Source of the DNA: an uncultured Bacteroidales bacterium
GTDB taxonomy: Bacteria; Bacteroidota; Bacteroidia; Bacteroidales; Paludibacteraceae
Assembly (NCBI GenBank): GCA_902785605.1
Contig: CACZZL010000001.1
Location: 158,861-222,860 of the forward strand
DNA length: 64,000 nt
Reading direction: 5' to 3'
Position numbers and translations under genes: made by a program. The notes beneath the pieces were generated by a model. The model was not told the origin of the DNA. It worked only from the letters and a program-made list of their open reading frames with translations, and made no database searches. How positions within the stretch are numbered: position 1 is the stretch's first letter; each line of letters starts with the position of its first letter. Positions 1 to 64,000 of the stretch are shown one piece after another.

Positions 1-2
1 AA

Positions 3-1400
3 ACGGATAACTACGCCCAGCAGCACGGACAACTGTCCATCAACCACCGTTTCACCCAGCGCTGGAGCCTCACGGCCACGTTCCACTACACCCACGGTAG
101 CGGGTATTACGAGCAGTACAAGAAGAAGAAATACAGTTATTGGGGGTTGTCCGATAGCGGTAAGAGTTACGGTATGTACCAAAAATACCTCAACAACCAC
201 TTCGCGGGCTTCATGATCTCGTCCAAGTACATCTCCGAACCCGTGGACCTGCAGATCGGTGCGGCGGCGAACAATTACCTCGGTCACCACTATGGTCAAC
301 TGGAGTACCTGGCGACCCCTTCCGCCACACCCCTGCCGATTCACTACGAGTACTACCGCAACCGCGCCAATAAGATCGATGCCAACACCTACGCCAAAGT
401 GAACTGGCGTATCATCAACAAGTCGCGAGAGAAACTGGCGCTGTACGGTGACTTGCAGTACCGGTTCGTGCGCTACACCATGTCCGGCATCAACGATGAG
501 ACAATGACCGAACTGCCGCTGTCGGTGGACTACCATTTCTTCAACCCCAAGGCCGGTCTGACCTACCAGAACCACGGCCATACGCTCTCCGCGTCGTTCG
601 CAATCGCCAACCGCGACCCGAGCCGAAACAACTACAAGGAGAACATCCTTTACGATCCGACGACGCAGACCTATTCGGGCGATATGCCTCAGGCCGAGCG
701 GCTCTACGACTACGAGTTGGGTTACCAATACGCGCACGCGCGTTTTAATATAGGTGTCAACCTCTATTTCATGGACTACGACAACCAGCTCGTGCTCACG
801 GGTGAGTACAATGACATCGGTGTCATGCGCACCGTTAACGTGAAAGACTCATACCGCATGGGTGCCGAACTGACGGCGGGCGTGAAGATCACCGATTGGT
901 TTAGATGGGAAGGTAACATGGTCGTTAGCCGTAACAAGATACAGAACTACAAACAGTACATCGACCTGTACGATGACCAGAACAACTGGAACTGGATCGG
1001 GCAGGATAGTATCATGGGGGATGTGACGATTGCTTTCTCGCCGATGATTACCGCCATGAGCCTGTTCACGTTCGACTACGCCGGTTTTGTGGGCACCATC
1101 CAGACCAACGTGACGAGTCGTCAGTTCCTTGACAACACCATGGACGAGCACGCTATGCTCAAAGCGTTCACGACGACGAACGTGAACCTGCAGTATAACC
1201 TGCCGATGAAAAAATGGATCACTGACCGCAGCGGTGTGCCCGATGTGAAACTGTTATGCCAACTCAACAATATCTTCAACGCCAAATACGCCAGCAACGG
1301 CGGAGCCGATGCCAGCCGTTTTGCGGATGGTAGTCGTTGCACGTGGTACTACGCCCAAGCAGGTATCAACGTACACGCAGGATTTGTCGTACAATGGTAG
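3..1400 (+). CDS. TonB-dependent receptor, C-terminal part (5' end outside window)
   Basis: The frame is open from the left edge, so only the C-terminal ~465 residues of an outer-membrane receptor are seen. They show alternating aromatic and polar beta strands such as RFTQRWSLTATFHYTHG, the late-barrel motif DVKLLCQLNNIFNAKYASNG, and the terminal strand AQAGINVHAGFVVQW ending in an aromatic residue, as expected of TonB-dependent barrels recognised by the BAM machinery. Plug and TonB box are not in the window, so the substrate cannot be inferred. The last 35 bases overlap the convergent membrane-protein gene. The ATG at 147 is internal, because barrel-like sequence precedes it. Confidence 0.9.
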   Translation, partial: TDNYAQQHGQLSINHRFTQRWSLTATFHYTHGSGYYEQYKKKKYSYWGLSDSGKSYGMYQKYLNNHFAGFMISSKYISEPVDLQIGAAANNYLGHHYGQLEYLATPSATPLPIHYEYYRNRANKIDANTYAKVNWRIINKSREKLALYGDLQYRFVRYTMSGINDETMTELPLSVDYHFFNPKAGLTYQNHGHTLSASFAIANRDPSRNNYKENILYDPTTQTYSGDMPQAERLYDYELGYQYAHARFNIGVNLYFMDYDNQLVLTGEYNDIGVMRTVNVKDSYRMGAELTAGVKITDWFRWEGNMVVSRNKIQNYKQYIDLYDDQNNWNWIGQDSIMGDVTIAFSPMITAMSLFTFDYAGFVGTIQTNVTSRQFLDNTMDEHAMLKAFTTTNVNLQYNLPMKKWITDRSGVPDVKLLCQLNNIFNAKYASNGGADASRFADGSRCTWYYAQAGINVHAGFVVQW

Positions 1401-1890
1401 AAGCGATATACGCAATCAGTGCAGCGCCTGTGGGAATCCATCCCCAGGCGTTTTTTGGATCAAAGAACGCTGCCCAAGTGTTTGTTATCCAGCCCATATA
1501 AACAGCTATCGCTGCCCATACGGCGACCAAGGCTACGCCTAACAACATAGCGGTGAACGAACGCAGGTTGAACAGGTTCTGGTAGATCAGGTATCCACCG
1601 ATAGGAAGAAGCAAAAACAGCACGGTAGGGAGCCAGTACGAAGCGATACTGAGCAGCACCGCTACCTGGAAACACTGTTCTACCGAACTGGTGTGCCGCT
1701 CTATGCGCAGCACAAGGAACACGCAGAACATCGCGATGACCGCTACCAAAAAACCCCACAGATAATTAGGGCTGAGGGCGGTCTGACGAATAAGGGCGAT
1801 GATCGCCGGAATAGCACTACCGCCTATTGCCAGCAGTCCGAGGACTACCGGCAATAGGTGATAAAGCATTGTTTGTGTCGCGCGTTTCAT
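1366..1890 (-). CDS. Small integral membrane protein, function unknown
   Basis: A 174-residue protein with about five hydrophobic segments (roughly residues 10-35, 42-62, 75-100, 110-133 and 150-168), separated by short basic or aromatic loops. No signal peptide, motif or known family is recognised. Its ATG shares one base with the TAA of the M3 peptidase upstream (TAATG), so it is translationally coupled and is the last gene of the long minus-strand run. Its 3' end overlaps the convergent TonB receptor by 35 bp. It could be a DUF-type membrane protein. Confidence 0.75.
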   Translation of the reverse strand: MKRATQTMLYHLLPVVLGLLAIGGSAIPAIIALIRQTALSPNYLWGFLVAVIAMFCVFLVLRIERHTSSVEQCFQVAVLLSIASYWLPTVLFLLLPIGGYLIYQNLFNLRSFTAMLLGVALVAVWAAIAVYMGWITNTWAAFFDPKNAWGWIPTGAALIAYIASTIVRQILRVR

Positions 1891-3986
1891 TACTCAATAA
1901 AACCTTTGCGACGAAGCAGGTTGTTAGGATCGGCCTCTTTTCCGCGGAACTCAATATACAGTTCCTGTGCGTCCCGCGTACCGCCTTGCTCAAGCAAGTG
2001 ACGGAAACGTTTGGCCGTCTCGGCGTCGAACAGGTCACCCGTCTCTTTGAACGCTGCGAAAGCGTCGGCATCGAGTACAGCAGCCCAGGTGTAGCTGTAG
2101 TAGCCTGCTTCGTAACCCGTGGTGAAGATATGGTTGTAGAACGTCGGACGATAACGAACGATGATCTCGTCGATCATACCCATCTTATCCAGACTCGCTT
2201 TCTCAAACGCATTCACATCGAGTCCTTCGGCACTCGTCAACTCATGGAAATCCATATCCAGGATCGACGCACTCAGTAACTCGGTCGTCACAAAACCCTG
2301 GTTGAACTTACCGGCTTTGTTGATCTTCTCGATCAGTTCGTCCGGTATCACTTCACCCGTCTGGTAATGGAACGCATAGGTCTTGAGCACCTCCGGTTCG
2401 TAGGCGTAGTTCTCCATGAACTGGCTCGGCAGCTCGACGAAGTCACGCGGGGTGTTCGTGCCGCTGAGCGATTTATAGTGCGCCTTGCTCATCAGGCCGT
2501 GCAGCGCATGACCGAACTCATGGAACAGGGTTTCTACATCGTCCATCGAGAGCAGCGACGGGTTACCTGCGGTCGGTTTGTTGAAGTTACCTACGTTGAT
2601 GATGACAGGACGATGATCTACACCCTCTGCATCGATATACTGCGGCAGGATATTGTTCATCCATGCGCCCGGACGTTTGCCGGCACGCGGGAAATAGTCG
2701 GTGTACAGAATACCGACGAGCTCACCCTCTGCATCCGTCACCTTGAATACCTCTACATCGGGGTTATACACCGGCATGTTCTTCAGCTGCTCGAACTGCA
2801 GGCCGTACAACTTGGTGGCCACACCGAACGCACCCATGCGCACGTTGCTCAACTCGAAATACGGTTTGAGTTCTTCCTCGTCCAGCGCATACTTAGCTTT
2901 GCGCAGTTTCTCGGCGTAGTACCACCAATCCCATGGTTGCAGTTTCTCGCCCGGCATATCTTGGTCTAACAACTGTTGCAGCGCAGCTGCTTCACGCTTG
3001 GCAGCCTCCAGCGACGGTGCCCAAACGGACTGAAGGAAAGCGTCCACGGTCTGATGGTTCTTGGCCATACAGTCAGCCAGGATATAATCCGCAGCATTGT
3101 CATAGCCGAACAACTGTGCTTTCTCGATACGGAGCTCCATCTCGCGGATGATGACCGCTTTGTTGTCATGGTCATTGTCGTGGTTGGCACGGGTGGTGTA
3201 GTCCATGAGCAGCTGCTTACGCAGTTCGCGGTTCTCGCAGTACTGCAGTACCGGCGTAAAGGAGGTACGCTTCGGGGTGAACAACCACTCGCCCGGGTGA
3301 CCCGCTGCGGCTGCCTCTTCGGCTGCGGCTGCTTTGGCACTCTCCGGCAGACCGGCTAACAAAGCCTCGTCGGTGATGAAACGCTTCACGTCCTCGCTGT
3401 TGGTCTCGGCTACCACGTTGTTACCGAACTGCAACGAGAGCAGACTCAGCTCTTCGTTGATCGCTTTCAGACGCTCTTTCTTGTCCTCCGGCAGGTTGGC
3501 TCCGTTATTGGCAAACGACTTATAGGTCTCCGTCACCAGACGCATCTGCTCGGGGTTAAGACCCAACTGCTCACGCTGGTCATAGACGAACTTAACGCGT
3601 TGGAAGAGCGAGTCGTTGAGGATAATGCCGTCATTGAGTGCACTCAACATCGGGTACACTTTTTCGGCAATCTCGTTCATCTCATCATTACCGTCTGCTT
3701 CGAGCACGTTGAAGAACACGCCCTGTACACGCTCCAGCAGCATACCGGTGCGGTCGAGGGCCACAATGGTATTCTCGAATGTCGGTTCGTCGGGGTTGTT
3801 CACGATAGCGGATACTTCCGCTTGTTGCTCTGCGATAGCGGCCTCAAAAGCCGGCAGGTAATGATCTAATTGAATCTTGTTGAATGCCGGTACTCCGTAC
3901 GGCGTGTTGGGCTGATCCAACAAGGGGTTGGTGTTGCATGCTAATAAACTCATAGCAATGACTCCTACTGTTAAAATCTTTTTCAT
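1890..3986 (-). CDS. dcp: M3 family metallopeptidase (peptidyl-dipeptidase Dcp-like), lipoprotein
   Basis: A 698-residue zinc peptidase of the thimet oligopeptidase/Dcp family that should cleave dipeptides or short oligopeptides. The catalytic motif LFHEFGHALHG (HExxH) lies near residue 487, with the downstream helix bundle typical of M3. The N-terminus MKKILTVGVIAMSLLACNTN is a lipoprotein signal with lipobox LLAC, so the enzyme is membrane-anchored in the periplasm or outer membrane, unlike cytoplasmic Dcp. Length matches the family. It starts 11 bp after the AsmA-like gene and overlaps the next gene by one base, indicating one operon. Confidence 0.93.
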   Translation of the reverse strand: MKKILTVGVIAMSLLACNTNPLLDQPNTPYGVPAFNKIQLDHYLPAFEAAIAEQQAEVSAIVNNPDEPTFENTIVALDRTGMLLERVQGVFFNVLEADGNDEMNEIAEKVYPMLSALNDGIILNDSLFQRVKFVYDQREQLGLNPEQMRLVTETYKSFANNGANLPEDKKERLKAINEELSLLSLQFGNNVVAETNSEDVKRFITDEALLAGLPESAKAAAAEEAAAAGHPGEWLFTPKRTSFTPVLQYCENRELRKQLLMDYTTRANHDNDHDNKAVIIREMELRIEKAQLFGYDNAADYILADCMAKNHQTVDAFLQSVWAPSLEAAKREAAALQQLLDQDMPGEKLQPWDWWYYAEKLRKAKYALDEEELKPYFELSNVRMGAFGVATKLYGLQFEQLKNMPVYNPDVEVFKVTDAEGELVGILYTDYFPRAGKRPGAWMNNILPQYIDAEGVDHRPVIINVGNFNKPTAGNPSLLSMDDVETLFHEFGHALHGLMSKAHYKSLSGTNTPRDFVELPSQFMENYAYEPEVLKTYAFHYQTGEVIPDELIEKINKAGKFNQGFVTTELLSASILDMDFHELTSAEGLDVNAFEKASLDKMGMIDEIIVRYRPTFYNHIFTTGYEAGYYSYTWAAVLDADAFAAFKETGDLFDAETAKRFRHLLEQGGTRDAQELYIEFRGKEADPNNLLRRKGFIE

Positions 3987-3997
3987 ATCTGTAAAAA

Positions 3998-6900
3998 TTA
4001 TTTGATTCGCACATTGCGTTCCATGGACTGTTTGATGCGTTCGCGCAGTTCACGGGATTGCGTGTCGACTTTCTGATACCAGTGCGGTTTGAAGTCCTGC
4101 GCGAACTTACACTTGGCGAGTTTGATCTGCAGGTCGTCCATCGTACCGCTCACGTTCACGCCCAGGTAGATCGGGCTGAGCACGTTGATATCGTAGTCGA
4201 AGGTCATGTTCGTGTTGTGCCGTCCGCCGAGTGCGACCATGTAGTTATCCATCTGCACGCAGAGCGGGTACACATCGATCTCGTTCTTGTAGATCGTGAT
4301 CTCGGCATTGATGGAGTCGATCTTGTTCTCGGTCTTTTTGTTGAACAGCAGCAACTTACTGATCTTATCGAAGGTCTCGCCGTCCAGTACCACCAGGTCT
4401 TTGGCCGTCAAGGCTGCCGCACCGCGCAGGGTGCTCATCTTCGGTTTGTACTGGCTGTTGGTGTAGGTCTCGGCGGCCAGGTGGAACTCCGCTGCGCCTT
4501 GGAAACTGCTCAGCATCGGCACCATCTCTTCCAAGCCCGGGATCATCGTCAGCAACTCATCTATGTCCACATCGATCATATGGTAGTCCATACCGATATA
4601 CAGGTGATTGCGGCGCGGGGTGCGGTACATAGCCGTCAACTGCAACTTGGCTGCGCGGCATACGAAACCCACCTCGTCCAGGATCAGCGTGCCTTCGTTG
4701 AGGTAGATACCTCCCTTCAGATCCTTGGCGACTTGGTTGAACACGACCACTTCCTGCATATGCGTATGCAGCGCCAGGTTCACATCGGTCGGAACAAGGA
4801 ACGGCTCGGATTCCGTTTTCACGGAATCATTGGTGACGGGTGATTGGTCATTGGTGACAGGTGCCTCTTCTTCGCTACCGCTGTCGGCGCTGAACCATGC
4901 CATGAGCTGATTCGCATCGCAGTGATTGGAGACAACCTCCAGTTCGCCTTCCAGCACCGCTTCGTGTTTGAACCATTTGCCGATATGACGAATGTTACCT
5001 TTGAGGTTGATGTCTGAGTTACCCAACTCAATGCGTGAGTTATCAATGCTCATCTCGCGGTTCGAGTAACTGAACTCAATAGACGGGATATAGACTGTCT
5101 CCGGCAGACGCTCCGGCAGTTCCAGTTCACCTTGCTTAAGGTTGATCTTCAACCGCGGGTTCCACTGCAGCAGCACGTTCTCACCGTTTCGGTTATACCG
5201 TGCACCCACTTCCAGATCCAGTTTCTCGGTCTTCGCTTTCAGTTCCTCACCCATGCGTGCCTGCAGACCGTCGGTGCGCAGGTCCGCTTTGAGTCGCGGA
5301 GCGGATTTGTCTTTGCGTCCGCCGCTCAGGGCTGCTTTCAGTTCGGAGCGTTGGAGGTTGGCTGTTATGTCCTGATAGAACCCGTCCAGCGCGTCACAAC
5401 GCAGTTCGGCTTGCAGCACCGGCATGACGGTCGTGTCCTTGGTGTTGTACTCGGCATACGCTTTCATATCCGGTGCGTCGATCGTACCGCCCATCGAATC
5501 CATCTCCAGTTCAACCATGCGGTCGGACTGCAGGCTCACTGCAGCATACAATACCGGGTCGTTGCTCAGCACGTTTCCGCTCTCCAGGCAGATCACCGAT
5601 TGCTTGAGCGCCGCTTTCAGCGGGGTCGTCATCTCAAAGTCCACTTTCTCGGTCTCCAAGTCGATACGGGCCCAGTTGACCTTGGGTTTGGAGGGTTGGC
5701 TGTTCGGTATCTGCACGCGAGCGTGCGTCTTGGGCAGGTCTGCCATCATGCCGTCCTGCGCGTAATGGATATCCTTGAGGTTCATGTCCGCGCTGATGCG
5801 TCCTTTGTGCAAACGCATCTCGCTCAGGTCGCTCAGACGAATCTTGGCTTGGGCTGTACCCGCTGCCTGACCGCTCAGTCGCATGCCCTTGGGCAGGAAC
5901 GCTTTGAAGTCCGGAATACGGGCATCGATGTCGGCTTGGATATCCAGGAGCATGTCCGATTGGATATCGCTGATGGTGCCTTTGGCTTCCAGACGGCTGT
6001 TCCACAGCTGCGCTTGTGCCTTATGCAAGGTCACAACCGGCATCTGCGTGTCGCTGTACGTACCTTTTGCGGTGGCGTCCAAGGCAATTGAACCTTTCAA
6101 CTTATAGGACGCAATCGACTTGGTGAACCGCTCCGGCACAAGGGCCAGCAGGGTCTCGATGTTCCAGGTGTCGGTTGTCAAGCGCACGTCCATGTCGATG
6201 GAGTCGTGCAGCGTGACTTCGCCTTCAGCGCGCAAGTTCAGATCGTTGACTGCCAGCCGGGCACCGTCCAATGCAAAGTGCATCGAGTCGAGGTTCATCG
6301 CCATCGGGGCAATCAATTCGATATGCAGACTGTCAGCATAAGTCTCGCCTTTGAGTCGGGCATATATGTCTTGTGCGTCCAAGGCGATGAGCATGTCGTC
6401 CCAACTGGCTGCTTTGGCACTCAGGTCGGTTGCACCGATGGATGCCTGAATCGTGTCCTTGTCGTCCACGAACGTGAGGACATCGGCTTGCAGGTGCAGG
6501 CCGTCCACGGTCAACTGATCGAACGGCAGCGAGAAAGCGGTCGTGTCCTCTTCGGTTGTATCCGGTGAGGTGACGAACACGTCACTCAGGTTGGTCGTGC
6601 CGTCCTGTGCGATGTAGAAATGGACCGTTGCCTCTTCCAATGCTGCCTCATAGATATGCAGGTTCTTGTGGTTAATGAACTCCATCACATCGACGGTGGC
6701 GGTCAGGTGCTGCGCACAAACGACGGTGTCGCTCTGTGCCCCCTCCATCGGGTTGATCAGCAGCAACTTGTCGGCACGCAGACCAAAACGGGGGAAAGTG
6801 GAGAAGAAAGTCAACTCCACTTCGCCGATCTCGTGCTCGCAGGTGATGTACTTAGCTGCTGCCTGGCGGGCAATCGGTGTCAGGCGCTCCGGCGTGAAAA

Positions 6901-7000
6901 CGATATAGATCGCTACGCTGGCGGTGATCACGACCGTCAGCACCAGGCCTAACAGGGTCCAGCCTAGGACTTTGAGGGTTGTTTTAACGCCTTTTTTCAT
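3998..7000 (-). CDS. AsmA-like envelope protein
   Basis: A 1000-residue protein with one N-terminal membrane helix (GWTLLGLVLTVVITASVAIY), then FTPERLTPIARQAAAKYI and the GEVELTFFSTFPRFGLRADK block typical of AsmA/TamB-related proteins. These proteins bridge inner and outer membranes and are thought to carry phospholipid. The rest is long beta-rich repetitive sequence. The C-terminus has the conserved AsmA block (GTMDDLQIKLAKCKF). Its ATG overlaps the stop of the upstream lipoprotein gene (ATGA). Near residues 712-724 the protein carries VTNDQSPVTNDSV, encoded by a micro-repeat cluster (4827-4862) that looks inserted into a variable linker. Confidence 0.85.
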   Translation of the reverse strand: MKKGVKTTLKVLGWTLLGLVLTVVITASVAIYIVFTPERLTPIARQAAAKYITCEHEIGEVELTFFSTFPRFGLRADKLLLINPMEGAQSDTVVCAQHLTATVDVMEFINHKNLHIYEAALEEATVHFYIAQDGTTNLSDVFVTSPDTTEEDTTAFSLPFDQLTVDGLHLQADVLTFVDDKDTIQASIGATDLSAKAASWDDMLIALDAQDIYARLKGETYADSLHIELIAPMAMNLDSMHFALDGARLAVNDLNLRAEGEVTLHDSIDMDVRLTTDTWNIETLLALVPERFTKSIASYKLKGSIALDATAKGTYSDTQMPVVTLHKAQAQLWNSRLEAKGTISDIQSDMLLDIQADIDARIPDFKAFLPKGMRLSGQAAGTAQAKIRLSDLSEMRLHKGRISADMNLKDIHYAQDGMMADLPKTHARVQIPNSQPSKPKVNWARIDLETEKVDFEMTTPLKAALKQSVICLESGNVLSNDPVLYAAVSLQSDRMVELEMDSMGGTIDAPDMKAYAEYNTKDTTVMPVLQAELRCDALDGFYQDITANLQRSELKAALSGGRKDKSAPRLKADLRTDGLQARMGEELKAKTEKLDLEVGARYNRNGENVLLQWNPRLKINLKQGELELPERLPETVYIPSIEFSYSNREMSIDNSRIELGNSDINLKGNIRHIGKWFKHEAVLEGELEVVSNHCDANQLMAWFSADSGSEEEAPVTNDQSPVTNDSVKTESEPFLVPTDVNLALHTHMQEVVVFNQVAKDLKGGIYLNEGTLILDEVGFVCRAAKLQLTAMYRTPRRNHLYIGMDYHMIDVDIDELLTMIPGLEEMVPMLSSFQGAAEFHLAAETYTNSQYKPKMSTLRGAAALTAKDLVVLDGETFDKISKLLLFNKKTENKIDSINAEITIYKNEIDVYPLCVQMDNYMVALGGRHNTNMTFDYDINVLSPIYLGVNVSGTMDDLQIKLAKCKFAQDFKPHWYQKVDTQSRELRERIKQSMERNVRIK
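4827..4862 (-). repeat. Micro-repeat cluster (ACCAATGACC family) inside AsmA-like gene
   Basis: On the coding strand, words such as CACCAATGA and CCAATCACC recur with small changes and are translated as VTNDQSPVTND. Reading frame is kept through the cluster. Confidence 0.7.
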
Positions 7001-7452
7001 TTGGTCTCAACAACTTTGGAGAAATAGAACTTATTGCTGGAGCGGTCTTTCTCGTAGTACTCGAGGTCCGTGGAGGTCAGTTTGGTGACCACATACACCT
7101 TGGGTATCTCCGCACCGCCGTTGTCCATGAGATGAATCTCCGTCAGCTTGCCGTTGGATTCGAATTTATACTTGAACCAACCGTTGCCGTAAGGGAGTAG
7201 GTCCTCTTCGAACACGTCCTCTGCCTCGTCCCATTCGCGGCCGTACAGATAACTGGTCTCATCGGATTGCTCGCTCGTGAAACGTACGAAATGTTCCGTG
7301 TTGTTTTCTTGCCACAACGCCTGCAGGCTGCTCAACTGATACGACGGCTCTTTGTCCTTACCGCCTATCATCGAACAACTGCTGAACGCAATTCCCACCA
7401 GCGCTACCAGCGCCAAACTGATTACTGATTTCTGAATGCTGAATGCTTTCAT
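6997..7452 (-). CDS. Small lipoprotein, function unknown
   Basis: A 151-residue protein with signal peptide MKAFSIQKSVISLALVALVG and lipobox FSSC, so it is predicted to be lipid-anchored. The mature part is acidic with Tyr/Trp-rich strands (FTSEQSDETSYLYGREW) and no family I recognise; it resembles small calycin-like Bacteroidales lipoproteins. It lies 2 bp after ileS and overlaps the AsmA-like gene by ATGA, which suggests an envelope role with AsmA. The signal-peptide codons 3-11 fall in a micro-repeat cluster of TTCAG/ATCAG words (7416-7448). Confidence 0.8.
   Translation of the reverse strand: MKAFSIQKSVISLALVALVGIAFSSCSMIGGKDKEPSYQLSSLQALWQENNTEHFVRFTSEQSDETSYLYGREWDEAEDVFEEDLLPYGNGWFKYKFESNGKLTEIHLMDNGGAEIPKVYVVTKLTSTDLEYYEKDRSSNKFYFSKVVETK
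7416..7448 (-). repeat. Micro-repeat cluster (ATTCAG family) in a signal peptide
   Basis: Coding-strand words ATTCAGC, ATTCAGAA, ATCAGTA and ATCAGTT occur in a row and encode SIQKSVIS at the start of the lipoprotein. The same word family occurs at 8528-8556 and 16021-16049. Confidence 0.7.
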
Positions 7453-7454
7453 AA

Positions 7455-10400
7455 TTATGCTTTTTCAATTTTGATGTTCACGTTATAACCGTCCATCTCG
7501 ACAGCCTCACCTTGTACGTCGGTTGCCAACTGCAATGAAGTAGCCAATACCTGACCGGCGATATACTCGTTGCAATGCAGCACGGCGTTGTGGATCTCTT
7601 TGCGATCTTCGATGCTCACCTTAATGCGGTCGGTGATCTCCAAACCGGAAGACTTACGCAGGTTTTGGATGCGGTTAATGAGCTCACGGGCAATTCCTTC
7701 CTCGATCAGTTCGTCCGTCAATTCGATATCGAGCGCGATCGTAAGAATACCGTTGTTGGCCACAAGCCATCCCGGCATGTCCTCGGTGATGATCTCCACA
7801 TCTTCGGGCACAAGCGTGTAGTCGAGTAGGGTGAACTGTCCGTCAGTTTCCATCTTAGCGATATCGTCTTGACTCATCGCGGTGATAGCCGCAGCCAGCT
7901 CTTTCATCTTACCACCCACTTTCTTACCGAGCACTTTGAACTGCGGTTTGATCTTCTTAACCAGTTTGATCTCACTCTGCTCGGCCGGTACGATGACCAG
8001 TTCCTTGACGTTCACCTCGCTCTTGATGAGGTCGGCTACGTGCAGCAACGCATCGGTCGTCTCTTGGTCGGGGGTCGGAATGACGGCCTTCTGCAGCGGT
8101 TGACGCACGTTCTTCTCCGCACGCTTACGCAGGCTGAGGATCGTACTCGTTGCCTGTTGAGCCAAATACATCTGACGCTCCAGGTTGAGGTCAATGAGAC
8201 TTTCGTCTGCCTTGGGCCAATTGCTCAAGTGGACGGTCTCTCCCACTAAGTCGCGATAGAGACGGTCGGCATAGAACGGAGCGTTCGGAGCCATGAGTTG
8301 GGCAACAGTCTTGAGGCAGGTATAGAGCGTCTCGTAGGCTGCCTGTTTGTCGGCATTCATCTCACCGCCCCAGAAACGTTTACGGTTGAGACGCACGTAC
8401 CAGTTACTGAGGTCATCCTGCACGAAGTCCGAGATCGCACGACCGGCTTTGGTCGGCTCGTAGGCCTCGTAGGCTTCGGTCACCTCTTTGACGAGCGAAT
8501 TGAGCTTTGAGAGAATCCAACGGTCGATTTCTGAATACTGACCACTGAATGCTGACGGCTCCCAACCATCCACGTTGGCGTAGAGCGCGAAGAACCCGTA
8601 GGTGTTATAGAGGGTGCCGAAGAACTTACGGCGTACCTCGTCCACGCCTTCGGGGTCGAATTTCAGGTTCTCCCACGGGCTGGAGTTAGTCAGCATGTAC
8701 CAGCGTACGGCATCGGCGCCATAGGTGTCGAGCGCACCGAACGGATCGACGGCATTACCCAGACGCTTGGACATCTTGTTACCGTTCTTATCGAGCACGA
8801 GGCCGTTGGAGATGACGTTCTTGTACGCCACCGTGCCTTCGATCATCGTATGGATCGCGTGGAGTGTGAAGAACCAACCGCGGGTCTGGTCTACTCCTTC
8901 GGAGATGAAATCGGCCGTGCGCGGTGCATCGGCGTGCTCGAAGGGGTAGTGGTTTTGTGCGTACGGCATGGCTCCTGAATCGAACCAAACGTCGATCAGG
9001 TCCAACTCACGTTTCATCGGCTTGCCCGACGGCGAGACGAGAACGATGTTATCCACATACGGACGGTGCAGGTCGATCACCGACGGGTCGTAGTTGGCTT
9101 TGGAGTAGTCGCCTACCACATGCTTCGGCCAAGGGTTCGCCTTCATGAAGCCCGCCTTGACGGATTTATCGATCTCTGCGAACAACTCTGCGATCGAACC
9201 GATGCAGATCTCTTCCTGTCCGTCTTCGGTACGCCAGATCGGCAGCGGAGTACCCCAGTAACGGCTGCGGCTGAGGTTCCAATCGTTGAGGTTGTTGAGC
9301 CATTGGCCGAAACGACCGGTTCCCGTCGATTCGGGTTGCCAGTTAATGGTCTTATTGAGCGCGATCATGTCCTCGCGTGCTTTGGTCGATTGGATGAACC
9401 AGCTGTCGAGCGGGTAGTAGAGTACAGGTTTGTCGGTACGCCAGCAGTGCGGATAGGAGTGTACATGCTTCTCGGTCTTGAGCAGACGACCGTCACTTTT
9501 CATTTCCAGACAGAGATGCAGATCAAGTGATTCGGCTTTGGCTGCTGCCACCTCGTCGTACTTACCGTCCACGGTGAACTGCGGGTCATAGGCGTTCTTC
9601 ACCCACCGGCCGGCATACTTACCGTATAGTTCGGTGTTGACGTTCGCAGCTACCCATTCGGGATCCAGGTCGTCGATGTTCCAGTACTTACCGGTGAAAT
9701 CAACCATCGGGCGCGGGCCGTAGTTCTTGGTCTGCATGTACAGACCCGGTACACCGGCTGCGTCTCCCACTTTCTTATCGTCCGCACCGAAAGTCGGGGC
9801 GATATGCACAATACCTGTTCCATCTTCGGTCGTCACGTAGTCACCCGGGATGACACGGTATGCACCCGGTCCCGGGTTCACCCACGGGAAGAGGGGTTCG
9901 TACTCGAGTCCTACGAGGTCCGTACCTTTGTAGCGGGCTACGATGTTGGCGTTCTCGAAGTATGCGGACAAACGTGCCTCGGCCAGAATGATATGTTCAC
10001 CACTCTCCAGTTCGATCTCGACGTAGTCGATCTTCGGTCCTACGCACAGCGCGGTGTTCGAAGGCAAGGTCCACGGAGTCGTCGTCCATGCGATGATATA
10101 AGTATTCTCGCCAATTTTTAATTTTTCATTTTTAATTTTTAATTTAAACTTAGCGGTGCAGGTCAGATCCTTCACATCGCGGTAACAACCCGGTTGGTTG
10201 AGCTCGTGCGAACTCAGACCCGTGCCGGCAGCCGGCGAGTAGGGTTGAATGGTGTAACCCTTATAGAGGTAACCTTTCTTATAGAGCTCTTTGAGCAGGT
10301 ACCACAGGGTCTCGATATACTTGTTGTCGTACGTGATATACGGGTCGTCGAGGTCCACCCAATAACCCATCTGCTTGGTGAGGTTGGTCCACTCGCGCGT

Positions 10401-10784
10401 GTACTTCATCACCTCACGGCGGCAAGCCGCGTTGTACTCATCGACGCTGATCTTCTTACCGATATCCTCTTTGGTGATGCCGAGCATCTTCTCCACACCC
10501 AACTCAACCGGCAGACCGTGGGTGTCCCAACCGGCTTTACGACGCACCTGATAGCCCTGCATCGTCTTGAACCGGCAGAACGTATCTTTGATCGTACGTG
10601 CCATCACGTGGTGAATACCCGGCATACCGTTCGCCGAAGGGGGACCTTCGAAGAACAGGAACTGCGGATGTCCCTCACGGGTGCTGATACTCTTCTCAAA
10701 CAGGTTTTCTTCTTCCCATTTTGCCAGCACCTCTTTGCTCAGCGCCGGCAAGTTTAATCCTTTGTATTCGTTAAATTTTTTCAT
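7455..10784 (-). CDS. ileS: Isoleucyl-tRNA synthetase
   Basis: A 1109-residue class I synthetase that charges tRNA-Ile. The HIGH-like site is GMPGIHHVMAR within FEGPPSANGMPGIHH near residue 55, the KMSKR loop is NGNKMSKRLGNAVDPFG near residue 669, and the WDTHGLPVE block precedes the CP1 editing domain. Length fits the eukaryote-like IleRS of Bacteroidales. Two micro-repeat clusters lie in frame: FKLKIKNEKLKIGEN near residues 215-228, where the CP1 domain begins, and SAFSGQYSEID near residues 744-752, just before the anticodon-binding domain. Both replace loops that are variable in the family, so the enzyme is probably active. Confidence 0.97.
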   Translation of the reverse strand: MKKFNEYKGLNLPALSKEVLAKWEEENLFEKSISTREGHPQFLFFEGPPSANGMPGIHHVMARTIKDTFCRFKTMQGYQVRRKAGWDTHGLPVELGVEKMLGITKEDIGKKISVDEYNAACRREVMKYTREWTNLTKQMGYWVDLDDPYITYDNKYIETLWYLLKELYKKGYLYKGYTIQPYSPAAGTGLSSHELNQPGCYRDVKDLTCTAKFKLKIKNEKLKIGENTYIIAWTTTPWTLPSNTALCVGPKIDYVEIELESGEHIILAEARLSAYFENANIVARYKGTDLVGLEYEPLFPWVNPGPGAYRVIPGDYVTTEDGTGIVHIAPTFGADDKKVGDAAGVPGLYMQTKNYGPRPMVDFTGKYWNIDDLDPEWVAANVNTELYGKYAGRWVKNAYDPQFTVDGKYDEVAAAKAESLDLHLCLEMKSDGRLLKTEKHVHSYPHCWRTDKPVLYYPLDSWFIQSTKAREDMIALNKTINWQPESTGTGRFGQWLNNLNDWNLSRSRYWGTPLPIWRTEDGQEEICIGSIAELFAEIDKSVKAGFMKANPWPKHVVGDYSKANYDPSVIDLHRPYVDNIVLVSPSGKPMKRELDLIDVWFDSGAMPYAQNHYPFEHADAPRTADFISEGVDQTRGWFFTLHAIHTMIEGTVAYKNVISNGLVLDKNGNKMSKRLGNAVDPFGALDTYGADAVRWYMLTNSSPWENLKFDPEGVDEVRRKFFGTLYNTYGFFALYANVDGWEPSAFSGQYSEIDRWILSKLNSLVKEVTEAYEAYEPTKAGRAISDFVQDDLSNWYVRLNRKRFWGGEMNADKQAAYETLYTCLKTVAQLMAPNAPFYADRLYRDLVGETVHLSNWPKADESLIDLNLERQMYLAQQATSTILSLRKRAEKNVRQPLQKAVIPTPDQETTDALLHVADLIKSEVNVKELVIVPAEQSEIKLVKKIKPQFKVLGKKVGGKMKELAAAITAMSQDDIAKMETDGQFTLLDYTLVPEDVEIITEDMPGWLVANNGILTIALDIELTDELIEEGIARELINRIQNLRKSSGLEITDRIKVSIEDRKEIHNAVLHCNEYIAGQVLATSLQLATDVQGEAVEMDGYNVNIKIEKA
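8528..8556 (-). repeat. Micro-repeat cluster (TTCAG family) inside ileS
   Basis: Coding-strand words GCATTCAGTG, GTCAGTATTCAG and AAATC encode SAFSGQYSEID between the catalytic core and the anticodon-binding domain. Confidence 0.65.
10113..10146 (-). repeat. Micro-repeat cluster (AATTAAAA family) inside ileS
   Basis: Coding strand reads AATTAAAAATTAAAAATG and on in 8-bp steps, giving KLKIKNEKLKI. Its AT-richness contrasts sharply with the flanking ileS sequence. The same words occur in the glycogen synthase gene. Confidence 0.85.
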
Positions 10785-10803
10785 ATATCTGATTCAAAAA
10801 AGT

Positions 10804-10840
10804 CCTTTGTACATTGTACATTGTCTCTTTGTACATTTAT
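10804..10840. repeat. Intergenic micro-repeat cluster (TTGTACA family)
   Basis: TTGTACATTGTACATTG and a further TTTGTACATT fill the 52-bp gap between the C69 gene and ileS and include the C69 stop codon. The same word family is inside aroB (53938-53994). Confidence 0.75.
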
Positions 10841-12543
10841 TCATGTGTAATCTCCGGTGCTACCATCTTAAGGAACGGTTCGGGCAGCGGCAGACGGTTC
10901 GGTCCGCAGCTCTGTCCGTAGGGGTTCCGTTTGAAATCACCGTTCTCTTCCTTACGCTCCTGTCCGTCGAGGAACTTGGTCATCAGGTAGATACCCAGGT
11001 TTTGCCAATCGGCCACCAGGTTCTCTGCCTGCGAGCAGGAGAAAGCGGTGAGGAAAGCACGTGCTTCTTCATCGCTCAGATCGGCCACCTGTGCATCAAT
11101 GCCCGCTGTCTGCGCGTTGAACTTATCGTCCCACACCTGTTGACGTTCGCGGATATGCGGGTACATACGGCTGTACTTGGTGTAGGCCCAGTTGGCTACG
11201 ATGTTAAACGTCCACCATGCGCTGGTCGGGGAGTAGGTGTAACTGTCTCCGTTCCCTTCCGCAAAGCACTCGGGGATGCGGTTGATACAACTGTACATCG
11301 GCGCGTAGCACGAGCAGGCGGCATCATCGACACCGAACCAGAAGATACCATAACGGTTGAAACTGCGCATCTGTGACACGAACGACCAAGCGGTCTGTTG
11401 GGTCGCTGTCGGGCGCTCGTACCAGTATTGGAGCGTGTCCGTACCGTTCACGGCGCACTTGAAGCCCAGACCACCGTAGCGCAGTTTGCTGTTCCACGGA
11501 CCGGCATCGGTGCCTTGGGTGATATCCAGCGGCGTACCTTTGTACTCGTCGCGCATGCACTCTTTGAGATCCTGCGCACTCACTTTGCGGTTCGGAACGA
11601 TCCACAGCGGCATATGCTCGCCTTCGTTCTGACCGGCTGTCTCCCGGAAGGTCTTACCGCTTGCATAATCGAAGTAGCGGTCCATGTCATCGCTGAAATG
11701 GCGGAAGAACGACCATACACGTGCTTCGCATACATAGAGTCCGCTGAAGTCGAATGGGTTGTACGCTGCTTGGAATGAAAAATCCTTGTCAGCACCGCTG
11801 AAGAACCCTTTCTCGCGGGCGAAGGAGATAAGCTCTTTGTCCCACATCCAGTCCCCGTGACATACGCAGTTCAGTTTCTTCTGCAGCCGTTTCTGCTCCG
11901 CCGTCAGTTTGGCTTTGCCTTGGGGCAGGGTTGTTATACGTGCCTGGTTGGCATGACCCGCAATCGCATTGTCCGGAATGCGTACAGCGACCCAGTTAGC
12001 CCCTTTGCGACCGGGACCTTTTCCAATCAGGTCCATGATCCATACCTCGTTCGGGTCACCGATGGAGAACGATTCGCCTTCGGAAGCGTAGCCGTACTCG
12101 TTGACGAGTGTGATCATCCACTCGATGGCTTCGCGGGCCGTCTTACTGCGCTCCAGCGCGATGTAGATGAGACTGCCGTAGTCGACACCCACCGTGTCCC
12201 ACAGCGCTTCGCGACCACCCCAGGTTGTCTCACCGACGGTCACCTGGTGTTCGTTGGTGTTACCCACGACCGAATAGGTGTGTGCTACCTGCGGGATCTG
12301 CCCCTGTTCACGACCGGTGTCCCAGTCTTTGACGGTGCGCATCGCTCCTTCGGGATAGTCCGCTGCGGGAGCAAAATGCAGAAAACCGTACATGCCGTAC
12401 GAGTCCGCTGCGTAAGATATCATTGTACTGCCGTCCGCCGACGCCTCTTTGCCGACGAGGAAGTTGGTACAGGCCTGTACAGGCGAAAGGTTATAGGCGA
12501 GAGGCGAGAGGAGCAGCAGGGCTGCTAAGATATATTTTTTCAT
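10837..12543 (-). CDS. C69 family dipeptidase (PepD-like)
   Basis: A 568-residue secreted N-terminal-nucleophile peptidase. The signal peptide MKKYILAALLLLSPLAYNLS is followed by VQACTNFLVGKEASADGS. The Cys of ACTNFLVGK is the expected catalytic nucleophile exposed by cleavage, as in the C69/PepD family that hydrolyses dipeptides. Further family blocks include WIMDLIGKGPGRKGANWVAV. The chosen ATG overlaps the glycogen synthase stop (ATGA); an upstream in-frame extension runs inside that gene and is rejected. The hydrophobic core of the signal (LSPLAYNLSP) is encoded by a micro-repeat cluster at 12481-12511. Confidence 0.92.
   Translation of the reverse strand: MKKYILAALLLLSPLAYNLSPVQACTNFLVGKEASADGSTMISYAADSYGMYGFLHFAPAADYPEGAMRTVKDWDTGREQGQIPQVAHTYSVVGNTNEHQVTVGETTWGGREALWDTVGVDYGSLIYIALERSKTAREAIEWMITLVNEYGYASEGESFSIGDPNEVWIMDLIGKGPGRKGANWVAVRIPDNAIAGHANQARITTLPQGKAKLTAEQKRLQKKLNCVCHGDWMWDKELISFAREKGFFSGADKDFSFQAAYNPFDFSGLYVCEARVWSFFRHFSDDMDRYFDYASGKTFRETAGQNEGEHMPLWIVPNRKVSAQDLKECMRDEYKGTPLDITQGTDAGPWNSKLRYGGLGFKCAVNGTDTLQYWYERPTATQQTAWSFVSQMRSFNRYGIFWFGVDDAACSCYAPMYSCINRIPECFAEGNGDSYTYSPTSAWWTFNIVANWAYTKYSRMYPHIRERQQVWDDKFNAQTAGIDAQVADLSDEEARAFLTAFSCSQAENLVADWQNLGIYLMTKFLDGQERKEENGDFKRNPYGQSCGPNRLPLPEPFLKMVAPEITHE
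12481..12511 (-). repeat. Micro-repeat cluster (GGCGAAAGG family, antisense) forming a signal peptide
   Basis: Plus strand shows GGCGAAAGG, TTATAGGCGA, GAGGCGAGAGG. Read on the minus strand this gives LSPLAYNLSP, the h-region of the C69 signal peptide. The same family read on its other strand gives KANGERL-type peptides elsewhere. Confidence 0.8.
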
Positions 12544-14108
12544 AATAGTCTTGGGTTTTGAAGTTCGTTGATTCGTTTGTCTCGTTTTTTCAATGCGATG
12601 TCGTAGGCCTGGCGGTAGTACTTGAAGAAATGCTTCCAATCGGCTTTCTTGGCGACTGCTTCGGCTTCCTTACGTGCCCGCGCTTTGTCTTCTTTCGACA
12701 GACGGTCAAAGCGCAGCAGGTCCTCGGCGATGTGGTCTGCCACCTCGTCGAAGTTAGAGTCATTACGCTTAATGACGATCACACCGTACTGATCTTTCTG
12801 TTGCGCTGCCCATACACCGAAACCGGTCAACGAGGTCGTGATGGTCGGTACATGGAACGCACAGGACTCCAGCGGTGTGTATCCCCATGGTTCGTAGTAG
12901 GACGGGAACACGCTCACGTCCATTCCGATAAGCAGGTCGTAATAGGTCTTGCCGAACAGCGGGTCATGACCGTCCAGGTAATAGGGAACGAACACGGCGC
13001 TCACCCGGCCTTTGCGGGACGGGGCGCGGTCGAGGTAAGGGATCATGACGAACGCAATCACTTCGCGCTCCAGTTGCTGGCTGTGGTAGATCTTCTGTGC
13101 CAACTTATCCAGCGCGGCAGCGAACACGTCGATACCTTTGTTCTTCCACTCCAGCCGGCCGGAGATGCACACGAACAGGGCGTTCTCGGGTACGACACCG
13201 CCGAGCTGTTCGCCGGCCACCTTACGCAGTACTTCGCGTGCTTCGGCACGTTTGAGATCGAAGTCTTTGCCTTTGGGCACGTAGGTCGGTTCGAATCCGT
13301 TCGGGGTGACGATATCAACAGGTTTGTCGAGCAGCTGCTTGCACTCGCGTGCTGTGATGTCACTCACGGTCGTGAAGCAGTCGGCATGCTGCGCAGCCTG
13401 TTTTTCTACGGAGTGCTTGCTGACCATGTTCAGTTCGTACGCCATCTGGTCCCCGTTGTACCCTTCGAAATAGTCGTACAGCGGTTTGCCGTTGCCGGCT
13501 ATCGAACGACCGATACCGGTGGCATGGGTGGTGAACAGGGTCGCGATCTGCGGACAGTGGTCTTGCAGGTAGAAGATCGAGAACGCCGTCTGCCATTCGT
13601 TGGCATGCATGCAGAACTGCGGAGCACGGGATTTTTTAATTTTTAATTTTTCATTTTTCATTATCCAGTGGTACAGACTCTCCATCACCATGCCGGCTGC
13701 GTAGCCGAACAGGCAGGACTCGTCGTAGTCGCCGTAGGCGGCATGACTCTGCACTTGGAACTTATCCCATGCCCAGGCGTAGATCTCGTCCTTGTGCGCC
13801 CACAGCGCATCGAACTTAAGCAGGATAGCAATCGGTTCTCCCGGCACCATCCAACGACCGATTCGGACAGGGATGTCTTCTTTCAACTTTCCACTTTCAA
13901 CTTTCCACTTTTTGAGAAGATCGCGATCTTCTCGAAAATAGATATCACTATGGTCTCCGAAGTCGGGACCGAAGAAGAACACTTTGTCGGGGTGTTCAGC
14001 TTGCATGGAAGCGGCACGGGTGCTCAGTACGGCATAGATACCGCCTACGCGGTTGCACACTTCCCATGAGGTTTCAAATATATAATCCGGTGTATTCATT
14101 TTCATCAT
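12540..14108 (-). CDS. Glycogen/starch synthase, GT3-like
   Basis: A 522-residue glycosyltransferase that should extend alpha-1,4-glucan. The N-terminus MNTPDYIFETSWEVCNRVGG holds the nucleotide-sugar-binding VGGIY motif of glycogen synthases. The FFGPDFGDH block, ANEWQTAFSIFYLQ, and the C-terminal PSYYEPWGYTPLESCAFHVP are those of the Bacteroidales GT3-like synthase. Two micro-repeat clusters are in frame: KKWKVESGKLKEDIPVRIGR near residue 70 and MKNEKLKIKKSRAP near residue 155. Start choice among MMKMN is uncertain by three codons because the whole 5' leader is a GATGAAA repeat. It is coupled to the C69 gene by ATGA. Confidence 0.93.
   Translation of the reverse strand: MMKMNTPDYIFETSWEVCNRVGGIYAVLSTRAASMQAEHPDKVFFFGPDFGDHSDIYFREDRDLLKKWKVESGKLKEDIPVRIGRWMVPGEPIAILLKFDALWAHKDEIYAWAWDKFQVQSHAAYGDYDESCLFGYAAGMVMESLYHWIMKNEKLKIKKSRAPQFCMHANEWQTAFSIFYLQDHCPQIATLFTTHATGIGRSIAGNGKPLYDYFEGYNGDQMAYELNMVSKHSVEKQAAQHADCFTTVSDITARECKQLLDKPVDIVTPNGFEPTYVPKGKDFDLKRAEAREVLRKVAGEQLGGVVPENALFVCISGRLEWKNKGIDVFAAALDKLAQKIYHSQQLEREVIAFVMIPYLDRAPSRKGRVSAVFVPYYLDGHDPLFGKTYYDLLIGMDVSVFPSYYEPWGYTPLESCAFHVPTITTSLTGFGVWAAQQKDQYGVIVIKRNDSNFDEVADHIAEDLLRFDRLSKEDKARARKEAEAVAKKADWKHFFKYYRQAYDIALKKRDKRINELQNPRLL
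13632..13663 (-). repeat. Micro-repeat cluster (AATGAAAA/AATTAAAA family) inside glycogen synthase
   Basis: Coding strand AATGAAAAATGAAAAATTAA continues in 8-bp steps and gives KNEKLKIKK. It is the same family as in ileS (10113-10146). Confidence 0.8.
13880..13913 (-). repeat. Micro-repeat cluster (AAGTTGAAAGTGGAA family) inside glycogen synthase
   Basis: Coding-strand words GTGGAAAGTTGAAA recur and encode WKVESGKLKE. The same words are in the SDR epimerase gene (58730-58762). Confidence 0.8.
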
Positions 14109-14134
14109 TCATCTTTCATCTTTCATCTTTCATC
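14101..14134 (-). repeat. Micro-repeat cluster (GATGAAA family) at the glycogen synthase start
   Basis: Coding strand is GATGAAAGATGAAAGATGAA running into ATGATGAAAATG. It spans the stop of the PKD lipoprotein and the start of glycogen synthase, so several ATGs compete as initiators. Confidence 0.75.
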
Positions 14135-15137
14135 TCACCTCATTATCCAACGCCAACTTGGTAGCGCCGGTCATAGCATTGACACGGGTGGGGGTAGAAA
14201 CGAACTTGTTGTTGTCCGAACCGATGAACGGCATGTACCATATACCCTCGTCGTTTGCCCAGTAGATACGGTTGTCAAAATAGGTGTCGAGCACCATGGC
14301 CCAGCACGGGCGCTCGTCGATGAGCACGATGTTCGCGCCGTCGATGTTGGCTACCCACAGACCGTCCGCACGGAAGTATATCTTGCGGTTCGCGATATGG
14401 AAGCCCTCAATGGTGGGGAACAGCTCCTGCAGTTCAGACAGGTAAAAATCATATCCGTTGTAGGTCTGCATGGTGTCCTGTTCGGCATCGAGCAAGTCCT
14501 TGGCACTGTCGTCCAACTGCGCCTCCTCGGCCCGTTCGCCGAAGATACGCTGACGGTAATAGCCCATCGGGGAACGGATCAGCAGCGAGTTCGTCTCGCG
14601 GTCCAGGATAGGGACTGTCTTGGTGATGACGGTCGTCTCGTTGTTCATCGTCAGGCGCAGCGTCACTTCCGCTTCGCCCTCTTCGGTGAAGTAGCCCGTG
14701 ACCGAACTGCCGGTTGTGGTGACGACCGAATCCGGGAACTCCCATTCGTACGTGATGGTGTAGTTGTACGGGTTATACACATTCGCTTCGAACGTGTAGT
14801 CCTCGTAGATGAAGAACACGCTGTCCACGCAGGTGAAGGTCGGGATGGTGTCGTACACCGTGATATCTGCGGTCTTGGTGAGGGATTTTTTCTTGTCTAC
14901 CTTGAGGGTTACGATGTAGTTACCCGGTTTCTTATACACATGTGAAGGGTTCTTCAGCGTGGACGTCACGCCGTCGCCGAAGGTCCACTCCCATTCCTCA
15001 CCGGCGGAACTCAGGTTAGAGAACGCGACCGATTGTCCGGCACGCGGTTCGGTGGGGCTGTACGTGAAGTTCACATCGACCTTCTTACAAGCGATCGCTG
15101 CGAAGCAGAGTGTCAATAATAGAATTGTTTTTTTCAT
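14130..15137 (-). CDS. PKD-domain lipoprotein
   Basis: A 335-residue exported protein. MKKTILLLTLCFAAIACKK is a lipoprotein signal with lipobox AIAC. Residues ~22-95 form a PKD domain with the hallmark GEEWEWTFGDGVTSTLKNPS and YVVTL-like strand (NYIVTLKVDKK). A second PKD-like stretch with YEWEFPDSVVTTTG follows. The C-terminal half (LDTYFDNRIYWANDEGIWYM) resembles beta-propeller NHL/LDL-receptor YWTD strands, suggesting a surface binding protein. The 5' end overlaps miaA; the start used is the ATG five codons inside a longer open frame, because it begins the signal peptide. Confidence 0.85.
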   Translation of the reverse strand: MKKTILLLTLCFAAIACKKVDVNFTYSPTEPRAGQSVAFSNLSSAGEEWEWTFGDGVTSTLKNPSHVYKKPGNYIVTLKVDKKKSLTKTADITVYDTIPTFTCVDSVFFIYEDYTFEANVYNPYNYTITYEWEFPDSVVTTTGSSVTGYFTEEGEAEVTLRLTMNNETTVITKTVPILDRETNSLLIRSPMGYYRQRIFGERAEEAQLDDSAKDLLDAEQDTMQTYNGYDFYLSELQELFPTIEGFHIANRKIYFRADGLWVANIDGANIVLIDERPCWAMVLDTYFDNRIYWANDEGIWYMPFIGSDNNKFVSTPTRVNAMTGATKLALDNEVR

Positions 15138-16026
15138 AATCATCTTTGGCATTGAGCCAATGTATTTCTTTGTCGCGTCGGAACCAAGTCAATTGTCGCT
15201 TGGCGTAATGACGCGTGTTTTGTTGTATGAGTTCAATAGCGCGGTTCAGATCGTACTCGCCGTCGAAGTAGGCGAACAGCTCTTTGTACCCGACTGTCTG
15301 CAGGCTGTTGAGGTGCCGTTTGGCATAGACCCGCCGTGCCTCGTCCACCAGTCCGTCGTCGATCATCTGCAGCACGCGGCGGTTGATGCGGTCGTATAAC
15401 TCTTCCCGCGGCCGGTCGAGCCCGATCTTGAGGATGCGGAATGGCCGTTCTTTCTTTAGCCTCTCGCCATTAGCCTTTAGCCGGAGCAGACTTGAGTATG
15501 CGACTCCTGTCGTCAGGCATAACTCGACGCAGTGCATCAGCCGGGCAGGGTTGTTTTGGTCCACCTGTTCCCAATAAACCGGATCGAGGCGTTGTACTTC
15601 CTCTTGCAACCACTTTAGCCCTTCGCCATTAGCCTTTAGCCCCTTCGCCCTCACGTCGTTTCGTATCTCTGCCGGTACGGCAGGCAGGTCGTCCAGTCCG
15701 TTGCAGACGGCATCGGCGTAGAGCATCGATCCTCCGGTCATGACCAGCACGTCGTGGGTTGCAAACAGCTGCTCCATGAGCGCCAGCGCATCCCGCTCGT
15801 ACTGCCCCGCGTTATAATCCTCTTCCAATGCGCGCGTGCCTACGAACCAGTGTTGCGCGCGCGTAAGTTCTTCCGGGGTCGGAGCTGCCGTGCCGATAGG
15901 GATATCACGGTACACCTGACGGCTGTCGCAGTTGAGTATCGGACATCCGTACCGCTCCGCCACACCCAACGATAGTTCCGTCTTTCCGACCCCCGTCGGT
16001 CCTACTATGAGCAGAAGAGTTTTCAG
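15085..16026 (-). CDS. miaA: tRNA dimethylallyltransferase
   Basis: The enzyme prenylates A37 of tRNAs reading UNN codons. The P-loop GPTGVGKTELS and the DSRQVYRDIPIGTAAPT block are intact, as are KKERPFRILKIGLDRPREEL and the C-terminal YAKRQLTWFRRD. The P-loop lies upstream of the first ATG in this frame, so the start must be further out. The only candidate after an in-frame TGA is CTG at 16026, giving 313 residues, which is a normal length. That CTG is part of a TTCAG micro-repeat. Two more clusters are in frame (KGLKANGEGLKW and RLKANGERLKKERPF). The 3' end overlaps the PKD lipoprotein. Confidence 0.92.
   Translation of the reverse strand: MKTLLLIVGPTGVGKTELSLGVAERYGCPILNCDSRQVYRDIPIGTAAPTPEELTRAQHWFVGTRALEEDYNAGQYERDALALMEQLFATHDVLVMTGGSMLYADAVCNGLDDLPAVPAEIRNDVRAKGLKANGEGLKWLQEEVQRLDPVYWEQVDQNNPARLMHCVELCLTTGVAYSSLLRLKANGERLKKERPFRILKIGLDRPREELYDRINRRVLQMIDDGLVDEARRVYAKRHLNSLQTVGYKELFAYFDGEYDLNRAIELIQQNTRHYAKRQLTWFRRDKEIHWLNAKDDYEKNNSIIDTLLRSDRL
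15454..15482 (-). repeat. Micro-repeat cluster (GGCTAAAGGCTAATGG family) inside miaA, copy 1
   Basis: Coding strand GGCTAAAGGCTAATGGCGAG continues to GGCTAAAGAA and encodes LKANGERLKK directly before the conserved KERPFRILKIGL block. Confidence 0.85.
15612..15650 (-). repeat. Micro-repeat cluster (GGCTAAAGGCTAATGG family) inside miaA, copy 2
   Basis: Coding strand words GGCGAAGG, GGCTAAAGGCTAATGG and CGAAGGGCTAAAG encode AKGLKANGEGLK, in a helical loop of the insertion domain that varies in the family. Confidence 0.85.
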
Positions 16027-16049
16027 TGTTCAGTATTCAGTGTTCAGTC
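16021..16049 (-). repeat. Micro-repeat cluster (ACTGAA family) at the miaA start
   Basis: Minus strand runs ACTGAACACTGAATACTGAA, then CACTGAAAAC, directly into the miaA P-loop codons. It supplies both the in-frame TGA and the presumed CTG start, and reaches the stop of the upstream gene. Confidence 0.8.
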
Positions 16050-16600
16050 TAAAACATTGTTCCGTCATCAAAACTCAGGTCTTGGAAACCATCGTAGTCG
16101 ATGTCACCCAGGTCGTACTCGTCTTTGAACTCGTCGTTGAACTCAAAATCATCATCCCCGCCTTTGCTGCCTAAACCGGCCATGGGATCATCGGACTTGA
16201 GTTGCTTCGGTGCTTTGCCTTTGCTCTCCACGCACTCGACACCGTTCATACTACCCGGTTTGATCTCACGGAGCGAACCGAAGAAATAGCGCTCGAACAT
16301 CGGGTCGAAGATGTAGATGAGACGTTGACCCTGCTCCTCAATGAGGTCGGACAGACGTGTCTCGTTCATCACCATGTTGTCGTACTCGAAGTTCGAATCC
16401 ATCTCCACGAGCGTCACTTCCTGTCCTTTCTCCCATTCGTCGTTGCACAGGAAGAACGACGTCATCTGATCATCGGGATAGCCGACACTCTTCAGAATAG
16501 CCTCATGCAGCTCCAGGAACGTAGCGTCTGCGTCGGCTTCAAACACGCGGCGGAAGTTCGGATCCCCTTCCTCACACGAAAAAGTAAATCTGTAAATCAT
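16049..16600 (-). CDS. PRiA4 ORF-3-like (IS1096 TnpR-like) family protein
   Basis: A 183-residue acidic protein. The N-terminal ~130 residues (MIYRFTFSCEEGDPNFRRVF, FLELHEAILKSVGYPDDQM, SFFLCNDEWEKGQEVTL) match the ferredoxin-like PRiA4_ORF3 fold that is common, with unknown function, beside miaA in Bacteroidales. The tail is low-complexity and Asp-rich (GGDDDFEFNDEFKDEYDLGD), probably disordered. There is no evidence that it is transposon-borne here; the family name is historical. It lies 12 bp after the PCMD-like gene and 22 bp before miaA, so it is co-transcribed. Confidence 0.8.
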   Translation of the reverse strand: MIYRFTFSCEEGDPNFRRVFEADADATFLELHEAILKSVGYPDDQMTSFFLCNDEWEKGQEVTLVEMDSNFEYDNMVMNETRLSDLIEEQGQRLIYIFDPMFERYFFGSLREIKPGSMNGVECVESKGKAPKQLKSDDPMAGLGSKGGDDDFEFNDEFKDEYDLGDIDYDGFQDLSFDDGTMF

Positions 16601-16612
16601 ATGGTTGTTGTT

Positions 16613-17548
16613 TTAATATTCCATTCCTATATTATCGACCCACACGGTGTTACCCGGGCAGCCGGTGAAAGGCAGTTGGCAGCCGGAAGAGATCTGTACG
16701 ATGGCGTGTGTCGGTTGCAGGTCACCCCGCCAACCGATCTCCTCGATGCAGACCATCTTGCCTCTGCTGTTCCGTGCCTTGAACCGGTCGTTGCACAGCA
16801 CGCTCCACGGCTGGTCAGCCCCCTTGGGCAGTTCGCCGTAGATGACCGGCACCCGGTGGGCATCAACCCAGCCCGTGGTGGACGTGCGGATATACTCGGT
16901 CGCGGTGCCCACACGGTAGGCGTAGATATGTCCTTTCTCTTCCCATCGGTACTGCAGCACCAGCACGATCTGTCCGGCGTCGCGGCCTTCCACTTTCTTC
17001 ACCTTGCGTGACGCTGAGGCTTTGAGGATGGTGCCGTTCTTGATGACCGCTTTGTAGTCGAGCACCAGCGCTTGGGGACGTTTGGTGAACGGCATACCCA
17101 TGTTAATGGCCGAGTTGGGGTTGGAACTGTGTGCCAGCGTGACGGGGTCAGCCAGGATACCGGTGTAGATACTGCCGGTGACCAGTGCGTTGAGGCGCAT
17201 CGTCCCGGCGTGCACGGTGTCCAGACGTGTCTCCATACGGCAGCAGTAGCCGTCACCCCGTTTCTCCGGCACGACACTCACCGACACTTTGGTGATGCCC
17301 ATGGCTTGCGCCAGGGCGTTGCCCGAACTCCAGGGCGAGTTCTTGCAGCGGGTGTATTGGGTGCCGTACACGGTGTCCGTCGGGGCGATCATATACAGTG
17401 CTTTGGTGCTTCCGCCCAAGAATCCCGATTCGGTGATATAGCGTACTGTCCAGGTCTCAAAATTGCCATAAGGCAACAGCTCGATCTGCTGTGCCCCAGC
17501 GCTCATTGCCAAGCCCAAAAGGGCTATTATCCAAACACTCTTTTTCAT
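16613..17548 (-). CDS. Exported PCMD-like (putative carbohydrate-binding) protein
   Basis: A 311-residue secreted protein with signal MKKSVWIIALLGLAMSAGAQ cut before QIELLPYGNFETW. GNFETW near the start, YTRCKNSPWSSGNALA, and a late jelly-roll-like region ending TVWVDNIGMEY resemble PCMD-domain proteins of Bacteroidota, a beta-sandwich linked to glycan binding. The assignment rests on this pattern only. It is the first gene of the long minus-strand operon and follows a clear TATCTTTG promoter 20 bp upstream of its ATG. Confidence 0.7.
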   Translation of the reverse strand: MKKSVWIIALLGLAMSAGAQQIELLPYGNFETWTVRYITESGFLGGSTKALYMIAPTDTVYGTQYTRCKNSPWSSGNALAQAMGITKVSVSVVPEKRGDGYCCRMETRLDTVHAGTMRLNALVTGSIYTGILADPVTLAHSSNPNSAINMGMPFTKRPQALVLDYKAVIKNGTILKASASRKVKKVEGRDAGQIVLVLQYRWEEKGHIYAYRVGTATEYIRTSTTGWVDAHRVPVIYGELPKGADQPWSVLCNDRFKARNSRGKMVCIEEIGWRGDLQPTHAIVQISSGCQLPFTGCPGNTVWVDNIGMEY

Positions 17549-17567
17549 CTTTTCACAAAATAGCGTG

Positions 17568-17575
17568 CAAAGATA
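17568..17575 (-). promoter_or_regulatory. Bacteroidota -7 element, promoter of the minus-strand operon
   Basis: Minus strand reads TATCTTTG (consensus TAnnTTTG) 20 bp before the PCMD-like start. It probably drives transcription of the whole run to 1366. Confidence 0.75.
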
Positions 17576-17632
17576 GTGTTTTTTTTTGATATACGCAAGA
17601 TTTTAATAAAAAATTATTAAAATATTCGTTAT

Positions 17633-17780
17633 AGCAGGTTCAGGAAGAGGGTGATGATGGAGGTGTTGATCAGGTCGGCGAACATAGCACCGATGATGGG
17701 TAGCTGGTGAAGAAAGCGAGCATGAACACATCGCGGAGCGTGGTATCAAACGACAGTTCTATGTGACACCATCCGTAGTT
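17633..17780 (-). pseudogene. Remnant of a membrane transporter C-terminus
   Basis: No intact gene lies in 17576-17788. On the minus strand the stretch reads THNYGWCHIELSFDTTLRDV, FMLAFFTS, then after a frameshift PIIGAMFADLINTSIITLFL, NLL and stop. Together these look like the last two helices of a polytopic membrane protein. The frame breaks near 17702, there is no start, and the fragment begins next to the stop of the barrel gene. The family could not be named. Confidence 0.55.
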
Positions 17781-17788
17781 ATGGGTTT

Positions 17789-19384
17789 TTAGAATCGATA
17801 TTGCATTCTGATGTTGACGGCATGCCGGTTGAGGGTGGCGGATGCACAAAGTGCATCGAACATATCATGCCATTCGACGCCGATGTTCAGGAAATGCCCT
17901 ATCTGTTTGTTCACACTCAGACAGCCGTAGACCGGTGTGCCGTACACTTCTCGAACCGGTGATTTTGGGGTGAAATAGATGACCTGCAGCCCGATCTTCC
18001 ATTGAGCCGGGAGATAGGCCGTCGGGGCACAGCGAACAGAGGCAAACACTTTGTTCTTGGCGATATAGAGCTTCGTCCCGCCCGTCAGCGTCAGCCACCT
18101 TGTTTTCCAGTACGCCGATGCGCCGATCTCGCCGTAGGTGTCTTCGTTTTCCACGATGTAGAGACTCGCTTCCGGTTGAACCGTCATCCGCTGCCGGCTG
18201 TAGGCATAGGAGAGCTTGATCTGGTTGATGTCCTTCTCGTCCAACTGCGCCATCGTCGTCGCCCACACCTCGTTCTGCAGGGTAGTGGGGTCGATGAACA
18301 GCGCTAAGTAGGCCGGGTTGAAGTACTTGCGGTAATAGCCCAACTGCAGCGTATGGCGGGGGTTGGGAACGAACGCGATCACGGCGTTGGTGTGATTGCG
18401 GACATCAAAAAACTTCTGCGTCACGGCCGAGTCGGCTATCTGGTAGTTGTAGAACATGACACGGTGTCCCACCGTGAACCGCCATTGAGGCAAGGCGTAG
18501 GTGAACTGCAGATAGATGTCGTGGTTGAACACCTGCCAGTTCCGGTCCGTGCCCTTCTGACGGGTCATGAGGTAGTCCCCTTCCACACCCGCCATCATCG
18601 TCAGCCCTTTGACGGGCAAGGGGGTGTTCAGTTCGAGCACGAACATGGGTAACTGGTTCGCGTAGAGCGGATCGGTCGCGTACTGATAACCGCCCAAGAC
18701 GAGCAGTTCCGTGCCTGCGTCGTTGAATGTATGGAAATAGCGCGCGCGACCCATGATCTTCTGCGAGTGCCCGTCGGGCATGACGAAGTATTGTTGGGTG
18801 AGATAACTCAGCAGTTTGTTCCGTTCATCGAATCGGTTGGTCATGTGCAGCGTCACATACTCCTTGTGTCCGTTCTGATAGCGGTACGAGGCGTTCGCAT
18901 AGAGGTCCGTACGCGCACTGCCGTACAGCACATTGACCGTCCCGCTGCTTTCCACGGATTGTCCGAACGCGCCTTGTCCTTCGACGAATCCGCTCACCGT
19001 GTCGGGCATGAACATGGTGATATCCAGCACATTACCTGTGCCGATCGTGCCTTTTGCCACACCGGTGTTGGTGCAGACCTGGATCTTGGCAATGTCCTTG
19101 GCTTTCATCTGGTTCAGGACCAAACGTGTGTCGCCGTTGACGGGCACGTTGTCGATGCGGAGGTTGTAGTCGTTGATCAGGTCCTCGTAGCCGCTGATGA
19201 GCAGGTCCGGCATCATCTGGAGCATATCCAACAGCGACTCTTCCCCCGTCAGTTCCATGCGCTGGGGGTAGATCAGGGTGCGGTCAGCCTTCACCTCAAT
19301 GATCGGCAAACTGTCGTTGGCGAACAGGGAGGCGGACCACAGCCCGCAGGCCACCAAAAGGATAAGAAGTCGATAGCGTTTCAT
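17789..19384 (-). CDS. TonB-receptor-like outer-membrane barrel protein
   Basis: A 531-residue outer-membrane protein. Signal peptide MKRYRLLILLVACGLWSASL is followed by a plug-like domain: LPIIEVKADRTLIYPQRMEL, TGEESLLDMLQMMPDLLISG and LRIDNVPVNGDTRLVLNQMK, with AKIQVCTNTGVAKGTIGTGN matching the TonB plug. The remainder is a barrel ending in MQYRF, a terminal Phe typical of BAM substrates. It is shorter than full receptors, close to the Bacteroidales plug-plus-short-barrel class. Start is the ATG after an AT-rich leader with a TACCTTTG promoter; upstream in-frame codons lie before the promoter. Confidence 0.85.
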   Translation of the reverse strand: MKRYRLLILLVACGLWSASLFANDSLPIIEVKADRTLIYPQRMELTGEESLLDMLQMMPDLLISGYEDLINDYNLRIDNVPVNGDTRLVLNQMKAKDIAKIQVCTNTGVAKGTIGTGNVLDITMFMPDTVSGFVEGQGAFGQSVESSGTVNVLYGSARTDLYANASYRYQNGHKEYVTLHMTNRFDERNKLLSYLTQQYFVMPDGHSQKIMGRARYFHTFNDAGTELLVLGGYQYATDPLYANQLPMFVLELNTPLPVKGLTMMAGVEGDYLMTRQKGTDRNWQVFNHDIYLQFTYALPQWRFTVGHRVMFYNYQIADSAVTQKFFDVRNHTNAVIAFVPNPRHTLQLGYYRKYFNPAYLALFIDPTTLQNEVWATTMAQLDEKDINQIKLSYAYSRQRMTVQPEASLYIVENEDTYGEIGASAYWKTRWLTLTGGTKLYIAKNKVFASVRCAPTAYLPAQWKIGLQVIYFTPKSPVREVYGTPVYGCLSVNKQIGHFLNIGVEWHDMFDALCASATLNRHAVNIRMQYRF

Positions 19385-19394
19385 TTTTCGCCTG

Positions 19395-19402
19395 CAAAGG
19401 TA
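19395..19402 (-). promoter_or_regulatory. Bacteroidota -7 element for the barrel gene
   Basis: Minus strand TACCTTTG lies 11 bp before the chosen ATG, implying a very short leader. A TTGC/TTTTG-rich stretch lies about 25 bp further upstream. Confidence 0.7.
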
Positions 19403-19428
19403 GTGATTTTTTTGCAAATATGCAAGAT

Positions 19429-20106
19429 TTATGTCCGTATTTTGCAAAAATCTTGTGAAAGATTTATTGGAGGAGCGGAATTTTCGGGTTCTTGGTAGTG
19501 CAAAAGGGCTGTTAAGGGATATGAACGGCGGGTATATAGAGGGCGAACGACAGGCTCAAAGGAGATGTTGTTTGCGCTGATGTCGTCTATGTTGATTTCG
19601 GGTTCTTGAGCGGCTTTTCGGGCAGCTTGGAGTTCACGATAGATGGCTACATAGGTATATTGGTAAAAACGGGAGTACCGTTTCATGCCCGGTTCGGGTT
19701 CGGCTCCGCCTCTGACCACACGGAAATAATGCGTAAAGAACCGCAAGCGCCATTCAAGGGCTTCGGGTGAGTAGTCGTGCTCGAGTGCATGGGCCTTGCG
19801 TTGTGCGAGTTTGATGAGTTCGCGGTTCTCTACACAGGCGTCAGACCAGTGTGTCGGGAAATGGTAGGTATAGAGTTGATAGAGGTTACCGCCACACCGC
19901 GGAACACGGCGGGCAATGATATGTTTGTTGTAACGCTGTCCTTCTTTGAAGGTATTCATCTTGCCACAATACATCTTGATAGCCGGAACGAATTCTAAGT
20001 AACGTACTCCGCGTCTGTGAGAGGCGGAGACTTCCGTTGGAGGCACGTATCGAGATACGATGCCATTCAAACGGGAAATAATGCGTGTTTTTAGATGTCG
20101 AGACAT
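19429..20106 (-). CDS. Hypothetical protein
   Basis: A 225-residue basic protein without signal peptide or membrane segment. It begins MSRHLKTRIISRLNGIVSRY and has a central aromatic region LRFFTHYFRVVRGGAEPEPG followed by MKRYSRFYQYTYVAIYRELQ. I recognise no family. Composition (Arg/Tyr-rich, no low complexity) suggests a folded cytoplasmic protein. It lies alone between a barrel gene and a RAYT, with its own promoter and a long leader carrying an inverted repeat, so it may be an accessory gene brought in with the mobile neighbourhood. Confidence 0.6.
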   Translation of the reverse strand: MSRHLKTRIISRLNGIVSRYVPPTEVSASHRRGVRYLEFVPAIKMYCGKMNTFKEGQRYNKHIIARRVPRCGGNLYQLYTYHFPTHWSDACVENRELIKLAQRKAHALEHDYSPEALEWRLRFFTHYFRVVRGGAEPEPGMKRYSRFYQYTYVAIYRELQAARKAAQEPEINIDDISANNISFEPVVRPLYTRRSYPLTALLHYQEPENSAPPINLSQDFCKIRT

Positions 20107-20179
20107 ACGTTGTAATGTGTTGTATATATGCTGTTTACAAGTTTATAAATTTTGCATGGTCTAGGAGAACAAGGTTCCG

Positions 20180-20238
20180 CCCTCATTCCTACTTGCAAAA
20201 TACTCTGATTTTGGTTGCAAAGAAGGAGTGAATGAGGG
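20180..20238. repeat. Long imperfect inverted repeat in the leader of the 225-aa gene
   Basis: Arms CCCTCATTC (20180-20188) and GAATGAGGG (20230-20238) pair perfectly, and inner TTGCAA words extend the stem imperfectly. It lies between the promoter at 20265 and the start at 20106, so it would be in the 5' leader. Confidence 0.6.
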
Positions 20239-20264
20239 ATGGAGAGATTTCCTAAATCCGCTGC

Positions 20265-20272
20265 AAAGGTAC
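20265..20272 (-). promoter_or_regulatory. Bacteroidota -7 element for the 225-aa gene
   Basis: Minus strand TACCTTTG followed by GCAGCGGATTT, a block repeated almost identically at 21795 and 40475. It leaves a leader of about 150 nt. Confidence 0.65.
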
Positions 20273-20324
20273 AAATAATTTTTGAGATACGCAAATCTTG
20301 GAGCGATTTTTTAGAAAAAAAAAT

Positions 20325-20359
20325 GTCCGGATAGCATCCGGACGGAATGAACAAAATAG
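20325..20359. repeat. REP-like element 1 (3' of the RAYT)
   Basis: A perfect hairpin GTCCGGAT-AGC-ATCCGGAC (20325-20343) is followed by GGAATGAACAAAATAG. The same arrangement of hairpin plus GnAATGrAC occurs at 62533 and 62569. It ends one base before the RAYT stop codon. It might also act as a transcription terminator for the RAYT. Confidence 0.75.
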
Positions 20360-20360
20360 A

Positions 20361-21344
20361 TTAAATGCGGCAGAGTTCCTCGGCGATTTGATTGAGGGCG
20401 ATACATTCAGCGCGGGAGATGCTACGTTTTTGAGGGTCGTAAGGCCAGGGAGAGAGGACGAGTAGTTGACCGGCATCAACGGCATCAAAAAGGAGAGAGG
20501 ATGGCTTGTAGTATTGTCCGAAGCCGTTGTCGGCGAGATAGATAACGGGGCGTTTCTGCTCCAGTAGGGAATGGAGGATATCCTGCTCATCGGGGCTGAT
20601 GAAAGGGGAAACCATGACGGTGTTTTCTTGTGCTGCAAGGATGCAACTCTCCTTATAGGAAAGGAGTCGTTGCGGCTCACCGTGTTGTGCCTCTTCCACC
20701 ATGGTGCGGCGCACATGTACGGGCATATACCGATGTTGGTATAGAAGTTTGGTGTTTCCTACCGCATCGTAGGTGCGCCCGTTAATGGCTACATTACGCT
20801 GGACATGAAAGAAGCCGGGATTGAGGCGCTTGGTCGCGAGGCGCTTAGGGTTGAGTTTGACATACTGCATCATGGCGTCGAGTTGTCCACGGCGGGACAT
20901 GGGACGAATGAACGGGATCTCGGTAAAGATAGGATGAAGAGTCGTTTTATTTTGTTCGTTTTCCCGAATGTCATTCGGGCTAATTGACAAAATAGGATAT
21001 TCGCGACCGACTTTCTTGGCAGCTTGCCAAAAACCTCTCACGACAGATTTTATACCATACGGCATTGTTTGCTGCACGTAAAGGATGAAATGTACATGAT
21101 CCGGCATGAGGCAATATTGCAGCAGGCGAATTTGCGGGCGATAATGAGGAATAGAGCCAATGATATAAACAATCTCCTTCCCTAATTCCGTACGTTCAAC
21201 ATAGGCTTTGGAAGGGTCGCTATCGGGTATAATGAGGTCTCCTAATAACGGTTCACGAGAGGGAATAGTGAGGGTGACATGATAGATGCCGATGCCTTTC
21301 CATGCCTCGCCGGGCTCTTGCCAATGCCATTGTTCGTGCTCCAT
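20361..21344 (-). CDS. REP-associated tyrosine transposase (Y1/IS200-like) with C-terminal DprA/LOG-like domain
   Basis: A 327-residue protein. The N-terminal half is a Y1 HUH transposase domain of the RAYT type: IYHVTLTIPSREPLLGDL, then LQYCLMPDHVHFILYVQQ with the HVH metal-binding pair, and QYVKLNPKRL. A tyrosine in or near AMMQYVKLNP is the likely nucleophile. The last ~110 residues (YKESCILAAQENTVMVSPFI, VIYLADNGFGQYYKPSS) look like a DprA/LOG-type Rossmann domain with no obvious transposition role. RAYTs are domesticated single-copy enzymes that mobilise REP hairpins. REP-like hairpins occur right after its stop, inside the gene, and at 62.5 kb. Confidence 0.87.
   Translation of the reverse strand: MEHEQWHWQEPGEAWKGIGIYHVTLTIPSREPLLGDLIIPDSDPSKAYVERTELGKEIVYIIGSIPHYRPQIRLLQYCLMPDHVHFILYVQQTMPYGIKSVVRGFWQAAKKVGREYPILSISPNDIRENEQNKTTLHPIFTEIPFIRPMSRRGQLDAMMQYVKLNPKRLATKRLNPGFFHVQRNVAINGRTYDAVGNTKLLYQHRYMPVHVRRTMVEEAQHGEPQRLLSYKESCILAAQENTVMVSPFISPDEQDILHSLLEQKRPVIYLADNGFGQYYKPSSLLFDAVDAGQLLVLSPWPYDPQKRSISRAECIALNQIAEELCRI
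20963..20996. repeat. REP-like hairpin inside the RAYT gene
   Basis: CCCGAAT-GTC-ATTCGGG (20963-20979) is followed by CTAATTGACAAAATAGG, similar to the 3' flank of element 1. On the left side ATTTTGTTCGTT is the inverse of AACGAACAAAAT, so the hairpin is flanked symmetrically. It is translated in frame as part of the linker SISPNDIRENEQNK. Confidence 0.55.
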
Positions 21345-21436
21345 GCGTTGTTAATTTGGCTACAAAATTAATATTATTTTTTGAATTATGCAAGATATAG
21401 ACCTAAAAATCGTTTAAGCCGGCATAAACGTGATGT

Positions 21437-21784
21437 TTATTCCACTACCTCATAATAACCTTTTTGACGACCTTTTAAGCGACGTACTATACCATGCTCA
21501 CGAAGGAAAGCTAACTCTCTTTCTATGGTACGTTTCCCTATTTTAGTTTTAGAAACAATATCGTCCACTTTCAAACCGCCATCCTTACCGCCAAATTGAC
21601 GGACTAAATCCACGATACAGCGCTGTTTTTCTGTAAGTTCCAAACCGCCATTCAAACCGCCATCTTTTAAAACATCCGTAGTAGTGTCCACCTCTATAAA
21701 ATCCTCACGGCAGAAGATGTCGATTAGGAAATAGGTGCGGAACTCATCGGTCTCGATTGCCGCAGCTGGAGAACCATTTTTCTC
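21437..21784 (-). pseudogene. Truncated AlbA_2/RecG-like ATP-binding protein (C-terminal winged helix)
   Basis: The frame reads EKNGSPAAAIETDEFRTYFL, IDIFCREDFIE, then DGGLNGGLELTEKQRCIVDL and KTKIGKRTIERELAFLREHG to stop. This matches the last ~115 residues of AlbA_2-domain (Schlafen-like, RecG-like) ATP-binding proteins: the NGSPxPxFETDExRTYF block and the GGLNGGL linker before a winged-helix domain. No start codon precedes the conserved block, the ~300-residue N-terminal part is missing, and a promoter sits directly upstream. A GTG at 21691 could start an 84-aa winged-helix protein. Confidence 0.7.
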
Positions 21785-21794
21785 AAATCCGCTG

Positions 21795-21802
21795 CAAAGG
21801 TA
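21795..21802 (-). promoter_or_regulatory. Bacteroidota -7 element before the truncated gene
   Basis: Minus strand TACCTTTGCAGCGGATTT; the -7 element is TACCTTTG. The block is shared with promoters at 20265 and 40475. Confidence 0.6.
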
Positions 21803-21864
21803 GTGAAAAATTCTGAAATATGCAAAAAAATCCTAAAATATTTGTGTATTCCAAAAATTTGTAG

Positions 21865-21872
21865 TACTTTTG
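21865..21872 (+). promoter_or_regulatory. Bacteroidota -7 element for the potABCD operon
   Basis: Plus strand TACTTTTG (TAnnTTTG) lies about 110 bp before the potA start, in an AT-rich divergent region facing the promoter at 21795. Confidence 0.65.
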
Positions 21873-21983
21873 TGCCCAAATTGCGTATTATGCGCTGACG
21901 TGTGCGGTGCGTGCGCGAAATATTAAGGCAGCAGATACGCGATACTATTGTGTAACCAAAACGTTTTTTTATGGTACGAAGAA

Positions 21984-23450
21984 ATGGCAAAATCGGAGTT
22001 TATTATTGAGGTCAACCATGTCTCAAAACAGTTTGAGGATGGTAAGTTTGCGTTGAATGACGTCAGCCTGCAAGTGAAGAAAGGCGAGTTCGTCACTATT
22101 CTTGGCCCGTCGGGCTGCGGTAAAACGACACTGCTGCGATGCATCGCAGGTTTTCAGGTGGCGAGTTCAGGAGAGATATTGCTGAAAGGTGAGGATGTGA
22201 CGAAGACTCCTCCTTACAAGCGTCCTGTCAATACCGTGTTTCAGAAATATGCATTGTTCCCGCACTTGAATGTATTCAACAACGTGGCATTTGGTCTGAA
22301 GTTGAAGAAAGAAGCGCCGGAGACGATCAAGAAGAAAGTGCGTCAAGCGCTGAAGATGGCGAACTTGACTGGATACGAAGAACGCAAAGTGGACACCTTG
22401 AGCGGTGGTCAGCAACAGCGTGTAGCGATTGCGCGAGCCATCGTGAATAAACCGGAGGTTTTGTTATTGGACGAGCCGTTGAGCGCATTGGATCTGAAGA
22501 TGCGTCACGACATGCAGATCGAGTTGAAGGAGTTGCATGAGAAGCTCGGTATCACGTTCATCTACGTCACGCACGATCAAGAGGAGGCGTTGACCCTGTC
22601 CGACCGTGTGGTGGTGATGAGCGAAGGAAAGATTCAACAGATAGGTACCCCAACCGATATTTACAACGAGCCGCAGAACTGTTTTGTGGCGGATTTCATT
22701 GGCGAGAGTAACATCTTGTCCGGTACGATGATTCGTGATAAACGGGTATCGTTCTGCGGACAGGAGTTCGACTGTATCGACACCGGCTTCGGCGAGAACA
22801 ACCCCGTCGATGTGGTCATTCGTCCGGAAGACATCTACGTTTGGCGCAAAGAGGACGAGAAACGCGGTAAAGTGGTCGCCAACGAAGAGGACGACGCCGA
22901 GGACCGCGTACCGAAGGGGAAATTTACCAAGTGGTACGGGACGGTGGAGAGTTGTATCTTCAAGGGCGTGCACTATGAGATGCGTGTGCTCACGCCGGAC
23001 AACTACGAGTTCCTGATTCAGGACTACCACGAGTACCTGCCGGGTACGGAGATCGGTATGCTCGTCAAACCGGAGGATATCCAGATCATGAAGAAAGAGC
23101 ACTATATCTACAACTATTTTGAAGGCGAAGTGCTCAAGAACGGCAAGGTGCGTTTCCTCGATGCCGAGTGGGAGGTGATGCCGCAACAGATAGAAGGCCT
23201 CGAAGCGGGCGAGCACGTGCAAGTGCTGGTGCCGTTCCGCTCGATCGATCTGCAGGACTACGAGGAAGAGGGTGTGCTCTCGGGCGAGGTGCATTTCATC
23301 CTGTTCAAGGGTAACCATTTCCACCTCACGATTCGCACGGACGAGGGGTATGACCTGTATGTGAACACGAACGATGTGTGGGACGACGGTGACCGCGTAG
23401 GTATCGTTATTCCGAAGAAAGAGATACTCGTCCGGAAAATGACGAATTGA
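21984..23450 (+). CDS. potA: Spermidine/putrescine ABC transporter ATPase
   Basis: A 488-residue ATPase energising polyamine uptake. Walker A is GPSGCGKTT, the signature is [20 protein letters not shown], Walker B is [14 protein letters not shown], and the H-loop is in [15 protein letters not shown]. After the ~240-residue ATPase domain the C-terminus is longer than in enterobacterial PotA and seems to hold two OB/TOBE-like segments, which is common in Bacteroidales. The start is ATG at 21984 ([17 protein letters not shown]), since upstream codons are not conserved-looking. potB follows 2 bp after its stop. Confidence 0.95.
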
Positions 23451-23452
23451 CA

Positions 23453-24250
23453 ATGAATAAGATTATACAAATAGCTTCTTCGCGTCGGACCTGGGCATGG
23501 CCGTACATCCTGTTCATGGGTCTGTTCGTGGTGCTGCCGCTCATCTTGGTGGGTGTGTACGCGCTGACGGACATAGACGGCAACTTCACGCTCCGTAACT
23601 TCGCGAAGTTCTTCACCCACAGTGAGGCCATTCAGACCTTTCTGTACTCGGTGATGATTGCGGTGTTCAACACCGTGATCTGCCTGCTCATCGGCTATCC
23701 GGCTGCGTATATCATGGCGCAGGAGGATTTCAAGACACCCAAAGTGATGGCGATGTTGTTCATTCTGCCGATGTGGATCAATTTCCTGCTGCGTACGGTG
23801 GCGACGGTCGAGCTGTTCAATATGTGCGGTCTGCCGTTAGGCGAAGGCGCGCTGCTGTTCGGTTTGTGCTACGACTACCTGCCGTTCATGATCTACCCGA
23901 TCTACAACACGCTGCAGAAAATGGATAACTCGCTTGTCGAGGCTGCGCAGGACCTGGGTGCGAACCGTTGGCAGAGTTTCTGGAAAGTGATCGTGCCGCT
24001 CAGTATGCCCGGTGTGTACAGCGGAATCGTGATGGTGTTCATGCCGACCGTATCGACGTTCGCGATTGCGGAACTGCTGACGCACAATAACATCAAGTTG
24101 TTCGGTAGCCTGATTCAGGACTATATCACGACGACCGACCTGCTCAACTACGGCGCCGTGCTGTCGCTCGTGCTGCTGATTATCATTGCATTGACTTCGT
24201 TCTTCGGTGATCACGACGACACCGGCGGAGAGAAAGGAGGGCTGGTATGA
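23453..24250 (+). CDS. potB: Spermidine/putrescine ABC transporter permease
   Basis: A 265-residue inner-membrane permease with about six helices. MNKIIQIASSRRTWAWPYIL leads into the first helix, and the EAA loop EAAQDLGANRWQSFWKVIVP that docks with PotA is clear near residue 163. It starts 2 bp after potA and shares ATGA with potC. The family imports polyamines together with PotC and the binding protein PotD. Confidence 0.95.
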   Translation: MNKIIQIASSRRTWAWPYILFMGLFVVLPLILVGVYALTDIDGNFTLRNFAKFFTHSEAIQTFLYSVMIAVFNTVICLLIGYPAAYIMAQEDFKTPKVMAMLFILPMWINFLLRTVATVELFNMCGLPLGEGALLFGLCYDYLPFMIYPIYNTLQKMDNSLVEAAQDLGANRWQSFWKVIVPLSMPGVYSGIVMVFMPTVSTFAIAELLTHNNIKLFGSLIQDYITTTDLLNYGAVLSLVLLIIIALTSFFGDHDDTGGEKGGLV

Positions 24251-25671
24251 GAGAAAAGGCTAATGGTTATAGGCTAATGGCTAAAGGTTATAGGCTAAAG
24301 GCTAAAGGTTATAGGCTAATGGTGGTGATGGTATTGTTACTTTCGCCGTTCGCCCTTCGCCTTTCGCCTTTATTTGCGCAGTCGAACCTGAACTACACCG
24401 TTCGGGTGGGGGCACAGGGAGAGGTGCAGGTGCTGCAGGATTTCCCGGAGAGCTACGCGGCGGAGAAAGTGAATATAAAACTAGGAAGCCTAGAAACCCT
24501 AGGAACCCTAGGAGACCTAGGAAACATAGACCATCTCGACTTCGTGTTTGCGAAGGAGGAACTGCCGTTAGAGGACCGTTTTGTCAGCGTCTATAGTTAC
24601 ACAGACGAGTCGGAGACGACCTGGACGGTGTGGCGCAGTACGAAAGAGCCGAAGAACACCAAGTTGCGTGTGCAGACGCGCAACGGGCGTAATGCGTTCG
24701 AGCACTACCTGCACGAGACGCTGGACGAGCACCGCAGTCACGGATGGATATGGTGGGTGTTTGCCGGTGTGGCATTGGCCTTGGCGCTGGTAGCGGTGTG
24801 CATGCAGATCATCCAACGGCGCAAAGAGAAGAGCCTGTCCAGCGTGGAGCAGGAGACACTGCGCCGCAAACGGATGGGTATGCGCAGACATTATATCTCG
24901 CAGGCGTACCTGTGGGTGCTGCTGCTGGTGCTGTACGCCCCGATCGCACTGATCGCGGTGTTCTCGTTCACCAACAGTAAGATCCTCGGTAACTGGACGG
25001 GATTCTCGTTGGACCTGTATGCGAACCTGTTCACCGGCAAGGCGGACGCGGGTCTGAACAGCGCCATCTGGTACACGGTGATCATTGCACTGGTTGCTGC
25101 GGTGTGCTCAACGATACTGGGCACCTTGGCCGCGATCGGTATCTATAACATGCGTGCCCGCAGTCGTAAGATGGTGAGCCTGCTGAACTCGGTGCCGATG
25201 ATCAACCCCGACATCATCACCGGTATATCGCTGTTCCTGCTGTTTGTGGCGCTGGGCATGAGTCAGGGTCTGGTGACGGTGTGCATTGCCCATATCGTGT
25301 TCTGTACGCCGTACGTGGTACTGAGCGTGCTGCCGCGTCTGAGCCGTATGAACCCCAACACGTACGAAGCGGCACTGGACTTGGGGGCGACCCCGGCACA
25401 GGCGCTGCGTATGGTGATGCTGCCTGAGCTCTGGCCGGGTATGCTGTCGGGATTCATCTTGGCCCTGACGCTGTCGGTTGATGACTTCGGCGTGACGTTC
25501 TTCACCAAAGGAAGCGGCGGTTTGGAGACGCTCAGTACGTTCATCTACTCCGATGCCCGCAAAGGCGGTCTGACCCCGGAGTTGCGACCGCTGTTCACGA
25601 TTATCTTATTAGTGATGTTGACTGTTTTGATCTATATCAATTTTCGAAATAAAAAACAAGAAGAAGAATGA
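24247..25671 (+). CDS. potC: Spermidine/putrescine ABC transporter permease with unusual ~210-aa N-terminal extension
   Basis: Residues from ~210 (MGMRRHYISQAYLWVLLLVL) to the end form a normal PotC permease, with EAA loop EAALDLGATPAQALRMVMLP. Ahead of it are ~209 extra residues: a repeat-encoded start (NGYRLMAKGYRLKAKGYRLM), a signal/TM segment VVMVLLLSPFALRLSPLFAQ, a small extracytoplasmic domain (LNYTVRVGAQGEVQVLQDFP), and a TM helix WIWWVFAGVALALALVAVCM. The extension is open, in frame and coupled to potB by ATGA. It may be a separate small membrane protein fused to PotC. Three micro-repeat clusters lie in it. Confidence 0.9.
   Translation: MREKANGYRLMAKGYRLKAKGYRLMVVMVLLLSPFALRLSPLFAQSNLNYTVRVGAQGEVQVLQDFPESYAAEKVNIKLGSLETLGTLGDLGNIDHLDFVFAKEELPLEDRFVSVYSYTDESETTWTVWRSTKEPKNTKLRVQTRNGRNAFEHYLHETLDEHRSHGWIWWVFAGVALALALVAVCMQIIQRRKEKSLSSVEQETLRRKRMGMRRHYISQAYLWVLLLVLYAPIALIAVFSFTNSKILGNWTGFSLDLYANLFTGKADAGLNSAIWYTVIIALVAAVCSTILGTLAAIGIYNMRARSRKMVSLLNSVPMINPDIITGISLFLLFVALGMSQGLVTVCIAHIVFCTPYVVLSVLPRLSRMNPNTYEAALDLGATPAQALRMVMLPELWPGMLSGFILALTLSVDDFGVTFFTKGSGGLETLSTFIYSDARKGGLTPELRPLFTIILLVMLTVLIYINFRNKKQEEE
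24253..24323 (+). repeat. Micro-repeat cluster (GGCTAATGGTTATA family) at the potC 5' end
   Basis: Words GGCTAATGG, TTATAGGCTAATGG and CTAAAGG alternate over 70 bp and encode ANGYRLMAKGYRLKAKGYRL. This is a hybrid of the GGCTAAAGG and GGTTATGGG families. Confidence 0.9.
24340..24373 (+). repeat. Micro-repeat cluster (CTTTCGCC family) forming a membrane segment of PotC
   Basis: CTTTCGCCGTTCGCCCTTCG then CCTTTCGCC encode LSPFALRLSP. This is the GGCGAAAGG family read from the opposite strand, as in the C69 signal peptide. Confidence 0.85.
24481..24526 (+). repeat. Micro-repeat cluster (CCTAGGAA family) inside the potC extension
   Basis: CTAGGAAGCCTAGAAACCCT, AGGAACCCTAGG, AGACCTAGG. It encodes LGSLETLGTLGDLGN. 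The same family forms the signal peptide of the TPR protein at 26922. Confidence 0.85.
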
Positions 25672-26912
25672 AAAAAGTATTAGTTTCTGTGTTGGCTGTA
25701 GCAGCCATCGTATTGAGTTCGTGCGGTAATACAGACCGTGCACATCAACTCAAAGTGCTCAACTGGGCGGATTACATTGACGAAGATGTGAAAGCCGGTT
25801 TTGAGCAGTGGTATTTTGAGCAGACCGGTGAAAAAGTAGAGCTGGTGTATGAGATGTTCGACATCAACGAGACCGCGCTCACCAAGATCGAGGTAGGTCA
25901 CGAGGACTACGACGTGTTCTGTCCGTCGGAGTACATCATCGAGCGTATGCTCAAAAAAGACCTGCTGATTCCGATTCAGAAAGAGTTGATTCCGGACAGC
26001 ATCTATTACTTCGACAACATCTCTCCGTTCGTAACTGGTAAGTTCCAACAGATGGCACCGAGCGAGGATGTCAAAGTGAGCGATTACACGGTGGGTTACA
26101 TGTGGGGAACGACCGGTTTCATCTACAACCCGCAGTTCGTAGAGCGTGAGGAGTTGACCAGCTGGGCGGCTGTGCTGAATCCTAAGTTCGAGAACCGTAT
26201 TCTGATGAAGGACGCCTTCCGCGATGTGTATTCGGTCCTGGTACTGTACGCGTATGCCGATCAGATCGAGGCCGGTGAGGTGAACCGTGACGAGTTGGTT
26301 CGTGACATCACCCCGGAGCGTGTAGAGGCGGTTAAGCAGGTGTTGCTGCAGGCTAAGAAACAGATCAGCGGTTGGGAAGTGGACTTTGGTAAGGAAGAGA
26401 TGACCAAGGGTAAGACATGGCTCAACCTCAGTTGGTCGGGTGACGCACAGTTCGCGATCGAAGAGGCGGCTGAGATGGGCGTAGCGCTCGATTATATCGT
26501 GCCGCAGGAAGGTTCGAACGTATGGTTCGACGGTTGGGTGATTCCCAAGTACGCGAAGAACGTGAAGGCAGCTACTTATTTCATCGATTACATGTGTAAG
26601 GCTGAGAACGCGCTGGCGAACATGACCGAGATCGGCTATGTATCCTGCGCAGGCGGTGAGAACGCTGCAGCGACTATCCTGGCTGACCAGAACGATGAGG
26701 AGGAATGGCCCGAGACCGTAGATGCCAGCTATTTCTTCGGTGAGGAGCCGATCGAGGTGGACGGTGAGGCATTGGATCCGCACGCGCTGCACCTCAACCC
26801 GGTTTACTATGCCGACAAGAGTATCATCGACCGCTGCGCGCTCATGCACGATGCAGGTGACGCACAAGAGATGCTGCTCGAGATGTGGAATGAGATTAAG
26901 TTAGCACGATGA
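25668..26912 (+). CDS. potD: Spermidine/putrescine-binding lipoprotein
   Basis: A 414-residue substrate-binding lipoprotein. MKKVLVSVLAVAAIVLSSCG gives lipobox LSSC. The mature start LKVLNWADYIDEDVKAGFEQ is the hallmark of PotD/PotF. EVGHEDYDVFCPSEYIIERM, YMWGTTGFIYNP and DGWVIPKYAKNVKAATYFID are ligand-lobe motifs. It is coupled by ATGA to potC and by ATGA to the TPR gene, closing the four-gene uptake system. Confidence 0.95.
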   Translation: MKKVLVSVLAVAAIVLSSCGNTDRAHQLKVLNWADYIDEDVKAGFEQWYFEQTGEKVELVYEMFDINETALTKIEVGHEDYDVFCPSEYIIERMLKKDLLIPIQKELIPDSIYYFDNISPFVTGKFQQMAPSEDVKVSDYTVGYMWGTTGFIYNPQFVEREELTSWAAVLNPKFENRILMKDAFRDVYSVLVLYAYADQIEAGEVNRDELVRDITPERVEAVKQVLLQAKKQISGWEVDFGKEEMTKGKTWLNLSWSGDAQFAIEEAAEMGVALDYIVPQEGSNVWFDGWVIPKYAKNVKAATYFIDYMCKAENALANMTEIGYVSCAGGENAAATILADQNDEEEWPETVDASYFFGEEPIEVDGEALDPHALHLNPVYYADKSIIDRCALMHDAGDAQEMLLEMWNEIKLAR

Positions 26913-29857
26913 GAAGAATCCAACTAGGCATCCTAGGACTCCTAGGTTTTCTAGGCCTCCTAGTTTCTCCAGCCCAGGCGCAGACCTCGGAGATGGAGCA
27001 GCGCTATAATGCGTTGGCGGAGCGTTTTGAGGTGCGCGACAAGGCGCTGATGCGCGATCTGAAAACGTACCTGCAGGCGTACCCGTACACCACGTTCGTG
27101 GACGAGGTGAACTTCATGCAGGCTGTGCTCTATGCCGAGAAATCGGTCTATAAGCAGAGCCTGAAGATGTTCGAGACCGTGGACCGCAAAGCCCTCACCC
27201 GTCCGCACCAACTGGACTACTCGTTCTACCGCGGATACAGTTTCATGATGCTGGAGGACTACCGCAGTGCGCATGTCTATTTCCACGTGCTGAGTAAGAC
27301 GGAGAACCGCTACACGGTGCGTTCCAAGTACTACTATGCGTACTGTATGTACAAACAGGGCGAGTACGACAAGGCGCTGCCGTACTTCAACCAGTTGGAG
27401 AACGACCCGACCTACGCCAAGACCGTACCGTATTTCCTGACGCAGATCTACTACGCCAAGGGCGAGTACGATGAGGCGGAGAACCGTGCGTTGGCGCTGC
27501 TGCAGGCGAGTCCGGAGAACGAGAACAACCCCGAGTTACACCGTATCTTAGGTGAGATATACTACTTCAAGGGCGATAACCGTCAGGCGGTCGATCACCT
27601 GTCGCAGTACGAACGTGCCGCGACGGCGAACAAAGAGGAGTTGGTGCGCAATGACATGTACATGCTCGGTGCGGCCAATTACCGTCTGGGTCAGTACAAC
27701 GAGGCGGTGCAGTACCTCAAGAAAGTGAAGCAGCAGAGCGATACGCTGTCCGAGGCTTCCTGTCTGATCTTAGGTCACTCGTATGTGGCGCTCAAGCAGC
27801 CCGAGCAGGCGATGCTGTCGTACCAAGCGGCAGCCGGGTACAAGTTGACTCCGGCTGTGACGGAAGAGGCGTCGTACAACTACACGCTCTGTACCTACCA
27901 ATCGTCCAGTGCGCTGGGTGAGTCGGTGCGGGCGTTCAATGAGTTTTTGACGACCTTCCCCAATTCGAAGTACGAGAACAAGGTCTATCAGTTGCTGTCC
28001 GATGCGCTGATGCGCTCCAAGAACTACGCTGCGGCTATCTCGACGCTGGATTCGATTCCGAACCCGACGCCTAAGATGCTGCAGACCAAGCAGTACCTGC
28101 GCTATCAGTTAGGTGCCGATTGTTTCCTGCAAGGAAAGATGCAGCAGGCGATCGACTGGACGACCGAGGTGATCAACCACGCGTCTGAGTCGGACCAATA
28201 CACGACCGAGGCGTATTACCTGCGTGCCGAAGCGGAGTACCGCTTGCGTAATTATGTAGCGTGTGAGGCGGACGTGAACCGTTTCCTGGCGCGTGCGGAT
28301 GCCAAGCAGTCGGATAACTACACGATCGCTAAGTACCTGAAGGGTTACACCGCGTTCTCGCAGGGTAAGTACAACGAGGCGCGTACGGCGTTCTCGGCGT
28401 ATATCGATGCTGCGCTGGCGACCGAACCGACCTATGCCGATGCACTCAACCGTATCGGTGACTGTTATTTCAACGCGCGCGATTTCAGCCATGCTATATC
28501 GTACTACACCCAGGTGAGCAACATCAACGCGACCGGAGCGGACTATGCGCTGTTCCAGAAAGGGTATGCGCTCGGTCTGCTGCATAAGTACGACGATAAG
28601 ATCAGCGTGCTCAAGGACCTGATCCGTCGCTACCCGCGTTCGGATTATGCGGACGACGGCACGTACGAGATTGCCCGTGCGCAGTTGCAGAAAGATGATG
28701 AGCGCGGCGCTATACTGACCTATGAGCAGTTGCTGAGTGTGTATCCGCATTCGCCGCTGGCGCGTAAGGCTTCGCTGGAGCGTGCGATGCTGTACCGTAA
28801 CCTCGGTCAGAACGATGAGTCGTTGGCGGCTTACCGTCAGACGATCGAGAAGTACCCGGCGACCGATGAGGCTTATGCGGCATTGGATGCCGTGCAGGCG
28901 CTCTATGTGGAGTTGGGCCGTGTGGACGAGTATCTGGAGTACGCTAAGACGCTGGCGCGCATGAACATGAACGTATCGACGCAGGAGGATAGTCTGATCT
29001 ATGCCTCGGCGGAGATCCAGTATATGCAGGCTGCATATCAGAAAGCGGCGGTGTCGCTTAATAACTACATCACTCAGTTCTGTGCCGGCGGTCGTTATTG
29101 CACGACGGCGCGGTACTACCTGGCGGATTCGTATTACCGCTTGGGTAAGACTTCTGATGCGTTGGCGCACTACAAAGTGCTGTCGGAGATGAACGCGAAC
29201 CCCTATCAGGAGGAAGCGACGACCCGTGTGGCGGAGATCTGTTATGACAAAGGGGACTACGCCGGTGCGTTGGATGCTTTCTACCGCATGAACAGCCTGG
29301 CCTCGAGTCGTGAGAACGCGACGGTAGCCCGTTTGGGCATCCTGCGTTGTTCGCAGGCCCTCGGTCGTCATCAGGCTGCGATCGATATCGCTGAGCAGAT
29401 CCTGTCGGACCTGCCCGTGAGCGATGAGACCAAGGCGGAAGCGCTGTACGGTCGTGCGAAAGCGAACGTAGCGCTGGGTCAATGGCTCAAGGCGCAGCCC
29501 GACCTCGCCGCACTCGCGACCGACGTGCGTACGGCACAAGGTGCGGAGGCTAAGTACCTGCTGGCGCAGAGTTATTATGAACTGAACCTGTTGGATGAGT
29601 CCGAAGCGGAGGTGATGGCGTTCACCCAGATGAACACGCAGCAGCAGTACTGGCTGGCACGTGCGCTGATTCTGCTCAGTGACATCAACCGCGAGCGCGG
29701 TGAACTGTTCCAGGCACGGCAGTACCTGCTCGTGCTGCAGCAGAACTACACGATCACCGGCGATGATATCCCGTCGCTGATCACGGCGCGCATCGCCCGA
29801 CTCGACCAACTCGAACAACCTGTAGTAAGAGAGGAGGTAGAAGATGAAGAGAATTAA
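26909..29857 (+). CDS. Exported tetratricopeptide-repeat protein
   Basis: A 982-residue protein made almost entirely of TPR units after a signal peptide (MRRIQLGILGLLGFLGLLVS, PAQAQ). Units such as YAYCMYKQGEYDKALPYFNQ, LGEIYYFKGDNRQAVDHLSQ and YLADSYYRLGKTSDALAHYK show the W/Y-L-G-A-Y-F-A-P TPR pattern. It probably acts as a periplasmic scaffold or gliding/secretion-like accessory, as Bacteroidota pair such long TPR proteins with a barrel protein. It overlaps potD by ATGA and the barrel gene by 14 bp. Its signal peptide core is encoded by CCTAGG micro-repeats. Confidence 0.88.
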   Translation: MRRIQLGILGLLGFLGLLVSPAQAQTSEMEQRYNALAERFEVRDKALMRDLKTYLQAYPYTTFVDEVNFMQAVLYAEKSVYKQSLKMFETVDRKALTRPHQLDYSFYRGYSFMMLEDYRSAHVYFHVLSKTENRYTVRSKYYYAYCMYKQGEYDKALPYFNQLENDPTYAKTVPYFLTQIYYAKGEYDEAENRALALLQASPENENNPELHRILGEIYYFKGDNRQAVDHLSQYERAATANKEELVRNDMYMLGAANYRLGQYNEAVQYLKKVKQQSDTLSEASCLILGHSYVALKQPEQAMLSYQAAAGYKLTPAVTEEASYNYTLCTYQSSSALGESVRAFNEFLTTFPNSKYENKVYQLLSDALMRSKNYAAAISTLDSIPNPTPKMLQTKQYLRYQLGADCFLQGKMQQAIDWTTEVINHASESDQYTTEAYYLRAEAEYRLRNYVACEADVNRFLARADAKQSDNYTIAKYLKGYTAFSQGKYNEARTAFSAYIDAALATEPTYADALNRIGDCYFNARDFSHAISYYTQVSNINATGADYALFQKGYALGLLHKYDDKISVLKDLIRRYPRSDYADDGTYEIARAQLQKDDERGAILTYEQLLSVYPHSPLARKASLERAMLYRNLGQNDESLAAYRQTIEKYPATDEAYAALDAVQALYVELGRVDEYLEYAKTLARMNMNVSTQEDSLIYASAEIQYMQAAYQKAAVSLNNYITQFCAGGRYCTTARYYLADSYYRLGKTSDALAHYKVLSEMNANPYQEEATTRVAEICYDKGDYAGALDAFYRMNSLASSRENATVARLGILRCSQALGRHQAAIDIAEQILSDLPVSDETKAEALYGRAKANVALGQWLKAQPDLAALATDVRTAQGAEAKYLLAQSYYELNLLDESEAEVMAFTQMNTQQQYWLARALILLSDINRERGELFQARQYLLVLQQNYTITGDDIPSLITARIARLDQLEQPVVREEVEDEEN
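26922..26970 (+). repeat. Micro-repeat cluster (CCTAGG family) forming a signal peptide
   Basis: AACTAGGCATCCTAGGACTC, CTAGGTTTTCTAGGCC, TCCTAGTTTCTCC encode LGILGLLGFLGLLVS, the whole hydrophobic core of the TPR protein signal. Confidence 0.85.
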
Positions 29858-31664
29858 ATTAACGGTGAACGGTTATCGGTTATCGGTTATCGGAACGGCG
29901 CTGCTTATGAGCGCCTCACTCATGGCGCAAAACGATAGTGTCCTGAACCGCACGGTGACCGTGGAGCGGGATTTTCAACCGGTGATTCAGGCGGCAGGTA
30001 AGGTGTCCACCAAACCGGCCGTAGTAGAGACGACGATCGAGCCCGTACCGGTCGAGTACTCCGATTATACGGCGAGTGTGGAGACCGAACCGAGCATGCA
30101 CCCGCTGGCTTCGCAGCAGACGCGTTTTGCGCCGGGCGAGCGTTTCAACGGATATGTGCGCGCCGGAATCGGTCACCCGAACACGTTGTTTGATTTCGGG
30201 TACCACCTCAATGATGGTAAGAACTCGATCATGGACGTGTACGCTCATCACCACGCCGAGTGGGGAATGGCGGCGCTGAGTAAGACCAAGGTGGGAATGA
30301 ACTTCACCCACACTTTCTCGACCTCGGATCTCTATTTCGGAGTGAACGGCGGAAATATATTCTACCATAAGTACGGCCATTTCTACGACTACAGCCAGGC
30401 TTTCGGCATGTGGGCAAAGAACGAGGAAGCGTATAGCCTCAAACCGGCGGCACTGAGCGCCCTGGACAAGACGAGTCTGTGGACGGCAGAGGTGTACCTG
30501 GGTATCAAAGCGAATGCGAAACAGGATTTTCAGTATAAGTTCCAGACCGGTTATGCGCTCTTTGCCAAAGCCGGTGCGGTGGCTGAGCACCAGGTGCGTA
30601 CCTACGGTTCGTTCAACTGGCACACGGAGGAGCACCACGTAGGTGCGAACATCTACGTGCAGAACAATTTCCTGCAACTCAAGAACGCTGTTGCTGCGGC
30701 TATTCCGGATTCGCTGTACGGCAGTCGTCATAACTTCCGTATCGAGCCTTATTATGAATATGAAGGAGCGCGCGTGCGCCTGCATGTGGGCGTGAACCTG
30801 GATATGAACCTCGGTCGCGGACACAAGATCATTGCGAGCGGAGATAACTTCAATTTTGCTCCGTCGCCGCATATCAACCTCGAGGCGCAGGTGGCTAACA
30901 AATGGCTCACGATCTACGCCGACGTGCTGGGTTCGTACGGTCTGGGTTCGCTGCAGAGTTACATGGAGGAAAACCGCTACAGCCTCATTCATGCCGGTAT
31001 CGTACACCCCTGTACGTCCTACACCCCGGTGGATGCGGAAGTGGGATTCCATATCAAACCGCACCGCGACCTGATGCTGGAGCTGCACGGCGGTTATGCG
31101 TACATGATGTATGAGGACTACTGGATTGCTGCGACAACTACGACTGCTTTTGCACCGCTCAGCAGTGTAAACCGTCTTCCTGGTGATTTCATCCACGAGC
31201 ATGCGCATTATCAGCGCGGTAAGGTGGGTGGACAGATCAATTACCACTTCCGGGATGTGGTACGTGTCAATTTCCACGGCGACTACTATATCTGGTCGGG
31301 TGACACGACGGTGTACGACCGTCCGAACTGGGAGATGGGTCTGCGTGTGGACGGCCGTATTGACGAACACTGGTCGCTGTACTCGGATAACTACTTCGCC
31401 GGTAAGCGCATTGCGTTGGCTACCGACGGCGAGCATACCTTGGCGCCGACCGTTGATCTGAACCTCGGTGTGCAGTACGATATGTGGGTAGGTAGTAAAG
31501 GTGAAAGGCAAAAGGCTAATGGTGAAAGTTTAAAACCGATGCCTAAACCGAACCTGACGCTGTTCTTCCAGCTCAATAACTGGCTCCACCGCAAGAACGA
31601 GATTCTGTACGGTTACCGCAGTCAGGGCATCAATTTCCTGCTCGGCGCGACGTACCGGTTCTAA
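29844..31664 (+). CDS. TonB-linked-type outer-membrane barrel protein
   Basis: A 606-residue outer-membrane protein with signal MKRIKLTVNGYRLSVIGTAL, LMSASLMAQ. The early mature part NRTVTVERDFQPVIQAAGKV is the sequence usual for barrel proteins that follow long TPR genes in Bacteroidales. Beta strands fill the rest (FNGYVRAGIGHPNTLFDFGY), ending NFLLGATYRF with terminal Phe. Two micro-repeat clusters are in frame: VNGYRLSVIG in the signal peptide (29863-29894) and GERQKANGESLKP near residue 553 (31498-31532), in the last periplasmic turn. A bidirectional terminator follows. Confidence 0.85.
   Translation: MKRIKLTVNGYRLSVIGTALLMSASLMAQNDSVLNRTVTVERDFQPVIQAAGKVSTKPAVVETTIEPVPVEYSDYTASVETEPSMHPLASQQTRFAPGERFNGYVRAGIGHPNTLFDFGYHLNDGKNSIMDVYAHHHAEWGMAALSKTKVGMNFTHTFSTSDLYFGVNGGNIFYHKYGHFYDYSQAFGMWAKNEEAYSLKPAALSALDKTSLWTAEVYLGIKANAKQDFQYKFQTGYALFAKAGAVAEHQVRTYGSFNWHTEEHHVGANIYVQNNFLQLKNAVAAAIPDSLYGSRHNFRIEPYYEYEGARVRLHVGVNLDMNLGRGHKIIASGDNFNFAPSPHINLEAQVANKWLTIYADVLGSYGLGSLQSYMEENRYSLIHAGIVHPCTSYTPVDAEVGFHIKPHRDLMLELHGGYAYMMYEDYWIAATTTTAFAPLSSVNRLPGDFIHEHAHYQRGKVGGQINYHFRDVVRVNFHGDYYIWSGDTTVYDRPNWEMGLRVDGRIDEHWSLYSDNYFAGKRIALATDGEHTLAPTVDLNLGVQYDMWVGSKGERQKANGESLKPMPKPNLTLFFQLNNWLHRKNEILYGYRSQGINFLLGATYRF
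29863..29894 (+). repeat. Micro-repeat cluster (GGTTATC family) in a signal peptide
   Basis: GGTGAACGGTTATCGGTTAT then CGGTTATCGG encode VNGYRLSVIG at the n/h boundary of the barrel protein signal. Confidence 0.75.
31498..31532 (+). repeat. Micro-repeat cluster (GGCTAATGGTGAAAG family) inside the barrel gene
   Basis: GGTGAAAGGCAAAAGGCTAA then TGGTGAAAG encode GERQKANGESLK near the C-terminus, between beta strands. Confidence 0.75.
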
Positions 31665-31705
31665 AAAGGAATTAGACTGCGCAGTTAGAATCAACCGCGC
31701 ATAAG

Positions 31706-31739
31706 AAAAATATCCGCTTCATACGAGGCGGATATTTTT
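31706..31739. terminator. Bidirectional terminator
   Basis: AAAAATATCCGC (31706-31717) pairs with GCGGATATTTTT (31728-31739), a perfect 12-bp stem with A/T tracts on both sides. It separates the convergent barrel gene and the small GDALIPL gene, whose TGA lies in the loop. Confidence 0.9.
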
Positions 31740-32378
31740 GTTTCGGATAAGTCGGTAAGCACCGAAGGCGAGTGCGAACAGCAGGAGCGGAATGAGTGCA
31801 TCTCCTATTGGCGCATGCTCCACCAACTGATTGTTCGGATCCAGCGGTCCGGGAGGATTTGGCGGACCCGGGGCATGGTTCGGACCGGAGGCCAATTTCG
31901 CCATCTGCGGAGCATTCGCTGCTTGCGGATCGGCCATCTGACGCGAGGATGCTACAGCCAGGAAATTGGTCTGCGGCATGGTCACACTCGCAGTGCTGTA
32001 TTGGATACCGCGATTCGATGTATTGCCGTGCGAGGTGGTATAGACCCCGTTGGTGTTGCCGTTTCCTCCGCCTACCGAGTGCACTTGTGCCTTGCTCGTG
32101 AGGAACAGTCCTCCGGTCGAGTGCATGGATGCTGACGGCATGTGCGTGGTGCGCAGGGTCGGCGAATAGGTGAAGTGATGGCTGCGCTCCCGGAGCGGTG
32201 TATAGACCTTGATCGGGTTCGAGTTAGGCGAATAGATCGCCGGCACGGAGGTCGCTACCGTGCCCGGGTTAATGTGTACCTCGGGTTTGTAGGAGATGAC
32301 GTACATCACACCTACGAGCCACACCGCACAGGTGACGACGGCTAAGGCAATGATCCATTTGATGCGTGTGCTTCTCAT
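31719..32378 (-). CDS. Small exported protein with C-terminal GDALIPL-TM-basic tail
   Basis: A 219-residue protein. An N-terminal hydrophobic segment (WIIALAVVTCAVWLVGVMYV) could be a signal or anchor, followed by a Ser/Thr/Asn-rich low-complexity region and a proline linker (PGPPNPPGPLDPNNQ). It ends in APIGDALIPLLLFALAFGAY, RLIRNKNIRLV. This tripartite end (short motif, hydrophobic helix, basic residues) has the layout of sorting signals such as LPXTG or PEP-CTERM. Its ATG overlaps the stop of the 2117-aa giant (ATGA), so the two are translationally coupled. The gene at 40726 has the same end and the same position. Confidence 0.8.
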   Translation of the reverse strand: MRSTRIKWIIALAVVTCAVWLVGVMYVISYKPEVHINPGTVATSVPAIYSPNSNPIKVYTPLRERSHHFTYSPTLRTTHMPSASMHSTGGLFLTSKAQVHSVGGGNGNTNGVYTTSHGNTSNRGIQYSTASVTMPQTNFLAVASSRQMADPQAANAPQMAKLASGPNHAPGPPNPPGPLDPNNQLVEHAPIGDALIPLLLFALAFGAYRLIRNKNIRLV

Positions 32379-35300
32379 GGCATCACCTCCTTTCCGTCAG
32401 CGATCCTTCCGTCGGCACGATAGACCGTGTTGCCGCGGAGGATATACAGTTGGTTATGAATAAGGATCTTTCGTACCCCATTCGCCTTCTCGCCATTCGT
32501 CCCTTCGCCATTTTCAATATCCGTAGTCGTATTGTTCCGATACGGGTTGTCGGTGATGAGGAAGCGGTTGACGGCCGTCGTGTTGGTGGCGAAGAACGAG
32601 TAGGTGTTGTCGGTTGCTATCGGAGTGACTTGGTTGGTCTCCAGGTCCAGCAGGTAGATCGTCTCGCCGTCGTAGTTGAAGTGGAACGTGTAGAGCGAGT
32701 CGCGACCGGCACGGAAGCTCAGGTAATGCTCGTTGGCCGTCTCAACCGCTGCAACCGCCATCTCGCCGTCCTCTTTGACCACAGCCATCATTGGTGCGTT
32801 GGCGTCACCTTCTATCTTACGGCCGTCCCAACCATCCTCGAACGACTCGGAGAAGTCCGAACGGGCAAGCAGATAAGCCTGATCGGCACCGTACTGCTCA
32901 CCGCTGACTACGAGCCGCATCACTTCGGGTGAACCGGTACGGCTCGGTGCACGCATTGGTTGGGTCGAGGTCTTGAAGTACTTGGCATCGTACACCACTT
33001 TGTTATACACCAGGTTGAGTTTCGGATCGCTGCCGGTCGTCTTGACGAAGAAGCCCTGCATGGACGGAATGACGGAGTCGGCTCCTAACAGATAGGGTGA
33101 GGAGTGAATCGGTATCACGGCGTACTGACCGGGTAGGGTAGCTGCGTCGGTCGTCGCGTTGACCGGTGTGCCGTTAGTCGTCCAGTTGGCAAACGTACCG
33201 GAGTGGTAGATATAGATCGCTTTCTCGGTGTTGATAAAGTCCGCATCGGCCATCTCCTGAATCTTGATTGGTGCGGTCCAGCTGTTGGCTGCGAACGCAT
33301 AACCGTCCGCATCGCGGTTATCGAGGTTGAGCGTAGTGGTCACCGGCGGGTTGAGTTTGCCGGAGAACGTATAGGTCTTCTTCGCGTTCTGCGTGATGCA
33401 GTACCCTTCGAAGGGCAGCAGCACATCTTCGTTCTCGACCCATTCCCACAGGCCGCCTAAGTTGTCCGTGGTGCCTTCTGCCCAGCGACACATCCAGCCT
33501 GCGTAATACATCTTGATGGCTGTCTGGTTCGCTTGGAACGGGATGCCGATATACTGCCAAACGGGGTTCGCGGTGTTGGCGTTCTCGCCCAGACTGTAGT
33601 ACTCGACCGTCGCGCGCACGTCCGACTCTTTGTTACCATAGACGAACGCTCCGTTTCTTGTTGCATCGGATTCGATGAGCAGGTCTTCGGCTTTGATGGT
33701 GGTCGGCGAAGCATAACGGGTGTCGTTCACCTTGGCTACCAGACCGGCAACGGTCAGACCGCCGTAGGGTTTGACGATCAGTTTACCGTCCACGGGGTTG
33801 TTATGTTCATCCCGTCCTGCGTTCACCTTGATACTACCGGCATGCGCGTTGTCTATGTTGACGTGGCACTCGGCGATGATACGCGTCGGGTGGTAGGGGG
33901 TCGGAATGATGTTATAACCCGGTGCCCAGTTGCCCGGGTTGGACCACAGGTTATCTCCGGCGTGGTTATCGAACACGAGCGAGCAGTCGGCCACCTTGGT
34001 CTCGTCGGTCATGAGCAGGTAGTCGATCATCTGGTGCATCACCACTTTTCCGGCCGGAGTGAGGTTATCCATCTCGTCGTAGTTGATGCCGTATAGCATC
34101 AGTCGGGCCGGGAAGACCACCTGACGTTCGCAGCATACGATGAGGTCGCGGCTGTTGTCGGCATCGCGTACGGTAGCGAGGAAGATGAAGTCCGGTGCCT
34201 CGTTGATGACGAAGCCCTGCAGCGCCTTACCGTTGTACGGTGTGTTGAGCACGGTGACGGTGGTGTCGCTCACTCCACCGGGTTTATTGATTACTTCTAC
34301 TCCTTCCGCGTCGCCGAAGATTGCGTGTCCGGCGCACAGCACTTTCATCACACCGTTCTTTGGACTCGGATCCTTGGGGTTGGATCCAATATGCCAGTTC
34401 GAACCGTTTGAACCGGCTACGTAGGCCTCGAAACTGAGAATCGGTTTCTTATCGATGAGCGTACCGATAGCGTTGGTGTAGCCTTCGCCGGTATCCAGGA
34501 AGTCGGTCACTATGAGCAGGTCGTAGTCGTCGTAGTAGGCCGCTAAGGCTGCCGCATCCTTGGTTGCATAGCCGTTGACGCAGTTGACTGTGTAGAACTG
34601 ACGAAGGTATGTCAGCAGTTCGGCACTCTTGGTCTCGTCATCGGCTTCGTACGCATTGAACGCGCCGTCTTTTGTTCCGGTGACGATGTACGCGAGGCGT
34701 GCTTTCCGGTCTGCCGGGTAGATGCGGATTGTCGCATCGACGGTATAAGTATGAGCGGGTGAGCAGTCGTTGCTCATGGTGAACGTGATGGTGTGGGGCT
34801 CTACCATCGTGTTACCCACAGCCGGGGTACCTTGGATAAAGATACGCTCGTCGAAATAAGTGAACGTACAACCCGGTATGTCCTCCGATGCTGAAACAAG
34901 AGAGTAGTGAATACCGGTGGTATCGAAATCACAGGTGAGGTGCACGAGGGACATATCCACGTCTTTGGCATCCCATATCGTAGTGACCGGCACGATGGTG
35001 GTCAGTGTCGGGGCTACATCGCACGGGGTCTTCCAAGACGCATAGAGTGTGCAACTGCTCACATCCTTGTCCCAGTTCTGTGTACCGTAACCCAAACCGT
35101 CGTAGTATTGCGTTCCGGCACCGTCAGGTGCGTCGAAATAGCCTTCGAATACATATCCGCTTCGTTGCGGCAGGGTCTGGATCGCAGGCATCGGTTGCTC
35201 GTATGTTGCTACCACAGTCGTCGTGTAGTTATTGAACGCATAGGGCGCGCTCAGCGTGATAGTAGTGCGTCTTGGACGAATGATCTCGAAATAGGACACG

Positions 35301-38300
35301 GTCGCATTGCCGCTTCCTTTCCACAGGTACAATGTCTTCGCACCTACCAATGCAGCCGGAATCTCTTTCTGTTGGAGATTGCCAACTTCCAGGATCATCG
35401 TGCTGGTTCGTGAAGTGGAAGTGGTGACATAGACGGTACTACTACCTACGGTGGACTTGATGACATCGCCTTCCTCCAGTTCGCAATCCATGTCCACTTT
35501 GAGGTACGCACCGCTATTCTCCAGGGAGATAGAGTTGGTGTTGGCTATCTTGACATATGAAGCGCTGGAGCCTGCTGTGGTCAGCGTTCCTCCAACGAGA
35601 GTAGTGAGGTAGTTAGAGGTGTTGAACTCAAAACTTGTATTATTGGCAGTGACCGAACCGTTCGTCAGACCTGTTCCTACTTCGAATTTATACAACGTTC
35701 CGTTCTCCGGGCAGTCTTCGAATTGTGCATAGAGGGTCGTGTTACCGGTGAGGCTGTATACATCGCCTACCGGGCTACCTCCGGTCGGAGCGGTGAACCA
35801 TCCTTTGAAGCGGAATCCGTCTTTGAACGCATGCGGTAAAGCGACATCCTCATTGAGCGCACCGCGGTGCTCTTCGGTTGCGTTGCCGTTGACTGTTCCT
35901 CCGTTTGTGCCCGCATCCAAAGTGACTAAACACGGGCGAATGATTTCGAAATAGGTGATTTTGGTAGTTCGAGTACCCACAACGATAAACAAGTCCGTCT
36001 TGCCGTCAAAAGCAGCCGGAGCAACGAGCTGCTGCATCTCCGGTTCGGTGGATGTTTTGATGGCATTAAGTGTCAGTTGATCATCCGAGGTGCTGTACGA
36101 AGTGTGGCGCAGATAGTTGTATCTGCTGCTACTGGAAGAGGAACTCTTGAAACGAATCAAGTCTCCTTCTTCTATCGGGCACCGGAGCGTAAGAATCAGG
36201 ACACCTCTATCATTGTTCTCGTGACTGATACCTCCACCGGAGAAGACCAGGTTGTTCCACGAAGAGTTGTTGGTGATGTAACCATCCAGCGTACCACCAA
36301 TCAGCGTACTCAGCTGAGTCGGGGTGGTGATGCTTTGCGGATTATGTCCGGAAGAACAGATGTTGCCATCTGCCACACTGCTGTTCACAACAAACTTATA
36401 TAATATCTCTCCGCTGTTTGTAGCCGGACAGGTGATCCATTTTGCCCAGTATGCTTTATCGCCGCAGTCAGTGGTGGAGATAGAAGTAACAGGCGAACCT
36501 GTCAGACCGGGGTTGTCATACCAACCTCCAAATGTCAAACCGCCCTTGGTTACATCTGTCGGTAGGGTAGCGCCTGTGCCGTGCTTATAGCTCGTTACGT
36601 TGCCCGAGTTGATTGTTCCCTCATTCGGATGCAGCGTCACCGTATAGTTCGCGTGGTCGAACGTCGCCGTGATGGTTGCGTCGGCAGCTAATACATGCAC
36701 CGTTCCGCTCGCGAAATCAGCGCTGTTCACCTGCAGCGAGGTGCAGCGATAACCGTTGTCCGGCACGGCGGAGATGGTCAACTCGCACGTATGCGCCAGG
36801 TCATCCAGCACTCGGGCTGCATAGTCTGCGGAGGTCTGAGCCGTGTTGTCATGATGCGTATATTCGACCTTGATCTTACCGTTCGTTGTGGCACCAACAC
36901 TCGCGTTATGCGTTAGCATGCCGGCAGTGTGTGTATAGCCGTAGAACGCGCAGTTGTCGTTCATCGGATCACCGCCCGTACCGCCGGAGGTGCTGTTGAG
37001 GTAGATTGTTCGGTCGCTAGTAATCTCGTCTCCGTGGAAGTTGCTCGATTCGGTGATCGCCCAACTATCTCCGGTCTTGGTCTTATAGATGGAAGTCTTG
37101 CTGGCTGCCCAACCTGCGTTATTGGCGATGTGCCAAACCCAGAAGTTATCACTCCATTCGGGTGTTGTCGTCTCTAAATAGCGCGCTGTACCGGGTACCA
37201 GCGTCATCAGTTGTGCGGCTGTCCAGTTACGTGTATCGCCATCGTCGTACTTTCCCTTACCGAGACGGTAGTATATTTTGTCGTTGCTCCATCCTCTCGC
37301 CTGCATATCGGGGGTGTTCTCAATGTACACCTTCACACCACCTCTCTGCGCCATCGGCGGGTAAGTCGCACTCAACTTCACCGGCGTATAGACGGAATTG
37401 CTGAAAGAAAGCGTAAAATGATATGTTCCTTCTTTGGTGGTCTGAATGCGGCACCATTTGCTGTTATTCAACTGGTCCATGGTCCAATTGGTGCAGTTGT
37501 CACTGGTCATAGTACCGTTGTTCCCTCGGGCATCCACACCATCCATCACCATCATTTCGTAGTCCCATGCTACACCACGGTAAATCTCACAAGTTGCCGT
37601 CTCTGCGCTGGTATTGGCGCGGACAAAATCAAGATCATATCGATCGCCGCCACCACCTGTCTGTATAGCCAAATAGGGAACACGAACACCGTATGCACCA
37701 CTCCATTTGGCATCTGATTCGTGGCCCGATACCCATGCTTTGCAATAATAAGTACCTCCGTCTGAGTGTGTGCAGCTTGTTTTAGTGTACGTAGCACTAT
37801 TTGCACCATCTATCTTATCTCCTTCCGCCGTGCCGCTTTTGTACCATTGAAAATGCGTAGCGCCTGCGCTTGTCGCCGTCAGCGTGATCGTCTCTCCGGC
37901 AAAAGCTAACCATGTACCTGATACGCATACATTGAATGGAGTATTCTCGTACGTATACGTAGCCTTTTCAGGATTTCCGCTCACGCCGGTAATTTTGCAA
38001 TAGATACCATCCGCTGCTGTGATGTCATAGGTCTGATCCCATTTGTTGTCCCAATTATTCTCTGTTGTACCACCATTCATACGGCATATCACATACCCCG
38101 TATATTTCTCATCCACCGTTACGCGATACAGCGTCCCTTCACATCCGGCATCAAACGACGTAAAATCATACCAAGTATCACCGCTTCCGAAACAATAAAT
38201 AGCATACCGCTCGTCGCCTTTTGACCAATTGGTGTAGTTGTTCGGATTCAGATATACCGTCCTCGTCGTAGGTGCCGCTTCGGTGTATGTTACCGATACT

Positions 38301-38728
38301 GCGGACACCTGGTAGTTGTTATTGGCATTGGCTGAACCGACTACAACTGTCGTAGAACTACCGGTGATGGAGGTGAGACTATTGAATGTACCGCCGGTAA
38401 TAGTTAGTACATCCGTTGAAGCCGGGTCATTAGATCCTCGCCAAGTCAGTGTGATGCTTTTAACCGTCCATCCGCTTTTAGTTGCAGCGATCGTCAAACT
38501 GCTGTTATCTCGGATAATGGCACGGTTGGAACTTGCGGTATTACAAGAAACAGTACCGTAGTCTTCGGCTGCATAAGATAAGGTGAGACCGTTTTGTGGC
38601 TTATGGCTTGAATCAAACGTAACGGATATCGTTACATCTGCACCCCATGCAGTCCCCGCGCACAGCAACAACAAACCCACTATAATGGTGGAAAAGATAC
38701 GATGAGAAATACGTATATTACGTTTCAT
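32375..38728 (-). CDS. Giant secreted modular protein 1 (InlB B-repeats, ThuA-like domain)
   Basis: A 2117-residue surface or secreted protein with signal MKRNIRISHRIFSTIIVGLL, LLCAGTAWG. Three InlB B-type repeats are seen near residues 699-763, 933-1006 and 1156-1233 (e.g. LTFGGWYDNPG, GFRFKGWFTAPTGG, GYVFEGYFDAPDGAG). Between them two copies of a ~150-aa module start YKF and end YFEIIRP. Residues ~1341-1579 resemble a ThuA/GATase-like fold (LAYIVTGTKDGAFNAYEADD). Then a GNWxPG segment and a C-terminal tail RKILIHNQLYILRGNTVYRA that looks like a sorting domain. The start ATG at 38728 is chosen over an upstream TTG. A micro-repeat encodes ENGEGTNGEKANG near the end. Confidence 0.85.
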   Translation of the reverse strand: MKRNIRISHRIFSTIIVGLLLLCAGTAWGADVTISVTFDSSHKPQNGLTLSYAAEDYGTVSCNTASSNRAIIRDNSSLTIAATKSGWTVKSITLTWRGSNDPASTDVLTITGGTFNSLTSITGSSTTVVVGSANANNNYQVSAVSVTYTEAAPTTRTVYLNPNNYTNWSKGDERYAIYCFGSGDTWYDFTSFDAGCEGTLYRVTVDEKYTGYVICRMNGGTTENNWDNKWDQTYDITAADGIYCKITGVSGNPEKATYTYENTPFNVCVSGTWLAFAGETITLTATSAGATHFQWYKSGTAEGDKIDGANSATYTKTSCTHSDGGTYYCKAWVSGHESDAKWSGAYGVRVPYLAIQTGGGGDRYDLDFVRANTSAETATCEIYRGVAWDYEMMVMDGVDARGNNGTMTSDNCTNWTMDQLNNSKWCRIQTTKEGTYHFTLSFSNSVYTPVKLSATYPPMAQRGGVKVYIENTPDMQARGWSNDKIYYRLGKGKYDDGDTRNWTAAQLMTLVPGTARYLETTTPEWSDNFWVWHIANNAGWAASKTSIYKTKTGDSWAITESSNFHGDEITSDRTIYLNSTSGGTGGDPMNDNCAFYGYTHTAGMLTHNASVGATTNGKIKVEYTHHDNTAQTSADYAARVLDDLAHTCELTISAVPDNGYRCTSLQVNSADFASGTVHVLAADATITATFDHANYTVTLHPNEGTINSGNVTSYKHGTGATLPTDVTKGGLTFGGWYDNPGLTGSPVTSISTTDCGDKAYWAKWITCPATNSGEILYKFVVNSSVADGNICSSGHNPQSITTPTQLSTLIGGTLDGYITNNSSWNNLVFSGGGISHENNDRGVLILTLRCPIEEGDLIRFKSSSSSSSRYNYLRHTSYSTSDDQLTLNAIKTSTEPEMQQLVAPAAFDGKTDLFIVVGTRTTKITYFEIIRPCLVTLDAGTNGGTVNGNATEEHRGALNEDVALPHAFKDGFRFKGWFTAPTGGSPVGDVYSLTGNTTLYAQFEDCPENGTLYKFEVGTGLTNGSVTANNTSFEFNTSNYLTTLVGGTLTTAGSSASYVKIANTNSISLENSGAYLKVDMDCELEEGDVIKSTVGSSTVYVTTSTSRTSTMILEVGNLQQKEIPAALVGAKTLYLWKGSGNATVSYFEIIRPRRTTITLSAPYAFNNYTTTVVATYEQPMPAIQTLPQRSGYVFEGYFDAPDGAGTQYYDGLGYGTQNWDKDVSSCTLYASWKTPCDVAPTLTTIVPVTTIWDAKDVDMSLVHLTCDFDTTGIHYSLVSASEDIPGCTFTYFDERIFIQGTPAVGNTMVEPHTITFTMSNDCSPAHTYTVDATIRIYPADRKARLAYIVTGTKDGAFNAYEADDETKSAELLTYLRQFYTVNCVNGYATKDAAALAAYYDDYDLLIVTDFLDTGEGYTNAIGTLIDKKPILSFEAYVAGSNGSNWHIGSNPKDPSPKNGVMKVLCAGHAIFGDAEGVEVINKPGGVSDTTVTVLNTPYNGKALQGFVINEAPDFIFLATVRDADNSRDLIVCCERQVVFPARLMLYGINYDEMDNLTPAGKVVMHQMIDYLLMTDETKVADCSLVFDNHAGDNLWSNPGNWAPGYNIIPTPYHPTRIIAECHVNIDNAHAGSIKVNAGRDEHNNPVDGKLIVKPYGGLTVAGLVAKVNDTRYASPTTIKAEDLLIESDATRNGAFVYGNKESDVRATVEYYSLGENANTANPVWQYIGIPFQANQTAIKMYYAGWMCRWAEGTTDNLGGLWEWVENEDVLLPFEGYCITQNAKKTYTFSGKLNPPVTTTLNLDNRDADGYAFAANSWTAPIKIQEMADADFINTEKAIYIYHSGTFANWTTNGTPVNATTDAATLPGQYAVIPIHSSPYLLGADSVIPSMQGFFVKTTGSDPKLNLVYNKVVYDAKYFKTSTQPMRAPSRTGSPEVMRLVVSGEQYGADQAYLLARSDFSESFEDGWDGRKIEGDANAPMMAVVKEDGEMAVAAVETANEHYLSFRAGRDSLYTFHFNYDGETIYLLDLETNQVTPIATDNTYSFFATNTTAVNRFLITDNPYRNNTTTDIENGEGTNGEKANGVRKILIHNQLYILRGNTVYRADGRIADGKEVMP
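32478..32512 (-). repeat. Micro-repeat cluster (AATGGCGAAGGG family) inside giant 1
   Basis: Coding strand AATGGCGAAGGGACGAATGG then CGAGAAGGCGAATGG encodes NGEGTNGEKANG, separating the last domain from the C-terminal sorting-like tail. Confidence 0.8.
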
Positions 38729-38754
38729 GGTATATGTGTTTTTCAAAAGTCGTG

Positions 38755-38762
38755 CAAAGTTA
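38755..38762 (-). promoter_or_regulatory. Bacteroidota -7 element for giant 1
   Basis: Minus strand TAACTTTG lies 26 bp before the ATG of giant 1. Confidence 0.7.
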
Positions 38763-38794
38763 CTAATTTATTTTCATATATGCAAATAAAAAAT

Positions 38795-38824
38795 GAAAAG
38801 TGCAACCATTTTGTTGCACTTTTC
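38795..38824. terminator. Stem-loop upstream of the giant 1 promoter
   Basis: GAAAAGTGCAAC (38795-38806) pairs with GTTGCACTTTTC (38813-38824), a perfect 12-bp stem with a 6-nt loop. It probably terminates transcription from the ATPase gene before the giant 1 promoter. Confidence 0.75.
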
Positions 38825-38844
38825 ACTATTTTCGTCAATTTTTC

Positions 38845-38944
38845 TACTCTCCAAAGCCTCGGAGCGTTTACGACAGAAGTAAACAAACATTCCAAAAGCG
38901 AGGGACATCAAGAGCAAGGGAAGAAGGGTGTCTCCGAGAAATGA
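38845..38944 (-). pseudogene. Remnant of a GDxLIPL-type C-terminal tail
   Basis: The minus strand directly after the ATPase stop reads FLGDTLLPLLLMSLAFGMFV then YFCRKRSEALES. This matches the ends of the small proteins at 31719 and 40726 (GDALIPLLLFALAFGAYRLI). There is no start codon or signal peptide, so it is the tail of a lost gene. Its frame runs on through the stem-loop to about 38777. Confidence 0.65.
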
Positions 38945-38955
38945 TAGATAACAGA

Positions 38956-40404
38956 TTACTCCTTGAACAAATCATCTAATGTTACTACGGATGTAAAAGC
39001 TCCAGAATATTGATTATATGACAAGCCGTAGGTTGTTACCAAAGTACTGTGTATAATCATTTTACGGGAAAGATGGGGTTGTAAGACATTCGTGCGATGT
39101 ACCAATTTCTTATGGTAGTCCGCTCTCACGGTAAACTCTTCGCTATAGAACTTCATTTCGCACATGTTCACCACATTATCTTTCCTTGAAATCAGCAAAT
39201 CGATTTGTGTCCCTTCCTGCTCATCGTCTCCGCTTACTGACCAAGCAGACTGAGAAGAGGAGATACCCCCTATTTGCAAGGCGCGTTTGATGGAATCTAC
39301 ATGACGCAGACATAGATCCTCAAAAGCAAAGCCCCGCCAACTAATGATTTTGGGCGAGTCCACATTATTCATCCAAAACGCTTCATCCATTTCCGTTTGA
39401 CCATCCACGAACTTCAGATAGAACAAACAGAAAGGATCGGTAAGACGAAAATGCACATTACGTGCACTCTCTCCAAAAGGTACATAACTCACAATAAAAT
39501 CGCTCGCAGCCAAGGCTCTAAGCCATTTAGACAGGTCGCCATTATAACTCAAATGCGCACCTTTGGAAATGTCTTCGCGGGTGTATCCTTTACGTTTGGT
39601 AGCCAGATAACGCACAATACGAATCATCTCATCGGGATTGGTAAAGACAGAGGCAAAAAGCTTTACAAACTCATCTTTTAACTTGGCATTCTGTGCGAAG
39701 AATAAATTGTCTATATTCTGCGCAAGACTCTTCCCTCGCATGAAATAATTCATATAATAAGGGATGCCGCCAAGAATCATGTTCGCTTGCGCAATATCAT
39801 ATCGTGACAGTTGTATTCCTCGGCTTTCATAAAATTGCTCGCACTCAGCCAATGAAAAGGGGGTTAATTTGATTTCATAGGTCGTACGCCCATACAATCC
39901 ACCATGATTATTGACCAAGTTGTCCAACATCCAAGAATTGGCACTACCGCAAACGACGAGCATCATATTGGGACGATGACAAGCCCAGCCATTCCAAAAC
40001 GCCTCTAACGCTGTAATGAAACCACTTCTTGGAGTGTCCATCCACGGCAACTCATCGATGAATACAACTTGCCGCGCTCCGGTATCTTGTGATTGCAGAT
40101 GTTGCTCTAAGAAGAAGAACGCCTCTAACCAATTCTTTGGACGACTTCGTCCTTTCCATCCTTGCAGTAGCAGAGAATGGTAGAAATGCAACAACTGTTC
40201 TTTCATCTTATTTGCTTTACCATTCTCGTCAACAGGACTTAGTCCGGCATGCCTAAAAGTGATGTCCTCACGAAGGGATTCATCGACAAGAAAGGTCTTA
40301 CCTACACGGCGACGACCATAAATCGCCACAAACTCTGCTCGTTGACTTTGTAGTAATTGTTTCAACTCGTCAACTTCTTTTTCTCTTCCAATAATAGCAC
40401 TCAT
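38956..40404 (-). CDS. AAA-type ATPase with DUF234 C-terminal domain
   Basis: A 482-residue ATP-binding protein of the archaeal-type ATPase/DUF234 family. Walker A is YGRRRVGKTFLVDESL near residue 33, Walker B is VVFIDELPWMDTPR, and sensor-like CGSANSWMLDNLV follows. The C-terminal half has a winged-helix stretch (YTREDISKGAHLSYNGDLSK) and a PD-(D/E)XK-like site (GTQIDLLISRKDNVVNMCEM then K). Function is unknown; many occur in accessory islands. ATG at 40404 is chosen because IIGREKEVDEL begins the conserved domain. GC content looks lower than core genes. Confidence 0.9.
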   Translation of the reverse strand: MSAIIGREKEVDELKQLLQSQRAEFVAIYGRRRVGKTFLVDESLREDITFRHAGLSPVDENGKANKMKEQLLHFYHSLLLQGWKGRSRPKNWLEAFFFLEQHLQSQDTGARQVVFIDELPWMDTPRSGFITALEAFWNGWACHRPNMMLVVCGSANSWMLDNLVNNHGGLYGRTTYEIKLTPFSLAECEQFYESRGIQLSRYDIAQANMILGGIPYYMNYFMRGKSLAQNIDNLFFAQNAKLKDEFVKLFASVFTNPDEMIRIVRYLATKRKGYTREDISKGAHLSYNGDLSKWLRALAASDFIVSYVPFGESARNVHFRLTDPFCLFYLKFVDGQTEMDEAFWMNNVDSPKIISWRGFAFEDLCLRHVDSIKRALQIGGISSSQSAWSVSGDDEQEGTQIDLLISRKDNVVNMCEMKFYSEEFTVRADYHKKLVHRTNVLQPHLSRKMIIHSTLVTTYGLSYNQYSGAFTSVVTLDDLFKE

Positions 40405-40474
40405 AATTGCGTTATATTCCGCCACGACCAATCGTTTTTACCATTTCGTGGCGCGTTATGTCTAAAATCCGCTG

Positions 40475-40482
40475 CAAAGGTA
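40475..40482 (-). promoter_or_regulatory. Bacteroidota -7 element for the ATPase gene
   Basis: Minus strand TACCTTTGCAGCGGATTTT, with TACCTTTG as the -7 element, about 70 bp before the start. Confidence 0.7.
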
Positions 40483-40588
40483 CAACAAAAAAATCAATTG
40501 TACAAATATTTCGGCAAAAAAAAACGAAATCTGCTTGCATAATTTGTTGTTTTGGCGAAATGGTTGTCAGTTGCAGGATACTGCGACT

Positions 40589-40632
40589 GTACCTTCGAAG
40601 GGTTCCCTCTTAGGGTAGCAGGTCGAAGGTAC
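40589..40632. repeat. Nested palindrome upstream of the ATPase promoter
   Basis: GTACCTTCGA (40589-40598) pairs perfectly with TCGAAGGTAC (40623-40632), with a small CCCTCTTAGGG hairpin inside. A second small hairpin TGCAG-GATA-CTGC precedes it. No gene lies in 40483-40725 apart from this and the terminator. Confidence 0.7.
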
Positions 40633-40688
40633 AACAAAAAAATGACATACGCAAATTTTTTTGCAAGAAAATGTTCCCTGAGCGCAAA

Positions 40689-40726
40689 ATAATAGCCTGC
40701 AAGTCCTAAAACCTGCAGGCTATTAT
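40689..40726. terminator. Terminator of the giant 2 / small-partner operon
   Basis: ATAATAGCCTGCA (40689-40701) pairs with TGCAGGCTATTAT (40714-40726), a 13-bp perfect stem beside the stop codon of the small partner gene. Confidence 0.85.
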
Positions 40727-41139
40727 CATTTGCATCTCTCGCTCATCCTTGAGCGAACCTTCCTTCGCGTGGCGCGTATAATAATGTACGCACCCGCGAG
40801 GAGCGTTAGCGGAATGAGGGCATCACCAACGGGAGTCGGGTCGGGTTCGGTGTTGTCTTGATCACCACTCTCTGGGTCACCAGGGTTGGGAGTTGGAGTA
40901 GGGTCACCCATCTTCACACGACGTGGACCGGAAGCTGCCGCTCCGTTATAGTAAGCCGTACCATCGGTATTGAGTGTAGGATTAGCACTATACGTACTGC
41001 CGGAACCCATCATGGTGCTTGTCGATTGAAAAACCACACTCGGCTTCTCTGCATACTTCGTTCCGAAAGTCTGCGCCTTGGCAGGTAGCGCCATCAGCGC
41101 TACCCCCATGATCATCATCAAAATTACTTTATTTCTCAT
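40726..41139 (-). CDS. Small exported protein with C-terminal GDALIPL-TM-basic tail (partner of giant 2)
   Basis: A 137-residue protein with cleavable signal MRNKVILMMIMGVALMALPA (cut at AKA-Q), a short Ser/Thr/Gly region (STSTMMGSGSTYSANPTLNT), an acidic proline-rich linker (PTPTPNPGDPESGDQDNTEP) and the tail PTPVGDALIPLTLLAGAYII then IRATRRKVRSRMSERCK. It has the same end, and the same place 3' of a giant secreted gene, as the 219-aa protein at 31719. The two share little else. A sorted or membrane-retained accessory of the giant protein is the simplest reading. Confidence 0.8.
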   Translation of the reverse strand: MRNKVILMMIMGVALMALPAKAQTFGTKYAEKPSVVFQSTSTMMGSGSTYSANPTLNTDGTAYYNGAAASGPRRVKMGDPTPTPNPGDPESGDQDNTEPDPTPVGDALIPLTLLAGAYIIIRATRRKVRSRMSERCK

Positions 41140-41163
41140 ATCTGTTACTGTTATATTTCAAAA

Positions 41164-44100
41164 TCACTTCACTATTTGTCCTTCAGCGCTATAAACGCGA
41201 CCGTTAATCATAATGTACATCTTGTCGTTATAGATGAACTTCTTTGCTTTCACCTCTCCGCTGCGGGTGTTGTCCACGCCGGTCGGTGTCTGCGGAGCAT
41301 CTATCGGCGTGCGGCTGATATAGAAGCGGTTAGTATCGCCTTCCTCGTAAGTAAACGTGTAATGCTCCGTTTCACTAATAGGAGTGGACGTCTTCAACTT
41401 GAGGTCATTGAGGTAATAACCATTATCTGCGCCAAGGAACGAGAAGGTATACTCTCTCTCGCGTCCGGGAGCGAAGCCCAGGACTGTTCCCTCAAGAGTT
41501 GACGTAGCGAGTACAGCCATCTTATCCTCACCGTTCATTGCATAGAGCTGAGCAGATATACCCTCGCCCGTCATGTACTTAGCTTCCCAACCATCATCGA
41601 ACGCTTCTGAGAACACATCGCCCTCAAACAGGTGAATATCGTTGTGGGTCTTGGTGTCTGCTACGCGGATACGAACCAGATCTATTCCTTCGTGTGCCAC
41701 AATACGTTTCGGAGCGCGAGCCTTGGCCGTAAGATCATACTGGCTACCGCCACGTACAAGCGTATCATAGTTCAGCGTTATCGTACCGGCAGCAGTAGCC
41801 AAGAACTCAAATGCATTCATAGCCGGAATAACCTTCAGTCCGGTCCAATCTTTAAAGCTAGCTGCATTAAACGGTACTGCCAGCCACTGACCTGCAACCT
41901 CAGTACTTCCACTAGCTCCCGTTCCTAAAGTGGCATCACGTCCTGAACAATAGACATATACCGTACTTGACGCAAGCGTTGCCGTATTAGGTGCTTTGCT
42001 GAGTTCAGAAATCTGTATCGGCGCTGTCCATGAGTTACCAATCATGTTATCACCGCCATTCTCCACGGTAATATCTATCTCTCGCTCATTGGTATGAGCC
42101 AGCGTACCACTAACCGTATATTCGGTTGCTGTAGCCGAACGAGTAGTGATCGCCACACCCTCAAACGCATAGAGGTCCGTATAGTATCCACGTCTCTCCC
42201 AGCCACCTGCTTCCGTATAAACGTACGTATATACGCCTGAACCGTGATAACTTTCACTTACCGGCACAACTTCCATCGGGCTTGCAATATACTGATATTT
42301 GAATGCGCCATCATTACGTCCGAGACTATAGAAACTCACCGTTGCTTTCGTATCTCCGGCATCGTTATTGAAGATGAGAGCTGCCTGTGCGGTAGAGCTG
42401 GTATTGATCACCAAGTCTTCTTCTGTTGTCGGCTTCAGGTCACCCGTGTTGAAGTACGGTGCTTCAGCTGTACGTACTTTGCCTCCTACGATGAGTGCTG
42501 CACCGGCATTGATAGTCAACTTTCCGGTCATCTCACCAGCTTTGTTGAGACTCTTACCGCTTGTGGCAATATCCACCTCGGCTACCTTGTATGTACCGCT
42601 ATAAATCACGCACTCACTAAGGATTCGTACGCGCACGTTCGGACTATTCGGAACATGGTTCTTCGACCAGTTACTATCCTTATTCCAGTCTTTGTCCGTT
42701 GCACCGGTGAAGTAGTTCGAGCAGTCATCTACTTTCTCCAAATCGGTTTCGATCAAGTACTTCAATGCATTCTCGATCACTTTCTTTCCTTCCGGAGTCA
42801 GCGCATTCGGTAGTGCTTTTGCATTCAGACCGAGCAACATCAGACGAGCCGCAGTCTCTTCCTGACGCTCCACGCCCGCATACAACGATCCTCCGCTAAT
42901 CTGACCCAAGAGCAACAGACTGTTTACATCGTCTGCCGAGAATCCTTGCAGTGCCGGTTTATCTTTGGTGTCAGTGCCATCTGCTACTCCGCTATACGGT
43001 GACTTGGTATTATCTACCATTGTCACAGTCCAGTACTCAACACCGTCAATTGTTTCTGTCTCCACATTCGTTCCTACGCTCAAGTCTTTGAAGATTGCGT
43101 GGTCTTTACATTGCAGTTTCATCTTGTACTGACGCGGATTCGGCGACTCCGGGTTTCCATCAATACCTTTCGCTTTCCAGTTACCCCATTTACTTACGAA
43201 GGCCTCCATCGTCAGAATCGGACGAACGTCGATCATTGTACCAAACGCATCCACGTAACTCTTCTTGCCGCTCTTTGTGTCCGTGCTCGGATCATCGGTA
43301 ATGAGGATAGCATCGAATTGTGAGTAGTGCTCACGGATAGCCTGCTCATCGACGGTACTATATACATTCTGTCCTGTCAGGTCGAATGCTCCCGTCATAT
43401 CTGCTCCATAATCCAGATATTGATACAATTCGGTATTTACGGAGTGATTTTCATCCTCAGCGTTGAAAGCACCATCCTTTGTACCATCTACTACGAATGC
43501 TACGCTCGGACGAGTTGTTGATTCCTGTTTGTGAATCGTGATACTCAATTCGCTGGAGTTACCGCCACAAGCTGTAGCAGTGAACTTCAACGTCTCATCG
43601 CCGGAAGTCAAGCCAGTAGGTGCGCTACCATCCTCTTGCTGACCCTTCAGGTAGATGATGCCATCTGTACCAAGATAGAATGCACAACCTGCAAATGTTG
43701 TAATCGGACTGTCTCCGCTCTTCACGATAAAGCTCTCTGCGCCCTCGGTCTGAACCAGTGCGATATCCGGTGTACGACGACCGTTCTTTACGTACCACTG
43801 ATCCACAATCTTCGATGCAGTTGCTGCCTCGCTGTCCTCAAGAGTGATCGTGTTCGTCGAAGCCTTCGAGCAGTGACCGCTGCCGGTATTGGTTACTATC
43901 ACATAGTACTCACCGGCTGCAGTTGCAGTATAGTTATCGCTCGTAGCACCATCTATAGCGCCTCCGTCTTTGTACCACTGATAACTTACCGTTTTGCCTG
44001 ATGTCGTATGACCCGTTACGGTCAGTTTAACACCTAAACAATCCAAGTCCTCTGTGCTAATGGTACCGGCGACATCGGCGCAGTTATCCGTAACGGTAAT

Positions 44101-47100
44101 GTTATAAGAAACCGTTGCCTCTTTGTAACATCCCGATGCGGCCATTGTTGCCGTGATGGTTGCATTTCCTGCTCCAGCAATATGTACCTTACCGCTTGCA
44201 TTCACCGTTGCAACACTCGTGTTGTTACTGCTATACGTAATTGCACCAAGACTATTCTTGTCCTGAGAGGCAGTAAACGTAAAGTCTGCGTCACCCGTCT
44301 CTTTCTCCAAATGATCTGTATGCCAATCGACATCTAAACTCAATGTCGGTGTCCATGTCAGTGTAGTCGTGATCTTATCTGTTCCTCCACCGCCACCTGC
44401 GACACCGGAACGGGCAATTTGCAAGCCACGCAAGAAGTCAGAACTACCGCTATTCTGCCAGAGATAGAATGTTGTCGCACCTTTGAGATCCGACGAAGCA
44501 CCTACAGTGTACAACTGATTGGTCGTAACGATACTTGTGGAACGCGTTGCAGTAGTAGTGAGTGCGAGGTTGTTCGTATTATACGAATCAAATCCGATGA
44601 CGTCGCCTTCTTGCAAAGCGTCAGTCAATTCTATCTTCACATATCCGGCTGTACTATTGAAGTTAATATAGTTCTTACTATTATTTCTCTTTATCTTTAA
44701 GTTACCGGAAGTCGGACTGGTGAAGGTTGCACTACCACCCGAAATAACAGCCAGATAGTTATCTGTCGTCAATGCAACATCCGTACCTGACAAGTTTGTA
44801 GATGATTCTGTCGGCGTATCATCGCGCATCAACATTAAGAATGCAGGACGAATCACCGCTGCCTTATGCAAATTGAAGTTACTGCTATTGCGCACAATAT
44901 ACAAAGTTGTCTTTCCGTTAAATCCGGAAGTTAACCGCACTTTCGCCTCTTTGCTATTATAAACCGTTAGTGCGATCTGATCGGTAGTAGTCGTCGGTGA
45001 TGTATGACGCAGATAAGCCGCCGAAGAACTACTATTGACATTCACATACGTAAACAAGTCATTCGTTGCTATCGCATTGTCCAAATCTATCCGGATCACA
45101 CCATCGCTACCGGCAATAGAGATTGCATTCGTCGCAAACTTCATGTGACTAAGTGTGCTCGTTGTAGATGCTTTTATCGAACCTCCCGTAGGCGCAGCCT
45201 TCAGTTCTGAAGTAGTGAAGGTATAATCCGTATTAGCGGCAGTGCAAATATCGCTGGTACCTAAACCGCTATCCTTGAACTCTGCGCTAAAGAGCACACC
45301 GTCGCTACCACTCGAACTACCTGTACAACGATCAATATCAAAATCTTCCGTATCGGACTTCGCTCCATAAACTCCAGCCGCCGGTACATCGAGTGTGAAC
45401 GATATAGATTCGCCTACAACACTTGCGCCTACGTTGAACGTAGCCGTAATAGTCTTAGGCGAAGCGGAGTCATCGATCTCCACATTGGTAATGGTTACAC
45501 CATCCGTTAGGGCGCTGATCATACCTGCTGTCAGCGTTCCGTTCCAAATAGCCACACTTGCAGTGATGGTATAATTGCCACCACCGAGGTTCGGAGTTAC
45601 AGCGACACCGCTCAGTTTGGCTTTCGCATCCCAGGTAATTGTATAATCTGTTGCCCAGATAGCGTACAATGCTAAATTTGCTGTCAACTCTACCTCTTCA
45701 CCAGGGTTATACGAATCTCCCGAGCCATCATTTGCGGTATTCCACTCTACGAATGTCTTTCCACTCGGAGCGGTAAAGCCATTATCGCGAAGAGTTATAT
45801 AGTGCCCATTCTGAGCAGCAGTAGTACCTGTACCACCATTAGCATTATACGTCACATCATACGTATTCTCCGTCCACTTTGCCCAGAATTCTTTGTTGCC
45901 ATATTCAGAGGTGCCGACCTCGGTCTTCACGCCTCCGGTCTTAAGATCATCATCCGCGAACCAACCACCAAACGTATAACCCGTATTGGTCATATCGCCT
46001 GCTACAGGCAGCGTCGCACCAGTACCACATGTATATTCTGCTACACCTGCACTCGATGCCCAACTTGCACCGTTCAGGTGATAGGTAATAGTATAATTAT
46101 TCGCTGTCCATTTGGCCAAATAAGTGGCATTGCCGTAATCCGTGGTAGAAATAGTACTTACTTTGCACCCGTCAACCCATCCATAACCTGGACCTTCTGG
46201 GGCCTCATAGTCTTCGTACACACACCACTGGCTGTACCAATCGGCAAAGGTATAACCGGATTTAGTAGGGGTTGGCAAAGTAGCGCCTACGCCGTACAGG
46301 TAATAAGTCGGCGACAAACCGTCTATTTCTGTAGAGTTGTCATCTTCTAAGTACGTAATCAAATATTTTCTCGTAAATGTAGCAGTAACCGTAACCGCCT
46401 CAGCAGGCATGGTAAATTGATTATTAGATACTTCTACTGTTCCACTGCTGGCTTTCGTTACTGTCCAGCTGGTATGAACATAATCCGCACTGGTTGGCGT
46501 AGCGGTAAGAGTGATAGTTGTACCTGCCGCCGCCGATGCTGCACTCGCCGAAATAGAACCACCCACTGTTGATTCTCCTTCAGGTTGAATAGTCGTAACC
46601 GCTCCTGTTGTCAAAGTGTAAGTAACCGCACTTGTCGTGAACGAGCTTCCGGCTACCCACGCAGATTTATGGTCAGCGTCGCAAACCGAACGAACCCAAG
46701 CATAGTAAGTTGTGCTGGCTGTCAAACCTGTTACGGCTTTCGTCTTGCTTGTAGAAGTCGTTGTAGCAGGTGTACTTGCCGTCGGAGTATCGCTACTTGT
46801 CGAATAGTAGATATCGTAACTTGCTGCATCGCCTGCATCGGTGATAGAGAATGTCGCACCCGTGCTTGTGATGCTTCCTGCACTAAATGCCGTCGGTGCC
46901 GCAGGAGTGGAGCAAGCAGCAGGAATAGGAGCAAGTTCTACTTGTGCATTTCGCCAATAGATACCACCGGAACTGGTACTTGTACAAGTGTATTTAATAA
47001 TAAAACTCGTTGGATAAGTTGCATCTGGAGCATCAAACGTTTTTGTTTGATCAGATGAATATTGAGCTATATTTGTCCAGTTTTCTCCTCCATCCCACGA

Positions 47101-50100
47101 ATAATATGCGCCTGCGGATTCTTCTATCTTACCATATGTACAAAGTGAACTAATATAGTAATCGGCAGGTCCCACATCGAAAGTAAGAACAAAATCTGTA
47201 CCTTTACTAGTAGGACGATCCATCTTAAGATCTTTTCCACCAACTATCGTTGCAGAAGATTGATTAGTTGTAATTACACCGCTAACAATCGTACTTAATG
47301 TGTTAGCATCATCGCTGTCCATACACTTTCCATCGCCACCATAGTCTGCACTTTTCTTCCAGACAAACTCATTCCAGTAGTTATCTGCTGCAGCAACACC
47401 GGAAATAGAGATCGCAATGTTCCCCGTTACATTCGATCCGGGGATAGTAACTGTACCTGTCCGTTGTGACCAAGTATAATCAGAACCAGCGGTTGCACTT
47501 TCTCCTCCGATAGTAACAGTAATTGTTGCCGGTAGAATGTAGTTTTCCGCAGCCGCAAAGACGGCAGTATATTCCACCGATTCAGTAGCAGCATTAGCAC
47601 CGGCAGAACCACTTGATTTGGTTACATTTATCAAAGAGTGAGATACATTGTAATATGTTGGTGCGGTATAGGTACAAGTCTGGCTTTTTACATCTGAATT
47701 GGTACACCCACTCTGAATAGCAATAGCTTTGATGGTTTTGTTGGCATCAATTGTAAAAGGTTCCGTATATTCCGTACTACTACCTGTCGGCATGCTACCA
47801 TCTGTCGTATAATAAACCGTTGTTCCACTTGGTATAGTAATGGTTACCGTGTTGGTGACATCATTCGAGAAACTAATCGTCGGTTTGTCACATTTCCAAT
47901 GCGCATAGAGTGTAGTAGATCCTTCTTTTATCCATTTGCTATCGCTATCGGTATATGGTACAGTGCTTACGGTAACACTAGCTTGTAATGCCTTGCTCTT
48001 ATTCGCCACTAAATTAGTACAACCTGATTCTGCATAATAGCCATCTATTGTATGATCTGTATAAGTCGGAGCGGTAATGGTTAGAGTGGTTTTATTCCAA
48101 GTTGCAGTTATAGAACCACCTTCTCCACCATTTGCATCTAATGTTACGGTTTGATCCCAACGGGCGTATAAAGTAGGATCTTCTTCTTCGTTATAGTCCC
48201 AAATTCTAGTTTCACGAAGATAACCGGATTTTGTAGAACTATTCCATTTACAAGATTGAGTAATTATTCTTAAATCTCCTGTCCCAGCTGGTTGCGAATA
48301 ATAACCGATAAATGTATAATCATCTTTTGTGGGCGTTTCAAACCGTGCTGTGTTGGGTAGCGTGGCGTTATATGTAGCACGTAGTGTATCTTTCTCACAA
48401 GAGCCCCCTTGGTGATCAAGATTTACCGTGTAAGTATGAGCAGTCCACTTCGCATAAAGGGTTGTAGTACTAGTAGTATTCTTGTCCCATGTTTTTGCAT
48501 TCGTACCATTCGCATTGTAGTATTTCGTTCCACTACCATTATCATCTGTTTCTGCATCATAGTAACCGCCGAAATCATAACCGGCACGTGTTGGCGCAGT
48601 AATGGATGTCATCGTTGCATCATAGGTTGCACTCGTTCCGTCTGAACCACCAGAACCATCATTCTTGTCAAAGGTAATATCACACGATTTAGCTGTCCAA
48701 ACGGGATAGAATGTCTGATCTGCATTGGTTGTATAACTGCCTCCTAATGCATGTGTCTGTGCTCCGCCATTCGAAGTCGTCCAGCCTGTCTGCGTATAAC
48801 CCGTACGCGTAAATACTGCACTACTTGGCAACGTGAAGTCCACATTACATGTTTTAGCCTCACTTGCTTTACTTCCTGATCCATTTGTTCCGGCATTATA
48901 ACTGATGGTATATGTTGGAATAGCATAACTTCCCCAGGTTCCGGTACATGCATTCCCATTATCTCCATTAGTAATGGTGAATTTATCTTGCACCAAACTA
49001 GGATATGCAATGTCCGATGTCTGATTATCCTTGTTGTCCCAAGACAAAGTCTCCGTATCGGCAGCTTTCATTCTACAGAAGATAACCTTGTCAAAGTTGT
49101 TGCCCGGCAATGCTACTTTATATACTGCCGGACTTGAGCACTCCTCCGCACGGGTCATACTTACCCATTTATAATTTGTATCGTGCTCACTATCGAAACA
49201 ATATACTGCAAACCATGCATTGTCATTGTACCACCAACTTACATCTGATTGCAGGTAGATGTCTCTCTCCCATTTTGCATACAAAGTTTGGTCTCCAGTA
49301 ATGTCAATATTATCACCGGGAGCATAATCTGTACCGGTACCATACTTATTAGTATTCCAACCGGCGAACCTCCAGCCTTCACGAGTAAAACCATTTGCGG
49401 CAACAATCAACGGCGATGTGCTCAACTCACTATTTCGATAAGACGGATCAACACTACCCGTACCTCCATTACCATCATAACTCAACTTATAGTACGGAAT
49501 CCAGTGTACGTACCAGTTGGCATCGTTACTGTTGTCGTACATGCGGAACTTACCATTATCCCCCGTTGCCGGGTGAGAATGTGGAGCAGCGGTATGTGTA
49601 CTTGGCTTTTTATCGTCATTATTATCATGCCAAGCGGTTATGGTAAATTCATTATTCGTTGTCGTTAAAGTAATATCATAGGTCTGATTATAAACGCCAT
49701 CTCCCCAAGTATTTCCTAAAGATGCTCTACTATTATTGATTCGAGTCAAAACGATTTTTGTGGTAGAACTAGAGACGTATCCTTCATATAGACCAGTTGC
49801 TTTGTTGTAAGTTAAGAAATTTCCGCCATTACCCCACTCTCCTGAGACATTCGTTGCATCCCAAACGGCCATCTTCTCATTTACGTCATCCGGTCTACCT
49901 TCTGCATTCGTACGCCAAACACCTGCATTGAGATATATATACTTTTTACCATCTTTGAGCGTGGTGTTACCAGGTGTACTCAAAGCCTCAGCAGATTTTG
50001 AGTGCGAACAAGTAGTGTAAGAACTAGAAGTCTTGATACCCACTTGATATGTAGTACTTACATCGGGCAATGTCAACAAGTCTGTTTCCCATACATTTGA

Positions 50101-51192
50101 TGTCGCTGTTTCGCTAAATGCATAGTTGTTTCCACCATACATGATTGCATAGCCATCCGGTTTGAAACCTACGTATTGGTTCTTAGAAGAACTATTGTCC
50201 CAAATAGATAGTGTACCGGTTGCACCTGAGGCTTGACCAACTTTTGAACCGGTAGTTGGTAATAACAACATTGCTCCGTTTCCAACAGCTGCACTTTCTG
50301 AATAATCATCTGTCCATCTTTTAGTTACTGATTGCCCATTAGTAGCTCCTGCATAACCAACCCAAAACTCTCCGTTAGCATGACTCGGGATAGTAAAGTT
50401 CTCAATATTCCATTCATGCGTCTCTCCTACTTGCGTAAAACATATCGGAGTCTCCCAGCTTCCTCCATTCGGTCCGTAATGGAAAGAATATGCGGAGGAA
50501 CAAGTTGAAGGAGCCTCTGCAGGCGTATAGCAAAAACTATACATGGCCAGACCATTGGTCAATTCCACCCATATATATTTACCCGCGTCAGGTTCATGTT
50601 CACTTACAAAATTAATGGTAAGTGTTTGCTGGTTACTAGCGTCTTTACTTGCAGATGTCGTATAATCAGTAGTTATTGTCATAGCAGCCGACCATGGATG
50701 CAATGACCTATCCGAAGAACGTCCTGTAAGATACGAATTAGTTTTTATTGAGGACACGCTACGTGCTGTCGTCCCGTAACCATATATTGTAATGGATGAT
50801 ACCTTTTCAGGGAATTTAAATAATAATCGCCTATCTGATATTGCATAACCTTTAGTATTGTCATCGTTGATTTTTATAGTGTTACCATACTTCGTAGAAC
50901 TATATACTAGAGTGTCACCATCACTACTACAATCATATATATAAAAACCTGTTCCTAACTCATATTTTCTACTTGTATTGGACAATTTATCCCATCCGCT
51001 TTTAGCCATGGTGGCACAAGTCTCTCCCCACGCCGTACCAATATTAGCGACACTCATCACGAGCACGGCAAAAATCATGGCAATGTACCGACACATTGTG
51101 GCGAGAGTAGATCGATCCATTCTCGGTTCAACCTCGGTCCATTCTCGGTCCATTCTCGAGTCACCGAAATTAAAATTAGTAAATTTTTTCAT
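41164..51192 (-). CDS. Giant secreted modular protein 2 (InlB B-repeats, chitobiase-like, Fn3, Ig-like, ThuA-like)
   Basis: A 3342-residue protein. The N-terminus (MKKFTNFNFGDSRMDREW, then TLATMCRYIAMIFAVLVMSV) is a long-n-region signal. InlB B-repeats lie near residues 564-1030 and 1620-1850 (GYTQTGWTTSNGG, GYDFGGYYDAETDD). A chitobiase-C-like domain (GTTVYYTTDGSMPTG) is near 1110-1180, Fn3 (SYDIYYSTSSDTPTA) near 1430-1525, two copies of the ~150-aa module also in giant 1, BIG2/Ig-like repeats, and a ThuA-like block (VAFVVDGTKDGAFNAEDENH) near 2560-2815. The C-terminal tail KKFIYNDKMYIMINGRVYSA resembles that of giant 1. It looks AT-richer than neighbours. Role: probable surface adhesin or glycan-binding protein. 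Confidence 0.85.
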   Translation of the reverse strand: MKKFTNFNFGDSRMDREWTEVEPRMDRSTLATMCRYIAMIFAVLVMSVANIGTAWGETCATMAKSGWDKLSNTSRKYELGTGFYIYDCSSDGDTLVYSSTKYGNTIKINDDNTKGYAISDRRLLFKFPEKVSSITIYGYGTTARSVSSIKTNSYLTGRSSDRSLHPWSAAMTITTDYTTSASKDASNQQTLTINFVSEHEPDAGKYIWVELTNGLAMYSFCYTPAEAPSTCSSAYSFHYGPNGGSWETPICFTQVGETHEWNIENFTIPSHANGEFWVGYAGATNGQSVTKRWTDDYSESAAVGNGAMLLLPTTGSKVGQASGATGTLSIWDNSSSKNQYVGFKPDGYAIMYGGNNYAFSETATSNVWETDLLTLPDVSTTYQVGIKTSSSYTTCSHSKSAEALSTPGNTTLKDGKKYIYLNAGVWRTNAEGRPDDVNEKMAVWDATNVSGEWGNGGNFLTYNKATGLYEGYVSSSTTKIVLTRINNSRASLGNTWGDGVYNQTYDITLTTTNNEFTITAWHDNNDDKKPSTHTAAPHSHPATGDNGKFRMYDNSNDANWYVHWIPYYKLSYDGNGGTGSVDPSYRNSELSTSPLIVAANGFTREGWRFAGWNTNKYGTGTDYAPGDNIDITGDQTLYAKWERDIYLQSDVSWWYNDNAWFAVYCFDSEHDTNYKWVSMTRAEECSSPAVYKVALPGNNFDKVIFCRMKAADTETLSWDNKDNQTSDIAYPSLVQDKFTITNGDNGNACTGTWGSYAIPTYTISYNAGTNGSGSKASEAKTCNVDFTLPSSAVFTRTGYTQTGWTTSNGGAQTHALGGSYTTNADQTFYPVWTAKSCDITFDKNDGSGGSDGTSATYDATMTSITAPTRAGYDFGGYYDAETDDNGSGTKYYNANGTNAKTWDKNTTSTTTLYAKWTAHTYTVNLDHQGGSCEKDTLRATYNATLPNTARFETPTKDDYTFIGYYSQPAGTGDLRIITQSCKWNSSTKSGYLRETRIWDYNEEEDPTLYARWDQTVTLDANGGEGGSITATWNKTTLTITAPTYTDHTIDGYYAESGCTNLVANKSKALQASVTVSTVPYTDSDSKWIKEGSTTLYAHWKCDKPTISFSNDVTNTVTITIPSGTTVYYTTDGSMPTGSSTEYTEPFTIDANKTIKAIAIQSGCTNSDVKSQTCTYTAPTYYNVSHSLINVTKSSGSAGANAATESVEYTAVFAAAENYILPATITVTIGGESATAGSDYTWSQRTGTVTIPGSNVTGNIAISISGVAAADNYWNEFVWKKSADYGGDGKCMDSDDANTLSTIVSGVITTNQSSATIVGGKDLKMDRPTSKGTDFVLTFDVGPADYYISSLCTYGKIEESAGAYYSWDGGENWTNIAQYSSDQTKTFDAPDATYPTSFIIKYTCTSTSSGGIYWRNAQVELAPIPAACSTPAAPTAFSAGSITSTGATFSITDAGDAASYDIYYSTSSDTPTASTPATTTSTSKTKAVTGLTASTTYYAWVRSVCDADHKSAWVAGSSFTTSAVTYTLTTGAVTTIQPEGESTVGGSISASAASAAAGTTITLTATPTSADYVHTSWTVTKASSGTVEVSNNQFTMPAEAVTVTATFTRKYLITYLEDDNSTEIDGLSPTYYLYGVGATLPTPTKSGYTFADWYSQWCVYEDYEAPEGPGYGWVDGCKVSTISTTDYGNATYLAKWTANNYTITYHLNGASWASSAGVAEYTCGTGATLPVAGDMTNTGYTFGGWFADDDLKTGGVKTEVGTSEYGNKEFWAKWTENTYDVTYNANGGTGTTAAQNGHYITLRDNGFTAPSGKTFVEWNTANDGSGDSYNPGEEVELTANLALYAIWATDYTITWDAKAKLSGVAVTPNLGGGNYTITASVAIWNGTLTAGMISALTDGVTITNVEIDDSASPKTITATFNVGASVVGESISFTLDVPAAGVYGAKSDTEDFDIDRCTGSSSGSDGVLFSAEFKDSGLGTSDICTAANTDYTFTTSELKAAPTGGSIKASTTSTLSHMKFATNAISIAGSDGVIRIDLDNAIATNDLFTYVNVNSSSSAAYLRHTSPTTTTDQIALTVYNSKEAKVRLTSGFNGKTTLYIVRNSSNFNLHKAAVIRPAFLMLMRDDTPTESSTNLSGTDVALTTDNYLAVISGGSATFTSPTSGNLKIKRNNSKNYINFNSTAGYVKIELTDALQEGDVIGFDSYNTNNLALTTTATRSTSIVTTNQLYTVGASSDLKGATTFYLWQNSGSSDFLRGLQIARSGVAGGGGGTDKITTTLTWTPTLSLDVDWHTDHLEKETGDADFTFTASQDKNSLGAITYSSNNTSVATVNASGKVHIAGAGNATITATMAASGCYKEATVSYNITVTDNCADVAGTISTEDLDCLGVKLTVTGHTTSGKTVSYQWYKDGGAIDGATSDNYTATAAGEYYVIVTNTGSGHCSKASTNTITLEDSEAATASKIVDQWYVKNGRRTPDIALVQTEGAESFIVKSGDSPITTFAGCAFYLGTDGIIYLKGQQEDGSAPTGLTSGDETLKFTATACGGNSSELSITIHKQESTTRPSVAFVVDGTKDGAFNAEDENHSVNTELYQYLDYGADMTGAFDLTGQNVYSTVDEQAIREHYSQFDAILITDDPSTDTKSGKKSYVDAFGTMIDVRPILTMEAFVSKWGNWKAKGIDGNPESPNPRQYKMKLQCKDHAIFKDLSVGTNVETETIDGVEYWTVTMVDNTKSPYSGVADGTDTKDKPALQGFSADDVNSLLLLGQISGGSLYAGVERQEETAARLMLLGLNAKALPNALTPEGKKVIENALKYLIETDLEKVDDCSNYFTGATDKDWNKDSNWSKNHVPNSPNVRVRILSECVIYSGTYKVAEVDIATSGKSLNKAGEMTGKLTINAGAALIVGGKVRTAEAPYFNTGDLKPTTEEDLVINTSSTAQAALIFNNDAGDTKATVSFYSLGRNDGAFKYQYIASPMEVVPVSESYHGSGVYTYVYTEAGGWERRGYYTDLYAFEGVAITTRSATATEYTVSGTLAHTNEREIDITVENGGDNMIGNSWTAPIQISELSKAPNTATLASSTVYVYCSGRDATLGTGASGSTEVAGQWLAVPFNAASFKDWTGLKVIPAMNAFEFLATAAGTITLNYDTLVRGGSQYDLTAKARAPKRIVAHEGIDLVRIRVADTKTHNDIHLFEGDVFSEAFDDGWEAKYMTGEGISAQLYAMNGEDKMAVLATSTLEGTVLGFAPGREREYTFSFLGADNGYYLNDLKLKTSTPISETEHYTFTYEEGDTNRFYISRTPIDAPQTPTGVDNTRSGEVKAKKFIYNDKMYIMINGRVYSAEGQIVK

Positions 51193-51229
51193 GATATTTT
51201 GTGTTTTTTATGTTATTATTCTATTTTTG
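51052..51229 (-). repeat. 178-bp direct repeat, copy A (5' end of giant 2)
   Basis: Covers the giant 2 leader, start codon and signal-peptide codons to ATGAGT. It is nearly identical to 52373-52550, in the same orientation, 1321 bp apart. It contains an 11-bp tandem repeat GAGAATGGACC. Confidence 0.9.
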
Positions 51230-52294
51230 ATTGTGTTGCATTTGATAAATTTCTTTTTGCCGCTCTATCTCCCGGCGAAGTTCTTCCTCCGTAGGAAGGT
51301 ATAGTTTGTATTTTGAGGCATAGAGTTGCTCATTCCCTTTCAGAACAGAATATCTGGCTATGTCTTCATCTGTATCCGCGCATAAAACGATGCCAATTGT
51401 TGGATTATCCTCTTTCCCTTTTTTCATCTCATCATACATCCGGACGTACATATCCATCTGCCCTACATCTTGATGTGTGACCTTGGCTGTCTTGAGATCT
51501 ATCAGCACAAAGCATTTTAAAATATAATTATAGAACACCAAATCAATATAATAATCCTCCTTCTCTGTTCTGATATGTTGCTGCCTTGCTACAAACGCAT
51601 ATCCTTTTCCAAGTTCCATCAAGAACTTTTGCAGATTGGTAATAATGGCTTTCTCTAATGTGCTCTCCGTAAAATCCGTATTCTGTGACAACCCCAAAAA
51701 CTCAGCAATCACCGGACTTTTGACAAATTCATCTTTTTGTTGCAACGGTTTTGTTATCTCGTGCATTTCCTCTTCTACACGCTGAGGCTGAGGACTTTGA
51801 AGTATTCTGTAATAGTATTGCGAAGATATATTCCTTTGTAATGTTTTTACACTCCATACTTCCTTTGCCGCCTCTTTCTCGTACCATGCACGAGCTGTCT
51901 CATCTTCTACTTGGAGGAGCGTCCGATAGTGCGTCCAACTGAGGAGAAAAGATTTTGAACTCGCCGCGTCCAAAATGTTTGGGAAGCACTGATAGAAGCG
52001 AATATACTTGTATAAACTACTGAAGTCAAAACCACTGCCATATGTTGATGTTAATTGTTTTGCAAGGTCTTGTACTAAACTTTTGCCATACAACTCTTCA
52101 CGCGTTTGATCTCCAATTAGTTCTTCTGCTATACGTCGTCCCAGATACCAGTTCCTTTGAACCAGCACATAGTTCACGGCGCGATATGCTGTGTTCCTTG
52201 CAGACTCAATAATCTTACCGGTATCCGCAAATAAGTTTCCCGTTTGAATATATCTCAGTTCTTCTGTCATTTCTTTATTGATTCTTCTTTTCAT
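51221..52294 (-). CDS. YhcG-family PD-(D/E)XK nuclease domain protein (DUF1016)
   Basis: A 357-residue protein. The N-terminal DUF1016 helical domain (ARNTAYRAVNYVLVQRNWYL, GSGFDFSSLYKYIRFYQCFP, LSWTHYRTLLQVEDETAR) is followed by a PD-(D/E)XK nuclease core near residues 245-275 (EDYYIDLVFYNYILKCFVLI, DLKTAKVTHQDVGQMDMYV). Members often sit in restriction-modification or other accessory loci and are thought to act on DNA, though roles are poorly defined. Here it is a cassette between two copies of a 178-bp repeat, and its stop codon lies inside copy A. Confidence 0.93.
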   Translation of the reverse strand: MKRRINKEMTEELRYIQTGNLFADTGKIIESARNTAYRAVNYVLVQRNWYLGRRIAEELIGDQTREELYGKSLVQDLAKQLTSTYGSGFDFSSLYKYIRFYQCFPNILDAASSKSFLLSWTHYRTLLQVEDETARAWYEKEAAKEVWSVKTLQRNISSQYYYRILQSPQPQRVEEEMHEITKPLQQKDEFVKSPVIAEFLGLSQNTDFTESTLEKAIITNLQKFLMELGKGYAFVARQQHIRTEKEDYYIDLVFYNYILKCFVLIDLKTAKVTHQDVGQMDMYVRMYDEMKKGKEDNPTIGIVLCADTDEDIARYSVLKGNEQLYASKYKLYLPTEEELRREIERQKEIYQMQHNQK

Positions 52295-52351
52295 TTGTTT
52301 CTGTTTAGATTTATCCCTTCATTCTTTCACTCGTTCGTTCCTCATCCTTAT

Positions 52352-52513
52352 TCATCCCAACGCCTGTCCGATACTCATCACGAGCACCGCAAAAATCATG
52401 GCAATGTACCGACACATTGTGGCGAGAGTAGATCGGTCCATTCTCGGTCCATTCTCGGTCCATTCTCGGTCCATTCTCGAGTCACCGAAATTAAAATTTG
52501 TAAATTTTTTCAT
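52352..52513 (-). pseudogene. Truncated signal-peptide ORF (duplicated 5' end of a giant protein gene)
   Basis: Copy B of the direct repeat encodes MKKFTNFNFGDSRMDREW and TLATMCRYIAMIFAVLVMSI, then GQALG and a stop. Only 53 residues remain, so it is a leader without a mature protein. It either marks the loss of a third giant gene or a duplication caused when the YhcG cassette arrived. It may still be transcribed and translated ahead of YhcG. Confidence 0.8.
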
Positions 52514-52550
52514 GATATTTTGTGTTTTTTATGTTATTATTCTATTTTTG
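52373..52550 (-). repeat. 178-bp direct repeat, copy B
   Basis: Second copy of the giant leader plus signal region, with four regular GGTCCATTCTC 11-mers where copy A has a degenerate second unit. Confidence 0.9.
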
Positions 52551-52556
52551 GTTGTC

Positions 52557-52580
52557 GTCTAATTGACTAGCGGACTAGTT
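52557..52580. repeat. Micro-repeat cluster (GACTAGCGGACTAG family), left
   Basis: TTGACTAGCGGACTAGTTAT lies just 3' of the four-helix-bundle gene on the minus strand. A matching cluster lies at its 5' side. Confidence 0.6.
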
Positions 52581-52583
52581 ATT

Positions 52584-53144
52584 TTAAAATCCTCTTACTT
52601 TTCTCCTCGCGGCGGACATCTGTTCTTTTAAGCCGCCTTCTTCCAAGAAGGCTTTCTCAACCGCCTTCAAATATGTCATTAACCCTCTATCCGCTTGATG
52701 AAGCAGCGTCAATGCCACATTACAAAACTCCTCTATCGTCCATCGCTCGTAGTACGGCTGGTAGTTCTTCAACTCATTGTGGCGATAACAATACTGCACC
52801 ATCTTGTCATAACGCGGATGACCTTTATCCCATTGTTCCAACCTCCGTGAGCGCAACTGATCCTCATAATCCTCCATCAACTCCAACAAACTTCCCCGCG
52901 CTGTGTTAAGCAGTTTGATCTCCATCTCTTTACTCGTCATCCCATCTGCTTTTCCTTCGACTACATTCTGCTTCCCGCTTCTCGCCGCTTGCTCCATCTG
53001 GTCTTTTGTCCGATCGCCACGCTTTAGATACCGCTCTTGATACCAATAGGTCATGTCGTATAAGATGGTAGCTTTCTTGTAGAAGAGTAGCTGCCTATAG
53101 TCTCCCGGGTATTGCAGAAAGCCGTTTTCATTCAGCGTCGCCAT
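52584..53144 (-). CDS. Four-helix-bundle suffix-domain protein
   Basis: A 186-residue, largely helical protein of the four-helix-bundle family related to proteins of 23S rRNA intervening sequences. DRTKDQMEQAARSGKQNVVE is the family block near residues 43-62, and an added C-terminal suffix includes YYERWTIEEFCNVALTLLHQ. The family is common in Bacteroidota, usually as single accessory genes of unknown role. It is flanked on both sides by GACTAGCGGACTAG micro-repeats, which might have carried it. Its promoter is TAACTTTG at 53267. Confidence 0.85.
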   Translation of the reverse strand: MATLNENGFLQYPGDYRQLLFYKKATILYDMTYWYQERYLKRGDRTKDQMEQAARSGKQNVVEGKADGMTSKEMEIKLLNTARGSLLELMEDYEDQLRSRRLEQWDKGHPRYDKMVQYCYRHNELKNYQPYYERWTIEEFCNVALTLLHQADRGLMTYLKAVEKAFLEEGGLKEQMSAARRKVRGF

Positions 53145-53156
53145 GGTTAGTTGTGT

Positions 53157-53200
53157 TTTGAACTAGTTTTCTAGTTGACTAGCGGACTAGTAGACTAATT
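53157..53200. repeat. Micro-repeat cluster (GACTAGCGGACTAG family), right
   Basis: TTTCTAGTTGACTAGCGGAC then TAGTAGACTAATTA, in the 5' leader of the four-helix-bundle gene. It shares GACTAGCGGACTAGT with the cluster at 52557. Confidence 0.65.
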
Positions 53201-53266
53201 ATATATGGGTGTTTTTTATGTTATTCTCACGTACGCGTGTTCCGATTATTAGATACAAAGCGACTG

Positions 53267-53274
53267 CAAAGTTA
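53267..53274 (-). promoter_or_regulatory. Bacteroidota -7 element for the four-helix-bundle gene
   Basis: Minus strand TAACTTTG, about 120 bp before the start, in an AT-rich divergent region. Confidence 0.65.
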
Positions 53275-53412
53275 ATACTAATTTCCGAAATATGCAAATT
53301 ATACTTTACAAAAATGCCTATTTTGTGTATTTTTCTACTATTTTCGTCAATTTGTCGCCATTTGTCGGCAGTTTTTTTTCTCCAAATATTTGCACATGTG
53401 ATTATTTTGTTG

Positions 53413-53420
53413 TACCTTTG
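53413..53420 (+). promoter_or_regulatory. Bacteroidota -7 element for aroB
   Basis: Plus strand TACCTTTG followed by CAGCC, 25 bp before the ATG of aroB. Confidence 0.75.
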
Positions 53421-53445
53421 CAGCCCGAATTGAAAAAACCCGATT

Positions 53446-54513
53446 ATGATGTGCAATGAGATACAGCGTCCGTTGGCGGAGATTTGTAGCCGCTACCCGC
53501 AGGACCAGATTGTGGTCGTGCTGGATCGTCGTGTGGCGTACGAGACGGCGTATCCGACGCTGCGGCTGGAGGTGAGCGAGGAACACAAGGACCTGAGCAC
53601 CCTCACGCAGATATGGGACTTTTTCTTTGCGCACCACCTCACTCGCAGCGGGCTGGTGATCTGTATCGGCGGCGGCGTGCTGACGGACATGGCGGGGCTG
53701 GCTGCAGCTATGTACAAACGCGGGGTGGACTACGTCAACATCCCGACGACCCTGCTGTCCATGGTGGACGCATCGTCAGGCGGTAAGACCGCCATCAATT
53801 ACCACGGTCTGAAGAACAGCATCGGCGTGTTCGCCGAGCCGGTCGAGACGCTCATCTGCCCGAACTGGCTGCACACTCTGCCGGCCGAGCAGTTGCTCAG
53901 CGGCTATGCCGAGATGCTCAAGACAGGACTTATAGAAGATAATGTACAAAGTGACAATGTACAATGTACAAAGGACAATGTACAAGGTACAAAGGAGTCG
54001 TTGTGGAACCGTTTACTCAACTACGACCTGGAGGCGCTGGACGAACAATCGTTGGCACCGCTGATCGCGGACTGCGTAGCGGTCAAGACGCAGATCGTGA
54101 GCTCCGACCCTCACGAGCAGGGAGCACGCAAGGCGCTTAACTTCGGTCACACCTTCGGGCACGCGCTTGAAGAGGTTACGGGTTATGGGTTACGGGTTAC
54201 GGGAACCATGCCTCATGGCTATGCCGTGCTCTACGGCATGATCGCCGAACTGTACCTGAGTGTGACGCGCTTAGGCTGTCCGCGCGAGCCGCTCCAGCAC
54301 CTCACGCAACTCATGCTCCACTACTACGGCAAGCCGCAGTGTAAGTGCTCCGACCGCGAGCAACTCATCGCGCTCATGCAGCAGGACAAAAAGAACGAGC
54401 GTGCAGCCGAAATCAACTGCACACTCATCCGATCCATCGGGGAGCCGGTTATCAACCAGGTCATCACCCCCGATGAGGCTGCTGAAGCCTTCGATTATTT
54501 ATTCTCGCTATAA
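53446..54513 (+). CDS. aroB: 3-dehydroquinate synthase
   Basis: A 355-residue shikimate-pathway enzyme converting DAHP to 3-dehydroquinate with NAD+ and a divalent metal. Motifs are ICIGGGVLTDMAGLAAAMYK (NAD site), YVNIPTTLLSMVDASSGGKT, AEMLKTGLI, and metal ligands in RKALNFGHTFGHALEEVTGY. Two micro-repeat clusters are in frame: DNVQSDNVQCTKDNVQGTKE (53938-53994) right after the metal-site Lys-Thr helix, and GYGLRVTGTMPHG (54174-54203) just after the HTFGHALE motif. Both are loops on the rim, so activity is probably kept. It overlaps phoH by 19 bp tail to tail. Confidence 0.95.
   Translation: MMCNEIQRPLAEICSRYPQDQIVVVLDRRVAYETAYPTLRLEVSEEHKDLSTLTQIWDFFFAHHLTRSGLVICIGGGVLTDMAGLAAAMYKRGVDYVNIPTTLLSMVDASSGGKTAINYHGLKNSIGVFAEPVETLICPNWLHTLPAEQLLSGYAEMLKTGLIEDNVQSDNVQCTKDNVQGTKESLWNRLLNYDLEALDEQSLAPLIADCVAVKTQIVSSDPHEQGARKALNFGHTFGHALEEVTGYGLRVTGTMPHGYAVLYGMIAELYLSVTRLGCPREPLQHLTQLMLHYYGKPQCKCSDREQLIALMQQDKKNERAAEINCTLIRSIGEPVINQVITPDEAAEAFDYLFSL
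53938..53994 (+). repeat. Micro-repeat cluster (GACAATGTACAAAG family) inside aroB
   Basis: AATGTACAAAGTGACAATGT, ACAATGTACAAAGGACAATG and TACAAGGTACAAAGG repeat over 57 bp and encode NVQSDNVQCTKDNVQGTK. It is the longest coding cluster in a housekeeping gene here. Confidence 0.9.
54174..54203 (+). repeat. Micro-repeat cluster (GGTTATGGGTTACGG family) inside aroB
   Basis: GGTTACGGGTTATGGGTTAC then GGGTTACGGG encode GYGLRVTG, next to the HTFGHALE metal motif. Confidence 0.8.
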
Positions 54514-55433
54514 GCCGCTACGATCTTCTTCACCAGCGGATGGCGAACGATATCTTTCTCGTTGAACTCAATGATCGAGATGCCTTTGATGCCGTGGAAT
54601 CGCTCCAGCGCATCGCGCAGCCCCGACTTCTGGGTCGGCGGCAGGTCGATCTGCGTCATGTCTCCCGTCACGATCATTTTTCCGCCCAAGCCCAAACGGG
54701 TTAGGAACATCTTGAGCTGCAGCGCGGTCGTGTTCTGCGCCTCATCGAGGATGACCACCGCCTCACTCAGCGTCCGTCCGCGCATGAACGCGAGAGGCGC
54801 AATCTGAATCGTCCCTTTCTCCATGTACTCGGCCAACTTAGCCGCCGGAATCATGTCCTGCAACGCATCGTACAGCGGCTGCAAGTACGGGTCGATCTTC
54901 TCTTTCATATCGCCCGGCAGGAATCCCAGTTTCTCACCTGCCTCTACCGCCGGACGGGACAGGATGATACGCTTCACCTCCCGGTTCTTCAGCGCCCGCA
55001 CCGCCAACGCGATCGCCGTGTAGGTCTTACCGCTACCCGCCGGACCGACCGCAAAGAGCAGGTCGTTGTCCTCGTACGCCTTGACCAGCGCCTGCTGGTT
55101 GGTCGAACGCGCATAGATGGACTTACCGTTCACACCGTGCAGGATCAGGTTATCCGTTGCCCGCTCGGCTGGTTTATCCCCGTGCAGCAGCATCAGAATA
55201 TCCTGCTCGGTGAGGCGGTTGTTGCGAATACAGAACTGCTCGCACAGCTGGAGCGAATGTTCAAAATGTTCTACCGCTTTCTCCGAACCCGATACTTTCA
55301 CTTGGTATCCCCGCGCGACTACACGCACCTCCGGATGTTGGTTTTTGAGACAAAGAATGTTTTGGTTATTCACACCGTAAAAAGTAGGTGTGTCTAATGC
55401 ATCAGAGAGATTTACGATTTTGTCTGTTATCAT
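54495..55433 (-). CDS. phoH: PhoH family ATPase
   Basis: A 312-residue cytoplasmic ATPase. The N-terminal ~100 residues resemble a KH-like segment (HPEVRVVARGYQVKVSGSEK). Walker A is FAVGPAGSGKTYTAIALAV near residue 135, Walker B is AVVILDEAQNTTALQLKMFL, and TRLGLGGKMIVTGDMTQIDL is the family signature. PhoH-like proteins are linked to RNA metabolism. Start ATG follows a TAACTTTG promoter by ~35 bp. Confidence 0.95.
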   Translation of the reverse strand: MITDKIVNLSDALDTPTFYGVNNQNILCLKNQHPEVRVVARGYQVKVSGSEKAVEHFEHSLQLCEQFCIRNNRLTEQDILMLLHGDKPAERATDNLILHGVNGKSIYARSTNQQALVKAYEDNDLLFAVGPAGSGKTYTAIALAVRALKNREVKRIILSRPAVEAGEKLGFLPGDMKEKIDPYLQPLYDALQDMIPAAKLAEYMEKGTIQIAPLAFMRGRTLSEAVVILDEAQNTTALQLKMFLTRLGLGGKMIVTGDMTQIDLPPTQKSGLRDALERFHGIKGISIIEFNEKDIVRHPLVKKIVAAYSENK

Positions 55434-55467
55434 GTTTTGTATTTTGGTTCTTTTTCTAAAAACGGTG

Positions 55468-55475
55468 CAAAGTTA
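55468..55475 (-). promoter_or_regulatory. Bacteroidota -7 element for phoH
   Basis: Minus strand TAACTTTG, 34 bp before the phoH start, with a poly-T stretch upstream. Confidence 0.7.
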
Positions 55476-55549
55476 CAAAAAAAAATGCATTGTTGCAACA
55501 ATTTCGTGAAAAATAATCGCATTTACTTGCGTAAATGAATTTTTTGTAG

Positions 55550-55557
55550 TATCTTTG
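55550..55557 (+). promoter_or_regulatory. Bacteroidota -7 element for the thioredoxin gene
   Basis: Plus strand TATCTTTG followed by CAACG, 18 bp before the ATG at 55576. An in-frame TTG at 55555 lies within this element and cannot be the start. Confidence 0.75.
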
Positions 55558-55575
55558 CAACGTTTTTTAATTTGG

Positions 55576-56004
55576 ATGAGTATGCGATCAAGATTAATAG
55601 GGCTGCTGCTTCTCTGTTTAGCAAGCATGCCGATCATGGCGGAAGATGTCGTTTATATCACGACGGATCAGTTCCGCGCCCGTATTTTCGACTACAAGGC
55701 GAACCAGGAATGGGTCTATGCCGGAGACAAACCGTGTATCGTGGACTTCTACACCACTTGGTGCGGACCGTGCAAACGCTTGGCACCCATCATGGAGGAG
55801 TTGAGCCAGAAGTACTGCGGACAGGTTATCTTCTACAAAGCCGACACCGAGCGGGAGCGCGAACTGGCGCACGTGTTCGGTATCAGTTCCATTCCGCAGG
55901 TGCTCTATGTCCCGGTGGAGGGCAAACCGATGCTGCTCAAAGGACTCTACCCCAAGGAGGACATCATCAAGATCATTGACGAGTTCCTGCTTCAGCAGAA
56001 GTAA
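55576..56004 (+). CDS. Exported thioredoxin-family protein
   Basis: A 142-residue thiol-disulfide protein. Signal peptide MSMRSRLIGLLLLCLASMPI (cut after MA) is followed by a thioredoxin domain with active site FYTTWCGPCKRLAPIMEELS and the cis-proline loop ISSIPQVLY. It should act in the periplasm as a reductase or electron carrier. Its TAA shares an A with the ATG of the antiporter (TAATG), so the two are coupled. The start is ATG at 55576, or 55582. Confidence 0.93.
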   Translation: MSMRSRLIGLLLLCLASMPIMAEDVVYITTDQFRARIFDYKANQEWVYAGDKPCIVDFYTTWCGPCKRLAPIMEELSQKYCGQVIFYKADTERERELAHVFGISSIPQVLYVPVEGKPMLLKGLYPKEDIIKIIDEFLLQQK

Positions 56005-57599
56005 TGCAGGTCGAGTTCGTTCTGCTCATATTATCGTTGCTGTTCTTCGTCAGCATCATTGCGGACAAGATCGGTTATAAGTTCGGTGTGCCTGCCCTGC
56101 TGCTGTTTCTGGTAGTAGGTATGTTGTTCGGACCGGATGGTATCGGTGCGCTGCTGGGCGGAAGCGGATTGGAGATCAACACCAAGAACGCCGAAGCGCT
56201 CAGTACAGTCGCGATGTGTATCATCCTGTTCACCGGAGGTATGGACACCAAGCTCAGCGATGTGAAGGCGGTGCTGCTGCCCGGTGTGACCTTAGCGACC
56301 GTGGGCGTGCTGCTCACCTGTGTCATCACGGGAATCATCATCTATTTCATCTTCGGCTGGTTCAGCGCGCTGACTACCGTCTCGATCTGGATGGCGCTGC
56401 TCATTGCGGCAACCCTGTCCAGTACCGACAGTGCGAGTGTGTTCTCGATCATGCGCAACAACGGCATCGGTATCAAGCACGAACTGAGGCAGTTGTTAGA
56501 GTTGGAGTCGGGTGCCAATGACCCGATGGCGTACGTGCTGACTACGACCCTCATCGGCGTCGTACTGGCGGGTAGTAAGCATGTGGAGGCACTGCCAATC
56601 GTGCAGGTCATCGTCGTCCAACTGGTCATGGGCACCGTGCTCGGATTGGCGTTAGGCAAAGGACTCGTGCTGCTCATGCGCCGCGTCAAACTGGCCAACG
56701 AAGCGCTGTACCCCATCATGGTCCTCACGGCCTGTATCTTCATCTTCGCCAGCACGTATTACCTGCAAGGTAACACTTATCTCGCCGTCTATGTCGGCGG
56801 TCTGATCATCGGAAACAGTAAGTTCACCCGCAAACGGCAGACCAAGTCGTTCTTCAACGGTCTGACTTGGCTCAGTCAGTTGTCCATGTTCCTCATGCTC
56901 GGTCTGATGGTTCGCCCGTCGGAGTTCCTGCGTCTGGACGTGTGGCTGCCGTGTCTTATCATCAGTGTGGTGATGATCGGTATCTCCCGTCCGATGTCCG
57001 TGCTGCTGTGTATGTGGCCGTTCAAACGATGGCGTATGCGCGACCGCCTGATGCTCAGTTGGGTCGGACTCAAAGGGGCTGTGCCCGTCATCTTCGCCGT
57101 CATGTGTAAGGCTGAAGGGGTGCCGAATGCCGATATCATCTTCAATGTGGTGTTCCTCTGCACCATCGTCTCCCTGCTCACGCAGGGCACGACACTCACC
57201 CTCATGGCGCGTAAGCTGAACCTGGCGGTACCGCCCGAGGAGGAGAAGGTCCTCGAGCACTTTGATCTGGACCTGCCGGAGGAGATCCAATCCTCGGCAC
57301 GGGAGGTGGAGGTGACGGAGCAGATGCTCGAACGCGGTAACACCCCGCGCGAACTGGCTATTCCGCCACACACCCTGATCGTCATGGTCCGCCGGGGCGA
57401 GGACTTCTTTATTCCTACCGGTTCGAGCGAACTGAAGGAAGGAGACCAACTGCTCGTCATCTCCGACCATGACGCGAATGCCGCTTACCAGCACCTGACC
57501 GACGAGGCCGAAGAGGAGGCTCAATGGCGCGCCGACATGCGCAACAAAGCCAAGAACAGATGGCTCCGCGCTACCCGTTGGATGCACAAGAAGGGGTGA
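56004..57599 (+). CDS. Potassium/proton antiporter (CPA1, CvrA/NhaP2-like)
   Basis: A 531-residue membrane antiporter. About 12-13 helices make up the CPA domain, with LEINTKNAEALSTVAMCIIL and the ion-site STDSASVFSIMRNNGI then LELESGANDPMAYVLTT, typical of NhaP2/CvrA. The last ~130 residues are cytosolic, with a TrkA-C-like domain (LVMVRRGEDFFIPTGSSELK, EGDQLLVISD). It is expected to export K+ (or Na+) against H+. It overlaps the thioredoxin gene by one base. The GTGATGGG-rich cluster right after its stop is a micro-repeat. Confidence 0.92.
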   Translation: MQVEFVLLILSLLFFVSIIADKIGYKFGVPALLLFLVVGMLFGPDGIGALLGGSGLEINTKNAEALSTVAMCIILFTGGMDTKLSDVKAVLLPGVTLATVGVLLTCVITGIIIYFIFGWFSALTTVSIWMALLIAATLSSTDSASVFSIMRNNGIGIKHELRQLLELESGANDPMAYVLTTTLIGVVLAGSKHVEALPIVQVIVVQLVMGTVLGLALGKGLVLLMRRVKLANEALYPIMVLTACIFIFASTYYLQGNTYLAVYVGGLIIGNSKFTRKRQTKSFFNGLTWLSQLSMFLMLGLMVRPSEFLRLDVWLPCLIISVVMIGISRPMSVLLCMWPFKRWRMRDRLMLSWVGLKGAVPVIFAVMCKAEGVPNADIIFNVVFLCTIVSLLTQGTTLTLMARKLNLAVPPEEEKVLEHFDLDLPEEIQSSAREVEVTEQMLERGNTPRELAIPPHTLIVMVRRGEDFFIPTGSSELKEGDQLLVISDHDANAAYQHLTDEAEEEAQWRADMRNKAKNRWLRATRWMHKKG

Positions 57600-57676
57600 C
57601 GGGCTATGGGTTACCGGTTATGGGTTACCGGTTACGGGATAAAATTAAATCAAAAATCATAAATCATAAATCATAA
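57600..57676. repeat. Two adjoining micro-repeat clusters (GGTTATGGGTTACCGG and AAATCATA)
   Basis: GGGCTATGGGTTACCGGTTA, TGGGTTACCGGTTACGGG, then AAATCATAAATCATAAATCA leading into ATGAAAACAG. The stop of the antiporter and the start of the next gene bound the whole gap, and the start codon is the end of an AAATCATAAATG unit. No other feature is visible. Confidence 0.9.
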
Positions 57677-59251
57677 ATGAAAACAGTCGTTTTCCTAACC
57701 GGTGCGACAGGCACCATGGGTTATGCGGGTATGCAGGAGATCCTGCGCTACCCCGACCAATACGAACTGCGTATTCTTGCTCGTCCGAGCAAAAAGAATA
57801 AAGAGCTCCTGGCTCCTCTAACCGCTAAGCACTCACCCCTAACCGTTATTTGGGGCGACCTCACCAACTACGAGGACGTGCTCAAAGGTGTGACGGGTGC
57901 TGATATCGTGCTGCATGTGGGCGGCATGGTGTCCCCGCAAGCGGACTACCGTCCCAAAGCGACGCTGCGCACCAACATCACCGCGGCGAATAACATCACC
58001 AAGGCCGTGCTCGCACAACCCGAGGACAAGCAACCCAAAGTGGTCTATATCGGTTCGGTAGCCCAGATGGGTGACCGCCGTGAACCGCTGCATATGGGTC
58101 GTGCCGGCGATCCGATCTGCGTGTCCGCGTACGACCACTACGGTCTGACTAAAGCGCTCGCAGAACGCATCATCACCGACTCGGGCATCAAGACCTGGGT
58201 ATCTCTTCGTCAGTCGGGTATTCTCTATCCGGCGATCCTCAAGAACTACGACCCGATCATGTTCCATGTGCCGATCCGCGGCGTGCTGGAGTGGGCGACG
58301 GTCGAAGACAGCGGACGACTGCTTGAGCGTGTCTGCCGTCCTGATGTGCCGGCTAAATTCTGGAACAACTACTACAACATCGGTTCCGGCAAGGAGTACC
58401 GACTCTCCAACTACGAGTTCGAGTGCCTGCTGCTCGACGCCATCGGCTGTCCCAAACCCGAACAGATCTTCAACGCCAACTGGTTCACGACCCGCAATTT
58501 CCACGGCATGTGGTATATCGACGGGGATAAGTTAGAGGACATGCTCCATTTCCGTGCGAACGTGCCGGTGAAGGCGTATTTTGCGCAAATGGCCAAAGCC
58601 GACTCGCTGCCTTGGGGCATCAAGTTCGCCTCCAAGACCCATATCGCCAAACTGTTCCCGCACTGTGTGAAAGCGGCGATGTGGTTCATGGCCAACAGCA
58701 AAGAGCACGGTACACAATGGTGGATTAAGCAAGTTGAAAGTGGAAAGTTGAAAGTTGAAAGGGACAAAGCTGCCAAACGCATCGCTGCTTACTACGGTTC
58801 GCTGGAGGCCTATAAAGCCATTCCGGATTGGAAGCATATGGATCTCAGCCATAACAGCGAGACGCCGGTGCTGCTGGATCACGGATACGATGAGAGCAAG
58901 GATGTGGATCAACTCACCGATGCCGAACTGAACAAAGCTGCGGCTTTCCGCGGCGGTAAGTACCTGGGCAACGATATGTGGCAGTGTGCGCAAGGACACA
59001 CGTTCAAAGCATCTCGTCGTCTGATATTACTCGGAGGACACTGGTGTCCGGATTGCTTCCCATTCCCTTATGACGAAGAGACGATCAAAAATCAGAAATC
59101 AGAAATCATAAATCATAAATCTTCGATTCCTTGGGCTTGGGACCAGGAAGCGAAGCGGAATCCCTTCTTCGCACAACTCTGGGCACCGCTCCACGATGCA
59201 AGCGAAGACAACGTATATGGTCCTGAAGTGTTTGAAGGCTGGGAGAAGTAA
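57677..59251 (+). CDS. NAD(P)-dependent SDR epimerase-family protein
   Basis: A 524-residue extended short-chain dehydrogenase. VVFLTGATGTMGYAGMQEIL is the GxxGxxG nucleotide site, YDHYGLTKALAERI supplies the YxxxK active pair, and LRQSGILYP follows. The last ~180 residues are an added domain (FRGGKYLGNDMWQCAQGHTF, GGHWCPDCFPFPYDEET, with CxxC-like zinc ligands). Product unknown. Three micro-repeat clusters sit in frame: APLTAKHSPLT near residue 50, QVESGKLKVERDK near residue 355, and KNQKSEIINHKSS near residue 475. Its start codon is itself part of a repeat. Confidence 0.88.
   Translation: MKTVVFLTGATGTMGYAGMQEILRYPDQYELRILARPSKKNKELLAPLTAKHSPLTVIWGDLTNYEDVLKGVTGADIVLHVGGMVSPQADYRPKATLRTNITAANNITKAVLAQPEDKQPKVVYIGSVAQMGDRREPLHMGRAGDPICVSAYDHYGLTKALAERIITDSGIKTWVSLRQSGILYPAILKNYDPIMFHVPIRGVLEWATVEDSGRLLERVCRPDVPAKFWNNYYNIGSGKEYRLSNYEFECLLLDAIGCPKPEQIFNANWFTTRNFHGMWYIDGDKLEDMLHFRANVPVKAYFAQMAKADSLPWGIKFASKTHIAKLFPHCVKAAMWFMANSKEHGTQWWIKQVESGKLKVERDKAAKRIAAYYGSLEAYKAIPDWKHMDLSHNSETPVLLDHGYDESKDVDQLTDAELNKAAAFRGGKYLGNDMWQCAQGHTFKASRRLILLGGHWCPDCFPFPYDEETIKNQKSEIINHKSSIPWAWDQEAKRNPFFAQLWAPLHDASEDNVYGPEVFEGWEK
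57817..57848 (+). repeat. Micro-repeat cluster (CTAACCGCTAAGCACTCACC family) inside the epimerase gene
   Basis: CTCCTCTAACCGCTAAGCAC then TCACCCCTAACCG encode APLTAKHSPLT ahead of the conserved WGDLTN segment. Confidence 0.6.
58730..58762 (+). repeat. Micro-repeat cluster (AAGTTGAAAGTGG family) inside the epimerase gene
   Basis: AAGTTGAAAGTGGAAAGTTG then AAAGTTGAAAGG encode QVESGKLKVER. It is the same family as in glycogen synthase. Confidence 0.85.
59086..59121 (+). repeat. Micro-repeat cluster (AAATCAGAAATCATA family) inside the epimerase gene
   Basis: AAAAATCAGAAATCAGAAAT then CATAAATCATAAATC encode KNQKSEIINHKS. The same words are between genes at 57646-57676. Confidence 0.85.
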
Positions 59252-59391
59252 ACTAATTGACGATTGGACGATTGACGAGGTACAATTGATTGACGATTGA
59301 AAATAATTGACGATTGTCAGCAGCGTAAATCGTAAATATAACCAAATCGTACCTAAATCGTAAATCGTAAATCTGTAAATCGTAAATTGTT
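59252..59391. repeat. 140-bp intergenic array of two micro-repeat families
   Basis: First half repeats ATTGACGATTGGACGATTG, second half AATCGTAAATCGTAAATC with AAATCTGTAAATCG. It fills nearly all the gap between the epimerase gene and the helicase gene, and no promoter or terminator is recognised in it. Confidence 0.9.
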
Positions 59392-59394
59392 TAG

Positions 59395-60708
59395 ATGTTT
59401 TTTGACGAATTAGCATTATCGGATGAGGTGTTGGATGCATTGTGGGACATGCATTTCGATGAGTGTACCCCGGTGCAGGAGAAGACGATACCGGTGATCT
59501 TGGAGGGCCACGATGTGATCTCGTGCGCGCAGACAGGCACCGGTAAGACGGCGGCGTATATACTGCCGCTGCTCACCAACCTGGCGTTCGATGATCATGA
59601 CCCCGATAAACTGAACGCCATCATCATGGCTCCGACGCGCGAACTGGCGCAGCAGATCGACCAGCAGATGGAGGGATTCGGCTACTACGTGCCGTTCTCG
59701 TCCGTCGCTATCTACGGCGGTAAGGACAACGGAGCCTGGGGCACGCAGGTTACCGGACTGCAACGCGGTGCGGACATCGTCATCGCGACCCCGGGACGAC
59801 TGCTCAGCCAGATGAACATCTACGACATCGATTTCTCCGGCGTCAAGTATTTTATACTGGACGAAGCGGACCGAATGCTCGATATGGGCTTCTACGACGA
59901 TATCATGACGATCGTGCGTAAGTTGCCCAAGGACCGTCAGACCCTCCTTTTCTCGGCTACCATGCCGCCTAAGATTCGCCAATTGGCACGAACGATATTG
60001 CACGACCCGGTGGAGGTCCAGATCGCGGTCTCCCGTCCGCCCGAGAGCATCAAACAGATGCACGAGTTCGTTGATGAGGGTAAGAAAGTGGAAGCTGTGT
60101 TGGCGACACTAAATAAGGCGAAAGGCGAAAGGTTAGAGGCGAAAGAGGCGAAAGGCGAAGGGACGAATGGGCTAAAGAAGGTCATTGTTTTTGCCGGCAA
60201 GAAGCAGCGGGTGAAGGACCTGACGCGTACGTTACGTTCCTTAAACATTGACGCGCGCGCGATGCATTCGGACCTGGAGCAGAACGAACGGGACCAAGTG
60301 ATGCTGGATTTTCGGAATGGTAAGATAGGGGTGCTGGTGGCGACCGATGTCGTGTCGCGCGGCATCGATGTGACCGATGTGCCGCTCGTCATCAATTACG
60401 ATGTGCCGCATGATCCCGAGGACTACGTGCACCGCATCGGCCGAACCGCCCGGGCAGAGAACAGCGGAGAAGCGATGACACTCGTGTCACCGGACGATAT
60501 GCATTATTGGAAAAAAATCGAGAGATTTTTAACTTTAGCCTCTAACCCTTCGCCTTTAGCCTCTAAAGGTGACGAATCCTCCACTCGTTCGGGTAAAGGT
60601 TATTCAGGCGGTTCCCGACATTCTTCGCGAAACCGAGGGGGACACCCTCATAGGTCAAAAGGACAAGGCCGAGGGGGACACCGGCGAGCATCAGCGCCTC
60701 GGTCCTAA
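59395..60708 (+). CDS. DEAD-box RNA helicase (RhlE/DeaD-like) with overprinted C-terminal tail
   Basis: A 437-residue ATP-dependent RNA helicase. Motifs are QEKTIPVILEGHDVI (Q), AQTGTGKT (I), PTRELAQQ (Ia), DEADRMLDMGF (II), SATMPP (III), VATDVVSRGIDV, and HRIGRTARAENSG (VI). One micro-repeat cluster lies in the linker between RecA domains (KGERLEAKEAKGEGTNGLKK). A second (LASNPSPLASKG) begins a ~57-residue basic tail, SGKGYSGGSRHSSRNRGGHP and on, that overlaps rsmF antisense by 146 bp. The tail is RG/SR-rich as in RhlE, but its codons are the antisense of conserved rsmF sequence. Confidence 0.92.
   Translation: MFFDELALSDEVLDALWDMHFDECTPVQEKTIPVILEGHDVISCAQTGTGKTAAYILPLLTNLAFDDHDPDKLNAIIMAPTRELAQQIDQQMEGFGYYVPFSSVAIYGGKDNGAWGTQVTGLQRGADIVIATPGRLLSQMNIYDIDFSGVKYFILDEADRMLDMGFYDDIMTIVRKLPKDRQTLLFSATMPPKIRQLARTILHDPVEVQIAVSRPPESIKQMHEFVDEGKKVEAVLATLNKAKGERLEAKEAKGEGTNGLKKVIVFAGKKQRVKDLTRTLRSLNIDARAMHSDLEQNERDQVMLDFRNGKIGVLVATDVVSRGIDVTDVPLVINYDVPHDPEDYVHRIGRTARAENSGEAMTLVSPDDMHYWKKIERFLTLASNPSPLASKGDESSTRSGKGYSGGSRHSSRNRGGHPHRSKGQGRGGHRRASAPRS
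60113..60178 (+). repeat. Micro-repeat cluster (GGCGAAAGGTTAGAGGCGAAA family) inside the helicase gene
   Basis: AAGGCGAAAGGCGAAAGGTT, AGAGGCGAAAGAGGCGAAAG, GCGAAGGGACGAATGGGC. It encodes KAKGERLEAKEAKGEGTNGL between motifs III and IV. Confidence 0.9.
60533..60570 (+). repeat. Micro-repeat cluster (TTTAGCCTCTAACCC family) at the helicase tail and rsmF stop
   Basis: CTTTAGCCTCTAACCCTTCG then CCTTTAGCCTCTAAAGG encode LASNPSPLASKG in the helicase. On the opposite strand the same bases supply the TAG that ends rsmF. Confidence 0.85.
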
Positions 60709-61903
60709 GGTAACTCAGTGCCTGTTCGCGCGTCAGCGCTACGTTCGGGAATGCTTCTTTGCGCATCTCCTTGGCCATACTCAAGCTGTGCTGCGGTGCG
60801 ATGCCGCGGCCGCGCTCTTCTCCCAGACCGAAACCGGTCGAGATACAGGTCAACTGGGTCGATAACCAATCAATGATCTCTTTGTATTTGAACGGATAGG
60901 CTGTGGCAAAACGGTCCGAGTAACGGATCGCCCACTCGTCGGGGTGCTGCAGCCAGGAACGCATGACCGGCAAGTACTCCGGGTGCGGCATGTTGGGTTG
61001 TTTCTTGGGCGTCTTGATCTTAGACTGATCCAAGAAACCTTCGTACTTACGCAGTGCGCATAAATAAAATCCTTCCCCTTTCGCTTTGTGCGGGTAGAAG
61101 TGGTATCCGACGGAACCTTCGACGATGCCCCATTCGGGTTCATAATCGATCGGTAGCACTTCGGCTCCGAGGGTCTCTGCCATCCACTCGACGTTCTTCT
61201 CGTTCTCCTCTTGGTTGAACGTGCAGGTCGAGTAGAGCAGGATACCACCGGGTTTGAGGGCATCCCACACATCCATGAGGATGCTGCGTTGCCGCTCTGC
61301 GCAGGCTTTGACAATCTTGAGGCTCCATTCGCTGCGAGCCTGCTCGTCCTTGCGGAACATGCCTTCGCCCGAACAGGGAGCATCCACCAGGATGCAATCG
61401 AACAGATGTTTGCACAGTTCGCCGTATTCGGCAGCGGTGTTATGGGTGACGACGGTGTTGCCGTTGCCCCATTTCTGTATGTTCTCCGAGAGAATGAACA
61501 CACGTTGACGCACCACTTCGTTGCTCAGCAGCAGGCCGTCACGACCGAGGTACTCGCTGATGAGCGTACTCTTACCACCCGGTGCGGCACATAGGTCCAG
61601 CACAATAGAGGAAGGATCGACGTACTGCTCCAAGGCTTGTTGGATGAACATCGAGCTGGCCTCCTGCACATAGTAACAGCCGGCATGGAAAAGAGGATCG
61701 AGGGTGAATTGCGGACGCTCACTCAGGTAGTAGCCGTCGATGTGCCAAGGCACCTCTTCCGGCTCTCCTTCAAACGTGAGCACGTCCAGTTTGCTATTCA
61801 AACGAATCGATGTAACCGGCTCTGTCTCCAGCGCCCGAATCAGTAGTTCAGCCTCGTTGCCCAACTGCTGATGCATGCTCTCTATGAAATCTACCGGTAA
61901 CAC
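60563..61903 (-). CDS. rsmF: 16S rRNA (cytosine-C5) methyltransferase RsmF-like
   Basis: A 446-residue RNA m5C methyltransferase. The SAM site is VLDLCAAPGGKSTLISEYLG, catalytic Cys motifs are DAPCSGEGMFRK and LYSTCTFNQEENEKNV. The C-terminal domain ends VLLTYEGVPLGFAKNVGNRL then NNLYPNEWRIR, conserved in the family, so this end is genuine. Start is GTG at 61903 (LPVDFIESMHQQLGN), because upstream codons lie before the -7 element at 61921; ATG at 61876 is the alternative. The tail overlaps the helicase antisense by 146 bp. Confidence 0.9.
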   Translation of the reverse strand: MLPVDFIESMHQQLGNEAELLIRALETEPVTSIRLNSKLDVLTFEGEPEEVPWHIDGYYLSERPQFTLDPLFHAGCYYVQEASSMFIQQALEQYVDPSSIVLDLCAAPGGKSTLISEYLGRDGLLLSNEVVRQRVFILSENIQKWGNGNTVVTHNTAAEYGELCKHLFDCILVDAPCSGEGMFRKDEQARSEWSLKIVKACAERQRSILMDVWDALKPGGILLYSTCTFNQEENEKNVEWMAETLGAEVLPIDYEPEWGIVEGSVGYHFYPHKAKGEGFYLCALRKYEGFLDQSKIKTPKKQPNMPHPEYLPVMRSWLQHPDEWAIRYSDRFATAYPFKYKEIIDWLSTQLTCISTGFGLGEERGRGIAPQHSLSMAKEMRKEAFPNVALTREQALSYLRTEALMLAGVPLGLVLLTYEGVPLGFAKNVGNRLNNLYPNEWRIRHL

Positions 61904-61920
61904 TTTTTCAAAATTTGCTG

Positions 61921-61928
61921 CAAAGGTA
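61921..61928 (-). promoter_or_regulatory. Bacteroidota -7 element for rsmF
   Basis: Minus strand TACCTTTGCAGCAAATTTT, with TACCTTTG as the -7 element and the GTG start 17 bp downstream. Confidence 0.75.
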
Positions 61929-61962
61929 CAATAAAAAAATGACATACGCAAGAGAAAAAACA

Positions 61963-61990
61963 GAAAAAGCGCCCGAAAGGACGCTTTTTC
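61963..61990. terminator. Terminator after the 62-kb cassette gene
   Basis: GAAAAAGCG (61963-61971) pairs with CGCTTTTTC (61982-61990). On the minus strand it follows the 130-aa gene stop by ~29 bp and ends in T-rich sequence. Confidence 0.85.
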
Positions 61991-62018
61991 CTTGCTTTAA
62001 CCATTAGCTTTTGGGCGC

Positions 62019-62411
62019 TTAGCCTTGCGGGTGCTCTGCGTCGTACTGGTCGCCGCAGATCTTCCAGAGGTACGCCTTCATGGTCTTTTTGCCGTCCGCA
62101 GCGTCCTTCTGCGCGAGGAACGCAGCCTGGTCAGACGATGCGTACTCAAGGCTGTTCTTACGAGCCTTAACCGCAGCTGCGACAGCGGTGAAGCGTACGC
62201 GGATACGCATCTCCTTGGTCGACAGAGGAGTCGAGCGGTCGTAGGTCTGAGCCGTGCGGATGTACAGACGCGTACAATCGGGGTTCTGGGTCTCAGCGGT
62301 ACGGTGGGTACCGATCAGATACTCGCCACACTTGTGGCCGTCACGTTTCTTCGGTTTCGCGAGCGAACCCTGAACGTAATCAATACCGGTTGCATACTTA
62401 ACTTTTCCCAT
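62019..62411 (-). CDS. Hypothetical basic protein of a Bacteroidales mobile-type cassette
   Basis: A 130-residue basic protein starting MGKVKYATGIDYVQGSLAKP. It has no signal peptide or membrane helix. Motif-like blocks are RDGHKCGEYLIGTHRTAETQ and KKTMKAYLWKICGDQYDAEH. I recall similar proteins beside small DUF5675 and lipoprotein genes in Bacteroidales, but no function. A longer frame starts at 62483, but those extra residues (ISRGGERASRTRLFEIRRT) look non-coding. The terminator at 61963 follows it. Confidence 0.7.
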   Translation of the reverse strand: MGKVKYATGIDYVQGSLAKPKKRDGHKCGEYLIGTHRTAETQNPDCTRLYIRTAQTYDRSTPLSTKEMRIRVRFTAVAAAVKARKNSLEYASSDQAAFLAQKDAADGKKTMKAYLWKICGDQYDAEHPQG

Positions 62412-62532
62412 AGTAGTTCGGCGTATTTCGAACAAGCGTGTTCGGCTTGCACGCTCCCCGCCGCGGGAGATTTTATATGTCAAAGATCACTGCTGCTGTC
62501 TTTATCCACGCGCAGCCTCGTGGTTGGTGAGT

Positions 62533-62562
62533 GTCGGGATAGTATCCCGACGAAATGGACGC
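62533..62562. repeat. REP-like element 2
   Basis: Hairpin GTCGGGATAGTATCCCGAC (62533-62551) followed by GAAATGGACGC. It has the same core and 3' flank as element 3, 17 bp away in the same orientation, and as the RAYT-linked element at 20325. Confidence 0.75.
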
Positions 62563-62568
62563 TTGTTT

Positions 62569-62598
62569 GCCGGATAGTATCCGGCGTAATGGACAAAG
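62569..62598. repeat. REP-like element 3
   Basis: Hairpin GCCGGATAGTATCCGGC (62569-62585) followed by GTAATGGACAAAG, ending two bases before the stop codon of the 66-aa lipoprotein gene. The stem differs from element 2 by compensatory changes. Confidence 0.75.
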
Positions 62599-62600
62599 CC

Positions 62601-62801
62601 TTAGTTCTTTTTCACGCCCTGATACTCTTCCACTGTCTTGGTGGTAATGGTCGCGGACGCTTTACCCGTGGTCGAGTCGTTCTGCTGAACGTAAGTAGCG
62701 GTGGTGGAGATGGTTCTCCAAGCTTTGCAACTACTGACCCCTACTGCGAATGCACTAAGCATCAGTACTACCATCAGTGATTTCAATAAACAATTCTTCA
62801 T
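62601..62801 (-). CDS. Very small lipoprotein
   Basis: A 66-residue protein. MKNCLLKSLMVVLMLSAFAV, GVSSC is a lipoprotein signal with lipobox VSSC. The mature ~42 residues (KAWRTISTTATYVQQNDSTT) are Thr/Ser-rich and end KTVEEYQGVKKN. Similar tiny lipoproteins are found in Bacteroidales prophage-like cassettes next to DUF5675 genes; lysis or surface roles are only guesses. It overlaps the DUF5675 gene by 47 bp, and two REP-like hairpins follow its stop. Confidence 0.7.
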   Translation of the reverse strand: MKNCLLKSLMVVLMLSAFAVGVSSCKAWRTISTTATYVQQNDSTTGKASATITTKTVEEYQGVKKN

Positions 62802-63093
62802 CCAAGTTCTCGAGTGCTTCGGGTTGAAGCAACACGCAGCCTTGTGAATGTTCCGGTTTGGTGCCGAGGTGGAAGCGTAGTCCGGCTCGGTCGGGAACGT
62901 CGCAGACCTCGGGTGTGAGTTTCTTGAAACGCGGTGACCAGGTGAGTCGGAGCGGGTACGTGCCCGGTGCGATGAGGAAATCAGCGTTTTCAAGAGTCGG
63001 ATAGACGAGCGGGTTGTTCGGGTCGAACGGGAGCGCTATTTGTCCCCGGACCGCTTTGCCCTGTGTCTGTTGGCGGATTAGTTGGATGATCAT
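62755..63093 (-). CDS. DUF5675-family protein
   Basis: A 112-residue protein. MIIQLIRQQTQGKAVRGQIA then NADFLIAPGTYPLRLTWSPR, and a HLGTKPEHSQGCVLLQPEAL segment with His and Cys spaced as in the DUF5675 family. These are often found near amidases or in prophage-like cassettes, and the His/Cys pattern recalls L,D-transpeptidase-type sites. No signal peptide is seen. It starts just after a micro-repeat array, and its 3' end overlaps the small lipoprotein. Confidence 0.75.
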   Translation of the reverse strand: MIIQLIRQQTQGKAVRGQIALPFDPNNPLVYPTLENADFLIAPGTYPLRLTWSPRFKKLTPEVCDVPDRAGLRFHLGTKPEHSQGCVLLQPEALENLDEELFIEITDGSTDA

Positions 63094-63099
63094 GGTGTA

Positions 63100-63161
63100 A
63101 TTTACGATTTACGATTTACGATGTACGATTGATGTACGATTTAATTTATTTACGATTTATT
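63100..63161. repeat. Micro-repeat array (TTTACGATTTACGA family)
   Basis: TTTACGATTTACGATTTACG, ATGTACGATTGATGTACG, then ATTTACGATTTA. It fills the gap between the DUF5675 gene and the small membrane-protein gene and includes the stop codon of the latter. This is the AAATCGTAAATC family of 59252-59391. Confidence 0.9.
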
Positions 63162-63351
63162 GCTTACGCTTATAGACGTAGTCGATACCCATCAGCGCGC
63201 CGGCAAAGGTGGCAACTTCGCCAAAGGCAATGAGGAGCGACTCATGGATCTGTCCTTCCGGTTCGATGAAGACTCCGCAGAAGAGGAGAGTCATGCCCCC
63301 GAGGGAGAGCAATGCGGCTGTGATGAGTTGTATGTTGATGTTTTGTTTCAT
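63157..63351 (-). CDS. Small membrane protein
   Basis: A 64-residue protein with two hydrophobic segments (ITAALLSLGGMTLLFCGVFI and LLIAFGEVATFAGALMGIDY) and a basic end VYKRKQ, so it should be a small inner-membrane hairpin. Size, topology and position before a DUF5675 gene recall holin-like proteins of phage cassettes, but nothing in the sequence proves that. Its promoter is TACTTTTG at 63450. Confidence 0.65.
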   Translation of the reverse strand: MKQNINIQLITAALLSLGGMTLLFCGVFIEPEGQIHESLLIAFGEVATFAGALMGIDYVYKRKQ

Positions 63352-63385
63352 AAATTTAAAAATTAAATTTTGGAGCTTCGGCTTC

Positions 63386-63416
63386 GTCGAGTTGCGTAAG
63401 CGTGCTTACACTCGAC
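63386..63416. promoter_or_regulatory. Leader stem-loop before the small membrane-protein gene
   Basis: GTCGAGT pairs with ACTCGAC, and inner GTAAGC with GCTTAC, leaving a 3-nt bulge (TGC). It lies in the 5' leader between the promoter and the start. The gap 63352-63678 otherwise holds only the promoter and a terminator-like stem. Confidence 0.6.
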
Positions 63417-63449
63417 TAGCACGAACCTTCATTTTTTCGTTTGACGGTG

Positions 63450-63457
63450 CAAAAGTA
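63450..63457 (-). promoter_or_regulatory. Bacteroidota -7 element for the small-gene cassette
   Basis: Minus strand TACTTTTG, about 100 bp before the 64-aa gene. Confidence 0.65.
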
Positions 63458-63486
63458 GTATAAAAATGCGAGACCGCCAAGAAAAT

Positions 63487-63513
63487 CCCCGAGCAAGTTC
63501 AACTTACCCGGGG
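63487..63513. terminator. Probable terminator of the right-edge gene
   Basis: CCCCG (63487-63491) pairs with CGGGG (63509-63513). On the minus strand it is followed by ATTTTC. Short stem and weak T-run make this tentative. Confidence 0.4.
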
Positions 63514-63678
63514 AGATTGTTCAACTTTCTCAAATTTGAGTGTTGATGGGGACCGGTTTGTCAAATCTCAAGTCGTATTGCGCGTAGTGCGAAAAGAGAA
63601 GGACATCGGCGGGAGGTATCCGTTTAGCAGTTTCTCCGACCGCCGTACAAAGTCGTTTGTAAAGTACTCTTTTAGATG

Positions 63679-63963
63679 TCATAAGCCAAATGTTGTTTTG
63701 AGGTTCAACACATCGCGGGCATCATAGATCGGCTTGCGTAGGTTTTGCGAAGCGATGAAGTGCCCGGCTTCCCAGAGAGCATCCCGCATCTCGTCTGCCT
63801 GAACACGGATGTCGGAGATGTGAAGTTTGTTTTGCCCCAACTCGGCGCAGAGGACGATAAATCGCCAATGTCCGTCGGGTGGTACGTGTCCTTTGGAGTT
63901 TCGTTTGGCAAAGAAGCCGTTTTTGCGTTGCTCAAGATGGTAGCCGAGCCCTCTTTCGAGCAT
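63679..63963 (-). CDS. Hypothetical protein at the window edge (start may lie further right)
   Basis: At least 94 residues with ERGLGYHLEQRKNGFFAKRN, KLHISDIRVQADEMRDALWE, and the ending DARDVLNLKTTFGL. The frame stays open upstream of the ATG at 63963 as LLSQQCLSLTG to the window edge, so the true start may be outside. I recognise no family. It is followed by a weak terminator and by the cassette promoter, so it is a separate unit. Confidence 0.55.
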   Translation of the reverse strand: MLERGLGYHLEQRKNGFFAKRNSKGHVPPDGHWRFIVLCAELGQNKLHISDIRVQADEMRDALWEAGHFIASQNLRKPIYDARDVLNLKTTFGL

Positions 63964-64000
63964 TCCGGTGAGGGAAAGGCATTGTTGTGATAGTAATACT

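Follow-up and report, generated by a model that had tools for sequence, protein, structure and literature searches.

What are the clusters of short repeats found in the window, a stretch of 64,000 nt from an uncultured Bacteroidales bacterium, to judge from its named relatives a MAG of the Paludibacteraceae, and how did they come to lie inside its core genes? A preliminary description had counted about 30 clusters of 7–12 bp words, and they are real: we have found 27 at a score of at least 10, with periods of 7, 8, 9, 11, 12, 14 and 21 nt, as compared with 0–2 in each of 20 order-2 shuffles of the window. Period-7 segments at score 14 are 15 in the window and 0 in five shuffles, while 50 kb of Escherichia coli K-12 taken as control have no cluster at score 12 (periods 5–12 and 14). 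Some window clusters are of doubtful weight and may be ordinary: the period-12 hits at 16117 and 21641 and the short ones at 8457 and 12495. As for the words, classes of 7, 8, 9 and 11 nt are present, but their length is not free: it is mostly 7 nt.

The names of the host genes were checked with Pfam and NCBIfam profiles. They hold for ileS, the IPP transferase (miaA), glycogen synthase and the DEAD helicase, and also for aroB, with an NCBIfam score of 292.8, slightly below the cut-off of 305, for the SDR gene, which codes for an SDR-type NAD-binding protein, and for the PotC-type permease, which scores under its NCBIfam cut-off. Coding arrays lie inside open frames, and the same word families are found in unrelated genes and on both strands, in agreement with the preliminary description. 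The arrays are as follows, in window coordinates:

4827–4863, minus strand: 21-nt composite array inside an AsmA/TamB-like gene (3998–7000)
7417–7447, minus strand: array of ACTGATT/GCTGAAT heptamers, close to the beginning of a 151-aa ORF
10113–10145, minus strand: 33-nt AATTA array in ileS, peptide KLKIKNEKLKI
10804–10837, minus strand: TGTAC element, non-coding copy upstream of ileS
13633–13662, minus strand: AAAAATT/AAAAATG array, glycogen synthase loop (aa 140–170)
13880–13911, minus strand: AAAGTTG/AAAGTGG array, glycogen synthase loop (aa 58–86)
14100–14135, minus strand: AAAGATG array, start of glycogen synthase
15453–15482, minus strand: GGCTAAA/GGCTAAT/GGCGAGA array, miaA site 2
15612–15641, minus strand: GGCTAAA/GGCTAAT/GGCGAAG array, miaA site 1, adding 3 aa
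16018–16048, no strand assigned: TCAGTGT heptamer array, intergenic
24257–24323, plus strand: GGCTAAA array with a 21-nt super-unit, signal-peptide n-region of the PotC fusion protein
24342–24371, plus strand: TTCGCCT array, hydrophobic core of the PotC fusion signal peptide (LSPFALRLSP)
24481–24529, plus strand: 9-bp class array, CCTAGGNNN, encoding LGSLETLGTLGDLG
29859–29893, plus strand: GGTTATC heptamer array, start of ORF 29844–31664
31500–31529, plus strand: degenerate GGCGAAA-type copy (24/30) in ORF 29844–31664
51122–51158, minus strand: 11-bp class array (GAATGGACCGA), N-terminus of a 3342-aa ORF
52433–52479, minus strand: the 11-bp array again (second copy), within a 5' segment that is duplicated and truncated
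53941–53974, plus strand: TGTAC element, aroB loop 1, peptide NVQSDNVQCTK; more units up to 53996
54174–54203, plus strand: GGTTACG array of 30 nt, aroB loop 2
57594–57678, plus strand: GGTTACC array followed by an AAATCAT array, spacer ahead of the SDR gene, up to its ATG
58731–58761, plus strand: AAAGTTG array within the SDR gene
59084–59121, plus strand: AAATCAG/AAATCAT array within the SDR gene
59354–59373, plus strand: AAATCGT array ahead of the DEAD helicase gene
60115–60154, plus strand: GGCGAAA array within the DEAD helicase gene
60533–60566, minus strand: 21-nt GGCTAAA-type composite, overlap of the helicase and RsmF-like genes
63100–63141, minus strand: AAATCGT array, intergenic

These arrays are genuine, and we reject an artefact of assembly in view of the keeping of the frame, the spread over many contigs (80 named contigs in aggregate) and the agreement between near-identical ones: two MAG contigs with 99.6% identity have two of three arrays in common letter for letter, the second contig being partly masked. 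CRISPR is ruled out as well, as had been said at the outset; the units are placed head to tail, without unique spacers.

In 458 kb of the window's genome (G000) there are 143 clusters, in stretches chosen partly by hits to two arrays, so that densities and copy counts do not correspond to random samples; for this reason GGCTAA-type arrays were left out of the composite-sharing tests given below. The best period is 7 nt in 94 of the clusters and 14 or 21 nt in 31 more. The 115 period-7 arrays use 49 different words. The 9-bp class at 24481–24529, CCTAGG plus 3 nt, is separate from the heptamers. At every period class there are about four units in an array, with a median of 4.43 and a narrow range for period 7. 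At score 10 the arrays in genes have four units in 60 cases and three in 18, those in spacers four in 19 and three in 17; some loci of this sample overlap (e.g. L076 with L218), so that it contains a few arrays twice. That all families consist of a five-block element with exact ends is not upheld as a rule: array lengths spread over 28–36 nt, and we only claim about four units. Ends against random flanks are seen for the TGTAC family; some copies of AATTA and GGTTACG show them on inspection by eye. The clusters are found inside called genes (66), at gene edges (32) and in intergenic regions (45); since genes make up 88% of the sequence sampled, spacers are richer in clusters per base. The hosts are rumen and gut bacteria of one group, in which the word often differs from species to species. 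One exact repeat word is found in 7 of 148 genomes of the order, besides the window's genome; its reversed pattern does not serve as a control, since it reads as this very repeat with the phase shifted. A phylum-wide pattern had no match in 296 genomes, but it is also absent from the window's genome and is thus uninformative.

The preliminary description proposed to align ileS, miaA, aroB and glycogen synthase with relatives, and the result mostly favours it: in the loops concerned, congeners have either other words or no array at all. The comparison covers 23 congeners out of 30 loci for ileS, 21 of 30 loci for miaA, 20 of 30 for glycogen synthase and 30 loci for aroB, with a match in 55 genomes. 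A recent gain everywhere does not hold, however. At one ileS site a YQLSTVNYQL-like peptide is common to several congeners with codon drift, so that here we have an old, inherited array. Arrays at miaA site 1 and aroB loop 2 are also common to the window's genome and G003. Nor are all clusters clean insertions: at some sites length is added, but others replace sequence at the same length, as in ileS column 1264 and miaA of L304. In aroB, L237 has GACCAA where L230 has four GACCAAC units and 21 nt more, which looks like a local expansion from one unit to four. The arrays attributed to potC do lie in that gene, but the first two are placed in the signal peptide of an N-terminal extension, outside the permease domain. 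The AATTA array of ileS has 40 further matches genome-wide, with limits set by the query; in genes this composite may be partly convergent, since there are stops in a plain AAAAATT run.

The TGTAC composite is the clearest case of dispersal. It has 33 nt and its second unit has 8 nt, so that it is aperiodic and not a plain heptamer run. At 28 or more matches out of 33 there are 31 distinct copies in 0.5 Mb, about a quarter of the window's genome. The mean identity is 0.90 between copies and 0.27, a random value, between their flanks. An aperiodic composite at 31 places with random flanks means that not all arrays are independent slippage. At 28 or more out of 34 we find 32 places: 25 in same-sense coding frame 0, one in frame 1, two antisense and four non-coding. 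The composite has two open frames, yet 25 of the 26 same-sense coding copies use one of them; in four other congeners frame 0 is used by 13 of 14. In a whole-genome search 26 of 40 further matches end at query positions 49–52, while the repeat in the query continues to about 72. Congeners differ sharply in copy number, with at least 23 matches in G000, at least 22 in G015, at least 17 each in G009, G018 and G021, at least one in the nearest relative, G003, and none for ten congeners among the matches listed. At least five copies of the window's genome, all placed in a similar linker (GIE..KVIRDG), are perhaps paralogues. Among eight C-terminal linker sites found in a scan, none reaches an array score of 12 and four carry the TGTAC composite.

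Common composites also appear in the order of units. We found 16 pairs with a common order as compared with 5.0 in unit-order shuffles (0 of 200 shuffles); within genes there are 7 pairs vs 1.6 (1 of 200), and outside genes 2 vs 1.26 (75 of 200), which is not above shuffles. Aperiodic 24-mers are common to 18 of 7503 array pairs within G000, 2 of 6273 between G000 and G003 and 0 of 6765 between G000 and G014; within G003 none of 1275 array pairs has a common composite. The claim that ordinary slippage is not involved stands for the 33-nt composite family only; elsewhere a local 7-nt expansion may be at work.

Between genomes 95–97% identical the arrays change fast: 17 of 53 alignable sites are replaced or lost with flanks about 94% identical (4 of 57 sites were dropped). 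A wider comparison had 117 array sites, 13 of them dropped (8 with lost flanks, 5 without homology). The 43 array events between close pairs are 38 sharp replacements and 5 clean insertions or deletions. Segment replacement is not special to arrays: of the 91 events of 10–250 nt that separate close genomes, 48 are more than 20 nt away from any array. Of the active process that writes words, as originally suggested, the recurrent in-frame gain in tolerated segments and the fast turnover between close species are upheld, but replacement also affects segments without arrays.

Our preferred reading, held tentatively and at somewhat under an even chance, is a lineage-specific set of tandem-repeat elements, very short, dispersed and of many families, which would spread by copying and be filtered by frame. 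Each element would have about four head-to-tail units of a 7-nt word, less often of 8, 9 or 11 nt, over some 30–45 nt. Copies from a lineage-specific vocabulary would be written into spacers, signal peptides, linkers and core-enzyme loops, where they may add length or replace earlier sequence. Selection would remove those which break the frame or the fold, and older copies would decay by point mutation or give way to another word. The likeliest writing step would be short-patch copying from an array elsewhere in the genome, through template switching or conversion at ectopic sites, while 7-nt slippage during replication would make and homogenize the units. Our data show that arrays recur in given loops, are sharply replaced and have about four units, and that one aperiodic composite is dispersed, prefers a frame and is amplified patchily; the donor loci, the way of copying, the part played by slippage and any enzyme are what we infer from these patterns. 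No donor–recipient pair was caught in the act.

A rival explanation is ordinary 7-nt slippage on local seeds, at a high rate in this genus and with the frame selected, the common words being due to composition and coding tolerance. We consider this unlikely, although a serious contender. According to PMC4679880 and PMC4692102, many bacteria have heptamers as their commonest class of long repeats, and a contact of the polymerase over 7 nt has been put forward. The aroB pair fits as well, the four-unit mode in genes would follow if three copies were added to a seed (+21 or +33 nt), and unit order outside genes is not significantly in common. Against it are the dispersed TGTAC composite, the frameshift which single 7-nt steps would cause in core genes and the small fraction of clean insertions or deletions. 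Array words were not enriched as seeds in array-free orthologues either (0.361 vs 0.310), and local seeds were rejected as a general source by this weak test on 23 words. Allele exchange is rather improbable: recombination between strains or species would swap old diverse alleles at tolerant segments, arrays being one type of content. It would account for the equal replacement of segments with and without arrays and for the PotC fusion signal-peptide types, which by eye are common to non-sister species while sisters differ (L034/L056/L073 vs L055/L054/L076). Beyond 100 bp flank identity is also somewhat lower at replaced sites, 0.87–0.90 vs 0.90–0.92 at conserved ones in ungapped counts. Against it, identity within 100 bp is 0.94 vs 0.92–0.96, although the boundaries come from local alignment and this gives an advantage to the nearest bases. 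We reject long-tract recombination as an explanation of everything; exchange moves alleles but makes no arrays, and copies at unlinked places are left unexplained.

True transposition of selfish elements by an enzyme, as for Rickettsia palindromic elements or REPINs, appears a little less probable still. Sharp ends against random flanks, the use of both strands, in-frame copies in unrelated genes and lineage-specific amplification all speak for it. However, no transposon signature was found, in line with the preliminary description: the 31 copies of one family have no flank motif and no excess of flanking direct repeats of 2–8 nt (one copy at 3 nt, none from 4 nt), and mobilization would have to act separately on dozens of words with no relation to one another. 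Six family consensuses have no hairpin better than shuffles (z-scores −0.94 to 1.42), which rules out palindromic elements. Functional sites for regulation, uptake or phase variation, kept by selection or biased uptake, are very improbable. Some arrays abut start codons, as reported for TAACTGA repeats, and the same-length replacements resemble uptake-sequence drive. Yet there are many unrelated words, they are placed inside enzyme loops, and relatives have another word or none at the same sites.

Beyond dispersed copying, one may think of a dedicated heritable activity which writes micro-repeats of about four units from a species-specific vocabulary into any tolerant segment. We find this improbable; if true, signal peptides and enzyme loops would be continually re-authored by a DNA-writing activity, a new mode of protein-loop innovation apart from slippage and transposition. 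The arrays anyhow offer a route for the wholesale change of loops, linkers and signal peptides of core proteins over short times, and suggest that odd low-complexity peptides in core proteins can be insertions of this kind. To our knowledge, no mechanism has been demonstrated for the heptamer repeats of bacteria, although their presence was noticed decades ago. This genus is a natural experiment, with many array sites, species pairs at 92–97% identity, a frame which constrains each array event in core genes and one element family amplified here and nearly missing in the nearest relative; the origin of 7-nt repeats is therefore directly testable.

Similar repeats are known elsewhere. The heptanucleotide repeats of cyanobacteria are called STRR. 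In PMC4679880 and PMC4692102, TAACTGA is described in Beggiatoaceae, Cyanobacteria and five Bacteroidetes including Paludibacter, and GGGAATC in Xanthomonas: tandem 7-nt units in few to many copies, in scattered lineages and variable between relatives, as is the case here, where they are far above chance. Those repeats, as described there, are mainly intergenic and have one or few words, whereas we find dozens of words (49, with only 45 of 143 clusters intergenic), four units as a rule, many arrays in frame in core genes and at least one aperiodic dispersed composite. The open-access literature searched has no account of heptamer arrays lying in frame in core genes of Bacteroidales. The Rickettsia palindromic elements and their Wolbachia and Methanocaldococcus counterparts lie in frame in unstructured segments of unrelated housekeeping genes, according to PMC2996958. 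They resemble our arrays by the in-frame copies of one element in unrelated genes, but ours are tandem, belong to many word families and have neither hairpin nor target signature. Rickettsia palindromic elements are also longer. The small dispersed repeats of cyanobacteria, reportedly described by Elhai et al. in 2008, and the REPINs are very small and dispersed like the arrays. REPINs are palindromic and tied to RAYT transposases, while no palindrome, nor a REP palindrome pair, is found in the six family consensuses here. The cyanobacterial repeats are thought to be mobile, according to a mention in PMC3116915. The arrays have something of the heptanucleotide, the Rickettsia and the small dispersed repeats, and fit none of them.

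The clusters of the window were recovered both by TRF and by our own detector, which scores runs of bases that are identical to those p positions further on. At score 10 the 64-kb window has 27 clusters, against 0–2 in each of twenty order-2 shuffles. The called genes of three genomes have 112 arrays at this score, against a mean of 0.7 after codon shuffling; 50 kb of E. coli K-12, scanned at score 12, gave none. The phenomenon is real, unusual and testable. Period 7 predominates in the roughly 1 Mb of sequence scanned from 80 named contigs, with 168 segments per Mb, followed by periods 8, 11 and 9 with 39, 30 and 11. Periods 4, 5, 6, 10, 12 and 13 have only 0–5 and periods 14–24 have 1–75, partly multiples or mixtures. 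A shuffled control has 0 segments at every period. The genome which contains the window (contig 1) has 2.08 Mb in 28 contigs and is 83.5% complete; the gene names proposed in the preliminary description are backed by Pfam and NCBIfam.

The period-7 vocabulary is shared: 82 canonical words account for 222 arrays, and 42 of the words occur only once. Period-11 words are almost all unique to their site (32 words in 34 arrays), most period-9 arrays have units of CCTAGG and 3 further nt, and several period-8 arrays have by eye a palindromic core. Arrays of all four periods have about four units, with medians of 4.43 (period 7, n=414), 4.25 (period 8, n=62), 3.67 (period 9, n=23) and 3.91 (period 11, n=64), a few arrays being counted twice via overlapping loci. 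At score 10, arrays in genes have four whole units in 60 cases, three in 18 and five in 14; in spacers the numbers are 19, 17 and 5.

Core enzymes were aligned among congeners (23 for ileS, 30 for aroB, 21 for miaA and 20 for glycogen synthase). Four loops of ileS have an array with score of at least 11 in 4, 8, 4 and 1 species, respectively. The loop at column 403 has 17 aa without an array in four species, and another four species have arrays of AAAAATT, CCAATCG or AAAGTCG there; at column 998 the units have 7, 9 and 11 nt. Loop 1 of aroB has 22–24 aa in 20 of the 30 species, 30, 31 and 41 aa in three species with strong arrays (GACCAAC, GACAATG, AATGTAC) and 28–36 aa in seven more, with repeats weaker or absent; loop 2 has arrays in nine species with six different words. 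Site 1 of miaA has 27 aa in 18 of 21 congeners; the genome of the window and its nearest relative share an array there, with a length of 30 aa. Site 2 has 22 aa, also in 18 of 21; one of these 18 (L304) has an AGTCAGA array with this length unchanged, in the genome of the window the site is 28 aa long and has a GGCTAAA-type array, and two other relatives have 31 aa with AGCCAAG (L303) and 26 aa (L300). In glycogen synthase, at score 9, site 1 has arrays in five species with five words (21 aa in six array-free species) and site 2 in eight species with six words (19 aa in two array-free species). These comparisons show that arrays lengthen the loops of some species but in other species take the place of other sequence: they have been gained recurrently in the same loops, in frame and with differing words. 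The alignment of these four genes, which the preliminary description proposed, is mostly in its favour: congeners are array-free or have another word in the loop. Some arrays replace sequence without added length, and the ileS array at column 1264 is old and inherited, since its YQLSTVNYQL-like peptide is common to several congeners with codon drift. Arrays at this column, such as CTTTCAA in L003 and CTTTCGA in L007, differ by the same base throughout all their units, which looks as though the units had been homogenised or written together.

Signal peptides of the PotC fusion, a PotC-type permease with an N-terminal extension, are also rich in arrays. Among the 69 from the genome of the window and 68 relatives, 52 contain an array at score 9; 34 different words are used. 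By eye, basic n-regions (KVKGERLKVKG, KSKVESRKT) are mixed and matched with various hydrophobic cores (LILYSLFLTP, VICHLSLVICL, LGILGILG, FNFQFSIC, YRYIGIS). A 162-nt stretch of this type has at least 18–54 matches per genome in six genomes, part of which cover its AAAGTCG array alone. The closest named relatives of the fusion protein are Paludibacteraceae and other Bacteroidales MAGs, mostly from rumen or gut. Further features of the window and its relatives are:

Window 24247–25671 (also L031–L110): PotC permease domain preceded by a secreted extension of about 200 aa that has a signal peptide of its own, found in many relatives; in L101–L110 the match begins only near residue 190.
L041 3709–3870, L043 about 11538, L062 and L094: module around AGACCGCTTCGCT in signal-peptide n-regions, not itself a heptamer array, recurring in several places per genome.
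Window 50890–51260 and 52211–52581, minus strand: two copies of the 5' leader and first 50 or so codons (MKKFTNFNFGDSRMDREWTE..., 11-bp array) of a 3342-aa ORF. The recurring copy lies upstream of a YhcG/DUF1016 nuclease gene, is truncated and ends at a stop; its array is perfect, that of the ORF imperfect.

Arrays are replaced rapidly. In 15 pairs of genomes with 88–97% identity, alignment was possible for 104 of 117 array sites (one site can be seen from both sides): 45 are conserved, 14 are diverged arrays, 24 lie opposite another array, 18 opposite unrelated non-array sequence, 2 are diverged without array and 1 is absent. Of the 53 sites in the eight pairs at 94.8–96.7%, 29 are conserved and 7 have diverged; the remaining 17 are replaced or absent. 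The ungapped identity of the nearest 100 bp of flank is 0.94 at replaced and 0.92–0.96 at conserved sites; between 100 and 300 bp the corresponding values are 0.86–0.90 and 0.90–0.92. The length difference is divisible by 3 at 26 of 36 replaced sites. An anchor-based recount in 18 pairs gave 91 events of 10–250 nt. An array lies at or close to 43 of them, of which 38 are replacements and 5 clean indels; the 48 others comprise 43 replacements and 5 clean indels. Wholesale replacement is therefore a general feature of tolerant segments, and much of their content consists of arrays. At L220/L221, near 3977, a 40-nt segment between two heptamer runs of one genome is missing in the other (net 39 nt, in frame), which suggests a deletion between arrays. 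A GC-rich inverted repeat of the type CCCCGACCCTCCC...GGGAGGGG (L042 about 5080–5120, L098 about 6690, L213 about 15990) occupies the kind of site where sister genomes have repeat arrays.

Some arrays are composite and dispersed. The aroB array has 40 further matches in the whole genome, 26 of which end at query position 49–52 though the repeat of the query continues. Its 33-nt TGTAC element, ATGTACAAAGTGACAATGTACAATGTACAAAGG, is no plain heptamer run, because its second unit has 8 nt. In 0.5 Mb of the genome, part of it chosen because of matches, there are 31 distinct copies at 28/33 or better, with a mean identity of 0.90 among copies and 0.27 among flanks. At 28/34 or better there are 32 places: 25 in same-sense coding frame 0 (peptide xVQSDNVQCTKx), 1 in frame 1, 2 antisense and 4 non-coding. 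A loose cut of 24 gives 42 places; 32 of these are same-sense coding, 28 of them in frame 0. Among the same-sense coding copies in stretches from four other congeners, 13 of 14 are in frame 0. A second reading frame is also open. The matches are patchy among genomes: 23, 22, 17, 17, 17, 9 and 8 in seven genomes (minimum numbers for most of them), 1 in the nearest relative, 1–5 in seven others, 0 in ten, and a single one in 16 genomes of other families. The AATTA family, from ileS, also has 40 further matches; 28 span query positions 26/27 to 57–59, limits set by the query itself, and the copies sampled have unrelated flanks.

Pure local slippage accounts for the 7-nt pitch and for some sites, but not for the dispersed composite. 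Leaving aside GGCTAA-type arrays, 18 of 7503 array pairs in the genome of the window have aperiodic 24-mers in common, as do 0 of 1275 in its nearest relative (G003) and 3 of 1485 in another congener (G014); between genomes the numbers are 2 of 6273 (window and G003), 0 of 6765 (window and G014) and 0 of 2805 (G003 and G014). The order of units is shared in 16 cases, against 5.0 in unit-order shuffles (0/200); in genes it is 7 against 1.6 (1/200), and outside genes there is no excess (2 against 1.3, 75/200). For 23 words sought as single copies in orthologous loops that lack an array, there is no clear enrichment (0.361 against 0.310).

A transposase-type element does account for dispersal; however, dozens of families would be needed and the signatures tested are absent: the 31 copies have no excess of direct repeats of 2–8 nt at their ends and no strong flank motif, and six family consensuses fold no better than shuffles. 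Recombination can move alleles, but it could not make the arrays. Placement, unit number, speed of replacement, frame-keeping and the genome-wide spread of one composite are direct observations; we infer that slippage would make the units, and that they may be written by short-patch copying from existing arrays.

The density of period-7 arrays is 19.9 per 100 kb in 458 kb sampled from the genome of the window, in stretches partly picked by array matches (the window alone has 15 in 64 kb), 7.0 in G003 and 7.6 in G014. Sixteen other families of the order have 1 such array in about 327 kb around ileS-like matches. Of 148 further genomes of the order, 7 from scattered families have the exact word AAAGTTG in three copies. 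The activity is thus strong in this genus, with a patchy occurrence outside it. We place the arrays between heptanucleotide repeats and in-frame dispersed micro-elements, as members of neither, because for each of the two some defining features were tested and are lacking here. Published heptamer repeats have a scattered distribution, Paludibacter included (PMC4679880, PMC4692102), and the patchy spread outside the genus agrees with it.
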